In this document: positions 1 through 38,482 of the stretch, one piece after another
How positions within the stretch are numbered: the stretch's first letter is position 1
Layout: each line of letters starts with the position of its first letter
Source: Lachnospiraceae bacterium
GTDB lineage: Bacteria; Bacillota; Clostridia; Lachnospirales; Lachnospiraceae
Reading direction: 5' to 3'
DNA: 38,482 nt
Assembly: GCA_022792835.1 (NCBI GenBank)
Contig: JAAWBT010000039.1
Location: 1-38,482 of the forward strand
The notes under the pieces: generated by a model
Databases searched by the model: none
What the model saw: only the letters and a program-made list of their open reading frames with translations
What the model was told of the DNA's origin: nothing
Translations under genes and position numbers: made by a program

Positions 1-98
1 CGGCCGGGCTCGTTGAATCCACGGGGAACCCAGGTGGGGGTGAGCTGAAGGACGCCCTCAACATCTTCAAACACTTTGCGAATCGTTTCTTTTGACAA
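1..98 (-). CDS. Partial cupin / mannose-6-phosphate isomerase-like protein (N-terminus only)
   Basis: The first 32 codons of a gene running off the left edge. It begins with TTG (96-98) preceded by a GGAGGG ribosome site at normal spacing and by a good promoter. The visible peptide starts SKETIRKVFEDVEG and contains LTPTWVPRGFNEPG. From memory this start resembles a family of cupin proteins annotated as class I mannose-6-phosphate isomerase-like; no catalytic residues are visible in the fragment, so the function is a guess. That this is a real gene start is fairly secure; the product name is not. Confidence 0.5.
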   Translation of the reverse strand, partial: MSKETIRKVFEDVEGVLQLTPTWVPRGFNEPG

Positions 99-191
99 AA
101 CAGTACCCTCCTTTATTAAAAAAATTTATATTGTGAACATTGAAAAACAGGCGGCAGTGCAGTATGTCGGACTACAGGCCAACCTACCTAT

Positions 192-220
192 AGATTACAC
201 TTATAAAAAAAAAATGTCAA
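192..220 (-). promoter_or_regulatory. Promoter of the partial leftmost gene
   Basis: On the minus strand TTGACA (220-215), 17-base spacer, TAATCT (197-192). The leader to the TTG start is about 90 bases. Confidence 0.55.
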
Positions 221-297
221 GGTAAAACTGTCATTTTTCACATGAAACAAGTGAAAAAATTGGTTATTATGACTATTATTGTTAAGGGGATTTTTAC

Positions 298-326
298 TTG
301 CCAAAAAGAACTTTCGGGAGTATGAT
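298..326 (+). promoter_or_regulatory. Promoter of the small PTEA-repeat protein gene
   Basis: TTGCCA (298-303), 17-base spacer, TATGAT (321-326). The same hexamer pair with the same spacing occurs at 28011-28039. The stretch 99-378 otherwise holds only the divergent promoter and AT-rich DNA. Confidence 0.5.
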
Positions 327-378
327 AAAATTATAAAAAAACATGTTGGGTTGAGGTACTCAGAAAGGGAAAAGTAAC

Positions 379-783
379 ATGGTAAGATTGCTGGTAATTG
401 GAATCGTCAGTACATTATCAATCGGAATGGGAGCGGCTACAGCGCCTGAGCCCCAGACAGAGGCGCAGGTAGTAATTGAGACTGAGGCCCCTACAGAGGC
501 AAAGAGAGAGGTTCAGGAAGTGACTCAGCCGGCCCCTACAGAGGCCCCTGCAAAGGTGCCGACAGAAGCCCCTACAGAAGCGCCGACAGAGGCTCCCACG
601 GAGGCCCCTACAGAAGCGGCCGCTCCGGCTCCGGGCGGCTGTTATAATGGCGGCTACTGTGTGAACCATTACGATGGAAATTATGACGGATATTGCGACT
701 ACTGTAATATTGTATGGGGTTCTGCAGGACAGGGCGGGCATCATTCCGGACACCATGGACGCGGCGGAAGACATTGCAGATAA
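379..783 (+). CDS. Small secreted protein with PTEA repeats and a Cys/His-rich tail
   Basis: A 134-residue protein, not recognised as a named family. Residues 1-20 form a short hydrophobic segment that looks like a signal peptide. Residues 22-85 are a Pro-Thr-Glu-Ala linker with at least five consecutive PTEA units (61-80), typical of extended cell-wall or surface linkers. The tail (86-134) has Cys 88, 94, 106, 109 and 133, six histidines after residue 96, and a DxNxDGxCDxC motif (99-109) resembling a calcium-loop-like motif found in clostridial extracellular proteins. HHxxxHH is at 121-126. A surface-exposed metal-binding role is inference. A weak AAAGGGA ribosome site precedes ATG 379, and the gene has its own promoter and terminator, so it is monocistronic. 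Confidence 0.75.
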   Translation: MVRLLVIGIVSTLSIGMGAATAPEPQTEAQVVIETEAPTEAKREVQEVTQPAPTEAPAKVPTEAPTEAPTEAPTEAPTEAAAPAPGGCYNGGYCVNHYDGNYDGYCDYCNIVWGSAGQGGHHSGHHGRGGRHCR

Positions 784-804
784 AGCATAGTAAGAACTGC
801 GGCA

Positions 805-848
805 AAAAGGCCGAATCTTCGATTATGTTTTCGAAGATTCGGCCTTTT
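805..848. terminator. Bidirectional intrinsic terminator between convergent genes
   Basis: Perfect 18-bp inverted repeat (805-822 with 831-848) around an 8-base loop, starting with AAAA and ending with TTTT, so it can act on both strands. It serves the secreted-protein gene (+) and the GntR gene (-). Confidence 0.9.
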
Positions 849-881
849 GCGATGCGCTCAGATGGGTAGGATAATTTTATC

Positions 882-1526
882 CTATTGGACAATATGGGAT
901 ACGCTTTGAATGTGTTCTGTCAGTAGTTTTTTACAAGTCAAAAAATCCCTTTTGGAGAGGGCCTCCATCAGATTTAAATGGGCATGGGCAGCCTCCGTAA
1001 AATCTCGGTTTTCCCAGGGGATTGACAGATAATTGGCTACCACAAAACGACCCTGGGTCCGTTTATATAAATCCGTCAGAAATTCATTGCTGCTTTCTTT
1101 TACCAGAAGCCTGTGAAATTCCAGGTCAGATTTGTTGAATCCCAATTTATCTCCGGCTTCCGTGCTTTTCAGGCCAGAAACAGCAAGTGTATTCAGTTCT
1201 TCACAGATTTTTTCAAATTCCGGAGTCTCGGAATATTTAAACATCTCATCCAGTGCGTAGAGTTCTAAAAGAATACGGACATCACACAGCTGTGCGATCT
1301 GCGTTGGAGTATAAACCGGAACCCGGACCCGTCCGTTTTTCAAAACCTCCAGAATTCCGTCATTGGCCAAAAGCTTCACGGCCTGTACGATAGGAGTGCG
1401 GCTGACACCATATTTTTCTGCAAAGGTGTCCAGGAGGATCTGCTCTCCCATTTTATATTCTCCTAGAATCAGTGAATCAATGATCTGATCATAGATGACA
1501 GTATCTAAATTTCTTTTAAGATTCAT
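882..1526 (-). CDS. GntR-family transcriptional regulator, FCD domain (GntR-1)
   Basis: A 214-residue regulator with an N-terminal winged helix (residues about 5-70, with GVSRTPIVQAVKLL as recognition helix) and a helical FCD ligand-binding domain at the C-terminus. FCD members of the GntR family usually bind small organic or amino acids and control catabolic operons. The start at 1526 is chosen because GAGGGG lies just upstream; an upstream in-frame ATG (1553) lacks a site. The gene is divergent from the Liv-type transporter and shares a roughly 330-base intergenic region with it. That region contains AT-rich inverted repeats also found around the lyase promoter at 7892, so control of both by this protein is inferred. 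Confidence 0.9.
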   Translation of the reverse strand: MNLKRNLDTVIYDQIIDSLILGEYKMGEQILLDTFAEKYGVSRTPIVQAVKLLANDGILEVLKNGRVRVPVYTPTQIAQLCDVRILLELYALDEMFKYSETPEFEKICEELNTLAVSGLKSTEAGDKLGFNKSDLEFHRLLVKESSNEFLTDLYKRTQGRFVVANYLSIPWENRDFTEAAHAHLNLMEALSKRDFLTCKKLLTEHIQSVSHIVQ

Positions 1527-1631
1527 AGTTTCCCCTCGCTCATTACTTATCATCTGCTCCTATCATACATTAAAAATATTTTATTTACAAGAATTTTTAA
1601 AGCGGACAGAGGCATATTCCCATGGTCTGTT

Positions 1632-1667
1632 GAGGCTTCTAATAAAAAAATAGCATATGGAAGCCTC
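1632..1667 (-). other. Hairpin in the 5' leader of GntR-1
   Basis: GAGGCTTC (1632-1639) and GAAGCCTC (1660-1667) are perfect inverted repeats around a 20-base A/T-rich loop, located at or just after the GntR-1 promoter. It could be an RNA leader stem or a protein site; the sequence alone does not decide. Confidence 0.4.
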
Positions 1668-1676
1668 TCATGTCAA
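1648..1676 (-). promoter_or_regulatory. Candidate GntR-1 promoter
   Basis: On the minus strand TTGACA (1676-1671), 17-base spacer, CTATTT (1653-1648). The -35 is perfect and the -10 weak. It is divergent from the Liv promoter, with the AT-rich operator-like repeats between the two -35 boxes. Confidence 0.4.
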
Positions 1677-1677
1677 C

Positions 1678-1715
1678 ATTAAAAATAAATAATTAATAAT
1701 AAAAAATAAAAAATT
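1678..1715. promoter_or_regulatory. Degenerate AT-rich operator repeats between GntR-1 and the Liv operon
   Basis: The stretch 1678-1700 reads ATTAAAAAT, five bases, ATTAATAAT, followed by a further AAAAATAAAAAATTAATT stretch reaching the -35 box. The left arm and spacing match the cleaner 23-bp inverted repeat present twice around the promoter at 7892-7920 (right arm 7 of 9 bases the same). Interpreted as the operator for GntR-1. Confidence 0.45.
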
Positions 1716-1717
1716 AA

Positions 1718-1746
1718 TTGACAAATGCTTTTTGTGCGGTTATCAT
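1718..1746 (+). promoter_or_regulatory. Promoter of the Liv-type transporter operon
   Basis: TTGACA (1718-1723), 17-base spacer, TATCAT (1741-1746), about 105 bases upstream of the substrate-binding protein start. Confidence 0.75.
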
Positions 1747-1858
1747 AAAAACAGAGACAAGAAACAGAGAAAATCGGCCAAACTTAACAAATGAAATCAG
1801 ATAGTAAGTAGGCTCATTCTTGTTTCAACCATTATTTTAAAGTTAGGAGGAAGAAACG

Positions 1859-3100
1859 ATGAAAAAAATGGTAGCTCTGGTGTTGTCAGTGATTATGGTC
1901 CTTGGCCTGGCTGCGTGCGGAGACGGCGGTTCTGAGGACAGCAAAAGCACCACAGCGGCAAAGAACGATGTGGAGCAGGAGACGGTACAAAGTGACGGTG
2001 AGACTCCGGATGTGATCAAGATCGGTGTGGTCTGCGCGATTTCCGGTACTTATGCCCAGGAAGGGGAATATGTAAAGGAAGCAATTGATCTTCTGAAAGA
2101 AGAGTTGGATGCAGCCGGCGGCGTGGAATGGAATGGAACAAAAATTCCGGTTGAATTTATCTATGAAGATAATGAAGGCGATGCGGAGACTTCTGTAAAC
2201 TGCTTCAATAAGCTGATTGACAATGAGGGAGTGATGGCCATCATCGGACCGCCCATGAGCGGCTGTCTGATTGCGGCAGGCCCCATTGCTCAGGAGAATC
2301 AGGTTCCTACCATCGGGACCATGACCACAAACATCAAATGCACCCAGGTGGGAGATTACATATTCCGGGCATGCTTTATCGACAATTTCCAGGCAAAAGT
2401 GGCAGCCAACTGGATGATGTCCGAGGGATATACAGAAGTGGCGATTCTCTCCAACAATGCAGACGATTACAGCACGGGAATGGGCGATGAATTTGAAACA
2501 CAGTTTAAGGCCCTTGGCGGGACGATCTTAGACAGGGAAACTTATGCGGACGCCGGAGGCGGGGATGTGAAAGACTTCAGTGTTCAGCTTACCAAGCTGA
2601 AAAATGCAGAGCCCCAGGCGATCTTTGCACCGGCCTATTATATGAACGTGCCGGATATTCTGGCCCAGGCCACCCAGATTGGGCTGAATGTGCCGATTCT
2701 CGGTACGGACTCTTGGGATACTCCCGATGTGCTGAGCCTGATTGACCCGGCCAATAAGAGTGATGTGTATTATATTTCTGCCTATTCGGCGCTGAACCCG
2801 GACGAAAAGGTCCAGGAGTTTTCCAAGAAGTTCAACGAGGCTTATGGAAAGACCCCCAACTCCAACGGAACCTTTGCCTATGATGCGGCGGCACTGGTTG
2901 TTCAGGCAATCAGCGAGGCCGAGACTTTAGACGGTCCCGGACTCCGGAATGCCATGGCGGCGATCGACTACAATGGCGTGACCGGCTCCACGACTTTTGA
3001 CGAGAACAGGAATCCCATCAAAGATGCGAATATCCTGAAATTTGTCGGCAATGAGGTGGAATTTGTTACGACAGTGAAAGCTTCTGATCTGGCTGACTGA
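1859..3100 (+). CDS. Branched-chain amino acid-type ABC transporter substrate-binding lipoprotein
   Basis: A 413-residue periplasmic-binding-fold protein of the LivJ/LivK family (type I fold, receptor-ligand-binding region about residues 53-400). The N-terminus is a lipoprotein signal with lipobox LAAC (Cys20), followed by a Ser/Thr/Glu-rich tether, so it is anchored outside the membrane. It captures the substrate for the LivHMGF machinery encoded next. Family ligands include branched-chain amino acids, but also amides, urea and aromatic acids, so the ligand is open. AGGAGG precedes the start. It is the first gene of the operon and is followed by a terminator-like stem-loop that probably lets it be made in excess of the permeases. 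Confidence 0.93.
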   Translation: MKKMVALVLSVIMVLGLAACGDGGSEDSKSTTAAKNDVEQETVQSDGETPDVIKIGVVCAISGTYAQEGEYVKEAIDLLKEELDAAGGVEWNGTKIPVEFIYEDNEGDAETSVNCFNKLIDNEGVMAIIGPPMSGCLIAAGPIAQENQVPTIGTMTTNIKCTQVGDYIFRACFIDNFQAKVAANWMMSEGYTEVAILSNNADDYSTGMGDEFETQFKALGGTILDRETYADAGGGDVKDFSVQLTKLKNAEPQAIFAPAYYMNVPDILAQATQIGLNVPILGTDSWDTPDVLSLIDPANKSDVYYISAYSALNPDEKVQEFSKKFNEAYGKTPNSNGTFAYDAAALVVQAISEAETLDGPGLRNAMAAIDYNGVTGSTTFDENRNPIKDANILKFVGNEVEFVTTVKASDLAD

Positions 3101-3142
3101 TAAAAAACCGCGCAGGCTCTGAATTGACAGATTTATGATGAG

Positions 3143-3186
3143 GCAGGGCACAAAGGAGTGTTTTCCTGTGTGCCCTGCATTTTTTA
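3143..3186 (+). terminator. Stem-loop attenuator between the binding protein and livH
   Basis: Ten-bp perfect stem (3143-3152 with 3169-3178) followed by ATTTTTTAT. It is inside the operon, only 25 bases before the livH start, so it is likely a partial terminator that raises the binding protein:permease ratio. Confidence 0.7.
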
Positions 3187-3210
3187 TACCAAAAGGAGGG
3201 ATGCTTTACC

Positions 3211-4110
3211 ATGACGATGATATTACAGATTCTGGTATACGGACTTCAGCTGGGAAGCACCTATGCGCTTCTGGCTTTGGGATATTCCATGGTATACGGG
3301 ATTGTAGGAATGATCAATTTTGCCCACGGAGACCTTTTAATGGCCGGTGCATATGTTGCATTCTTTATTTTTGCGGCCTTTGAGACCACACCGTCCAATA
3401 TGCTGATCATCATAGGGGTGATCTTGTTGACGATGCTGATTGTGGGCGCCCTGGGAGCTTTTATTGAGAAAGTGGCTTATAAACCTTTGAGGAACAAAGC
3501 GAGACTGAGCGCGTTGATCACAGCCATCGGTGTTTCCATGTTTATTGAAAACTTCCCCAGGGCACTGCCCTTTATCGGTCCCAATGCGAGAAGCTTTCCG
3601 GCGATCATTCCAGTTAAAGTGATCCAGGTGGGAGCGATCAATGTGACAACCATCCAGCTGGTCACCATAGGGGCGGCTGTGGCCCTCATGCTGGTGCTGT
3701 ATCTATTTGTCAATAAAACGGTCTACGGAAAGCAGATGCGCGCAGTACAGCAGAATAAAGATGCGTCAGCACTTATGGGAATCAACGTAAATGGAATCAT
3801 TTCCCTGACCTTCTTTATCGGGGCGGCCCTGGCGGCTGTCAGCGGCATCCTTTATGCCAGCACTTATCCGACGATCACTCTGACCATGGGCTCAACTCTG
3901 GGAATGAAAGCCTTCATCTGTGCAGTGCTCGGAGGGATCGGCGACATCCGGGGCGCCATGCTGGGCGGTTTTGTGCTGGGAATTGCGGAAATGTACGCGA
4001 ATTATATCAATGCGGATTTCAGCTACGGCATTTCTTTTATCATTCTGATTCTGGTGCTTATTTTGAGGCCCCAGGGACTGGTGGGAAAAGAAACCGTGGA
4101 GAAAGTGTGA
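3211..4110 (+). CDS. livH: Branched-chain amino acid-type ABC transporter permease LivH
   Basis: A 299-residue integral membrane protein with about eight hydrophobic segments. It has the typical LivH start (LQLGSTYALLALGYSMVYGIVGMINFAHGD, residues about 10-40) and the conserved glycine-rich segment near 235-255 (CAVLGGIGDIRGAMLGG). It forms the translocation pore with LivM. AAAGGAGG stands before the ATG. Length and motif order are normal for the family. Transcribed with the upstream lipoprotein through an attenuator; livM begins 10 bases after its stop. Confidence 0.95.
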   Translation: MTMILQILVYGLQLGSTYALLALGYSMVYGIVGMINFAHGDLLMAGAYVAFFIFAAFETTPSNMLIIIGVILLTMLIVGALGAFIEKVAYKPLRNKARLSALITAIGVSMFIENFPRALPFIGPNARSFPAIIPVKVIQVGAINVTTIQLVTIGAAVALMLVLYLFVNKTVYGKQMRAVQQNKDASALMGINVNGIISLTFFIGAALAAVSGILYASTYPTITLTMGSTLGMKAFICAVLGGIGDIRGAMLGGFVLGIAEMYANYINADFSYGISFIILILVLILRPQGLVGKETVEKV

Positions 4111-4120
4111 GGTGCAGAGC

Positions 4121-5110
4121 ATGAAGAAAAAGACAAGAAAAGGAAATCTCATTGCACTGATTGTTGCTGCGGCATTTTATCTGATCGTGTCTCTGCTTAA
4201 CCGGGCAGGGCTTGTGACTTCCTATTACTTACAGCTGATTATGGTGTCCTGTATCAATGTCTGCATGACAGTCAGCCTGAACCTGGTCAATGGGTTTACA
4301 GGACAGTTTTCTGTGGGGCACGCAGGCTTCATGGCCATCGGTTCTTATGTTTCCGGATACATTACAACCCAGGTCATTCCTGCGGGAAGTATCCCGGAGG
4401 CTTTTCAGATTCCAGTATTTTTGCTGGCGCTTGTCGCAGGCGGCCTTGTCTCCGGGCTTTTCGGGGCTCTGATCGGGCTTCCCACGTTAAGGCTTAGAGG
4501 AGACTATCTGGCCATTGTCACCTTAGGATTCGGAGAGGTGATCCGCGCCATTATCCGGCTGATTCCGGCTGTGGGCGGAGCAAGGGGAATGTCCGGGATC
4601 CCCAAATATTCTAGCTTTTTCCTGGTGCTTGTGATCACTGCCCTGATCGTGATTCTGTGCCGGAATATGGTGAATTGTGCTCAGGGAAGGGCATGCGTTT
4701 CCATCCGTGAAAATGAGATTGCGGCAAGCTGCCTGGGTGTAAATACCTTCAAATATAAAATGACAGTGTTTATTGTGGCGGCGGTGATGGCCGGGGTGGC
4801 GGGAGGCCTGTACTCCCATGCTTTGTGTTATACCCAGCCGGATCTTTATTCTTTTCAGAAATCCTGCGATTATCTGGTGTTTTTGTATGCAGGCGGCACT
4901 GCCAGTCTGACCGGTTCCGTGCTCAGTGCGTTTCTCCTCACATTCCTGCCGGAAGTTCTCCGTTTCCTGTCGGATTGGAGAATGGCAATCTATGCCCTGT
5001 TACTGATCGTGATCATGCTGCGGCTTCCCAACGGCCTTTTCGGAGGGCGGGAAATTCCTTTTATGCGGCGTAAAAACTATATTCTGAAAGAAGAGGCGGA
5101 GCACAGGTGA
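4121..5110 (+). CDS. livM: Branched-chain amino acid-type ABC transporter permease LivM
   Basis: A 329-residue membrane protein, the second pore subunit. Conserved LivM features are visible: NLVNGFTGQFSVGHAGFMAIGSY near residues 53-75 and LRLRGDYLAIVTLGFGEVIR near 125-145. The ATG at 4121 is preferred over an in-frame GTG at 4112, because GAGGTG (4109-4114) is at proper spacing from 4121. The stop of livH overlaps this ribosome site, implying translational coupling. Confidence 0.95.
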   Translation: MKKKTRKGNLIALIVAAAFYLIVSLLNRAGLVTSYYLQLIMVSCINVCMTVSLNLVNGFTGQFSVGHAGFMAIGSYVSGYITTQVIPAGSIPEAFQIPVFLLALVAGGLVSGLFGALIGLPTLRLRGDYLAIVTLGFGEVIRAIIRLIPAVGGARGMSGIPKYSSFFLVLVITALIVILCRNMVNCAQGRACVSIRENEIAASCLGVNTFKYKMTVFIVAAVMAGVAGGLYSHALCYTQPDLYSFQKSCDYLVFLYAGGTASLTGSVLSAFLLTFLPEVLRFLSDWRMAIYALLLIVIMLRLPNGLFGGREIPFMRRKNYILKEEAEHR

Positions 5111-5143
5111 CAGAAAATTTTGGAAAGAAAGGCAGATGCAGAT

Positions 5144-5929
5144 ATGGCAATTCTTGAAATTGATAATATAACAATGCAGTTTGGCGGGCTGGTGGCTGTG
5201 AAGGATTTTTCCTTAAAGCTGGCAGACGAAGAGATCGTTGCCATCATCGGCCCCAATGGCGCCGGAAAAACAACAGTGTTCAACATGATCACAGGGATTT
5301 ATCAGCCGACAAAAGGCAGCATTACTCTGGGCGGGACAGATATGCGGGGGAAGAAACCCAATCAGTTTGCCCTGCAGGGAATTTCCAGGACGTTTCAGAA
5401 TATCAGACTCTTTGGAAATGTGTCTGTGATTGATAACCTGATGATCGCACAGACCAGCAGTGTGAAATATGGGCTTGTCGGAGGATTTTTCCGAACACCC
5501 AAATTTATGCAGGAAGAGCAGAGGATGGCGGAAAAAGCATATGAGACTCTGAAGATCTTTCGGCTGGAGGATAAAAAGGATATTCTCGCCAAAAACCTTC
5601 CTTACGGGGATCAGAGAAGGCTGGAGATTGCCCGGGCGCTGATCACAGACCCCAAGGTGCTTTTGCTGGACGAACCCTGTGCCGGAATGGTGCAGAGTGA
5701 AATGGATGACCTGAAAGAAATGATCATGTTTGTGCGGAATCATTTCCACATTGCGATTATCCTGATTGAGCATCACATGAGCTTTGTCATGTCCATTGCA
5801 GACAGGATCAAGGTGCTTGATTTTGGTGAGACCATCGCAGAAGGGGCGGCGGCACAGATACAGACGGATCCAAAAGTAATTGAAGCTTATCTGGGAGGTG
5901 ACTATCATGCCGATACTGAAGGTGAATGA
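5144..5929 (+). CDS. livG: Branched-chain amino acid-type ABC transporter ATPase LivG
   Basis: A 261-residue ABC ATPase. P-loop GPNGAGKT (residues 36-43), the LivG-type signature YGDQRRL (154-160), Walker B LLLDEP (173-178) and the switch histidine in LIEHHMSF are all present. The long segment between Walker A and the signature is characteristic of LivG as opposed to LivF. The start at ATG 5144 gives the usual family N-terminus (AILEIDNITMQFGG); an in-frame TTG at 5120 would add eight atypical residues. The 3' end overlaps livF by 23 bases. Confidence 0.94.
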   Translation: MAILEIDNITMQFGGLVAVKDFSLKLADEEIVAIIGPNGAGKTTVFNMITGIYQPTKGSITLGGTDMRGKKPNQFALQGISRTFQNIRLFGNVSVIDNLMIAQTSSVKYGLVGGFFRTPKFMQEEQRMAEKAYETLKIFRLEDKKDILAKNLPYGDQRRLEIARALITDPKVLLLDEPCAGMVQSEMDDLKEMIMFVRNHFHIAIILIEHHMSFVMSIADRIKVLDFGETIAEGAAAQIQTDPKVIEAYLGGDYHADTEGE

Positions 5930-6620
5930 GTTACAGGTGGCCTATGGAATGATCGAGGCGGTCAGAGGGATCAGCTTTGAGGTAAACGAGGGGGAGATCG
6001 TGACCCTGATCGGTTCCAATGGTGCGGGAAAGACCACAACCCTCCGGGCGATCTCACATTTGGAGAAGGCGAAGGGCGGAACCATTGAATTTATGGGAGA
6101 AAATATCGCAGAACGGCCTGCCCACGAAATCGTAAAACGGGGGATCGCCCACGTACCGGAGGGACGGCAGGTATTCCCTGGACTGAATGTGGAAGACAAT
6201 TTGTTCATGGGCGCGCTGACCAGGCGGGCTGATACAAAGGGGGTCGCAGAGGACCTGGCAAAGATCTATGAGATCTTTCCGAGGCTTAAAGAGCGGAGAA
6301 AACAGGCGGCGGGAACTTTATCCGGCGGGGAACAGCAGATGCTTGCGGTGGGAAGGGCCATGATGACAAGAGGGAAGCTGATGCTTTTAGACGAACCTTC
6401 CATGGGGCTGGCGCCCATGATCGTGGACGAGATCTTTGAGACCATCGAGCTGATCCGGAAGGAGGGCATGACTGTGCTTCTTGTGGAGCAGAATGCGTTT
6501 AAGTCCCTGAAAATCGCAGATCACGCTTACATATTGGAAAACGGCCAGATCACGATGAAGGGGACCGGGAAAGAATTGATTGTGAACCCGAAAGTGAAAG
6601 AGGCCTATCTGGGCGTATAA
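5907..6620 (+). CDS. livF: Branched-chain amino acid-type ABC transporter ATPase LivF
   Basis: A 237-residue ABC ATPase, partner of LivG. P-loop GSNGAGKT (36-43), the LivF hallmark VPEGRQVFPGLNVEDNL (83-99), signature LSGGEQQ (138-144) and Walker B LMLLDEP (158-164) are visible. The start at 5907 follows GGGAGGTGA at ideal spacing inside the end of livG, which indicates translational coupling; an upstream in-frame ATG at 5880 has no site. This completes a full five-part Liv importer. Confidence 0.95.
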   Translation: MPILKVNELQVAYGMIEAVRGISFEVNEGEIVTLIGSNGAGKTTTLRAISHLEKAKGGTIEFMGENIAERPAHEIVKRGIAHVPEGRQVFPGLNVEDNLFMGALTRRADTKGVAEDLAKIYEIFPRLKERRKQAAGTLSGGEQQMLAVGRAMMTRGKLMLLDEPSMGLAPMIVDEIFETIELIRKEGMTVLLVEQNAFKSLKIADHAYILENGQITMKGTGKELIVNPKVKEAYLGV

Positions 6621-6683
6621 AGCAGGAAAGAACACAGAGAAAAACGGAAAATTTTATATATTTATGGAATAGAGGAGAACGAT

Positions 6684-7853
6684 ATGCAGATTTCGGAATT
6701 GGCCAAGAGTATCACCAAGTCAAAAATCCGGGTGATGTACGATCTGGCGCGAAAGAAGGAAAACGTATTGAGCTTTACGGTGGGAGAGCCTGACTTTATG
6801 ACGCCAAAGCCCATCATTGATAAGGCAAATGAATATCTGAGCAAAGGCTATACCAAATATACGCCGAACCCGGGGATTATGGAGCTCAGAGAGGCCATTG
6901 CGGAAAAATTCAGCCCGGCCTTAAAGCGGAAGATTGATCCGGAGACAGAGATCATTGTGACCGTAGGGGCAACGGAGGCGATTCTTGTGGCCATGCAGAC
7001 CGTCATGAATCCCGGGGACAACATCATTTTGGCAGACCCTTATTTCACCAGCTATACCAATCAGATTAAAATCTGCCACTGCAGCGCCAATCTGGTGCCT
7101 GCAAAGGAAGAGAATGCGTTCTGCATGAGGGCGGAGGATATCGAGGCAGCGGTCAATGAGCGGACGAAAATGCTGCTGTTAAATTCACCCTGCAATCCTA
7201 CCGGCGCAGAGTATTGCGTGGAAGAGCTGGAACAGATCGCAAAAATTGCAGTAAAGCACGATCTGGTGGTGATTTCAGATGAAGTCTATAATACCATCCG
7301 CTACACGGATGAGCCTTTTGTGAGCATTGCCACCATGCCGGGGATGGCAGAACGGACCATCGTTGTGAATGCTTTCTCCAAGGCTTACGCCATGCCTGGC
7401 TGGCGTTTGGGCTATGCCATCGGACCGGCAGAGCTGATTGGCATGATGCCAAAGACCCATGATGTGACAGTGGCCTGTGTCAATGCGCCTCACCAGTATG
7501 CGGGAGCATGGGCCCTGCGAAACTGCGATGAGGAAGTGGCCAGAATGCGGGAAATCTTTCGGAAAAGAAAGGATCTGATTGTGGCAGGGGTCAATGGGAT
7601 TCCGGGCCTTAAATGTTTTGAGCCTAAGGGCGCCTTCTATCTGTGGATCAATATAAAAGAGTTTGGCGCAACTTCAGAAGAGTTCTGCTTTGATCTGCTG
7701 GAAGATCAGAGCATGGCGATTGTGCCGGGCTCCGGCTTTGGAGCGTATGGGGAAGGATATGTACGGATGACCTATGCGGCTGATGAGGCGGCAATCCAGG
7801 AAGGAATCCGGCGTCTGGAAGCCTATGTAAAAAAGCTGAGAGCAGGTAAGTGA
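6684..7853 (+). CDS. Class I/II PLP-dependent aminotransferase (AT-1)
   Basis: A 389-residue fold-type I aminotransferase of the aspartate/aromatic type. Visible motifs are FTVGEPDF near the N-terminus, YTPNPGIMELREAI, NSPCNPTGAEY (PLP phosphate and carboxylate region), the ISDEVY aspartate that contacts the pyridine nitrogen, and the Schiff-base lysine K233 in AFSKAYAMPGWRLGY. GAGGAGA precedes the ATG, 63 bases after livF, so it is probably the last gene of the Liv operon. It would convert the imported amino acid to its 2-oxo acid in the cytosol. Substrate cannot be told from the sequence. It is a homologue of the second aminotransferase at 13515. Confidence 0.92.
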   Translation: MQISELAKSITKSKIRVMYDLARKKENVLSFTVGEPDFMTPKPIIDKANEYLSKGYTKYTPNPGIMELREAIAEKFSPALKRKIDPETEIIVTVGATEAILVAMQTVMNPGDNIILADPYFTSYTNQIKICHCSANLVPAKEENAFCMRAEDIEAAVNERTKMLLLNSPCNPTGAEYCVEELEQIAKIAVKHDLVVISDEVYNTIRYTDEPFVSIATMPGMAERTIVVNAFSKAYAMPGWRLGYAIGPAELIGMMPKTHDVTVACVNAPHQYAGAWALRNCDEEVARMREIFRKRKDLIVAGVNGIPGLKCFEPKGAFYLWINIKEFGATSEEFCFDLLEDQSMAIVPGSGFGAYGEGYVRMTYAADEAAIQEGIRRLEAYVKKLRAGK

Positions 7854-7860
7854 TAGGAGG

Positions 7861-7886
7861 AATTAAAAATAAAAAATTTTTAATTT
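7861..7886. promoter_or_regulatory. Operator copy 1 upstream of the lyase promoter
   Basis: Contains ATTAAAAAT, AAAAA, ATTTTTAAT (7862-7884): two perfect 9-bp arms around a 5-base spacer. An identical copy lies at 7927-7953. It begins eight bases after the aminotransferase stop and sits just upstream of the -35 box. Confidence 0.7.
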
Positions 7887-7891
7887 TGATG

Positions 7892-7920
7892 TTGACAAAA
7901 ATGCAAACCAGGGATACAAT
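7892..7920 (+). promoter_or_regulatory. Promoter of the DapA-like lyase gene 1
   Basis: TTGACA (7892-7897), 17-base spacer, TACAAT (7915-7920), bracketed on both sides by identical inverted repeats. Confidence 0.85.
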
Positions 7921-7926
7921 TAGGTT

Positions 7927-7953
7927 AAATTAAAAATAAAAAATTTTTAATTT
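7927..7953. promoter_or_regulatory. Operator copy 2 downstream of the lyase -10 box
   Basis: Second exact copy of the inverted repeat at 7861-7886, placed where the transcript would start. Two identical sites bracketing a promoter suggest repression, possibly with DNA looping, by a dimeric regulator. Confidence 0.7.
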
Positions 7954-8002
7954 AAATTCAGTGCAAAAGGGGTACTGAGAAAGAGGAAAGGAGAAAACAA
8001 AA

Positions 8003-8914
8003 ATGGAAGTGAACAAGAATCTGAAAAAAGGCTATGGCATCACACCTGCAGCGAGGACCATCTGGAATGCAGATGAGACCTACAACAAAAAGGGAATGGA
8101 GACTTATCTGACCTGGCTTTTGGACAATGGAGCTCAGTCTTTGTCAATCGTGGGTTCCACCGGTGAGAACATGGCTATGAACGAGGAGACTCAGAAGGAA
8201 GTGCTGGGACATGTGGCCAGCTTTATCGACGGACAGGTTCCGCTGATCGGCGGAACGGGAAAATACGATACCTGCACAACTCTGGAGCTGAGCAAATTTG
8301 CAGAGGAAGCTGGATATGACGCACTGCTGGTGCTGCTTCCCTTCTACTACACTCCTCATAAGAAGGCAGTGCTGCAGCATTACCGCAATTTGAGAAAAGA
8401 ACTGAGTGTGCAGATGTACATCTACAACAATCCCTGGTTCGCGGGCTACGAGTTAAATACTCCCGAGGTTCAGGAATTGATCGCAGACGGCACCATCCAG
8501 GGAATCAAGGCAGCCCACGGCGATCCCAACAGAGTCCATGATCTGAAGTATTACATGGGAGACAAGATCACCGTATTCTACGGACATGATTACTGTGGTC
8601 TGGAAGCCTACTGCGCAGGAGCAGACGGATGGCTGTCAGGACTTCCGGCAATTCTTCCCAAGCAGTGCCGTGCAATCCAGGATGCCGTAGAGGCGAAGGA
8701 TCTGGATGCGGCAAGGAAGGCTCAGAACAATATCATTCCTTTCCTCAACTACTTCCTGTACGACAAGGAAAACGGAGTGCCCCATTGGCTGGAGATCTGC
8801 AACTATACGCTTACGGCCCAGGGCTTAAATGTGGGACTTCCCAGAAGACCTGCCGGCGATCTGGACGACGCCAACAAAAAGAAAATCGAAAAACTTCTGG
8901 CAGATATGGATTAA
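8003..8914 (+). CDS. DapA-superfamily class I aldolase/lyase, substrate unknown (lyase-1)
   Basis: A 303-residue member of the dihydrodipicolinate synthase / N-acetylneuraminate lyase superfamily, a TIM barrel forming a Schiff base with a 2-oxo acid. Schiff-base lysine K169 in GIKAAHGD and catalytic Tyr141 in MYIYNNP are present. The GTTGE loop is GSTGEN, and the Ser-Arg-Thr motif that binds aspartate semialdehyde in true DapA is replaced by WFAGYEL. Lysine biosynthesis is therefore unlikely; a retro-aldolase on an unusual 2-oxo acid is inferred. AAAGGAG precedes the ATG. It has its own promoter flanked by paired operators and follows the Liv transporter and an aminotransferase. Confidence 0.88.
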   Translation: MEVNKNLKKGYGITPAARTIWNADETYNKKGMETYLTWLLDNGAQSLSIVGSTGENMAMNEETQKEVLGHVASFIDGQVPLIGGTGKYDTCTTLELSKFAEEAGYDALLVLLPFYYTPHKKAVLQHYRNLRKELSVQMYIYNNPWFAGYELNTPEVQELIADGTIQGIKAAHGDPNRVHDLKYYMGDKITVFYGHDYCGLEAYCAGADGWLSGLPAILPKQCRAIQDAVEAKDLDAARKAQNNIIPFLNYFLYDKENGVPHWLEICNYTLTAQGLNVGLPRRPAGDLDDANKKKIEKLLADMD

Positions 8915-8940
8915 TCTGCTGGTTACCTTGCCACAAAGGG

Positions 8941-8996
8941 GCCGTGATCTTTCAAAGATTACGGCTCCTGCCGCATCGGGCCCCCCTTGGCAGGAG
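8941..8996 (+). other. Two adjacent stem-loops after lyase-1
   Basis: Stem 1 pairs 8941-8950 with 8956-8965 (one G-U); stem 2 pairs 8965-8972 with 8989-8996. Neither is followed by a U-tract, so this is not a clear intrinsic terminator. It may stabilise the 3' end or act as a Rho-type end. Confidence 0.45.
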
Positions 8997-9034
8997 AAGA
9001 GGATAGATTTATGATACTCAGGAATTAACAAAGA

Positions 9035-9063
9035 TTGACTCCTGTCAACAGTTCATATATAAT
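9035..9063 (+). promoter_or_regulatory. Promoter of GntR-2
   Basis: TTGACT (9035-9040), 17-base spacer, TATAAT (9058-9063). Confidence 0.75.
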
Positions 9064-9111
9064 TGTTAGTATTATACCTTAAATTCTGAGAAATCATGTA
9101 GGATAAGACAT

Positions 9112-9807
9112 ATGAGAGAAATTCAGAGGATATCAATCACAGACGCGGTAGTGGAAAATGTGAAAGAATTAATTGAATCCGGAGAGTACGAGCCGGGGCA
9201 GAAGCTTCCAACGGAGGCGAAGTTGTGCGAAATGCTGGGTGTCAGCCGCACCAGCGTCCGGGAAGCCTTCCGGGTGCTCCAGGCGCTGGGGTATGTGGCA
9301 ATCAAAGCCGGGAAAGGCGCTTTTGTGGCGGAAAAAAAGCCGAGTCAGGGAGAAAAAACCCTTTGGTATGAGGCAGATAATGCGAAATTTTCGGATTTCA
9401 TGGAAGTCCGTTACGCGCTGGAACCCTTGGGGGTCCGTCTGGCTGTGGAACGGGCATCAGAAAAGCAGATTGCAGAGCTTTCGGAAATCCACGATTCTTT
9501 TGTGAAAGCAAATGTAGGACATGACATGGCGAAGTTGATTATGCTGGATGAACTTTTTCATACGAAGATTATGTCCTACACAAGAAATCCTCTGCTGGTC
9601 AACATCAACAAACAGCTCCTGGAAAATTTCCGCGTATACCGGGGAGAGTCGTTTATGAACAGCGAAATATATGGAAATGCAGTCATTCCTCATGGAAGGA
9701 TTCTCCAGTGTTTTGAAAATCATGATCCAAAGCAGGCGGTCCTGGAAATGCAGCGCCATCTGGATATTACCAATGAGGATATGCTGCAGCTGCATAAAAT
9801 GAAATAG
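9112..9807 (+). CDS. GntR-family regulator, FadR/FCD type (GntR-2)
   Basis: A 231-residue regulator. The winged helix is at about 5-75, with GVSRTSVREAFRVLQALGY as recognition region and the wing IKAGKGAFV. A FCD domain follows (about 90-225), in which Asp/His residues such as those in LDELFHTKIM are typical metal-binding positions. It is clearly paralogous to GntR-3 at 11588: LMLDELFHTKIMSYT-like, NKQLL and FRVYRGESF blocks are shared almost exactly. It lies directly downstream of lyase-1 with its own promoter and is followed at 27 bases by an unknown gene with which it may be co-transcribed. Target sites are not obvious. Confidence 0.92.
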   Translation: MREIQRISITDAVVENVKELIESGEYEPGQKLPTEAKLCEMLGVSRTSVREAFRVLQALGYVAIKAGKGAFVAEKKPSQGEKTLWYEADNAKFSDFMEVRYALEPLGVRLAVERASEKQIAELSEIHDSFVKANVGHDMAKLIMLDELFHTKIMSYTRNPLLVNINKQLLENFRVYRGESFMNSEIYGNAVIPHGRILQCFENHDPKQAVLEMQRHLDITNEDMLQLHKMK

Positions 9808-9834
9808 CATAGATTTAAAGGGAGGAAAGTAATC

Positions 9835-11277
9835 ATGGGTATTCGTGGAGTTTTAGGGAACCAGCCATATCACACATCAGGGCAGATACGGAGCGGCTTT
9901 GGCGCTCCTCCAATTGAATGTAAGTCTGTATATGAAGCGGACCCGACAGCAGTTATCCGAAAAGAAGCGGACGGGATTGTGGCAAAATCCTATTATACGG
10001 AAGAGGAAGCCTTGTGGAACCAGTACATGAAACAATACCGGGATTCTTTAAAAATCGTGGACGGAAAACTGGAGGTGAACGGCGACCCCCGTAACGTTCT
10101 GTTGGGAAAAGTTTCGGGAGAAGAACTGGAACAGTATCGGCTAAAGCTGGAGCAGGAAGGTATTGGGGACGAGATAGACTGGCGTGGAGTGGAAGCCGAT
10201 TTTAAAAAGATGGATGTGAATCTTGACAATGCGGGCCATCTGAATACTAAGATTGACTACATTGCCTCCCGCTATGCCGTCTTAAAAGACAGGATTGAAA
10301 AAAATTATTCTGGTGATGAAAAGGAGCAGCAGCTATCCAGGCTCAATGAGATAATGGACAGCGCCAAGAAAACAATCGTGGATTCTTACAGTGATTCCGT
10401 TGGAAATTTCTATGAGGAATACGGGTATTCCGGAGCAAAAGCAGAGTTATCGGAAAGTCTGTCAAAAGGGATTGATCAGAGAATCTCTCAATATGAGGAC
10501 CATTTGCAGAAAAGTGAGTCCTACGCTGGCCTGGGCGATACGACAGCAAAATGGTTACAACAAGATGACGGCTATATGGCAGCGCGCCTTCGGGAAGACA
10601 TGGCCGCCTATGGCGGTAGGTCAGCACAGATAGAGGAGACAGGTTATACCCTTCAGGATCTGGAGGCAGCCGGGGGGTATGCAGCAGAGTGCAGAGAAAG
10701 GCTGGATAATCAAGGGACATTTTGGTCAGACAATGAGCAGCGCATGGGATTGGATCTGGCTGTCCAGGGAATGAAAACCGATTATCTGACAAAGCAGGGG
10801 AACTTAAGCGCAACTATGCAAAGTCTTTTACAGGATACCTTCCAAAATTATAAAGACAAATATGTAGATTTGCTGGAACAAATGCTTAAGGAAAAGGCCG
10901 CACATTTTAATACCCCAATGAAAACCAGTGTTGACCGGCAGGAAATAGCGGCGGTTTACGAGTATACCATGAATCAATACCGCCAATCAGAGGATATTCT
11001 GGACGCCTTTACCAAAGGCGCCAAACGCGCACAGTCGATCTTTGAGTCAAACTTTTCCGACAGGGCGGGAGCCCCTGGAAGCTATTCGGCAAAATATGAG
11101 TGGGACAATTTTTTTGAGCAATCCCAATATACAGGTATCGCAAAAGACAATACGATGTATGAAGAGTATAGAAAATCAATCAGCCGCTTTATCCAGAGTT
11201 TAGAATCTGATGACAATAAAAAGATTCACCTGCTTTTCAACAGCTCCGGGGATTATGAGTTGAATCTTTTTGCGTAA
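9835..11277 (+). CDS. Uncharacterised helix-rich 480-residue protein
   Basis: Not recognised. GGGAGGAAAG precedes ATG 9835 at good spacing. The protein is hydrophilic, with no signal peptide and no membrane segment, so it is probably cytosolic unless exported by a non-classical route. The N-terminus is Gly-rich (GIRGVLGNQPYHTSGQ); the rest alternates charged helix-forming stretches (for example around residues 130-185 and 335-400) and is rich in Tyr, Asp, Glu and Lys. No Cys-based metal site or nucleotide-binding motif is apparent. It follows GntR-2 at 27 bases and is closed by an intrinsic terminator, so GntR-2 and this gene likely form a two-gene unit. Its base composition is somewhat more AT-rich in appearance than the transporter genes (not computed). 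Confidence 0.8.
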   Translation: MGIRGVLGNQPYHTSGQIRSGFGAPPIECKSVYEADPTAVIRKEADGIVAKSYYTEEEALWNQYMKQYRDSLKIVDGKLEVNGDPRNVLLGKVSGEELEQYRLKLEQEGIGDEIDWRGVEADFKKMDVNLDNAGHLNTKIDYIASRYAVLKDRIEKNYSGDEKEQQLSRLNEIMDSAKKTIVDSYSDSVGNFYEEYGYSGAKAELSESLSKGIDQRISQYEDHLQKSESYAGLGDTTAKWLQQDDGYMAARLREDMAAYGGRSAQIEETGYTLQDLEAAGGYAAECRERLDNQGTFWSDNEQRMGLDLAVQGMKTDYLTKQGNLSATMQSLLQDTFQNYKDKYVDLLEQMLKEKAAHFNTPMKTSVDRQEIAAVYEYTMNQYRQSEDILDAFTKGAKRAQSIFESNFSDRAGAPGSYSAKYEWDNFFEQSQYTGIAKDNTMYEEYRKSISRFIQSLESDDNKKIHLLFNSSGDYELNLFA

Positions 11278-11396
11278 CCAGGAAACAAAGAAGGGGGGAT
11301 GTTTACAGCACAAACCGCTCCTTCTCTGAATAGCAGGAAATCATTCTGGCTGATAGGATCCATTAGTGTTATTAATTAAAATATAAGAAAACAGAG

Positions 11397-11433
11397 AAAA
11401 GGCTGAAGTCAAAAAGGGACTTCGGCCTTTTTT
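11397..11433 (+). terminator. Intrinsic terminator after the unknown gene
   Basis: A 14-bp stem (11397-11410 with 11418-11431, one G-U pair) followed by TTTTTT. The 310-base gap 11278-11587 otherwise contains the GntR-3 promoter. Confidence 0.88.
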
Positions 11434-11478
11434 CTGTCTCTGATTGTGCAATCTTTTTATCCGGAGATATTTTACAAC

Positions 11479-11507
11479 TTTACAATTGTATGACTATAAT
11501 ATATAAT
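11479..11507 (+). promoter_or_regulatory. Promoter of GntR-3
   Basis: TTTACA (11479-11484), 17-base spacer, TATAAT (11502-11507). ATTGTATGA occurs in the spacer (11485-11493) and again overlapping the start of transcription (11508-11516). Confidence 0.8.
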
Positions 11508-11523
11508 ATTGTATGATGACATA
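11485..11523. promoter_or_regulatory. Candidate autoregulatory operator of GntR-3
   Basis: ATTGTATGA is directly repeated 23 bases apart. The second copy continues as TATTGTATGATGACATA (11507-11523), which matches 15 of 17 bases with the reverse complement of 12408-12424 in the promoter of lyase-2. A shared site at the regulator and the neighbouring lyase points to GntR-3 as the binding protein. Confidence 0.6.
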
Positions 11524-11587
11524 TTTATAGAGAGGAAAATGAGACACTTCCATCTGCAGAAGGCCGAATATAAGGGGGGAACATGAG

Positions 11588-12301
11588 ATGAAAGAAATTC
11601 AGAGAATATCTGTTACCAATATGATTGCAGAAAATATTCGGGAATTGATTGAAACGGGGAACTATCTTCCGGGGGAAAAATTACCGACAGAAGCCGGCTT
11701 TTGTCAGATGTGGGGGGTCAGCCGCACCAGTATCCGGGAGGCGCTCCGGATTCTTCAGGCATTGGGATATGTGGTCATCAAACCAGGAAAAGGAGCGTTT
11801 GTGGCCGAGGAGCCCTTCTCACAAAAGCAGAAAGATTGGTATGAAACAGAAAATGCGGAGTTTTCTGATTTTATGGAAGTGCGCTTTGCCATTGAGCCGC
11901 TGGCAGTGAGGCTTTCTGTGGAGCGGGCGGCGCCCAGGGAAGTAGCGGAGCTTTTTGAGGTCCACCAATCCTTTATCCGCGCAAATGAAACCCATGATCT
12001 GACGAAAATGATCATGCTGGATGAGCTTTTTCATACAAAAATTATGTCGTATACGAAAAATCCGTTGTTGATTGCAATTAATAAACAACTCTTAAACCGT
12101 TTCCGCGTGTACCGTGGGGAATCTTTCACCAACAGTTATGTTTACAATAACGCGGTGCAGCCTCATGAAAAGATCCTTCAGTGCTTTTATTTGAAGGATG
12201 CCAAAACTGCTGTTTTGGAGATGCAGCGGCATCTGGAGATTACAGACGAAGATATGAGGCGGATTCATGGGAAACAAGTCATGGATTTAAGGAAGTCTTA
12301 A
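11588..12301 (+). CDS. GntR-family regulator, FadR/FCD type (GntR-3)
   Basis: A 237-residue paralogue of GntR-2 with the same order: winged helix (about 5-75, GVSRTSIREALRILQALGY) and FCD domain (about 88-225, with MLDELFHTKIM and FRVYRGESF). The start at 11588 follows GGGGGGAACATGAG. It is probably the local regulator of lyase-2, aminotransferase-2 and the polar amino acid transporter, because its promoter and the lyase-2 promoter share an operator half-site. Its stop codon overlaps the ATG of a 25-codon reading frame, suggesting coupling. Confidence 0.92.
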   Translation: MKEIQRISVTNMIAENIRELIETGNYLPGEKLPTEAGFCQMWGVSRTSIREALRILQALGYVVIKPGKGAFVAEEPFSQKQKDWYETENAEFSDFMEVRFAIEPLAVRLSVERAAPREVAELFEVHQSFIRANETHDLTKMIMLDELFHTKIMSYTKNPLLIAINKQLLNRFRVYRGESFTNSYVYNNAVQPHEKILQCFYLKDAKTAVLEMQRHLEITDEDMRRIHGKQVMDLRKS

Positions 12302-12378
12302 TGGCACGAATAACGAAAATGTCTAAAAAAATCCGGGATAAAAACAAAAAAGAAGCAAAATCTACAAAAAACTCTTGA
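12301..12378 (+). CDS. Possible 25-residue Lys/Arg-rich micropeptide
   Basis: ATG 12301 shares its A with the GntR-3 stop codon and is preceded by AAGGAAG five bases upstream, a good ribosome site. The peptide is very basic (MARITKMSKKIRDKNKKEAK, then STKNS) and ends at a TGA inside the -35 box of the next promoter. No family is recognised. It may be a real coupled small protein or just a chance frame. Confidence 0.35.
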   Translation: MARITKMSKKIRDKNKKEAKSTKNS

Positions 12379-12402
12379 CAAATCGACGATATATGATAAT
12401 AT
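12375..12402 (+). promoter_or_regulatory. Promoter of lyase-2
   Basis: TTGACA (12375-12380), 16-base spacer, TAATAT (12397-12402). Confidence 0.7.
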
Positions 12403-12407
12403 TTAAA

Positions 12408-12434
12408 TACGACATCATACAATAGGATGTCGTA
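12408..12434. promoter_or_regulatory. Palindromic operator at the lyase-2 transcription start
   Basis: Perfect inverted repeat TACGACATC (12408-12416) and GATGTCGTA (12426-12434) with a 9-base centre, placed just after the -10 box, where a bound dimer would block initiation. Confidence 0.75.
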
Positions 12435-12457
12435 AAAATAAGAAAGGACTTGAGAAT

Positions 12458-13378
12458 ATGAATCCTGTAGTTGAAAAGTATGGAAAGATTTTATTGCCGT
12501 TGATCACTCCCTATGATGAGAACGAAGAAGTGGATTATGGGAAGTATGAAGAGCTGATCAATTATGTGATCGAGAAAGATGTATGCGACTCACTGATTGT
12601 TACGGGGACAACCGGTGAAGCCTCCCTTCTGACCTTTGAGGAGAGAGTGAAACTGCTTAAGACAGCAGTAAAGGCTGCGGCGGGAAGAAAGCCTGTGATT
12701 GCCGGAACTGGCTGCGCTTCTACAAAAGAAACGATTGCTTTGACAAAAGAAGCAGAGAAACTGGGAATCGAACTTTGCCTGGTAGTTGCTCCTTTTTATA
12801 ACAAGCCGACTCAGGAAGGCCTTTACAATCATTATAAGAAGCTGGCAGAGAGCGTAAAGACAGACATCCTTCTGTACAACATTCCCATTTTTGTGGGAGT
12901 AAATCTGGATCCGGAGACTGTGGCTAAATTGGCTCCCATGAAGAATATTGTCGGAATCAAAGACGAGGCGGGGATCAATCCCACTCAGGTCACGGACTTC
13001 TTTATGGCGACAAAGGATATTGATCCTGATTTTGCCGTATACAATGGCGACGACGTCATGCTGCTTCCCACTATTGTACAGGGCGCCATGGGCATCGTAA
13101 GCGGCGGCGCTCACATTTACGGACATGAGATCCGGGCGATTTTTGAAGCTTTTGAGAAGGGGGACAATGCCAAGGCAAAAGAAATTTTTGACCGTCTGTA
13201 TGAGTTCTGCAAATCTTGTGGCCAGAACGGAAGGATTCTTCCGAATTCGATTATCCGTCCGGCCATTGAGGCAGTGTCCGGCGTGAAGCTGGGGCCGGCG
13301 AGAGGTCCTCTTGCTCCGGCCACAGAAGAAGAGTTGGAAGTGACCATGGGAATTTTGAAGGCGCAGGGTAAGCTGTAG
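12458..13378 (+). CDS. DapA-superfamily class I aldolase/lyase, substrate unknown (lyase-2)
   Basis: A 306-residue TIM-barrel enzyme nearer to canonical DapA than lyase-1: GTTGEAS loop, FYNKPTQEGLY, catalytic Tyr140 in LYNIP and Schiff-base lysine K168 in GIKDEAG. However, where DapA has Ser-Arg-Thr after the tyrosine loop to hold aspartate semialdehyde, this protein has Ile-Phe-Val. Its position between a GntR regulator and an aminotransferase plus transporter argues for catabolism of a 2-oxo acid rather than lysine synthesis. AGAAAGGAC precedes the ATG. Genuine 4-hydroxy-tetrahydrodipicolinate synthase remains possible but less likely. Confidence 0.88.
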   Translation: MNPVVEKYGKILLPLITPYDENEEVDYGKYEELINYVIEKDVCDSLIVTGTTGEASLLTFEERVKLLKTAVKAAAGRKPVIAGTGCASTKETIALTKEAEKLGIELCLVVAPFYNKPTQEGLYNHYKKLAESVKTDILLYNIPIFVGVNLDPETVAKLAPMKNIVGIKDEAGINPTQVTDFFMATKDIDPDFAVYNGDDVMLLPTIVQGAMGIVSGGAHIYGHEIRAIFEAFEKGDNAKAKEIFDRLYEFCKSCGQNGRILPNSIIRPAIEAVSGVKLGPARGPLAPATEEELEVTMGILKAQGKL

Positions 13379-13383
13379 AGGAT

Positions 13384-13433
13384 AAAAGCCGCTGCCGACA
13401 GGCACGGAGAAGGAACTGGGAGCAGCGGCTTTT
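13384..13433 (+). terminator. Stem-loop terminator after lyase-2
   Basis: Perfect 12-bp stem (13384-13395 with 13422-13433) starting AAAA and ending TTTT, with a 26-base loop. The downstream aminotransferase would then depend on read-through or a promoter I could not define with confidence between 13434 and 13514. Confidence 0.75.
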
Positions 13434-13514
13434 CATTTTGGGCAGACGATCTGCATACAGCAGTATGGTTTGCGGGATAACTATGATAAATGGCAGTGGT
13501 GCTGGGAGGATGTC

Positions 13515-14687
13515 ATGAAGATTACAGAAAATCCTTACGTTTCAAATGTGGCGAAGGTGATTCAGGGCTCAAAGACCAGATATTTGACGGAGCTGGCGTC
13601 GCAGTATGGGGATGCAATTTCCTTTGCAGTGGGCGAACCGGACTTTACGACTCCGGGACACATTATAGAGGCAGCGGCCAAAAAGCTCCTGGAGGGAGAG
13701 ACCCATTATGCGCCCAATCCGGGAATTTACGAACTGCGGCAGGCAATTGCAGAGGAATATAACCAGAAACATCCGAAGCAGCGCCTCGGCGCGGCCAATG
13801 TGGTTGTCACCAATGGGACGCAGGAGGCAAATCTGCTTGCAATGATGGCGGTCTTAAATCCGGGGGATGAGGTGCTGGTTCCGACACCCAATTATATTTC
13901 TTACATTCCGCAGCTTTTGATGCTCCACGTAAAAGCTGTATTTGTGGAGACTTATGCTGAAAACGGATATGAGATTACGGCAGAGGCCATTGAGGGAGCC
14001 GTCACGCCAAGGACCAGGGCAGTTATGCTGAATTCCCCATGCAATCCCACGGGAACTGTTTTGAGCAGGGGAACGCTGGAAAAGGTAATCGCAGTGGCGA
14101 AAAGGCATAAGCTTGCGATTCTCAGCGATGAGACTTATTCCGAGATTGTATATGAGCCTTTTACCAGTATTTTGGATGTGATGGAATTGGACGAGAGTCT
14201 CTTTTATTGCAGCGGATTTTCAAAATCCTATGCCATGACCGGCTGGAGGCTTGGATATACCATCACGACGGAAGAGACTGCGCTGGCCATCCGTTATCTC
14301 CATGAGAACAGCACGTCCTGCAGCAACACCGCTCTGCAGTATGGGGCTTTGGAGGCAGTCAGAAACGGGGCGGAGGATGTGGAGTATATGCGCCGGAAAT
14401 ATGAAGACAGGCGGAATTTGATTTGTTCACTGCTTGATGAGATCAGGCCGCTGTCTTATGTTCTTCCAAAAGGGGCGTTCTATGTATGGGTGGATATCCG
14501 GAAGACGGGACTTTCTTCCATGGATTTCGCAGACCGTCTTCTGAAGGAGACACATACAGTAATTGCACCGGGAACTGCTTTTGGTGAAGCAGGGGAAGGG
14601 TTTATCCGTTTGTCTTATGCGACCAGTGAAGAGAAGATTGAAGAGGGGTTGAAACGGATTGGAAACTTCGTGAAAACTTTGAGATAG
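13515..14687 (+). CDS. Class I/II PLP-dependent aminotransferase (AT-2)
   Basis: A 390-residue fold-type I aminotransferase. Visible motifs are AVGEPDF, YAPNPGIYELRQAI, NSPCNPTGTVL, the LSDETY aspartate and Schiff-base lysine K237 in GFSKSYAMTGWRLGY. The ATG at 13515 is preferred because GGGAGGATG lies just upstream; the longer frame adds an atypical Trp/Cys-rich leader. It is similar in layout to AT-1 but clearly diverged, so the two probably handle different amino acids. The polar amino acid transporter starts 50 bases after its stop. Confidence 0.92.
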   Translation: MKITENPYVSNVAKVIQGSKTRYLTELASQYGDAISFAVGEPDFTTPGHIIEAAAKKLLEGETHYAPNPGIYELRQAIAEEYNQKHPKQRLGAANVVVTNGTQEANLLAMMAVLNPGDEVLVPTPNYISYIPQLLMLHVKAVFVETYAENGYEITAEAIEGAVTPRTRAVMLNSPCNPTGTVLSRGTLEKVIAVAKRHKLAILSDETYSEIVYEPFTSILDVMELDESLFYCSGFSKSYAMTGWRLGYTITTEETALAIRYLHENSTSCSNTALQYGALEAVRNGAEDVEYMRRKYEDRRNLICSLLDEIRPLSYVLPKGAFYVWVDIRKTGLSSMDFADRLLKETHTVIAPGTAFGEAGEGFIRLSYATSEEKIEEGLKRIGNFVKTLR

Positions 14688-14737
14688 ATTTGGAAACGGC
14701 AGTGAGATTATTGTAATTTTAGAAGGAGGAAGAGGCT

Positions 14738-15574
14738 ATGAAAAAATTATTATCAGCATTACTGGCAGTCACGATGCTGTCCATGCTCTTTGCCGGCTGC
14801 GGAGGCGGCAAGGATTCTTCGGATGGGGCAGCCGCCGCGGATCAGCTCAGTACCATTTTGGAAAACGGGAAAATGGTTGCGGCCATTGAGGCGGGAAACG
14901 AGCCCTGGGCTTACGCTGATACGGATACCGGGGAGTATACAGGCTTCAGCATTGACCTGATTTCCGGATTTGCAGAAGCAATCGGCGTGGAAATCGAATT
15001 TATGCCCCTGGAATTTTCCGAGATGATTCCGGCTGTACAGGCAGGAAAAGCAGACATTGTCGCTTCCAATATCTCCAGGACGACGGCCCGGGCGGCAACT
15101 GTGCTCTTTACAGATGCCATCGGATATGATAACTGTGTTGCAGTGGTGAGGTCTGACAGTGGACTCACAAGCACCACGGAGCTGGATGTGCCGGAAATTA
15201 CGATTACGGCTCCTGCAGGCAATATCTATGAAGAAATGGCTTATGAAAAATTCCCCAATGCGACAGTCAGTGCGTTGGCCTCTACCAGTGATGCCATCGC
15301 GGCTTTGAAGGCGGGACGTGCAGATGCGTATCTGACCGATACGATTCAGGCGTACAAGCTTTTGGACACTGACGATACGCTTACGATCCTTCCGGAGACC
15401 TTGGATTCTGACACGGTTGCCTATGCGCTGGATCTGGATGTCAACAGCTATACGCTGAGAGACGCATTCAACACTTACCTCAAGGTGATCAAATTGAACG
15501 GAACTTATAATGAGCTTTACAATAAGTATTTTGGTGTTGACTGGGTTCCGTTGATGGGTGAGTATGGCGCATAA
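14738..15574 (+). CDS. Polar amino acid ABC transporter substrate-binding lipoprotein
   Basis: A 278-residue type II periplasmic-binding protein (SBP_bac_3 family). Lipoprotein signal with lipobox FAGC (Cys21), then a short Gly/Ser tether. Ligand-binding landmarks are GNEPWAYAD and TGEYTGFSIDLISGFAEAIG (about 50-75), the segment FMPLEFSEMIPAVQAGKADIV (about 88-108) and the second-lobe block AALKAGRADAYLTD. AGAAGGAGG precedes the start. It delivers an amino acid to the two permeases downstream; the ligand is not predictable. Confidence 0.94.
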   Translation: MKKLLSALLAVTMLSMLFAGCGGGKDSSDGAAAADQLSTILENGKMVAAIEAGNEPWAYADTDTGEYTGFSIDLISGFAEAIGVEIEFMPLEFSEMIPAVQAGKADIVASNISRTTARAATVLFTDAIGYDNCVAVVRSDSGLTSTTELDVPEITITAPAGNIYEEMAYEKFPNATVSALASTSDAIAALKAGRADAYLTDTIQAYKLLDTDDTLTILPETLDSDTVAYALDLDVNSYTLRDAFNTYLKVIKLNGTYNELYNKYFGVDWVPLMGEYGA

Positions 15575-15601
15575 TTAGAATCACTCATGCTGGAATAGGG
15601 A

Positions 15602-15635
15602 TCCCGGACCGTCGGCAGACGCTGTCCGGGACTTT
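15602..15635 (+). terminator. Stem-loop attenuator between binding protein and permease
   Basis: Perfect 8-bp GC-rich stem TCCCGGAC (15602-15609) with GTCCGGGA (15624-15631), then CTTTT. Same position and likely same role as the stem-loop in the Liv operon. Confidence 0.6.
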
Positions 15636-15665
15636 TCAGAGAGTGGATGGGTTAGGAGTGTATAT

Positions 15666-16313
15666 ATGAATGCTGTGCAATTTGCCGGATGGCTTCCAAG
15701 TTTATTGGAAGGTTTAAAAATTACATTGTGCGCATCAATGATCGCAATTGTTACTTCTATTATATGGGGGTCGATCGTGGCGATTTTGGTGGCTTATGAT
15801 TATAAAGTATTGACCTTCTTTATGCGTATTTACATTTCGATCTTCCGGAATACGCCGCTTCTTGTCATCATGTTTTTCTGCTTTTATGGTCTTCCTCTTG
15901 TGAATCTTGAAATGCCGGCATTGGTCTGCGGCATTCTTTCCATTACCTTAAATGAAGGGGCTTTTGTGGCAGAACTGATCCGGGGTTCCATAAAGAATGT
16001 CCCGGCAGGTGAGATTGAGGCAGCCTGCAGCCTGGGATTAAAACGGGGGAAGGTGGTCAGAAAGGTTATTTTTCCTCTGGGATTTCGCAATGCAGTCCCC
16101 ATGCTTACGGGACAAGCATCTGTGATGGTAAAGGATACTTCTCTGTTTGCGCTGATCATGATCGTGGATTTGAACAGGGCGGGAAGCATCTACTATGATA
16201 AATATCTGAACAGTATTTCTATCTGGATCGTTGCGGCTATTTATATTTTGATTTTCCTGGCCTTAACGCAGGCGGGCAGGTTGATTGAAAAGAAAATGAT
16301 GGTGAGGAGGTAA
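15666..16313 (+). CDS. Polar amino acid ABC transporter permease, subunit 1
   Basis: A 215-residue membrane protein of the HisM/GlnP family with about five transmembrane segments. The ABC-ATPase coupling motif is visible as EIEAACSLGLKRGKVVRKVIFPLGFRNAVP (about residues 118-147). The family start GLKITLCASMIAIVTSIIWGSIVAI is also present. TTAGGAG precedes the start. A second, related permease begins four bases after its stop, so the pore is probably a heterodimer. Confidence 0.93.
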   Translation: MNAVQFAGWLPSLLEGLKITLCASMIAIVTSIIWGSIVAILVAYDYKVLTFFMRIYISIFRNTPLLVIMFFCFYGLPLVNLEMPALVCGILSITLNEGAFVAELIRGSIKNVPAGEIEAACSLGLKRGKVVRKVIFPLGFRNAVPMLTGQASVMVKDTSLFALIMIVDLNRAGSIYYDKYLNSISIWIVAAIYILIFLALTQAGRLIEKKMMVRR

Positions 16314-16317
16314 TGCA

Positions 16318-16974
16318 ATGTCATTGGGAAAGATGATTTCATTTATGCTTTCTGGAATCGGTATTACCTTTAAGCTGGTTCCGATCTGTATTATTACAAC
16401 ATTTTGTATTGGAATGATTCTGGGGATTTTCCTCTTCCGCAGATTTCCTGTCTTAAAACAAGTCCTTGGCATTTACAAAGTAGTCATGCGGGGTATTCCC
16501 GCCATGGTGGTGTTAAAGATTCTCTATTATTCTGCAGACTTTTCTTCCGCATTTCTGGCGGCGGTGGTCAGTCTCACGCTGTATCATTCCGCTTATATCG
16601 GCGAAATTATCAGGGGCTGTTTTGAATCAGTGCCTAAGGGACAGATGATGGCAGGACAGTCATTGGGATTGGGATACTGGAAGATTATGTGGAAAGTTTA
16701 TATTCCCCAGATTTTGAAACCGATGATCCCGATGCTGTGTGGGCAGTACATTCTGTTGGTGAAGGACACTACCCTTGTGTATATCGTCGGTGTTCCGGAT
16801 CTGATGTGGAAAGGCCGCCAGCTCATGGCCCTCACGTTTAACCCGATTACCGGATACCTTCTGATCGGTGTGTTTTATTATATCCTCTGTGCTCTGATCG
16901 AGCTGCTTGCCCGCACTGTGGAAAAGAGAATTGTAAAAAAACAGGCGACGAGGGGACTTAGCACTTATTATTGA
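16318..16974 (+). CDS. Polar amino acid ABC transporter permease, subunit 2
   Basis: A 218-residue partner of the preceding permease. It has the HisQ/HisM-type N-terminus (GIGITFKLVPICIITTFCIGMILGI) and the coupling loop GQMMAGQSLGLGYWKIMWKVYIPQILKPMIP around residues 103-133. About five hydrophobic segments. GGTGAGGAGG at the end of the upstream gene supplies the ribosome site. It is followed within about 30 bases by the ATPase gene. Confidence 0.93.
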   Translation: MSLGKMISFMLSGIGITFKLVPICIITTFCIGMILGIFLFRRFPVLKQVLGIYKVVMRGIPAMVVLKILYYSADFSSAFLAAVVSLTLYHSAYIGEIIRGCFESVPKGQMMAGQSLGLGYWKIMWKVYIPQILKPMIPMLCGQYILLVKDTTLVYIVGVPDLMWKGRQLMALTFNPITGYLLIGVFYYILCALIELLARTVEKRIVKKQATRGLSTYY

Positions 16975-17005
16975 TGGATGTTGGCAGAAAAGGAGCGTGG
17001 AAATT

Positions 17006-17752
17006 ATGGAAGACAGAAACACTTTGGTGGAGTTCAAGGATGTCTGTAAAACTTATAAAAATGGGGAGATTGTGATCCTGGATCATTTTAATTTTGATTT
17101 CCTCCAGGGGGAGACACACGTGATCTGTGGGAGAAGCGGAGCAGGAAAGAGCACGTTGATCCGCTGCATCAATTATCTGGAAAAGATCGACAGTGGGGAG
17201 ATTCTGGTGGAGGGAAATACTGTGAACCGGCATACAGCCACAAGCGTCAGGAAAAGAATTGCCATGGTATTTCAGAATTTCAATCTCTTTCCCAATATGA
17301 CGGCCCTGGAAAATGTGACTTTTGGACCGATCGAGTCTCTACACAAAAGTAAAAAGGAAGTGGTGGAGAGTGGGAAAATGTTTTTGGAAAAGGTTGGCCT
17401 GGCAGACAGGATGGATTCCAAGCCCAGCCAGCTTTCCGGCGGCCAGCAGCAGAGGGTTGCCATTGCCCGGGCGCTGAACATGTTTCCGGACATGATTTTG
17501 TTTGATGAGCCGACCAGTGCTCTGGACCCGGAGATGGTGGGCGAGGTGATTGACATCATGGAAGAACTGGCGGATGAAAAACGGAGCATGATTGTGGTCA
17601 CCCATGAGATGGGGTTTGCAAGGGAGGCGGCCCATAGGATTTCTTTTATGGAAAACGGAACCTTCATCGAGACGGCTGATCCCAATGAGTTTTTTAATCA
17701 CCCGAAGCATGAGAGCGTGGCAAGGTTTATCCGGCAGATTCAGACCGTGTAA
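17006..17752 (+). CDS. Polar amino acid ABC transporter ATPase (GlnQ/HisP-like)
   Basis: A 248-residue ABC ATPase. P-loop GRSGAGKST (42-50), Q-loop VFQNFNLFPNMT, signature LSGGQQQR (143-150), Walker B MILFDEPTSALDP (163-175) and switch histidine in VVTHEMGFA. The ATG at 17006 has AAAGGAG ten bases upstream; a GTG at 16997 is too close to that site. It energises the two upstream permeases and ends the module B operon, followed by a terminator. Confidence 0.95.
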   Translation: MEDRNTLVEFKDVCKTYKNGEIVILDHFNFDFLQGETHVICGRSGAGKSTLIRCINYLEKIDSGEILVEGNTVNRHTATSVRKRIAMVFQNFNLFPNMTALENVTFGPIESLHKSKKEVVESGKMFLEKVGLADRMDSKPSQLSGGQQQRVAIARALNMFPDMILFDEPTSALDPEMVGEVIDIMEELADEKRSMIVVTHEMGFAREAAHRISFMENGTFIETADPNEFFNHPKHESVARFIRQIQTV

Positions 17753-17803
17753 GAGGGAACGAAAGCGCTCAGCATAAAGTGGGAAGGTTTAAAAAAGTTT
17801 TTT

Positions 17804-17834
17804 GCCGGCAGTTATAAACCTGCCGGCCGTTTTT
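17804..17834 (+). terminator. Intrinsic terminator after the amino acid transporter operon
   Basis: Perfect 8-bp GC-rich stem (17804-17811 with 17820-17827), then CGTTTTTT. Confidence 0.88.
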
Positions 17835-17905
17835 TATGCACATGGCGCAAAAAGGAAAATGCTGCCAGAGCCGGATTCTTTTTATTTCAGGCATCAAAAA
17901 CTTTC

Positions 17906-17934
17906 TTGACAGTGTGGGACAAAAACGCTAAAAT
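17906..17934 (+). promoter_or_regulatory. Promoter of sbcDC
   Basis: TTGACA (17906-17911), 17-base spacer, TAAAAT (17929-17934). The leader to sbcD is about 150 bases; nothing recognisable is seen in it. The gap 17753-18089 holds only the terminator and this promoter. Confidence 0.75.
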
Positions 17935-18089
17935 AAAGTCAATTTATCTGGGAGCGCATCTGAACCGTTCGGTTACTGATTACCCTGTATGAAAAAATGG
18001 AATAATATGGCGGATTAGGATCAAAAAGGGGCGTTCAGATTGTGAAGATGGCCAGACAGAAGATGGCGCATGGGAGGGGGACAGGTTCT

Positions 18090-19238
18090 ATGAAATTTTT
18101 CCATTTATCTGATCTGCATATTGGCTTAAAGCTTTTTGGCAGGGATTTTTTGGAGGATCAGCGGTACGTATTCCGGCAGATCGCAGAGGCGGCCCAAAAA
18201 GAGAAACCGGACGCAGTGGTTGTTGCCGGGGATATCTATGACAAGGCAGTCCCTTCCGCGGAGGCGGTGGCTCTGTTTGATTTTTTTGTGTCGGAGCTTA
18301 CGGCGGCAGTTCCGAAGGCGGCCATTATGATGATCAGCGGGAACCATGACAGCGGGCCGAGGGTGAACACATTTCGGAACATTCTTTCCAGACAGAGACT
18401 TTACATGGTAGGGCTTCCTCCGATGACAAACAATGAGTACATCGAAAAAGTGACTTTGCAGGATGAATTCGGCGATGTGAACTTTTATCTGCTTCCCTTT
18501 GTCCGGCCTTCTATGGTAAAGCCGGTGATTGGCACAGATGAAGAAGGCGGCAGCCTTTCCTACGATGTAGCGCTGCGCCGTCTGATCGGACGGGAACAGA
18601 TAGATGACGGCAGCCGGAATGTTCTTGTCAGCCATCAGTTTTATCTGCCGGCAGGAGTGGTCCCGGATGAGGTGGAGCGGACGGACTCAGAAATCCGTAC
18701 AGTCGGGAATATTGATCAAGTATCCGCAGATGTTCTGGAGCAGTTTGATTATGCTGCTCTGGGCCATATCCATAAACCGATGACAGCGGGAAAAGAGGTG
18801 TGCTGTTACTGTGGGACGCCTTTTCCGACTTCGGTCAGCGAAGCAGGGCAGAAAAAGGGAATCATTCTGGTGGATTTAAAGAGGAAGGGGGAGGTGGAGA
18901 CCACGGTCCTTCCATTGAAACCTCTTCATGAAGTGCGGGTCATTGAGGGGAGTCTGAAAGAGGTTTTGGGACAGACATGTGAGGATTATGTGACAGTGAA
19001 ACTGACAGATAAAGTGGATTTGGATGTCATAGACATGCAGGACCGCCTTCAGGCGGCATTTCCGAATTTGTTGGAGATACGCAGAGATACGATCTGGAGG
19101 CCAGATTATGAAAAAAGGATTGAGGAGCAGGCAAAGCAGGATCCCTTTACCCTCTGTTGTTCTTTTTTGAAAGATCTGGATGATTCAGAAAAGGCAGTAC
19201 TTGAGGATGTGATCCACACTGTCTGGGAGGTGAAGTAA
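18090..19238 (+). CDS. sbcD: Exonuclease subunit SbcD (Mre11-type phosphoesterase)
   Basis: A 382-residue metallophosphoesterase, the nuclease part of the SbcCD complex that cuts hairpins and processes blocked DNA ends. Family motifs in order are HLSDLHIG (residues 5-12), VVVAGDIYDKAVPS, ISGNHDSG, LVSHQFY and ALGHIHKP, supplying the two-metal site. The start at 18090 is chosen because GGGAGGGGGAC lies upstream and the peptide then begins exactly at the conserved MKFFHLSDLHIG; the in-frame ATG at 18042 would add 16 unlikely residues. The stop codon abuts the sbcC start. Confidence 0.96.
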   Translation: MKFFHLSDLHIGLKLFGRDFLEDQRYVFRQIAEAAQKEKPDAVVVAGDIYDKAVPSAEAVALFDFFVSELTAAVPKAAIMMISGNHDSGPRVNTFRNILSRQRLYMVGLPPMTNNEYIEKVTLQDEFGDVNFYLLPFVRPSMVKPVIGTDEEGGSLSYDVALRRLIGREQIDDGSRNVLVSHQFYLPAGVVPDEVERTDSEIRTVGNIDQVSADVLEQFDYAALGHIHKPMTAGKEVCCYCGTPFPTSVSEAGQKKGIILVDLKRKGEVETTVLPLKPLHEVRVIEGSLKEVLGQTCEDYVTVKLTDKVDLDVIDMQDRLQAAFPNLLEIRRDTIWRPDYEKRIEEQAKQDPFTLCCSFLKDLDDSEKAVLEDVIHTVWEVK

Positions 19239-22200
19239 ATGCGGCCGTTGAAACTGACCATGCAGGCATTTGGTTCTTATGGGAAAGCATTGTCCATTGA
19301 CTTCAGAAAACCGAATCAGAACTTGTTTCTGATTACCGGGGATACCGGCGCGGGGAAAACGACGATTTTTGATGCCATTGTATTTGCGCTCTATGGTGAA
19401 ACCGGCTCTCTGAACAATAAGAAAGACGGGACGGAGCTGCAGAGTCAGTTTGCACCTTCCGGTACGGCGCCTTTTGTGGAACTTACTTTTTCAGAACAAC
19501 GTGGCAGAGAAGAAGCGGTTTATGTAGTCCGGCGTATTCCAAGACATGTGCGTCCAAAACTCCGGGGAGAAGGGGCTGTCCCGGTCAGTGAGTCCGTATG
19601 TCTGACCATGCCGGACGGGAACGAGTATCCGGGAAGAGAAACAGACCAGAAGCTTTTGGAGCTTGTGGGACTGACAAAGGAGCAGTTCATGCAGGTGGCC
19701 ATGATCGCCCAGGGAGAGTTCATGGAGCTGCTTCGGGCAAAATCGGATGATAAAAAAGAAATCTTCCGGAAACTGTTCCATACGGAATCTTATCAGAAAA
19801 TCGTGGAAGAACTGAAAAGGAGGAGACAGGAGAAGCAGACAGAAATCGCCAGAATCCGGACAAGCTGCCAGACGGAGGCAGGCCATGTGATTGTTCCGGA
19901 AGCATACATCGCTTTGGAGGCTTCAGAAGAGGCCGGCATGGAGCAATTAAAACAGAGGATTTTGTCCTCGGAATATCTGTCTGTAACTGATATGGAGGCT
20001 TTTCTGGCAGAACTTGAAACGCTCTGTAAGTGGCTGGAGAAAGAAAAAGACAGGGTGGAGAAAGAGACACAAAAGATCAATGCAGATTATCTGGAAAAGC
20101 GGGATGCTGTTACAACTGCCAGGGGGCTTCTGGAGCGTTTTGAAGAATTGGAAAAGGCAGAGCGGGAACTGGCAGAGTGTGAGAAAGAAGAGCAGGAGAT
20201 GGAGGAGACGGTCCGGCTGATTGAGCGGATTGAAGCAGCTTATGAGATCAGGGCGCTTTATGGGCGGTATGAAGATGCCGTCAGGATGGCGGCGGATACG
20301 GGGCAAAAGCTTGCGGAAAAGAAGGAGGCGCTGCCTGCACTGATTGCTGCCTCTGAGGAAGCTGCCGGGCTGGAGCAGAAAGCGAGAAAAGAACAGGAAG
20401 AGGAGTTTGCGGCTCATGCAAGGACGGCAGACCGGGTAAAAAAGGCTCTGGAACTTTTGGAAAAAGCAGAGAGCGCCAGGAGAAATGTGACGGAGAAGAC
20501 GGGGGTATGGAAAAAGGCTGAGGAAGCGGTTTCTGATGCCAGAAAGAAGCAGGAAGCGTTTGAGGAAAGAGAAAGGGGCTGGCAGCGACAGGCAGAGGAA
20601 TTTGCGGATGCAGAAATACTTCTGGAACGATGGCGGGCAAAGAGCAGGGAAGTGGACAGCATGGCAGAGGAGGCGGCTTCCCTGCAAAAAATCCGGAAAG
20701 AAATTGACAAGCAGAAGGTGAATGTCAGGGAGACACAAAAAGCATATGAAAAGGCCAGTGAATATTATGAAAGGAAAAATAAGGAGTACGAAACTCTGAG
20801 AAGAAGCTTTCTCAATGCCCAGGCCGGGCTTCTTGCAAAAGGGCTGCAGCCAGGTGAGCCTTGCCCTGTCTGTGGCTCTCTGGATCATCCGGCACCCTGC
20901 AGGCTGGAGGCGTCTCACAAGTATCTGACCAGAGAAGAACTGGAGGAATTCAACGTTGAAGTGGAGAAGCTTCGGATCAGACAGGAAGAAGCGGCGGCAG
21001 TTTCACGGTCTGCGAAAGATTTGTTTATGGAAAAGGAAAAACAGTTTGGGGAGACAAGCAGAAAGCTCCTTGAACGAATGGATGAATTCTCAGACCAGAG
21101 AAGGCAGTGTTTAAGTTCAGAAGAAGAACGGCTTGCAGAGTGGAAAGAGGCTGTCCGTCTGGAGGGGGAAAGCCTTAAGAAAAATGCGGCGATTCTCAGG
21201 GCAGTGCGGGAAAACCTTCAACATGCAGCGGAACAAATGCAATTGCTGAGAGAGATGGTTGAACAGAACAGGAAAGGCGCAGCAGAGGCGAAAACTGCTC
21301 TGGAAAAGAGCCGGGCGATTCTGGAAGAGCTGGAGGTATCTGGGGAGTATTCGACAAAAGAGGCGGCTGAAGCAGCGCTTGTGGCGGCAGAACAGCGAAA
21401 ACAGGAAAAGGATGACGCATTTCATTGGGCAGAAGAGGCGGCCATGACGGCAAAGACGGCAAAAAATAATGCAGAGACTTTGATCAGGCGCTATGAAGAG
21501 GAGCTGCCGGGGCAGCAAAAAGAGAGGGAAGCGCGGCAGAGAGCCTATGAAGAACAGAGGGAGAAAGCAGAGGAGATTTTTGAGGGAGTACAGTGGCAGA
21601 CATTTACAGAACACTATGAAAGAGGCAGGACCAAAGAGCTCCTGGAAAAAGTGAATGCCCACAGGACAAAGCGGGCAGCGGCGGGACGTATGGGTGAGGC
21701 GGCAAGGGAAGCGATCGGGGATAAGGCGCGGCCAAAGCCTGAGGTATTGGAAGCTGCAAGAGATGAGGCAGAACTGAGACTAAAAAGGGCACAGGGGATT
21801 CTGGAAGAGTATCAGGGACAGTATAAGACGAATTTTGCCGTGCTTGCGGCACTGCTTCCGGAAATGGAAAAGCGGGGCAGGATTCTGGAGGAATATGGCA
21901 GACTGGAAAGTCTGTATCGGCGCCTTTCCGGCAATGTGAAAAATGCCCGTATGGATATTGAAACGTTTGTCCAGCGCTACTATCTGGAGCAGATCCTATA
22001 TGCGGCCAACCGGCGTTTTCTTGCAATGTCCTCAGGCCAGTTTGAGTTTCGCATATGCGATATAGAACGGGCGGGAATAGGAAAGAATAGGGGGCTTGAC
22101 CTGATGGTTTATTCCGCGGTAACAGGAAAAGAGCGGGAGGTGAGGACGCTCTCTGGCGGCGAGTCTTTTATGGCGGCCCTGTCGCTGGCTCTCGGAATGG

Positions 22201-22442
22201 CAGACCAGATCCAGGAAAACTCTGCGGCAGTCAACCTGGATATGTTGTTTATTGACGAGGGTTTCGGTTCTCTGGATGAGCGGTCCAGAGCACAGGCGGT
22301 CCGGGTCTTAAAGCAGATGGCCGGAGGTTCCAGACTGATCGGAATTATTTCTCATGTGACAGAATTGAAGCAGGAGATCGAGGACTGGCTGCTGATCAAA
22401 AAAGATGAGAGCGGCAGCCATGCAGAGTGGAAAATCAGTTGA
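19239..22442 (+). CDS. sbcC: Exonuclease subunit SbcC (Rad50-type ATPase)
   Basis: A 1067-residue SMC-like ATPase. P-loop GDTGAGKT (34-41), long charged coiled coils rich in Glu, Lys and Ala (about 190-530 and 560-900), a zinc-hook CPVC at 542-545 in the middle, signature LSGGES (971-976) and Walker B with FIDEGFGSLDE near 1005-1015. The hook lets two molecules dimerise; the head domain drives SbcD. The ATG follows the sbcD stop directly, with GGGAGGTGAAG as ribosome site. Length is normal for Firmicute SbcC. Confidence 0.97.
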   Translation: MRPLKLTMQAFGSYGKALSIDFRKPNQNLFLITGDTGAGKTTIFDAIVFALYGETGSLNNKKDGTELQSQFAPSGTAPFVELTFSEQRGREEAVYVVRRIPRHVRPKLRGEGAVPVSESVCLTMPDGNEYPGRETDQKLLELVGLTKEQFMQVAMIAQGEFMELLRAKSDDKKEIFRKLFHTESYQKIVEELKRRRQEKQTEIARIRTSCQTEAGHVIVPEAYIALEASEEAGMEQLKQRILSSEYLSVTDMEAFLAELETLCKWLEKEKDRVEKETQKINADYLEKRDAVTTARGLLERFEELEKAERELAECEKEEQEMEETVRLIERIEAAYEIRALYGRYEDAVRMAADTGQKLAEKKEALPALIAASEEAAGLEQKARKEQEEEFAAHARTADRVKKALELLEKAESARRNVTEKTGVWKKAEEAVSDARKKQEAFEERERGWQRQAEEFADAEILLERWRAKSREVDSMAEEAASLQKIRKEIDKQKVNVRETQKAYEKASEYYERKNKEYETLRRSFLNAQAGLLAKGLQPGEPCPVCGSLDHPAPCRLEASHKYLTREELEEFNVEVEKLRIRQEEAAAVSRSAKDLFMEKEKQFGETSRKLLERMDEFSDQRRQCLSSEEERLAEWKEAVRLEGESLKKNAAILRAVRENLQHAAEQMQLLREMVEQNRKGAAEAKTALEKSRAILEELEVSGEYSTKEAAEAALVAAEQRKQEKDDAFHWAEEAAMTAKTAKNNAETLIRRYEEELPGQQKEREARQRAYEEQREKAEEIFEGVQWQTFTEHYERGRTKELLEKVNAHRTKRAAAGRMGEAAREAIGDKARPKPEVLEAARDEAELRLKRAQGILEEYQGQYKTNFAVLAALLPEMEKRGRILEEYGRLESLYRRLSGNVKNARMDIETFVQRYYLEQILYAANRRFLAMSSGQFEFRICDIERAGIGKNRGLDLMVYSAVTGKEREVRTLSGGESFMAALSLALGMADQIQENSAAVNLDMLFIDEGFGSLDERSRAQAVRVLKQMAGGSRLIGIISHVTELKQEIEDWLLIKKDESGSHAEWKIS

Positions 22443-22453
22443 TGAGAAAAGAG

Positions 22454-22488
22454 ATAACCCGGAGGCTTTTTGGGGCCCTCCGGGTTAT
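22454..22488. terminator. Terminator between convergent sbcC and the exporter operon
   Basis: Perfect 12-bp stem (22454-22465 with 22477-22488), followed on the plus strand by ACTTTTG. It is short of U in the minus direction, so it chiefly serves sbcC. Confidence 0.8.
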
Positions 22489-22510
22489 ACTTTTGTCAGG
22501 TTAAATGGTT

Positions 22511-23767
22511 TTATTCGTGCCGCAGTGCATCGATGGGATTTAAGTTTGCGGCTTTCACCGACGGGATAATCCCGAAGATGATCCCGATCAAAGTGGAGAA
22601 CACCACGGCAATGATGATAGCCGGGAGGCTGATTGCGACCGGGGCCTGGGAAATACTGGCGATGGCATAGGCCAGGCCGATGCCGCCTCCAATTCCCAGG
22701 ATACCTCCCATGCCGGTCAGCACAGCAGCTTCGGTCAGAAACTGTCCGAGGATACGGGTCTTTCTGGCGCCAAGAGCTTTTTTCAGACCGATCTCTCTGG
22801 TTCGCTCAGTAACGGACACCAGCATGATATTCATAACGCCGATACCGCCCACCAGCAAGGAAATACTGGCAATCCAGATAAGCTGCTGGTTGGTGGAGGC
22901 CGAGAGCTCCTGAAGCTTGGCAGCCTGTTCCAGAAGGTCCTCTCCTTTGTACCGGATACTTTCGTCAGAAACCATCAGGTAACTGTTTAGGATATCCGCG
23001 GACTTTTCACCGGCGGCTGTCATATCATCCGTAGTGACAGCGCGGACTACCAGGTTTTGAGGCTCATCATAGCGGTACAGGATGGGCCAGACACTGTCCG
23101 GGACACAGATCATACCACTGGAGTTATTGGAGGCATACCGCTCGTAGTCTTCCAGAGAGTTGATGACAGGCTCAAAACCGGCTTTCTGGGCAGTCAGCCC
23201 GATGACGGTAAAAGGCTCTCCCTTGATCTCAATGGTCTTTCCGATGGGGTCCTCGCCCTGGAACAGATTAGAAGCTGCGATCTTATCGAGAAGCGCCACT
23301 TTTCTGCAGTCAGCGAAATCCTTTTCCGAAAAGCCGCGGCCTTTTGTGATCTGGTAACCGTAGACATTACAGTAATGATCATCAATGCCTAGGATATTTC
23401 CGCCGTTTAATGTCCTGTTGCCGTTAAACACAGCTTCATATTCATTCCTCGTGTAATAGAGGGAGGCGTCCGCCACTGCCGATAAGTTTTTGATTTCCTC
23501 CAGGACGTCGTCACTGATAACAGGAACTCCGTCAGGCGGGCTCTGGTAAGCCATTTCAAAGGGCCAGTCACCTTGATAAAGCTGAATGTTTACCGCATTG
23601 TTCCCGGCTCCCACCAAATTTTGTTTAATCTGCTCGTTGGTTCCTTTGATGGTGGACACGATGGCAATGATGGAGCCGATTCCGATGATGATGCCTAACA
23701 TGGTCAGAATGGAACGGAGCTTATGGGCCCAGATTCCCTGAAAGGATAATCGTATATTTTCCAGCAT
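22511..23767 (-). CDS. MacB/YknZ-like ABC transporter permease (FtsX family)
   Basis: A 418-residue permease. N-terminal membrane helix after RLSFQGIWAHKLRSILTMLGIIIGI, a large extracytoplasmic MacB core domain (about 45-280), then three C-terminal helices with the FtsX hallmark GGIGVMNIMLVSVTERTREIGLKKALGA. Such permeases do not transport through the membrane directly but transmit ATPase movement to an adaptor. AGGAGGTGG precedes the start. It is the last gene of a four-gene operon with two HlyD-type adaptors and an ATPase. Likely role: export of a peptide, antibiotic or surface component. Confidence 0.93.
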   Translation of the reverse strand: MLENIRLSFQGIWAHKLRSILTMLGIIIGIGSIIAIVSTIKGTNEQIKQNLVGAGNNAVNIQLYQGDWPFEMAYQSPPDGVPVISDDVLEEIKNLSAVADASLYYTRNEYEAVFNGNRTLNGGNILGIDDHYCNVYGYQITKGRGFSEKDFADCRKVALLDKIAASNLFQGEDPIGKTIEIKGEPFTVIGLTAQKAGFEPVINSLEDYERYASNNSSGMICVPDSVWPILYRYDEPQNLVVRAVTTDDMTAAGEKSADILNSYLMVSDESIRYKGEDLLEQAAKLQELSASTNQQLIWIASISLLVGGIGVMNIMLVSVTERTREIGLKKALGARKTRILGQFLTEAAVLTGMGGILGIGGGIGLAYAIASISQAPVAISLPAIIIAVVFSTLIGIIFGIIPSVKAANLNPIDALRHE

Positions 23768-23778
23768 GAGTCCACCTC

Positions 23779-25779
23779 CTAATATCCGTAGTTATAGAGC
23801 GTGTCTACAGGTTCCGTCTTCGCGCCTTCTTTCACGTCTCTGCCGTAGGGGAAGGCGATTTCATCCTCCATTTCCAGGCCGGAGGTGATTTCCAGACTTC
23901 CGTAAACGATTTTGCCTACCTCCACATACTGTTTGGTCAGTTGGTCCTCCTCGCCTTTTTTGTAAACATAATAGCGAGAGCCCTCCTCTCTGACAAAAGC
24001 CTGAGAAAGATAAATGGCATTTGGATCATAAGAAGAGGAATTGAGCCCTTCTACAGACAGATCCACCCCCTCACCGTTGGAGAGTTCTGCATCCCCCCGA
24101 ATTACGGCAGTAAAAGGATAGTAGGACATATTGGGGTTGCCGCCGTAATAATTGCCAGAAGAGGGAGAATTGCTGATGCTTGTGATCTCAGCCTCATAAG
24201 TCATTCCTGTGTTCCAGGAGTTTACAGTGACAGCCATGCCCTTTTCGATTTTTCCAAGAGCGGTTTCCGCCACAGAACCAGTGATGTAAAAGCCTTCCTC
24301 TCCGGTAACGCGGATCAAAGGGGAACCCTCCAGTTTGGCAGTGTCCTCGTCCAATACGGATTTTACAGTGCCGTTGACGGTGCTTTCGATCACGCCGTCA
24401 TCCACCTGTCGTCTAAGCTGTTTTAGTTCCAGCTCGGCAGTCCGTCTGTTCAGTTCAAGGTTCTTTAAGGTTTCTTCTTTTTCCTTGATCTGGGAGGCCA
24501 GTTCTTCCTTGGTGGGGCCAGAGGGGATTTCCATGCCAGGCCCCTCGACCCAGGGCTCATCCATACCAGGGTCATCGGGATTTTCCACTTCCGCACCGTT
24601 TAGAATCCAGGAGTGCAGGATGTAACCGGGAAGCTCAGGGGCATCTACCACGTCGAACTGATATACAATCTGGCCATCAAGGGCGGCCTGCAGAAAACTC
24701 CGCTCCACAGTCACATCTGGAGTGCAGAAAATCCGGTAAGGATTTTCCTTTGTGCCGTCGCCGGCGGGAATTCCCGGAGCCTCTTCCAGATTATAAGGGA
24801 TAGTATTTTCGTCTACGGTGCGATAAACGGTTTCTTTCCGGAGTTCTTCCGGGATTGCTGTGCCAGCCGTATTGTCAAAGAATTCTGCAACGTAGTCCCA
24901 GTCTACCTGGAAGCTGCTGACGATGGCAGTGGGATGGGCTGGGTCGTCGACAGTGTCAAAGATAGAGCAGTGGTGGTTCTTAAAGCACACTGCCAGATAT
25001 TCGCGGCTGACTGTGACCGGCTTCCCATCCGTCGGATAAATATAATAGCGGAAAGGGTTTTCCTTTGATCCGTCCCCTTTATAGGGCTCAGAGAGCTCCG
25101 TGATTTCCGTATAGACCTTCCCTTCCAGCTCCTGGTCTCCAGAAACAGGGGGAGTGTCAGGGGTGGGAGACTCATCGGGGCTTTCCGCAGGCGTAGTGTC
25201 CACCGAACTTGTAGTAGTCTCGGTCTCTTCAGGAGTCTCGGTTTCTCCAGGAGTTTCGGTCTCTCCAGGAGTCTCAGTCTCTCCGGGAGTCTCCAAACCG
25301 TCGGTGGCCTGTGTGTCACTGGTGGCCAGGCCCATTCCGGCCAGGGCATTGGGAGAGACAGCGGCCACTGGTTTTGTCTTTTTCAGCTGGTTAAGTTCAG
25401 CCTGGACATTCTGGATATTTAAGCCGATGCCCTCGACTTCCATCTCTTTCATCTCCAGCTCCAGGGAGGCCAAGGTAATGTCATAGGCGATCAGTGGATC
25501 CCCCACTCTGACCACGTCCCCCTCTTTTACATAAATGTCCGTGATGACCAGGCTCTCATTATAGGCGATTTCCTGGTTCAAATTGGTGGTCACATTGCCA
25601 TAGGGGGCAATGTCAGAACCGTTGTCCCAGTAGCCGCCGTTGTTCATATTGCTGACAGGGGCCACCTTTACCGGCTTTCCGCTGTTTTTAACTGCAAAAG
25701 AGATTCCGCCGACGGCCAGGGCGATCACGAGAACCACCGATACCAGGACGATGATCAGTTTCTTTTTTGAGGACTTCAT
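23779..25779 (-). CDS. HlyD/MacA-like adaptor with a large inserted duplicated domain (adaptor-2)
   Basis: A 666-residue membrane-fusion protein, far longer than the usual 350-450. One membrane helix (8-30), first half of a lipoyl domain (about 62-105), first coiled-coil arm (105-135), second arm (423-460) and second lipoyl half with the TVNGTVKSV motif (467-475), then beta-barrel and proximal domains. Residues about 136-422 are an insertion at the hairpin tip. The insertion contains a TPGETE repeat linker (163-187), a Pro/Ser/Thr-rich stretch, and two related modules beginning GDGSKENPFRYYIYP (235) and GDGTKENPYRIFCTP (340). The start ATG overlaps the upstream ATPase stop (ATGA). No homologue of the inserted domain is recognised. 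Confidence 0.9.
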   Translation of the reverse strand: MKSSKKKLIIVLVSVVLVIALAVGGISFAVKNSGKPVKVAPVSNMNNGGYWDNGSDIAPYGNVTTNLNQEIAYNESLVITDIYVKEGDVVRVGDPLIAYDITLASLELEMKEMEVEGIGLNIQNVQAELNQLKKTKPVAAVSPNALAGMGLATSDTQATDGLETPGETETPGETETPGETETPEETETTTSSVDTTPAESPDESPTPDTPPVSGDQELEGKVYTEITELSEPYKGDGSKENPFRYYIYPTDGKPVTVSREYLAVCFKNHHCSIFDTVDDPAHPTAIVSSFQVDWDYVAEFFDNTAGTAIPEELRKETVYRTVDENTIPYNLEEAPGIPAGDGTKENPYRIFCTPDVTVERSFLQAALDGQIVYQFDVVDAPELPGYILHSWILNGAEVENPDDPGMDEPWVEGPGMEIPSGPTKEELASQIKEKEETLKNLELNRRTAELELKQLRRQVDDGVIESTVNGTVKSVLDEDTAKLEGSPLIRVTGEEGFYITGSVAETALGKIEKGMAVTVNSWNTGMTYEAEITSISNSPSSGNYYGGNPNMSYYPFTAVIRGDAELSNGEGVDLSVEGLNSSSYDPNAIYLSQAFVREEGSRYYVYKKGEEDQLTKQYVEVGKIVYGSLEITSGLEMEDEIAFPYGRDVKEGAKTEPVDTLYNYGY
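25219..25293 (-). repeat. 18-bp tandem repeat encoding TPGETE units
   Basis: Four 18-base units inside adaptor-2 encode successive TPGETE / TPEETE hexapeptides, with mostly silent differences between units. A flexible linker is encoded; length variation between strains would be expected. Confidence 0.8.
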
Positions 25780-26462
25780 ACAAGCACCTCCCTTTCAGCG
25801 CTGCTTAAAATGCCGTCGCGGATCAGTACGGTGCGTCCCGCGTGGGCGGCGATCTCCGCATCGTGGGTAATCATAACTACTGTCATTCCCTCTTCATTTA
25901 ACTGCTTAAAAAGCTCCATAACCTGAAGACCTGAGGCCGAATCCAGGGCGCCGGTGGGTTCGTCGGCAAGCAGAATGTCCGGTTCCCCCACAATGGCGCG
26001 GGCGATGGCGACTCTCTGTTTCTGGCCGCCGGAGAGCTGGGTGGGTTTAAAATTCATGCGCTCCTCAAGGCCAACCTTCTTTAAAGCCTGGGCGGCCCGT
26101 TCCCTCCGCTCTTTTCGGGAAATTCCTGCATAGAGTAAGGGAAGAGCCACGTTGTCCAGGGCGCTCTGCCTGGGCAGCAGGTTGAAGCTCTGGAATACGA
26201 AGCCGATGGAACGGTTCCGCACTCTGGACATCTCTTTGTCTTTGTGATGGAGCAGGTCGTTTCCGTTCAGCTTATAAGTACCGGAGGTGGGAACATCCAG
26301 ACAACCGATGATGTTCATTAACGTGGTCTTTCCGGAACCGGAGGGCCCCATGATAGCCACGTATTCCCCTTTTTCCACATGGAGCGTCACGTCCTTTAAA
26401 ACGGGGACGGTCAGCTTTCCCTGGAGATAATCTTTAAAAATATGGTCAAGTTCAAGGATCAT
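25776..26462 (-). CDS. MacB/LolD-like ABC transporter ATPase
   Basis: A 228-residue ABC ATPase. P-loop GPSGSGKT (39-46), Q-loop [18 protein letters not shown], signature LSGGQKQR (143-150), Walker [13 protein letters not shown] (163-174), and switch region VMITHD. These are the hallmarks of the LolD/MacB/FtsE-like group, which pairs with FtsX-family permeases. It overlaps both neighbours by four bases (ATGA), which implies tight translational coupling and fixed stoichiometry with the two adaptors. Confidence 0.95.
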
Positions 26463-27844
26463 GGCGCAGCCTCCGTTTCCGGCAGAACCTCTCCTTCTGT
26501 GGGGGAGTTGTCGTCCAGAGGAACGCTGTCATCTGCAGGAGTATTGCCTTCTGGAAGCATGCCGTCATCTCCGCCGTCGGGAGAGATGATCTCTTCATTG
26601 CCTTCCGGACCCATGCCCTCTTCTCCTTCCGCAGGAAGCATATCCACATCCCCGCCGGTCATGCCGCCTGAGACACCGCCGATATTTTTCTGGACGGGAG
26701 CGCCCTTTTTGCAGTCGTCGCTGGGCCATACGATATAGTCAGAAGCTTTTAAACCGTCTAAGATCTCCCAGGTGTCCATTTCTTCGTCATAGCCGCCCAG
26801 AGTCACTGCCCTCTTCTCCAGCTTATCGCCGTCGCCGGCCGCCCATACATAAGGGTCGCCGTCGCCCTGAACGATGTAGGGAGACATTAACCACATGCCG
26901 TCCTTTTTCTCCTGGCCCAGATCTGGCTCCAGGTAGACATGCTGTCCCAACATCAGGCCGTCGCTGGAATCCAGAGTGACATAGAAAGGATATTTAGAAG
27001 CCTGGGCGCTGACATCGGAGCTCTCCATCATATAGCCGCTGTTATTGGAAATGGGCTTTTCCGTATCAATGCTGTCCACTACGCCGGCCCAGGTGATGGA
27101 TTCATCCACTCTGGAATGGACCGTAATCGGCATGCCGGGAAAGAGATTCTGCATATTCTGTTCGCTGATGGTTCCCTTGACCCGATATTTTCCCACTCCG
27201 AGAATACTCATGAAAGGCTGCATTTCTCCTGAATAATTGTCATAGGTGGGATTTTCATTGATCTCCTGGACAATGCCCGCGATGGTAGAAGTCACCACGG
27301 AAGATTCCATGGACTTTTTCAGCCGGTCGATTTCCAGCTCTTTTACTTTATAATTGTACTCTTCCTGCTTGACGTTCATCTGTGCTTCCTGGATCTGAGT
27401 CGTGTAGGAAAGCTGCTCGCTGGCCGCGGCCTTTTTTTTCGCTTTTGTGAGCTCGTCGATCTGGGCGTTGATGGTATCAATGCTGTTGGAAATTTTCTCC
27501 AGCTCCAGATTTGCCTGCTCCAGCTTCAGATTCATATCTTCAGTGTCGTATTCGAAAAGAGGGGTGCCGATCTCCACGGACTGCCCTTTTTCCACCAGGA
27601 TATCCTTTACAGTCTGGTCAGATTCCAACTGAATCTTCAGCGTGTTCTGTGCCTCGACTACGCCGGAAAAGCGATTCTGGGCTCCAAGCCCCACGCCGGT
27701 CAGAAGGCCGACAGAATCGGCATAAAGCGTGATTTCTTCGCCGCTTTCAGAACCATTGTCCGACGAAGAGAACTTCCAGATGGCTATGCCGGCAATGGCC
27801 GCCACCAGGATAACACAAATGGCGGCAATGATTTTTTTCTTCAT
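26459..27844 (-). CDS. HlyD/MacA-like adaptor with an acidic C-terminal tail (adaptor-1)
   Basis: A 461-residue membrane-fusion protein. One membrane helix (4-25), first lipoyl half with ILVEKGQSVEIGTPLFEYD (about 82-100), a coiled-coil hairpin (about 103-170), second lipoyl half around SSVVTSTIAGIVQEI, then beta-barrel domains. The last 65 residues are disordered and rich in Glu, Asp, Gly and Pro with repeated MLPEG/MGPEG-like units, not part of ordinary adaptors. GGAGGGTACC precedes the start. First gene of the exporter operon; a second, different adaptor is encoded two genes later, which is unusual. Confidence 0.92.
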   Translation of the reverse strand: MKKKIIAAICVILVAAIAGIAIWKFSSSDNGSESGEEITLYADSVGLLTGVGLGAQNRFSGVVEAQNTLKIQLESDQTVKDILVEKGQSVEIGTPLFEYDTEDMNLKLEQANLELEKISNSIDTINAQIDELTKAKKKAAASEQLSYTTQIQEAQMNVKQEEYNYKVKELEIDRLKKSMESSVVTSTIAGIVQEINENPTYDNYSGEMQPFMSILGVGKYRVKGTISEQNMQNLFPGMPITVHSRVDESITWAGVVDSIDTEKPISNNSGYMMESSDVSAQASKYPFYVTLDSSDGLMLGQHVYLEPDLGQEKKDGMWLMSPYIVQGDGDPYVWAAGDGDKLEKRAVTLGGYDEEMDTWEILDGLKASDYIVWPSDDCKKGAPVQKNIGGVSGGMTGGDVDMLPAEGEEGMGPEGNEEIISPDGGDDGMLPEGNTPADDSVPLDDNSPTEGEVLPETEAAP

Positions 27845-27876
27845 AGGTACCCTCCAATTCGTTTGACATTACCTAC

Positions 27877-27905
27877 ATTTTAACAGATAATAAGTAAGAT
27901 ATAAA
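27877..27905 (-). promoter_or_regulatory. Candidate activator-dependent promoter of the exporter operon
   Basis: On the minus strand TAAAAT (27882-27877) with a poor -35 position TTTATA (27905-27900) 17 bases upstream. The weak -35 next to a regulator-type direct repeat suggests dependence on an activator. Confidence 0.4.
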
Positions 27906-27911
27906 CAAGGA

Positions 27912-27930
27912 AATTCTTAAGAATTCTTAA
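27912..27930. promoter_or_regulatory. OmpR-family-type direct repeat upstream of the exporter operon
   Basis: AATTCTTAA at 27912-27920 and again at 27922-27930, a period of ten bases (one helical turn), as is usual for tandem OmpR/PhoB-type response-regulator sites. It also reads as a palindrome around the centre. No two-component system gene is present in the window, so the regulator would be elsewhere. Confidence 0.5.
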
Positions 27931-28010
27931 TGAAATTGTAACGTTTGTGAAGCCGGAATAAATTATGATAATTTTTTAGCAAAAAATGATCTGTACAGGG
28001 CAGCAGGAGA

Positions 28011-28039
28011 TTGCCATCGGCGAAAAAAAATGTTATGAT
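28011..28039 (+). promoter_or_regulatory. Promoter of the S1-domain / alarmone synthetase operon
   Basis: TTGCCA (28011-28016), 17-base spacer, TATGAT (28034-28039), 34 bases before the start codon. Confidence 0.6.
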
Positions 28040-28072
28040 AGAACTAACTATCAGAGAACGGAGGGGATACCC

Positions 28073-28984
28073 ATGGAAGAGCGTGTGGAAACAATGGATG
28101 ATTACAAGAAGGAGCTGGATGCCTCTTTTAAAAAAGCAGAAGAAGGCGATGTCCTGACGGGAACGGTGATCGGAGTGGAAGATGATGAGATCACGGTGGA
28201 TTTACAGTCTTACTCAGAAGGCATTATCAAAAAAGAGCATTTCAGCAACAACCCGGACTGTGTATTAAAGGATGAGGTCCAGAAAGGTGATGAGATTACG
28301 GCCAAGGTCATCAAGGCAGATGACGGCCAGGGACATGTGCTTTTGTCGAAAAAAGAGGCCAATGATATGGCGGCATGGGACAGGATGGAGAAATGCCTGG
28401 AGGATAAGAGCGCCATTCAGGTAAAGGTGGATGGGATTGTAAAGGGCGGCGCAGTCGCTTATGTGGATGGACTGCGCGGTTTTATTCCAGCCTCCAAGCT
28501 GGATATTTCCTATGTGGAGAATCTGGAGGAATGGCTTGGAAAAGAGCTTTCCGTGCAGGCTGTCACCGTGGATAGGGAAGCTAAGAAGCTGGTCCTTTCC
28601 GCAAGAGATCTGGCTTATGCGAAACGCCAGGAGGAGCGGAAGAAAAAGATCGCGGCCTGCGAGGTGGGCGCTGTCTCAGAGGGCGTGGTGGAGACCATTC
28701 AGAGTTATGGGGCTTTTGTGAGGCTGGACAACGGTGTGACCGGACTGCTCCATGTGTCTCAGATCAGCGACAAACGGATTAAGACGCCGGCGGCAGTTTT
28801 GAGTGAAGGCCAGAAGGTCACAGTGAAGATTACCGCTGTAAAGGACGGTCGTGTGAGCCTCAGCATGAAGGCGCTTCACGATGTGAGTGAGCCGGAGGAT
28901 ACCGGAAGCCACGGAGATTACGTGGAAGAGGGAAGAGCTTTTACAAGTCTGGGTTCTCTGCTTAAGGGGATTAAGCTGGATTAG
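28073..28984 (+). CDS. S1 RNA-binding domain protein (ribosomal protein S1-like)
   Basis: A 303-residue protein with three S1 (OB-fold) modules at about 25-94, 113-178 and 197-267. The third is the most typical (EGVVETIQSYGAFVRLDNGVTGLLHVSQISD). Firmicute proteins of this kind resemble shortened S1 and bind RNA or ribosomes. The ATG at 28073 has GGAGGGG upstream, whereas the longer frame starting at 27986 begins upstream of the promoter's -10 box. It is the first gene of an operon with an alarmone synthetase and an RmlD-like reductase. Confidence 0.9.
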   Translation: MEERVETMDDYKKELDASFKKAEEGDVLTGTVIGVEDDEITVDLQSYSEGIIKKEHFSNNPDCVLKDEVQKGDEITAKVIKADDGQGHVLLSKKEANDMAAWDRMEKCLEDKSAIQVKVDGIVKGGAVAYVDGLRGFIPASKLDISYVENLEEWLGKELSVQAVTVDREAKKLVLSARDLAYAKRQEERKKKIAACEVGAVSEGVVETIQSYGAFVRLDNGVTGLLHVSQISDKRIKTPAAVLSEGQKVTVKITAVKDGRVSLSMKALHDVSEPEDTGSHGDYVEEGRAFTSLGSLLKGIKLD

Positions 28985-29008
28985 ATCAAAGGTCTGGGGG
29001 AAGCTTTC

Positions 29009-29659
29009 ATGGAGATACCACATTTACCGGAGGAGTATGACCAGCTGGACCAGTGGAAGACGCTGATGCTTCTTTATAATGCAGCGCTCCAGGAGGTTCA
29101 GGCAAGAGTCAATGTGCTGAACGATGAGTTTCATCATATCAATGATTACAACCCGATCGAGCATGTGAAGGCCAGGATCAAATCGCCGGAGAGTATTGTA
29201 AAAAAGCTGAAACGACTGGGCTGTGAAGCGACCATAGACAATATGTACCGGGAGCTTCATGATATTGCAGGTATTCGTATCATCTGTTCGTTTACGTCGG
29301 ATATTTATTATCTTGCAGAAGCGATTGCCAGGCAGGACGACATGCAGGTGGAGATGGTAAAGGATTATATCGCCCATCCTAAACCCAATGGCTACCGCAG
29401 TTATCACATGGTAGTGGTGGTGCCCATTTATCTGTCCAGCGGCCGGGTGCAGATGCGGGTGGAGATTCAGATCCGGACCATTGCCATGGATTTCTGGGCC
29501 AGCCTGGAGCATAAGATTCATTACAAATTTGAGGGGGCGGCTCCGGCGCATATGCAGGAGAGCCTGAAAGAGTGCGCCGACATGGCAGCTCTCCTGGACG
29601 AGCAGATGCTGGCGCTTAATGAGTCTTTGCAGAAAGCGGGAGAGGAGACGGAAAAATGA
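29009..29659 (+). CDS. relQ: Small alarmone synthetase, (p)ppGpp synthetase of the RelQ/YjbM type
   Basis: A 216-residue stand-alone synthetase domain, with no HD hydrolase or TGS/ACT domains. Signature segments are RIKSPESIVKKLKR (56-69), the metal-binding Asp in DIAGIRI (85-91), NGYRSYH (127-133) and EIQIRT (152-157). It transfers pyrophosphate from ATP to GTP or GDP in the cytosol. Length matches RelQ/YjbM of Firmicutes. GGGGGAAG precedes the start, 24 bases after the S1 gene. Its stop overlaps the next gene by four bases (ATGA). Assignment to RelQ rather than RelP is by length and C-terminal helix, so moderately sure. Confidence 0.92.
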   Translation: MEIPHLPEEYDQLDQWKTLMLLYNAALQEVQARVNVLNDEFHHINDYNPIEHVKARIKSPESIVKKLKRLGCEATIDNMYRELHDIAGIRIICSFTSDIYYLAEAIARQDDMQVEMVKDYIAHPKPNGYRSYHMVVVVPIYLSSGRVQMRVEIQIRTIAMDFWASLEHKIHYKFEGAAPAHMQESLKECADMAALLDEQMLALNESLQKAGEETEK

Positions 29660-30513
29660 ACGGATTGAACGTGTGGATCGCAGGAGCGGACGGACAGCTG
29701 GGCTGTGCGGTTCGTGAGACTTTAAGTGGGAACAGGGCTGTCCGGGTTCTGACTTCAGATTTGGACGTGGATGTGACCTGTCTGGAAGCGGTGGAAGCTT
29801 TTGCAGGTGAGAACAGTCCAGACGTGATCATTAACTGTGCCGGGATGACAGACCTGGCCAAATGTGAACGAAACGAAGAAAAAGCCTACCGGGTCAATGC
29901 TCTGGGGGCGAGGAATCTTGCCATTGCCGCCAGAAAGGCTTCGGCGAAGCTGATTCATCTTTCTACGGACGATGTGTTTGACGGTACGGCGAAGCGGCCG
30001 TTGACAGAGTTTGATCAGGTGAACCCTCTTACGGTGTATGGAAAGTCCAAGCTGGCCGGGGAGAATTTTGTCCGGGAGCTGGCGTCTAGGCATATGATTG
30101 TCAGAAGCTCCTGGATTTACGGAAAAACAAAAAATAATTTTGTCAGTTATATTTTAGAAGGACTTTTGATGGAAGATACCATTTATGTGGCGGTGGATCA
30201 GATCAGTACACCCACCAGCGCCATTGAGCTGGCGAAATTCGTTGTGAAACTGATAGATTCGGAGGAGTACGGTATTTATCACGCCTCCTGTGAGGGAATG
30301 TGCAGCAGGTACGAGTTTGCGAAAGAGATTGTCAGGCTTTCTGGCAAAAAAGTGAATATTGAACCTCATGCGGCGGGAGAAAACCCTTCGGTGGTCAATC
30401 GTCCCAGGTACACCCTTCTGGATAATTTTATGCTGAAAGTTTCCGGTATCTATCAGATGCCAGACTGGAAGGAGGCCCTGGCGGCCTTTATGGCAGAAAG
30501 GACATCCGGATAG
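29656..30513 (+). CDS. RmlD-like dTDP-4-dehydrorhamnose reductase / SDR-extended family
   Basis: A 285-residue NAD(P)-binding protein. Nucleotide-binding GADGQLG (10-16), STDDVFDG (103-110, where most RmlD have Tyr at the second Asp), catalytic YGKSK with Tyr128 and Lys132, and the RmlD-type region RSSWIYG. RmlD makes dTDP-L-rhamnose, but no rmlABC genes are near, and MAT2B-like relatives share the fold, so the substrate is uncertain. Translationally coupled to the alarmone synthetase by an ATGA overlap. Confidence 0.85.
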   Translation: MNGLNVWIAGADGQLGCAVRETLSGNRAVRVLTSDLDVDVTCLEAVEAFAGENSPDVIINCAGMTDLAKCERNEEKAYRVNALGARNLAIAARKASAKLIHLSTDDVFDGTAKRPLTEFDQVNPLTVYGKSKLAGENFVRELASRHMIVRSSWIYGKTKNNFVSYILEGLLMEDTIYVAVDQISTPTSAIELAKFVVKLIDSEEYGIYHASCEGMCSRYEFAKEIVRLSGKKVNIEPHAAGENPSVVNRPRYTLLDNFMLKVSGIYQMPDWKEALAAFMAERTSG

Positions 30514-30590
30514 TAAAAATGCCTATGCCGGGCGGCGCTGGCACTGGTGATTTTTGTATACCCGGACAAAGGGAAAGCAGAGAAAAAGGG

Positions 30591-30628
30591 ATCACTTAAC
30601 AATCTATGGTTTAAGTGATTCTTTTTTT
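30591..30628 (+). terminator. Intrinsic terminator after the RmlD-like gene
   Basis: Perfect 9-bp stem (30591-30599 with 30611-30619) followed by TCTTTTTTT. Confidence 0.88.
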
Positions 30629-30685
30629 ATATTCTTTTGTGGAATTCGCCCTAAAATATGTTTTTTTTTGAATACAGTTTAGGTG

Positions 30686-30714
30686 TTGACAGATGGCGGA
30701 TTCTGCGAAATAAT
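30686..30714 (+). promoter_or_regulatory. Promoter of glutamate dehydrogenase
   Basis: TTGACA (30686-30691), 17-base spacer, AATAAT (30709-30714), about 75 bases upstream of the start codon. Confidence 0.65.
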
Positions 30715-30790
30715 GAGGACAGACGGTGACGCTACATGGGGGTGTAGAGGATACCTGATACTACTAAATTCCTTAAAGGAGGATTTTGTT

Positions 30791-32047
30791 ATGGGAAATT
30801 ATAATCCTTATGACAACGTGCTGGCAGTTGTAGAAAACGCAGCAAAGGTACTGGGATACGATGAGGCTGATTACGAGGCGCTTAAATATCCTGAGAGAGA
30901 ATTGAAGGTTGCCATTCCGGTACAGATGGATGACGGAAAAGTAAAGGTGTTTGAGGGCTTCCGCGTACAGCATTCTACCAGCCGCGGACCGGCTAAGGGC
31001 GGTGTGCGTTTCCATCCCAATGTAAACCAGGACGAAGTCAAGGCTCTGGCTGCATGGATGACCTTTAAGTGTGCTGTGGTCAACATCCCTTACGGCGGCG
31101 CCAAGGGCGGCGTAATCTGTGATCCTACCACCTTATCCGAAGGTGAAATGAGAAGAATTACCAGAAGATTTACTGCCATGATCGCTCCCATCATCGGGCC
31201 GGAGCAGGATGTTCCCGCTCCCGACGTAGGAACCAATGCCAAGGTTATGGGCTGGATGATGGATACATACAGCATGTTAAAGGGTCACTGTGTACCGGGT
31301 GTTGTTACCGGAAAGCCCATTGAGATCGGCGGGGCTCTGGGACGTAACGAGGCCACTGGCCGCGGCGTTATGATTACCACGAAGAATACTCTTGCAAAAC
31401 TTGGCATGGAGATGGCCGGAACTCCTGTTGTAGTACAGGGTATGGGTAACGTAGGAAGTATTTCTGCCAAACTGCTTCACGCAGAAGGCATGAAGGTGAT
31501 TGGTGTCAGCGATGTATCCGGCGGCATCACCTGCAAGGATGGTCTGGATATTCCCGGAATCCTGGAATTCCTGAAAACACCCAGAGCGCTTCTGAAAGAT
31601 TATAACGCTCCCGGGGTAGAGCATATCAGCAACGACGAGCTTTTGACTCTGGAGACGACGGTTTTAGTGCCTGCAGCTTTGGAGAATCAGATCCACAAAG
31701 ACAATGCAGATAAGATCAACTGCAAGGTTATCATCGAGGCAGCCAACGGTCCTACTACTGTGGAGGCTGACGAGATTCTCAAGAAGAGAGGAATCCTCCT
31801 GATTCCTGACATTCTGGCGAATGCCGGCGGCGTGGTTGTATCCTATTTCGAGTGGGTACAGAACATTCAGTCCATGTACTGGACCGAGGAAGACGTCAAC
31901 AAGAGGCTGAAAGAGATCATGGATCGTGCTTTCGAGTCTGTATGGGATATCGCAAAGGAAAAAGGCGTGGAGCCCAGAATCGGCGCTTACCTGATTGCCA
32001 TTAAGAGAACTGTAGATGCCAAGAAGCTGAGAGGTATCTGGCCGTAA
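30791..32047 (+). CDS. gdhA: Glutamate dehydrogenase (Glu/Leu/Phe/Val family)
   Basis: A 418-residue dehydrogenase of the short hexameric type (RocG/GudB-like). Substrate-domain segments RGPAKGGVRFHP (65-76) and IPYGGAKGGV (99-108, catalytic Lys105), the PAPDVGTNAKVMGWMMDTYS block, and a Rossmann segment with GMGNVGS are visible. It interconverts glutamate with 2-oxoglutarate and ammonia, and so could regenerate the amino-group acceptor for the aminotransferases in this window. AAAGGAGG precedes ATG 30791, and the promoter overlaps the extended frame upstream, which rules out the longer start. Coenzyme not assigned. Confidence 0.96.
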   Translation: MGNYNPYDNVLAVVENAAKVLGYDEADYEALKYPERELKVAIPVQMDDGKVKVFEGFRVQHSTSRGPAKGGVRFHPNVNQDEVKALAAWMTFKCAVVNIPYGGAKGGVICDPTTLSEGEMRRITRRFTAMIAPIIGPEQDVPAPDVGTNAKVMGWMMDTYSMLKGHCVPGVVTGKPIEIGGALGRNEATGRGVMITTKNTLAKLGMEMAGTPVVVQGMGNVGSISAKLLHAEGMKVIGVSDVSGGITCKDGLDIPGILEFLKTPRALLKDYNAPGVEHISNDELLTLETTVLVPAALENQIHKDNADKINCKVIIEAANGPTTVEADEILKKRGILLIPDILANAGGVVVSYFEWVQNIQSMYWTEEDVNKRLKEIMDRAFESVWDIAKEKGVEPRIGAYLIAIKRTVDAKKLRGIWP

Positions 32048-32082
32048 GCTTTTGACAGCTATGCTTTAATTCATATTGAAAC

Positions 32083-32141
32083 GAGAAAAATCGGCTCTTT
32101 TCGATTCGGCATTGTTCGAATGGGAGGAGCCGTTTTTTCTC
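32083..32141. terminator. Terminator between convergent gdhA and the DeoR gene
   Basis: A 15-bp stem (32083-32097 with 32127-32141, one mismatch) with A-tract on the left and T-tract on the right, so it can work in both directions. The 29-base centre contains a further small inverted repeat. Confidence 0.8.
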
Positions 32142-32148
32142 ATATTTG

Positions 32149-32919
32149 TCACAGGAGATCCGCGGTAATGATTTTGGTGGAAGTATCCCATTTTTCGGCG
32201 GTATTTTCCGGGAGGCGGTCCGTGATCAGGTAATCAATCTCTCCGGAGAAATTCGCAAATTTTGCCATGTAAGAGTCGCCGAACTTGGTGTGGTCAGCCA
32301 GGATAAAGGTGAGCCTGGAGGCCAGACGCATACTCTTTTTTAAGGAAGAATCCAGGAAATTGGGGACAGAGTAACCATAAGAGGGTTCGATGCCGTTGGC
32401 GCCTAGGAAACACTTGTCCACTCGGATGCCAGAAAGCATCTGTTCTGCGATGGTTCCGGCGGCATAATTCATACCGGAGAATAATTCTCCGCCGGTGTGG
32501 ATTACCCGGATGGAGCTGGTGGTGAACAGGGACACCAGATGGAAAGAATTTGTAATAATGGAAATGTCTTTAAAAGAGCTTTTAAGAAGTAGTTTTCCAA
32601 GCTCCAGACCTGTGGTAGAGCCGTCAAAAAGCAGAGAGTCTCCGCTTTGGATATATTCGAGGGCTTTGGCCGCGATCCGTTTTTTTTCTTCGATGCACAG
32701 GATGGACAGCTCAGAATAGTTGAAGTCCCGGTTTGCTTTTTTGGCCAGGACAGCGCCCCCGTGGATGCGGCGGATTTTGCCCTGACTTTGAAGAATATCC
32801 AAATCTCGGCGGATGGTGGCCTCCGTGGCATGAAATTGTCTGCTCAATTCTGCAACTTTTATAATGTGCTCTTTTTTGAGCAGTTCCAGGATCTGTTCTT
32901 TTCGTTCTTCTGCAAGCAT
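32149..32919 (-). CDS. DeoR-family transcriptional regulator
   Basis: A 256-residue repressor-type protein. N-terminal winged helix (1-57) with the family signature ATIRRDLDILQSQGKIRRIHGGAVL (33-57), then a sugar-phosphate-sensing DeoR C-terminal domain (about 75-235; LFDGSTTG and LGANGI motifs). GGGAGGAAAC precedes the ATG. It is divergent from a class II aldolase gene, with AT-rich repeats in the shared intergenic region, so it probably controls that gene in response to a phosphorylated sugar. Confidence 0.93.
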   Translation of the reverse strand: MLAEERKEQILELLKKEHIIKVAELSRQFHATEATIRRDLDILQSQGKIRRIHGGAVLAKKANRDFNYSELSILCIEEKKRIAAKALEYIQSGDSLLFDGSTTGLELGKLLLKSSFKDISIITNSFHLVSLFTTSSIRVIHTGGELFSGMNYAAGTIAEQMLSGIRVDKCFLGANGIEPSYGYSVPNFLDSSLKKSMRLASRLTFILADHTKFGDSYMAKFANFSGEIDYLITDRLPENTAEKWDTSTKIITADLL

Positions 32920-33000
32920 GTGTTTCCTCCCTGCAATATAGATACTTTTCTATAATTTTCGGTTAAAAACGATTTCCCTTCCAGTTTAGCGGATAACAAT

Positions 33001-33118
33001 AAAAATAGCAACAAAAAAAGAAAATTATCCATTGACATTCCATACAACGAATTCTATAATGAATAAAAACAATAATAAAAGATAAATAACAAATAAAAAC
33101 AAAAATTTAAAGAAAACA
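33001..33118. promoter_or_regulatory. AT-rich repeats flanking the aldolase promoter, possible DeoR sites
   Basis: AATAAAAACAA occurs at about 33062 and again near 33090, with further ATAAAAA/AACAAAAA variants on both sides of the promoter, including an AACAATAAAAATAGCAAC stretch just upstream. Repeated sites around a promoter fit DeoR-family operators. No single clean inverted repeat stands out, so boundaries are approximate. Confidence 0.35.
33032..33060 (+). promoter_or_regulatory. Consensus promoter of the class II aldolase gene
   Basis: TTGACA (33032-33037), 17-base spacer, TATAAT (33055-33060): both hexamers perfect. Confidence 0.88.
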
Positions 33119-33130
33119 GGGAGGACAGAC

Positions 33131-33976
33131 ATGGCACTCGAAAAAGTGAGCAGCATCTTAAAAATGGCCGATGAGGCAAATACTTCTGTAATTGCATTTA
33201 ACTGTAATGATTACACCATGGCCTATTCAGTGGCTCAGGTGGCAGAAGAATTGCAGAAACCAGTGATCATCATGCTGTATCCGGCGGACAGCTTTCAGAA
33301 AAATTGCTGCAATTTAAGCGGGTTTGCGGCGACTGTGCTGGAGCTGGCCAAGAAGGTGAACGTTCCCATTGGCCTTCATCTGGACCACTGCAGTGATTTT
33401 GCTTATATTTTGAACGCGATCAGGAGCGGTTTCACTTCTGTAATGTATGACGGCTCCATGCTTCCCGTGGAGGAAAATATAGTCAACACGAAGCGGGTGG
33501 TGGAGGCGGCCCATGCCCTTGGGGCAGATGTGGAGGCAGAACTTGGACATGTGGGGTTCGCGGCCCAGTCCGACCAGCATAAACTGGATATGTATACCAG
33601 GCCGGAGGTGGCGGCGAAATTCTGTGAGGAGACGGAAGTGGATTCTGTGGCCGTGGCTATCGGAAGCGCACACGGCGTCTATCTGGAAACCCCGAAACTG
33701 GATCTTTCCCGCCTGGACGAGATCAATGCAGCTACAAAGACGCCTCTGGTGCTCCACGGGGGCAGCGGGATTCCCGATGACCAGTTGGAACAGGCGTTTA
33801 AGCGGGGGATCAATAAATTCAATGTGGGGACAGAATATTTTCAGCTTTACTATGACAGCATTCGGGAATTCTGTGACCAGAACGGAGATAAGGGAAACGT
33901 TCTGGATCTTCCCCTGTTCGTTCAGGAAAAACTGAAAGCGTATCTGCGGGTGAAAATGCAGATTTCCAGATTGTGA
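33131..33976 (+). CDS. Class II fructose-bisphosphate/tagatose-bisphosphate-type aldolase
   Basis: A 281-residue zinc-dependent aldolase (FbaA/KbaY/GatY/IolJ group). Catalytic Asp85 and zinc-binding His86 lie in HLDHCSD; the second and third zinc histidines are His181 (GSAHG) and His209 (LHGGSG); the metal-site loop AELGHVG is present. The phosphate-binding NVGTE is near the C-terminus. It splits a ketose bisphosphate to dihydroxyacetone phosphate and an aldehyde. The divergent DeoR regulator suggests an inducible sugar pathway rather than housekeeping glycolysis. No kinase or transporter for the sugar is adjacent. GGGAGGAC precedes the start. Confidence 0.92.
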   Translation: MALEKVSSILKMADEANTSVIAFNCNDYTMAYSVAQVAEELQKPVIIMLYPADSFQKNCCNLSGFAATVLELAKKVNVPIGLHLDHCSDFAYILNAIRSGFTSVMYDGSMLPVEENIVNTKRVVEAAHALGADVEAELGHVGFAAQSDQHKLDMYTRPEVAAKFCEETEVDSVAVAIGSAHGVYLETPKLDLSRLDEINAATKTPLVLHGGSGIPDDQLEQAFKRGINKFNVGTEYFQLYYDSIREFCDQNGDKGNVLDLPLFVQEKLKAYLRVKMQISRL

Positions 33977-34017
33977 TAACATAACTTGGGATCAGAAAGG
34001 GAATGGTTTCTTTTTCA

Positions 34018-34046
34018 TTGATACCTCCTGTCTTTTCTGTTATGAT
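34018..34046 (+). promoter_or_regulatory. Promoter of the phosphodiesterase-like gene
   Basis: TTGATA (34018-34023), 17-base spacer, TATGAT (34041-34046), 29 bases before the ATG. Confidence 0.65.
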
Positions 34047-34074
34047 GGATAACAAGAAGGCAGGAGGTTTTGTC

Positions 34075-35211
34075 ATGGAAGAACAAAAAAGCAGAGAAAA
34101 ATCTGAAAAAAAGAAATTGTGGAGACGGATTGGAATTGGTGTCCTGAGTCTGTTCCTTTTCCTGATCCTTTTGGTGGGCGGCTACGTGATCTATATGCAG
34201 GTCCAGTATTACCGGATTGAGGATAACCAAGTGATTGTTACGGAAAATAACAAAGAGGAGCTTATAAAGTCCGGCACGCCCTATACACTTATGACCTATA
34301 ATATCGGTTTTGGCGCCTACTCTGATGATTATACATTTTTCATGGATACGGGAGAGATGAAGGACGGAAGAAAGACGGCGGGAGCCTCGGCCCGTGCAAA
34401 GTCCAAAGAGGAGGCGCTTGCCAACACAGAGGGGAGTATCGGGCTTCTCAAAGAGGAGGCCCCGGATTTTATTTTTGTGCAGGAGGCGGATGAGAAGGCA
34501 ACAAGGAGCTACGGAATCAATCAGGTGGAACTTTTGAAAGAGGCATTTTCTGAATATGCCTCAGCGTTTGCCTGTAATTTTCACAGCGCCTATCTGTTTT
34601 ATCCCTTCCATGAGCCCCACGGCTCTGTCCAGGCGGGAATGCTTACCTTTGGGAAATACAGAATTTCAGAAAGTATCCGCAGGCAGTTTCCGGTGGATAA
34701 CTCGTTTATCACCAAGTTTACGGACCTGGACCGGTGTTTTATGGTGAGCCGTGTCCCGATGGAAAATGGAAAGGAGCTGCTTCTGGTCAACGTGCATCTG
34801 AGCGCTTACGACGAGGGGGGGAAGATTCGGGCAAAGCAGCTTGCACTTTTGAACCAGGTGCTCACGGAGGAAAAAGAAAAGGGGAATTATGTCATTGTGG
34901 GCGGGGATTTTAACCACGATATCGCAGGTTCCATTGAAAGCTTCCCCACAGAACAGAAAATACCCGGCTGGGTATTTGAACTTAAGGATTCCCAGCTGGC
35001 AGAAGGGTATCATTTTGTAAGAGCGGAGAATGCGGGGGAGACACCTACCTGCAGAGGAGCAGATATTCCCTATGAGAAAGGCATCACCTATACAGTCATT
35101 GTGGACGGATTTATCGTGTCCGACGGTATTAAAGTTCGGGCAGAAAATCTGGACGGGGAATTTCGCTATTCGGATCATAACCCGGTGAAACTGACTTTTG
35201 AGTTACCATAA
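34075..35211 (+). CDS. Membrane-anchored endonuclease/exonuclease/phosphatase family protein
   Basis: A 378-residue protein. A basic cytosolic N-terminus (1-18, Lys/Arg-rich) is followed by one membrane helix (19-40), placing the catalytic domain outside. The DNase I-like fold motifs are TYNIGFG (74-80), VQEAD with Glu137, NVHLSAY with His241, GGDFNHD with Asp278 and Asn280, and terminal SDHNPV with Asp367-His368. These build the metal-dependent phosphodiesterase site, so the enzyme is probably active. The substrate could be nucleic acid, sphingomyelin-like lipid or an inositol phosphate. CAGGAGG precedes ATG 34075; the longer frame starts before the promoter. Confidence 0.9.
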   Translation: MEEQKSREKSEKKKLWRRIGIGVLSLFLFLILLVGGYVIYMQVQYYRIEDNQVIVTENNKEELIKSGTPYTLMTYNIGFGAYSDDYTFFMDTGEMKDGRKTAGASARAKSKEEALANTEGSIGLLKEEAPDFIFVQEADEKATRSYGINQVELLKEAFSEYASAFACNFHSAYLFYPFHEPHGSVQAGMLTFGKYRISESIRRQFPVDNSFITKFTDLDRCFMVSRVPMENGKELLLVNVHLSAYDEGGKIRAKQLALLNQVLTEEKEKGNYVIVGGDFNHDIAGSIESFPTEQKIPGWVFELKDSQLAEGYHFVRAENAGETPTCRGADIPYEKGITYTVIVDGFIVSDGIKVRAENLDGEFRYSDHNPVKLTFELP

Positions 35212-35260
35212 GGCAGGCTCCTTCACTCATTTTCCCCAAGAAAAAGAGAGGCGTTTTCTC

Positions 35261-35289
35261 TTGACACATACATTTAAATTTCGCACAAT
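35261..35289 (+). promoter_or_regulatory. Promoter of the Gfo/Idh/MocA oxidoreductase gene
   Basis: TTGACA (35261-35266), 17-base spacer, CACAAT (35284-35289). Confidence 0.6.
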
Positions 35290-35315
35290 AGAAAGAAAAA
35301 TCACAGGAGGCCATT

Positions 35316-36293
35316 ATGTTACGTCTTGCAACAATCGGAAGCGGAAGCATTGTAGAATTGTTTTTAGATGCAGTAAAGAAAACGGAGGGGATCAGCCTGA
35401 TGGCGGTTTATTCCCGGACGCAGGAGAGGGCAGAAGAATTTGGAAAAAAGCATGGGGCGGCGAAATGGTTCTCCGATGTGGATGCCATGCTTACAGACCG
35501 AGAGATTGACTGTGTTTATGTGGCCTCTCCCAACAGTCTGCATTACAGCTATGCCAAAAAGGCTCTATCTGCGGGAAAGCATGTGATCTGTGAGAAACCT
35601 TTTGTGGGAAACCGGAACGAGGCGGAGGAGCTTTTTGCCATTGCAGAGGAAAAGAATCTATATTTAATGGAAGCGATCACAGTGCTCCATATGCCGAATT
35701 TTAAATGTGTGCGGGAATGGCTTTCGCAGATTGGGGCGGTTCATTTGGCGAATTTTAATTACAGCCAGTATTCTAGCCGGTATGATGCCTATATGGAGGG
35801 AAGGATTACCAATGTGTTTGATCCGGAATTTGCCGGCGGAGCCTTGATGGACATTAACGTATACAATCTTCATGCGGCGGCAGGACTGTTCGGAGCACCG
35901 AAAAAGGCTCATTATTTTGCAAACAGAGGTTTTAACGGAATAGACTGTTCCGGGACGGCAGTGCTTTCTTATGGCGGTTTTGTCTGTACCTGTATGGGAG
36001 CCAAAGATTGTGACGGAGACAACCGGGCGGTGATTGAGGGGGAAAAAGGTTATATTGTGGTGAAAGAGGGAGGTAATCTCTGGGGAAGCGCAGAATTATT
36101 TCTGCGAAACGGAGAGCGGAGGACCGTGGAATATGATCTTAGCACCAATCGGATGGTCTTTGAGACAGCAGATTTTGTACGGGCCGTGGAAGGGGAGGAC
36201 AGAGAAGGCTTTCTTTCCTGGAAGAAAGAAAGCCTTCTTGTGATGGAGATTTTAGATCAGCTTCGCGGTTACTCTCTCCCGTCCCAGCAATAG
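35316..36293 (+). CDS. Gfo/Idh/MocA family NAD(P)-dependent oxidoreductase
   Basis: A 325-residue dehydrogenase. Rossmann nucleotide site TIGSGSIV (6-13), YVASPNSLHYSYAKKALSAGKHVICEKPF with the conserved Glu-Lys-Pro, then the mixed alpha/beta C-terminal domain, with an invariant-type segment GGALMDINVYNLHAAAGLFG supplying the catalytic Asp/His positions. Members oxidise or reduce sugars, inositols and related diols, or cleave glycosides; the substrate is unknown here. ACAGGAGG precedes the start. The 3' end overlaps the convergent PurF-like gene by 25 bases and contains a perfect 15-bp inverted repeat. Confidence 0.92.
   Translation: MLRLATIGSGSIVELFLDAVKKTEGISLMAVYSRTQERAEEFGKKHGAAKWFSDVDAMLTDREIDCVYVASPNSLHYSYAKKALSAGKHVICEKPFVGNRNEAEELFAIAEEKNLYLMEAITVLHMPNFKCVREWLSQIGAVHLANFNYSQYSSRYDAYMEGRITNVFDPEFAGGALMDINVYNLHAAAGLFGAPKKAHYFANRGFNGIDCSGTAVLSYGGFVCTCMGAKDCDGDNRAVIEGEKGYIVVKEGGNLWGSAELFLRNGERRTVEYDLSTNRMVFETADFVRAVEGEDREGFLSWKKESLLVMEILDQLRGYSLPSQQ
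36203..36238. repeat. Perfect 15-bp inverted repeat inside the oxidoreductase 3' end
   Basis: AGAAGGCTTTCTTTC (36203-36217) pairs with 36224-36238 around a 6-base loop. It lies within coding sequence just before the overlapping convergent stop codons. It may work as a coding-embedded terminator for the minus-strand transcript (as read leftward it ends CTTTCTTCCAG...), or as mRNA protection. Confidence 0.7.
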
Positions 36294-37675
36294 GTGCAGA
36301 GCTTGCTTTCAGGGAGACCGACAGCTTCGATCATATCGTCTAACCGATGGTAACGCAGAGAAGTGAAATCCAGCCGCTCACAGATACGTTTTACCATATC
36401 CTGATATTCCGCTGTTTCTGGATTGACATAAGCGTTAAGCCTGGCGAATTTGTCATTGCCCTCCATTTCCCTTATGACTTGTCTGCCAATCAGATCCATT
36501 TCGGAGGAGGAGCGGGAAAAGTTCAGGTATTTACAGCCAAAAAGCAAAGGCGGACAAGCTGGCCGGATGTGGACTTCTTTTGCACCGCTCTGATATAGAA
36601 ACTGGGTGGTCTCCCGCATCTGGGTGCCCCGGACAATAGAGTCATCAATGAGCATGAGACGTTTCCCGTGTATCAGGTCGTGGACGGGAATCAGTTTCAT
36701 CTTTGCGATCAGATTCCGCTGTGTCTGAATGGTGGGCATAAAAGAGCGAGGCCAGGTAGGCGTATATTTAATGAAGGGACGGGAAAAGGGAATGCCTGAT
36801 TCGTTGGCATAGCCGACCGCATGGGCAGTTCCCGAGTCCGGCACACCGGCGACCGTATCAGGCCGCACATGATCCCGCTTGGCAAGCTTTGCGCCGCATT
36901 CATAGCGCATCTTTTCTACGTTGATGCCCTCATAGGACGAGGAGGGATATCCATAGTAGATCCAGAGAAAAGTACAGATCTTCATATCGGTTCCTGGCTG
37001 TACCAAGGTTTTTACTCCTTCCGGAGTGATGACAGCGATCTCGCCAGGCCCAAGTTCTTTGTAATCGCTATAACCCAGATTCAGGTAGGCGAAGCTCTCG
37101 AAAGCGGCACAGTAGGCATCATCTTTTTTGCCGATGGCGACAGGCGTCCTGCCCAGACGGTCTCTGGCGGCGTAGATTCCCATGGGTGTCATAATCAGCA
37201 TAGTCAGGGAACCGTCGATCAGCTCCTGGGCATACTGGATTCCTTCGATAAAATTTTCTTTCTGATTAATAATGGTTGCTACCAGTTCTGTAGCGTTGAT
37301 GAGACCGCCGCTCATCTCGAAAAAATGGGAGTGGGAAGACTGCAGAAGCTTATCTGCGATGGCGTCTGCGTTGTTGATTTTTCCAACAGTAGTGATTGCA
37401 TAAGTTCCGTGATGGGAACGGATCAAAAGTGGCTGCGGTTCAAAATCAGAAATACAGCCGATGCCCAAATTTCCTTTCATAGAATTGGCATCCCGGTCAA
37501 ATTTTGTACGGAACGGGGAGTTTTCGATGTTGTGAATGGCCCGGTCAAAGCCCTTTTCTCTATCATAGGTAACCATACCGGCGCGCCTCGTTCCCAGATG
37601 AGAATGATAATCAGTACCGAAAAACAGATCGAAAACACAGTCGTTTTTGGAAGCGACTCCAAAGAAACCACCCAT
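36269..37675 (-). CDS. PurF-like amidophosphoribosyltransferase homologue lacking the glutaminase nucleophile
   Basis: A 468-residue PurF homologue. The phosphoribosyltransferase half is intact: PRPP loop LIDDSIVRGT (342-351), GVPDSGTA (278-284), and four cysteines placed like the Fe-S ligands of Bacillus PurF (C234 in ICTFLW, C381 in FGCKY, C460 and C463 in LCTYC). The N-terminal Ntn-hydrolase half is changed: it starts MGGFFGV where active enzymes have Cys-Gly-Val-Phe-Gly, and the oxyanion segment HNGNLVN is TVGKINN (96-102). GGAGGATAATACATT precedes the ATG, so a missed upstream Cys is unlikely. It may use ammonia, or have another role; a second, normal purF would be expected elsewhere. 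Confidence 0.9.
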   Translation of the reverse strand: MGGFFGVASKNDCVFDLFFGTDYHSHLGTRRAGMVTYDREKGFDRAIHNIENSPFRTKFDRDANSMKGNLGIGCISDFEPQPLLIRSHHGTYAITTVGKINNADAIADKLLQSSHSHFFEMSGGLINATELVATIINQKENFIEGIQYAQELIDGSLTMLIMTPMGIYAARDRLGRTPVAIGKKDDAYCAAFESFAYLNLGYSDYKELGPGEIAVITPEGVKTLVQPGTDMKICTFLWIYYGYPSSSYEGINVEKMRYECGAKLAKRDHVRPDTVAGVPDSGTAHAVGYANESGIPFSRPFIKYTPTWPRSFMPTIQTQRNLIAKMKLIPVHDLIHGKRLMLIDDSIVRGTQMRETTQFLYQSGAKEVHIRPACPPLLFGCKYLNFSRSSSEMDLIGRQVIREMEGNDKFARLNAYVNPETAEYQDMVKRICERLDFTSLRYHRLDDMIEAVGLPESKLCTYCWDGRE

Positions 37676-37730
37676 AATGTATTATCCTCCGTAAGAGTGT
37701 GTCTGGTGATACGAATATTGTGACAGTAAC

Positions 37731-37759
37731 AGTATACAGAAAACGTCAGGAAACTGCAA
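37731..37759 (-). promoter_or_regulatory. Promoter of the PurF-like gene
   Basis: On the minus strand TTGCAG (37759-37754), 17-base spacer, TATACT (37736-37731). The stretch 37676-38076 otherwise holds two plus-strand promoters and AT-rich DNA with a small palindrome at 37807-37818; no riboswitch is recognised. Confidence 0.6.
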
Positions 37760-37927
37760 GGGAAAACAGGATTTGAGTTTCTGCATTTTGCATTCTAACA
37801 GGAAGAAAACCGGTTTTTTTCTAGGCCAGAAGCGATTTTCTTTCCACATTCTTTGTTGAGACCTCAATATGGAAACTCAAGAAATTATGGGGGAATTTAG
37901 ATTTTGCAAAAATTTTCAAATTTCCCA

Positions 37928-37956
37928 TTGACAGGAAGGTTAGTTGGTGTTAGAAT
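37928..37956 (+). promoter_or_regulatory. Upstream promoter of the tRNA-Ser genes (P1)
   Basis: TTGACA (37928-37933), 17-base spacer, TAGAAT (37951-37956), about 120 bases before the first tRNA. Confidence 0.55.
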
Positions 37957-38031
37957 ATCACTTGCGCGTGTGAAAAGCGGCAGTATCAAAGAAGCTTTTT
38001 GAGTGAGAAATAAAAAAATATAAATTTCCTC

Positions 38032-38060
38032 TTGACAAACCCTTTCTCGTGTGGTAAAAT
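38032..38060 (+). promoter_or_regulatory. Proximal promoter of the tRNA-Ser genes (P2)
   Basis: TTGACA (38032-38037), 17-base spacer, TAAAAT (38055-38060), 16 bases before the tRNA. Two stacked strong promoters are typical for stable RNA genes. Confidence 0.8.
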
Positions 38061-38076
38061 GCTTGAGCACACTTTG

Positions 38077-38162
38077 GGAGAGGTATCGAAGTGGTCATAA
38101 CGAGGCGGTCTTGAAAACCGTTTGTCCGCAAGGGCGAGTGGGTTCGAATCCCACCCTCTCCG
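38077..38162 (+). tRNA. tRNA-Ser (anticodon UGA)
   Basis: An 86-base class II tRNA. Acceptor GGAGAGG pairs with CCTCTCC (38155-38161) and discriminator G follows. The anticodon loop CTTGAAA (38110-38116) has TGA at 38112-38114. A long variable arm (GTCCGCAAGGGC region) and T-loop GGTTCGAATCC are present. CCA is not encoded. Confidence 0.95.
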
Positions 38163-38233
38163 CGCAAAAGCAGTTTGATGAAGACGAGCTATAATAAATA
38201 ATGAATAGAAGTGTTGCGGTTTAGGCATACTGT

Positions 38234-38324
38234 GGAGAAGTACCCAAGTTTGGCTGAAGGGGCTCCCCTGGAAAGGGAGTAGGTCGTTAATAGCGGCGCA
38301 AGGGTTCGAATCCCTTCTTCTCCG
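38234..38324 (+). tRNA. tRNA-Ser (anticodon GGA)
   Basis: A 91-base class II tRNA. Acceptor GGAGAAG pairs with CTTCTCC (38317-38323), discriminator G. The anticodon stem CTCCC/GGGAG encloses CTGGAAA with GGA at 38270-38272. It has the long serine variable arm and T-loop GGTTCGAATCC, and no encoded CCA. It lies 71 bases after tRNA-Ser(UGA) and is probably co-transcribed. Confidence 0.95.
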
Positions 38325-38326
38325 TT

Positions 38327-38350
38327 TGGCTCAGGAAAAACAAAGAGCCA
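38327..38350 (+). other. Short stem-loop after the tRNA genes
   Basis: TGGCTC (38327-38332) and GAGCCA (38345-38350) form a 6-bp stem with no U-tract after it. It may be a processing signal rather than a terminator. The remaining 132 bases to the window end contain an imperfect hairpin (about 38386-38414, core CTTCTTTAAAGAAG) and no gene I can recognise. Confidence 0.35.
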
Positions 38351-38482
38351 TAGAACCTTGACAACTGAACAGTATATTCCAACCCCTGAAGCTTCTTTAA
38401 AGAAGAAGTTTCAGAGAACCGGCCTGAAGCAGTTTAGAGACTGAAGAGGGCCAACCTAACAACAGTAAACGGGATAGAAAAA

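Follow-up and report, generated by a model that had tools for sequence, protein, structure and literature searches.

The window analysed is a stretch of 38,482 nucleotides from a Lachnospiraceae bacterium (GCA_022792835.1, contig JAAWBT010000039.1, positions 1-38,482 of the forward strand), and the region studied within it, positions 882-17752, holds two gene sets, each made up of an amino-acid ABC importer, a class I aminotransferase, a DHDPS-superfamily lyase and GntR/FCD regulation. Domain assignments in both modules are Pfam profile matches, and equivalog cut-offs are those of NCBIfam. A sequence-only reading had described these two import, aminotransferase and lyase modules with GntR/FCD regulators, and open reading frames together with Pfam placed every named gene where it had been put. 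The features are as follows.

882-1553, minus strand: GntRa, GntR/FCD regulator of module A (Pfam GntR and FCD)
1664-1746: promoter region of module A with AT-rich repeats; sigma-70-like TTGACA-17-TATCAT at 1718-1746, a consensus match only
1859-3100, plus: SBPa, Liv-type substrate-binding lipoprotein (Peripla_BP_6, 190.5 bits)
3211-4110, plus: LivH-type permease, module A (BPD_transp_2)
4112-5110, plus: LivM-type permease, module A (BPD_transp_2)
5120-5929, plus: LivG-type ATPase, module A (ABC_tran and BCA_ABC_TP_C)
5880-6620, plus: LivF-type ATPase, module A (ABC_tran)
6684-7853, plus: ATa, class I aminotransferase A (Aminotran_1_2, 233 bits)
7862-7958: AT-rich palindrome AAATAAAAAATTTTTAATTT, two copies upstream of lyase A that flank a promoter-like TTGACA-17-TACAAT (7892-7920)
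8003-8914, plus: LyA, DHDPS-superfamily lyase A (PF00701, 171.7 bits)
9112-9807, plus: GntR2, GntR/FCD regulator between the modules (Pfam GntR and FCD)
9835-11277, plus: 480-aa open reading frame between the modules, no family assignment
11509-11523, plus: putative operator TTGTATGATGACATA upstream of GntR3, exact match
11588-12301, plus: GntR3, GntR/FCD regulator of module B (Pfam GntR and FCD)
12408-12422, minus: putative operator TTGTATGATGTCGTA, exact match, just downstream of the lyase B promoter-like site, which starts at 12375
12458-13378, plus: LyB, DHDPS-superfamily lyase B (PF00701, 247.3 bits)
13470-14687, plus: ATb, class I aminotransferase B (Aminotran_1_2)
14738-15574, plus: SBPb, polar-amino-acid-type substrate-binding lipoprotein (SBP_bac_3)
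15666-16313, plus: polar amino acid ABC permease 1, module B (BPD_transp_1)
16318-16974, plus: polar amino acid ABC permease 2, module B (BPD_transp_1)
16997-17752, plus: polar amino acid ABC ATPase, module B (ABC_tran)
17804-17827, plus: intrinsic-terminator-like hairpin after module B (8 pairs, 7 G-C, T-rich tail)

The 480-aa open reading frame yielded no matches to Pfam or NCBIfam, and its counterpart is absent from the matching place in a near relative (L016). Neither module contains an aldehyde-processing gene. A glutamate dehydrogenase-like gene lies at 30683-32047 of the same contig. GntR2 and GntR3 are 68% identical, and homologs of GntRa (31-71% identical, E<=1e-15) are present in 12 of the 31 fetched lyase A loci; GntR/FCD regulators are mostly linked to catabolism. 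The palindrome before lyase A has one mismatch to AAATAAAAAATTTTTTATTT, a fit equalled in none of 200 shuffles, and a palindromic operator-like motif upstream of lyase A is shared by 15 of the 32 loci tested. The hairpin after module B is a consensus match only; 15 terminator-like hairpins were found, against an expectation of 17.4 from shuffled versions of the region.

The same genome carries, on contig C87, a third cassette consisting of a third lyase (LyC), a Liv importer and an aminotransferase. LyA, LyB and LyC all match the DHDPS/NAL superfamily profile (PF00701) over its full length and contain the Schiff-base Lys, the proton-relay Tyr and G-x-x-G-E (the motifs of LyA are GSTGE, FY, YNNPWFAG, IKAAHGD and YGHD). 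Alignment confirmed the earlier observation that the catalytic Lys and Tyr are kept but the Ser-Arg-Thr of DapA is not, the Arg being missing from both lyases of the region: Y-N-V-P-S-R-T-G of DapA corresponds to YNNPWFAG in LyA and YNIPIFVG in LyB, and the position of S-R-T-G in E. coli DapA is taken by W-F-A-G, I-F-V-G and Q-C-S-A in LyA, LyB and LyC, respectively. Arg138 of DapA, which the available portion of PMC3188589 gives as the residue binding aspartate semialdehyde, is absent from all LyA, LyB and LyC rows of the alignment table.

Scores against the NCBIfam dapA model TIGR00674 (cut-off 206.15 bits) were 144.1 for LyA, 241.9 for LyB and 184.8 for LyC, and LyB therefore passes although it lacks the Arg. 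LyA is under all NCBIfam cut-offs among those listed, and all three lyases are far under those for NanA, archaeal KDG aldolase and KdgD. In the lyase tree, A, B and C form distinct, fully supported clades, none nested inside DapA, with LyB as sister of DapA (support 91/90) in a long-stemmed clade of its own; a true dapA (338 bits) adjoins dapB elsewhere in the genome. The phylogeny that had been proposed as a check agrees with a non-DapA assignment, and, judged from alignment and tree, neither lyase of the window is a lysine-pathway enzyme. The lyases do not match HOGA (4-hydroxy-2-oxoglutarate aldolase) at its two substrate-binding residues (human numbering): Thr replaces Asn78 in all three, and Ser198, at Lys+2, is kept in LyC only, being Ala in LyA and Glu in LyB.

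ATa and ATb match the class I/II aminotransferase profile (PF00155) and carry motif residues that we take to be the PLP-Lys and the carboxylate-Arg (ATa motifs SKAYA, NPTG and VRMTYA). ATa, ATb and ATc are under every NCBIfam cut-off for a specific aminotransferase equivalog among the best 25 of 99, 95 and 55 matches, respectively. Searching 299 genomes of the family, including its own, gave no close match to ATb (E<=1e-110) in the 298 others, and the aminotransferase link of module B comes from a single genome. Both importers are built from amino-acid ABC importer parts (a binding protein, two permeases and one or more ATPases) and are candidates by family. The solved chains nearest to SBPa, 4gnr and 3td9, are both titled branched-chain amino acid transport proteins, and in SBPb one Arg and one Asp align with residues of the same types in solved amino-acid binding proteins, presumably ligand contacts there. 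Binding-protein-dependent ABC systems serve uptake.

The doubled layout had been put forward as a meaningful unit, and this is not supported. LyA and LyB are 29% identical and lie in separate deep clades, and ATa and ATb are 41% identical; since the lyases and the aminotransferases a, b and c each fall in clades separate from one another, the sets appear to have been assembled independently. As the parts are not duplicates and ATb lacks a close match in the other genomes of the family, the layout is not a unit. Of two near relatives with module A, one (L017) has no adjacent module B, and in the other (L016) lyase B is inverted and has no aminotransferase beside it. That the two sets stand next to each other seems to be an accident of this genome. 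On the suggested check of gene order, the single cassette recurs in other genomes but the A+B pair is not conserved in the relatives looked at.

The recurring sets differ in their parts. A LyC relative occurs with an aminotransferase and a polar importer (G178), and in Chloroflexi (L044-L046) two LyA relatives occur with a polar-type importer and an aminotransferase. Another genome (G228) holds a Liv importer, aminotransferase, alcohol dehydrogenase (by eye), KduD, LyA relative, DhaK and DhaL. One set in G506 combines a lyase, a Liv importer and an aminotransferase; a further set there comprises an aminotransferase, a Liv importer, an HpaI-type aldolase and a tartronate-semialdehyde reductase that passes its cut-off, and a glycerate kinase gene is close by. 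On sequence grounds the non-homologous HpaI-type pyruvate aldolase fills the lyase slot. The ATa-LyA adjacency is kept at L040, where the neighbouring importer genes are of another kind. Within the genus, lyase A is 89-97% identical, and an aminotransferase precedes it in three of six genomes, with Ldh_2-type dehydrogenases beside it in two of the remaining three. DhaK homologs (L025, L039, L041, G228) and Fe-ADH-family genes (L027, L035 and L040 by Pfam, L023 and L029 by clustering, L025 by eye) lie near LyA relatives, so that the products look like aldehydes or trioses.

Such an aminotransferase was not seen in 25 of 31 lyase A scan loci, several of them short or cut, or in the fetched stretches around three LyB relatives from other families, two of which sit with TRAP transporters and flavin 2-hydroxy-acid oxidases and one a TctA-like gene. 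In a 118-genome sample, a class I aminotransferase was close, by eye, to 2 of 35 DHDPS hits below 275 bits outside the own genome, among the matches listed. That uptake, transamination and cleavage belong together is supported by recurrence of the combination with independent parts; the ATb link of module B was found in one genome only. The cassette family, for which searches of an open library gave no earlier description, is real and built from known chemistry.

With a probability of about 0.6, the sets are catabolic cassettes, each dedicated to a single type of imported alpha-amino acid, which would be broken down to pyruvate and an aldehyde. We infer the reaction steps, the 4-hydroxyl, the amino acceptor and the repression as follows. 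The ABC importer would take up one kind of alpha-amino acid, the aminotransferase would pass its amino group to an acceptor to give a 2-oxo acid expected to carry a 4-hydroxyl, and the DHDPS-family lyase would bind the 2-oxo group as a Schiff base and cut C3-C4 by retro-aldol cleavage. Were pyruvate the acceptor, the lyase would regenerate it and the net conversion would be gamma-hydroxy amino acid to alanine and aldehyde. Alternatively, 2-oxoglutarate could be the acceptor, together with the glutamate dehydrogenase-like gene noted above. GntR/FCD proteins would repress the sets at dedicated operators, and in a modular cassette similar lyases could receive their substrate from aminotransferases or from 2-hydroxy-acid dehydrogenases. 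The superfamily also includes dehydratases and deaminases, so that more than one lyase reaction is compatible with the Schiff-base fold. Where the sequence-only reading had suggested pyruvate plus an aldehyde or acid, retro-aldol release of pyruvate and an aldehyde is favoured because the cassette recurs with swapped importers, swapped lyases and, once, an HpaI-type pyruvate aldolase, and the dihydroxyacetone-kinase and alcohol-dehydrogenase genes near some LyA relatives support it.

The lyases might instead be ordinary sugar-acid or hydroxy-acid aldolases, with the importer and aminotransferase serving common amino acids and the adjacency due to shared regulation or chance. LyA and LyB relatives do often stand beside transporters of the Liv, Tct or TRAP kind and enzymes that oxidise 2-hydroxy acids, and the 25 of 31 LyA loci without such an aminotransferase and the confinement of ATb to one genome point the same way; yet co-directional sets of importer, aminotransferase and lyase turn up repeatedly with parts that are unrelated, in one case with a non-homologous aldolase, and ATa-LyA adjacency survives different importer genes in L040, which makes this explanation unlikely. 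Both 5-keto-4-deoxyglucarate dehydratase and the hydroxyproline-pathway deaminase are DHDPS-superfamily Schiff-base enzymes, and the lyases could dehydrate, deaminate or decarboxylate the 2-oxo acid through a Schiff base without retro-aldol cleavage. That would suit their general match to the DHDPS fold only, under the NanA, KDG-aldolase and KdgD cut-offs, and the residue at Lys+2 (Ala in LyA, Glu in LyB, against Ser of HOGA), but replacement of the lyase by an HpaI-type pyruvate aldolase in one set and the triose/aldehyde genes near some LyA relatives render it quite improbable.

Operation in synthesis, in which pyruvate and an aldehyde would give a 4-hydroxy-2-oxo acid and transamination would then yield a gamma-hydroxy amino acid, is very improbable given binding-protein-dependent importers, an uptake type, and regulators of the mostly catabolic GntR/FCD kind, even if the enzyme pair works that way in vitro in the accessible part of PMC8482765. 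A redundant lysine pathway of DapA and LL-diaminopimelate aminotransferase is barely credible: LyB exceeds the dapA cut-off and is sister to DapA (91/90), but a 338-bit dapA lies beside dapB elsewhere, Arg138 is missing from every lyase row and the aminotransferases are far under the LL-DAP aminotransferase cut-offs.

If the reading as catabolic cassettes is true, a set of amino acids in gut or food would have specialised, regulated cassettes for their uptake and cleavage, and the search rule would be an importer, a class I aminotransferase and any pyruvate aldolase. The exchange of an aminotransferase for hydroxy-acid dehydrogenases next to a lyase that is 90% identical provides a direct handle on the substrate, as amino acid and hydroxy acid would be expected to have a common skeleton. 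Tentatively, and with considerable doubt, gut anaerobes may hold plug-in cassettes for an overlooked nutrient class, gamma-hydroxy (possibly sugar-like, 2-amino-3-deoxy) alpha-amino acids, in which a single lyase family, its active site unchanged, would act for both an amino acid and the hydroxy acid built on its carbon skeleton, the front end would be exchanged among species of one genus and pyruvate as acceptor would net alanine and an aldehyde. For annotation there is a warning, as LyB passes the automatic dapA cut-off without the substrate-binding Arg and has relatives in catabolic-looking sets.

Among known systems, DapA (4-hydroxy-tetrahydrodipicolinate synthase) shares the fold and the catalytic Lys and Tyr and is the sister of LyB, whereas the window lyases lack Arg138, have another genomic context and, for LyB, form a separate long-stemmed clade. 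In the YagE/YjhH pathways a dehydratase makes the 2-oxo acid and, to our knowledge, no aminotransferase takes part. These non-phosphorylative sugar-acid routes, whose aldolases (E. coli YagE/YjhH) are of the DHDPS/NAL family, split a 2-keto-3-deoxy acid to pyruvate and an aldehyde (PMC6336799), the product pair proposed here. Transporters and dehydrogenases that look to be of a similar kind lie near the hydroxy-acid-type LyA relatives, but YagE and YjhH fall in another clade of the tree than LyA, LyB and LyC. In mammalian hydroxyproline breakdown, a transamination step (4-hydroxyglutamate aminotransferase) comes before HOGA1. As far as the available portion of PMC3188589 goes, HOGA is a DHDPS-family class I aldolase releasing pyruvate, and the order of transamination followed by such an aldolase is that proposed here. 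The mammalian route differs in being mitochondrial, in having one substrate (4-hydroxy-2-oxoglutarate, giving glyoxylate) and in lacking an importer/regulator operon. HBPA is a DHDPS-superfamily aldolase. Combined with a transaminase, it makes gamma-hydroxy-alpha-amino acids in vitro (PMC8482765, in the part available), thus pairing aldolase and transaminase on the proposed compound class, with pyruvate recycled via alanine for one aldehyde; that cascade is man-made and synthetic in direction, and its recycling failed with most aldehydes tried.

Gene calls and Pfam/NCBIfam assignments bear out the two neighbouring sets of importer, aminotransferase, DHDPS-superfamily lyase and GntR/FCD regulator genes that the sequence-only reading had placed in the window, which is contig C88 of a draft genome of 2.59 Mb (100 contigs, 84.5% complete). 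In this genome and in others, an importer, a class I aminotransferase and a pyruvate-type lyase come together repeatedly with differing members, and this recurrence argues that the cassette is real.

Gene sets of the window, of its own genome and of other genomes
Module A, window 882-8914: divergent GntR/FCD gene (GntRa, 882-1553), five-gene Liv importer, class I aminotransferase (ATa), lyase A (end 8914)
Module B, window 11588-17752: GntR/FCD gene (GntR3, from 11588), lyase B, class I aminotransferase (ATb), four-gene polar-amino-acid importer (end 17752)
Third set of own genome, contig C87, L008:2224-9176, one strand: lyase C, Liv binding protein, LivH, M, G, F and aminotransferase, consecutively
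G228: Liv importer, aminotransferase, alcohol dehydrogenase (by eye), KduD, lyase A relative, DhaK, DhaL
G178: lyase C relative, aminotransferase, polar importer, then an aspartase-like gene
Chloroflexi, three loci (L044-L046): two lyase A relatives, polar-type importer, RraA-type aldolase, aminotransferase
L040: ATa (66%) adjoining lyase A, near BPD_transp_1 permeases, alanine racemase and Fe-ADH
G506, contig C219 (L016, L073), in order: module A; regulators and inverted lyase B; lyase, Liv importer and aminotransferase; HpcH/HpaI-aldolase set

The KduD of G228 scored 417.9 bits (cut-off 338.85), and the RraA-type aldolase, scanned in L044, was above one cut-off. The near relative G506 carries three import-aminotransferase-aldolase sets on one contig (C219), with a glycerate kinase gene between the final two sets. 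Its last set combines an aminotransferase and a Liv importer with a tartronate-semialdehyde reductase (411.9 bits, cut-off 340.75) and an HpcH/HpaI aldolase that was below the HpaI and GarL cut-offs. That an unrelated pyruvate aldolase takes the position of the lyase here is the strongest single point in favour of retro-aldol cleavage. The earlier idea of import, transamination and cleavage is thus strengthened by sets that recur with differing parts, while its doubled pairing was not seen beyond the own genome. In a 118-genome sample, a class I aminotransferase was near 2 of 35 DHDPS hits below 275 bits outside the own genome (G162 and G178), counted by eye among the matches listed, in which some hits are perhaps DapA fragments and the G228 set is not included; in the own genome, one is close by for three of the four non-DapA DHDPS proteins. 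As the count was made by eye and the window was picked for its layout, no p-value is placed on this contrast.

The intermodule stretch holds a further GntR/FCD gene (GntR2, 9112-9807) and a 480-aa ORF (9835-11277, between the two GntR genes) that matches neither a Pfam nor an NCBIfam family and has no counterpart ORF at its position in L016; a terminator-like hairpin lies 3' of module B. Elsewhere in the window, a small predicted secreted protein at 379-783 has repeated P-T-E-A units, a Cys/His-rich end and no Pfam match. Four minus-strand genes at 22511-27844 resemble MacAB/HlyD-type efflux, one encoding a protein that looks membrane-fusion-like and contains a stretch of GETETP repeats (both read by eye). 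At 32149-33976, a DeoR-like regulator (by eye) lies opposite a class II aldolase gene whose product is above the cut-off of an NCBIfam ketose-bisphosphate aldolase subfamily.

A role of the lyases in lysine biosynthesis was rejected, as the true dapA lies beside dapB elsewhere, the Arg138 motif is absent and the lyase clades fall outside DapA. The own genome yielded five DHDPS-family proteins. One is DapA by its score (338 bits), adjoins dapB and keeps the Arg138 motif; another, in a sugar-acid-like operon (by eye), scored 279.5 bits, just below a NanA cut-off of 281; the remaining three are lyases A and B of the window and C of contig C87. That operon (L007) also holds a GatY-like gene (by eye). 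Where E. coli DapA has S-R-T-G (137-140), the alignment gives W-F-A-G in A, I-F-V-G in B and Q-C-S-A in C, so that the Ser-Arg-Thr motif is indeed missing from A and B, as had been noticed from the sequence. The Lys+2 residue, which is Ser198 in human 4-hydroxy-2-oxoglutarate aldolase and Ala163 in E. coli DapA according to parts of PMC3188589, is Ala in A, Glu in B and Ser in C, and C has Phe in place of Tyr107. With these differing residues at both sites the pockets differ, and the three lyases probably act on different substrates. The lyase B gene (12458-13378) is above the NCBIfam dapA cut-off despite the missing Arg138, and is likely misnamed as dapA by automatic annotation. Second lyase A relatives in Chloroflexi (L044:10996-11907, L045:9857-10777, L046:10996-11907) have GSTAE or GSTSE as their GxxGE motif and Ser at the Y107 site, and are perhaps catalytically altered.

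In a tree of 54 lyases, among them 36 A, 5 B and 4 C rows, with long stems and a long-branch warning from the tree tool, A, B and C form three clades with 100/100 support each; the B clade is sister to DapA (91/90) and none of the three lies within DapA. The phylogeny that had been proposed as a check places A and B outside the DapA clade, each in its own. The aminotransferases of the three sets are likewise apart in a tree of 29 rows, the deep forks of which are weakly supported. Duplication of one module into two was also rejected: the lyases are 29% and the aminotransferases 41% identical, the importer families differ and the clades are separate. The only duplicate-looking pair is that of the regulators GntR2 and GntR3, which are 68% identical. 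Given the separate clades of both enzymes, the window seems to consist of independently assembled sets that later became neighbours.

The distribution of lyase A is patchy. Counting the own genome, it was found in 1 of 120 family genomes (E<=1e-40), 3 of 391 class genomes (1e-50) and 6 of 11 genomes of the window's genus (1e-40; genomes paired with loci by contig position: G684=L017, G687=L018, G688=L020, G690=L019, G691=L016), with zero matches among 72,556 plasmid records at 1e-50. The closest lyase A proteins among named records are from Lachnospiraceae, including Candidatus Paralachnospira caecorum. A named-genome scan with the peptides YNNPWFA and [LR]T[IV]WN[EA]DE as queries, a design that partly builds in conservation at both sites, gave 31 loci, with a comparable aminotransferase in the fetched stretch of 6, and with Liv-type importer genes in 12. 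L015, found without these peptides, likewise reads YNNPWFAG; in the second copies of L044-L046 the site is YNNPYAAG. At 1e-100, lyase B was detected in 4 of the 391 class genomes, own included. Its relatives in G220 and G298 lie near TRAP transporters, electron-transfer flavoproteins, a glycolate/lactate-type FAD oxidase and a glycerol-dehydrogenase-like gene, and that in G174 adjoins a TctA-like gene on a 9.4-kb contig; a comparable aminotransferase was absent from the fetched stretch of all three. The L016 copy of lyase B is inverted and has no adjoining aminotransferase. A search for ATb at 1e-110 gave nothing in 298 other family genomes, and across seven genomes that carry related sets the protein nearest to it was 46% identical. 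As to conservation of gene order, the other proposed check, the order of module A is repeated in L016 and L017 of the same genus (their LivG ATPase gene was missed by the ORF picking used). Module B was seen in the own genome only, and so, in consequence, was the doubled layout; with parts of separate ancestry, the pairing is not supported as a meaningful unit.

Of 32 loci tested (L013 and L025 left out), 13 have a putative operator palindrome, AAATAAAAAATTTTTTATTT, in the 300 bases preceding lyase A at <=2 mismatches, and 15 have it at <=3. For each of the 15, 0 of 200 dinucleotide shuffles were equally good, a test that covers composition only, as the palindrome was derived from the same upstream regions. 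At <=3 mismatches it was present in 10 of the 12 scan loci that also have a GntRa homolog versus 4 of 18 tested scan loci without; among the 17 loci lacking it are the Chloroflexi and proteobacterial ones, L015 and L040. In front of the L020 lyase A there is instead a module-B-type site (2 mismatches, 0/200 shuffles), a possible regulator swap in which a GntR2/GntR3-type site replaces the GntRa-type palindrome. The putative module B operator, TTGTATGATGWCRTA, occurs without mismatch at the promoters of GntR3 and lyase B. L016 has three exact copies (two between lyase B and GntR3, one before the next lyase), and G220 has it with 2 mismatches before lyase B and 1 before a dehydrogenase gene. Genome-wide, <=2 mismatches gave 14 matches versus 9 for a backwards control, from which the site is thus not set apart, and exact matches alone were therefore kept: three, two of them in module B and one on contig C53 upstream of an unrelated-looking gene. 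Within the window, <=3 mismatches gave 3 matches versus 2.4 expected. Promoter-like sites in the region numbered 33 versus 23.5 expected, and a regular expression for a simple GntR consensus gave nothing consistent.

In genus relatives, lyase A is 89-97% identical to that of the window, and the genes in front of it are exchanged. It is downstream of a Liv importer and aminotransferase in the own genome, L016 and L017; in L018 and L019 (90%) it is preceded by a different Liv importer, then Ldh_2-family dehydrogenases and an SDR. In L020 (89%) the Liv importer is downstream of lyase A, the fetched stretch contains no comparable aminotransferase, and an aminotransferase 39% identical to ATb lies ~16 kb downstream on the contig. 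Since such near-identity leads us to expect the same 2-oxo acid, the amino acid and hydroxy acid fed to lyase A probably share one carbon skeleton. A ~430-aa protein is encoded near lyase A in three loci (L018:7650-8942, L019:7643-8935, L023:7780-9069); the scanned copies (L019, L023) had no Pfam match at 1e-8, and a lactate racemase identity for the L018/L019 protein was dropped, Pfam having given nothing for the L019 copy.

As to substrates, the polar binding protein of module B keeps an Arg and an Asp, which at most would indicate an amino acid ligand. KDG-type neighbours (KdgK, Eda, KduD-like) beside some related aminotransferases hint at sugar-like acids; none were seen in the own genome's three sets. 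In L082, L077 and L015 (G175, G508; also near the G228 set), related aminotransferases lie beside IclR, Eda and KdgK-like genes, as would suit a 2-keto-3-deoxy sugar acid as their 2-oxo product.

The proposed order would be import, transamination and Schiff-base retro-aldol cleavage; with pyruvate as the acceptor, the net products would be alanine and an aldehyde. No aldehyde-handling gene was seen within module A or B. The chemistry is of a known kind, and its packaging as a cassette family is without a description found in open literature: none of the layout was recognised among the best-ranked matches in open PMC literature, a scope mostly outside subscription journals. In mammalian hydroxyproline breakdown, an aminotransferase step precedes the aldolase. 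The aldolase half of the proposed mechanism is known from that route (PMC3188589). An aldolase-transaminase pair is also known from in vitro cascades, in which, according to PMC8482765, recycling through alanine/pyruvate succeeded with one aldehyde and not with most; there the pair is run in reverse, opposite to the direction proposed here.
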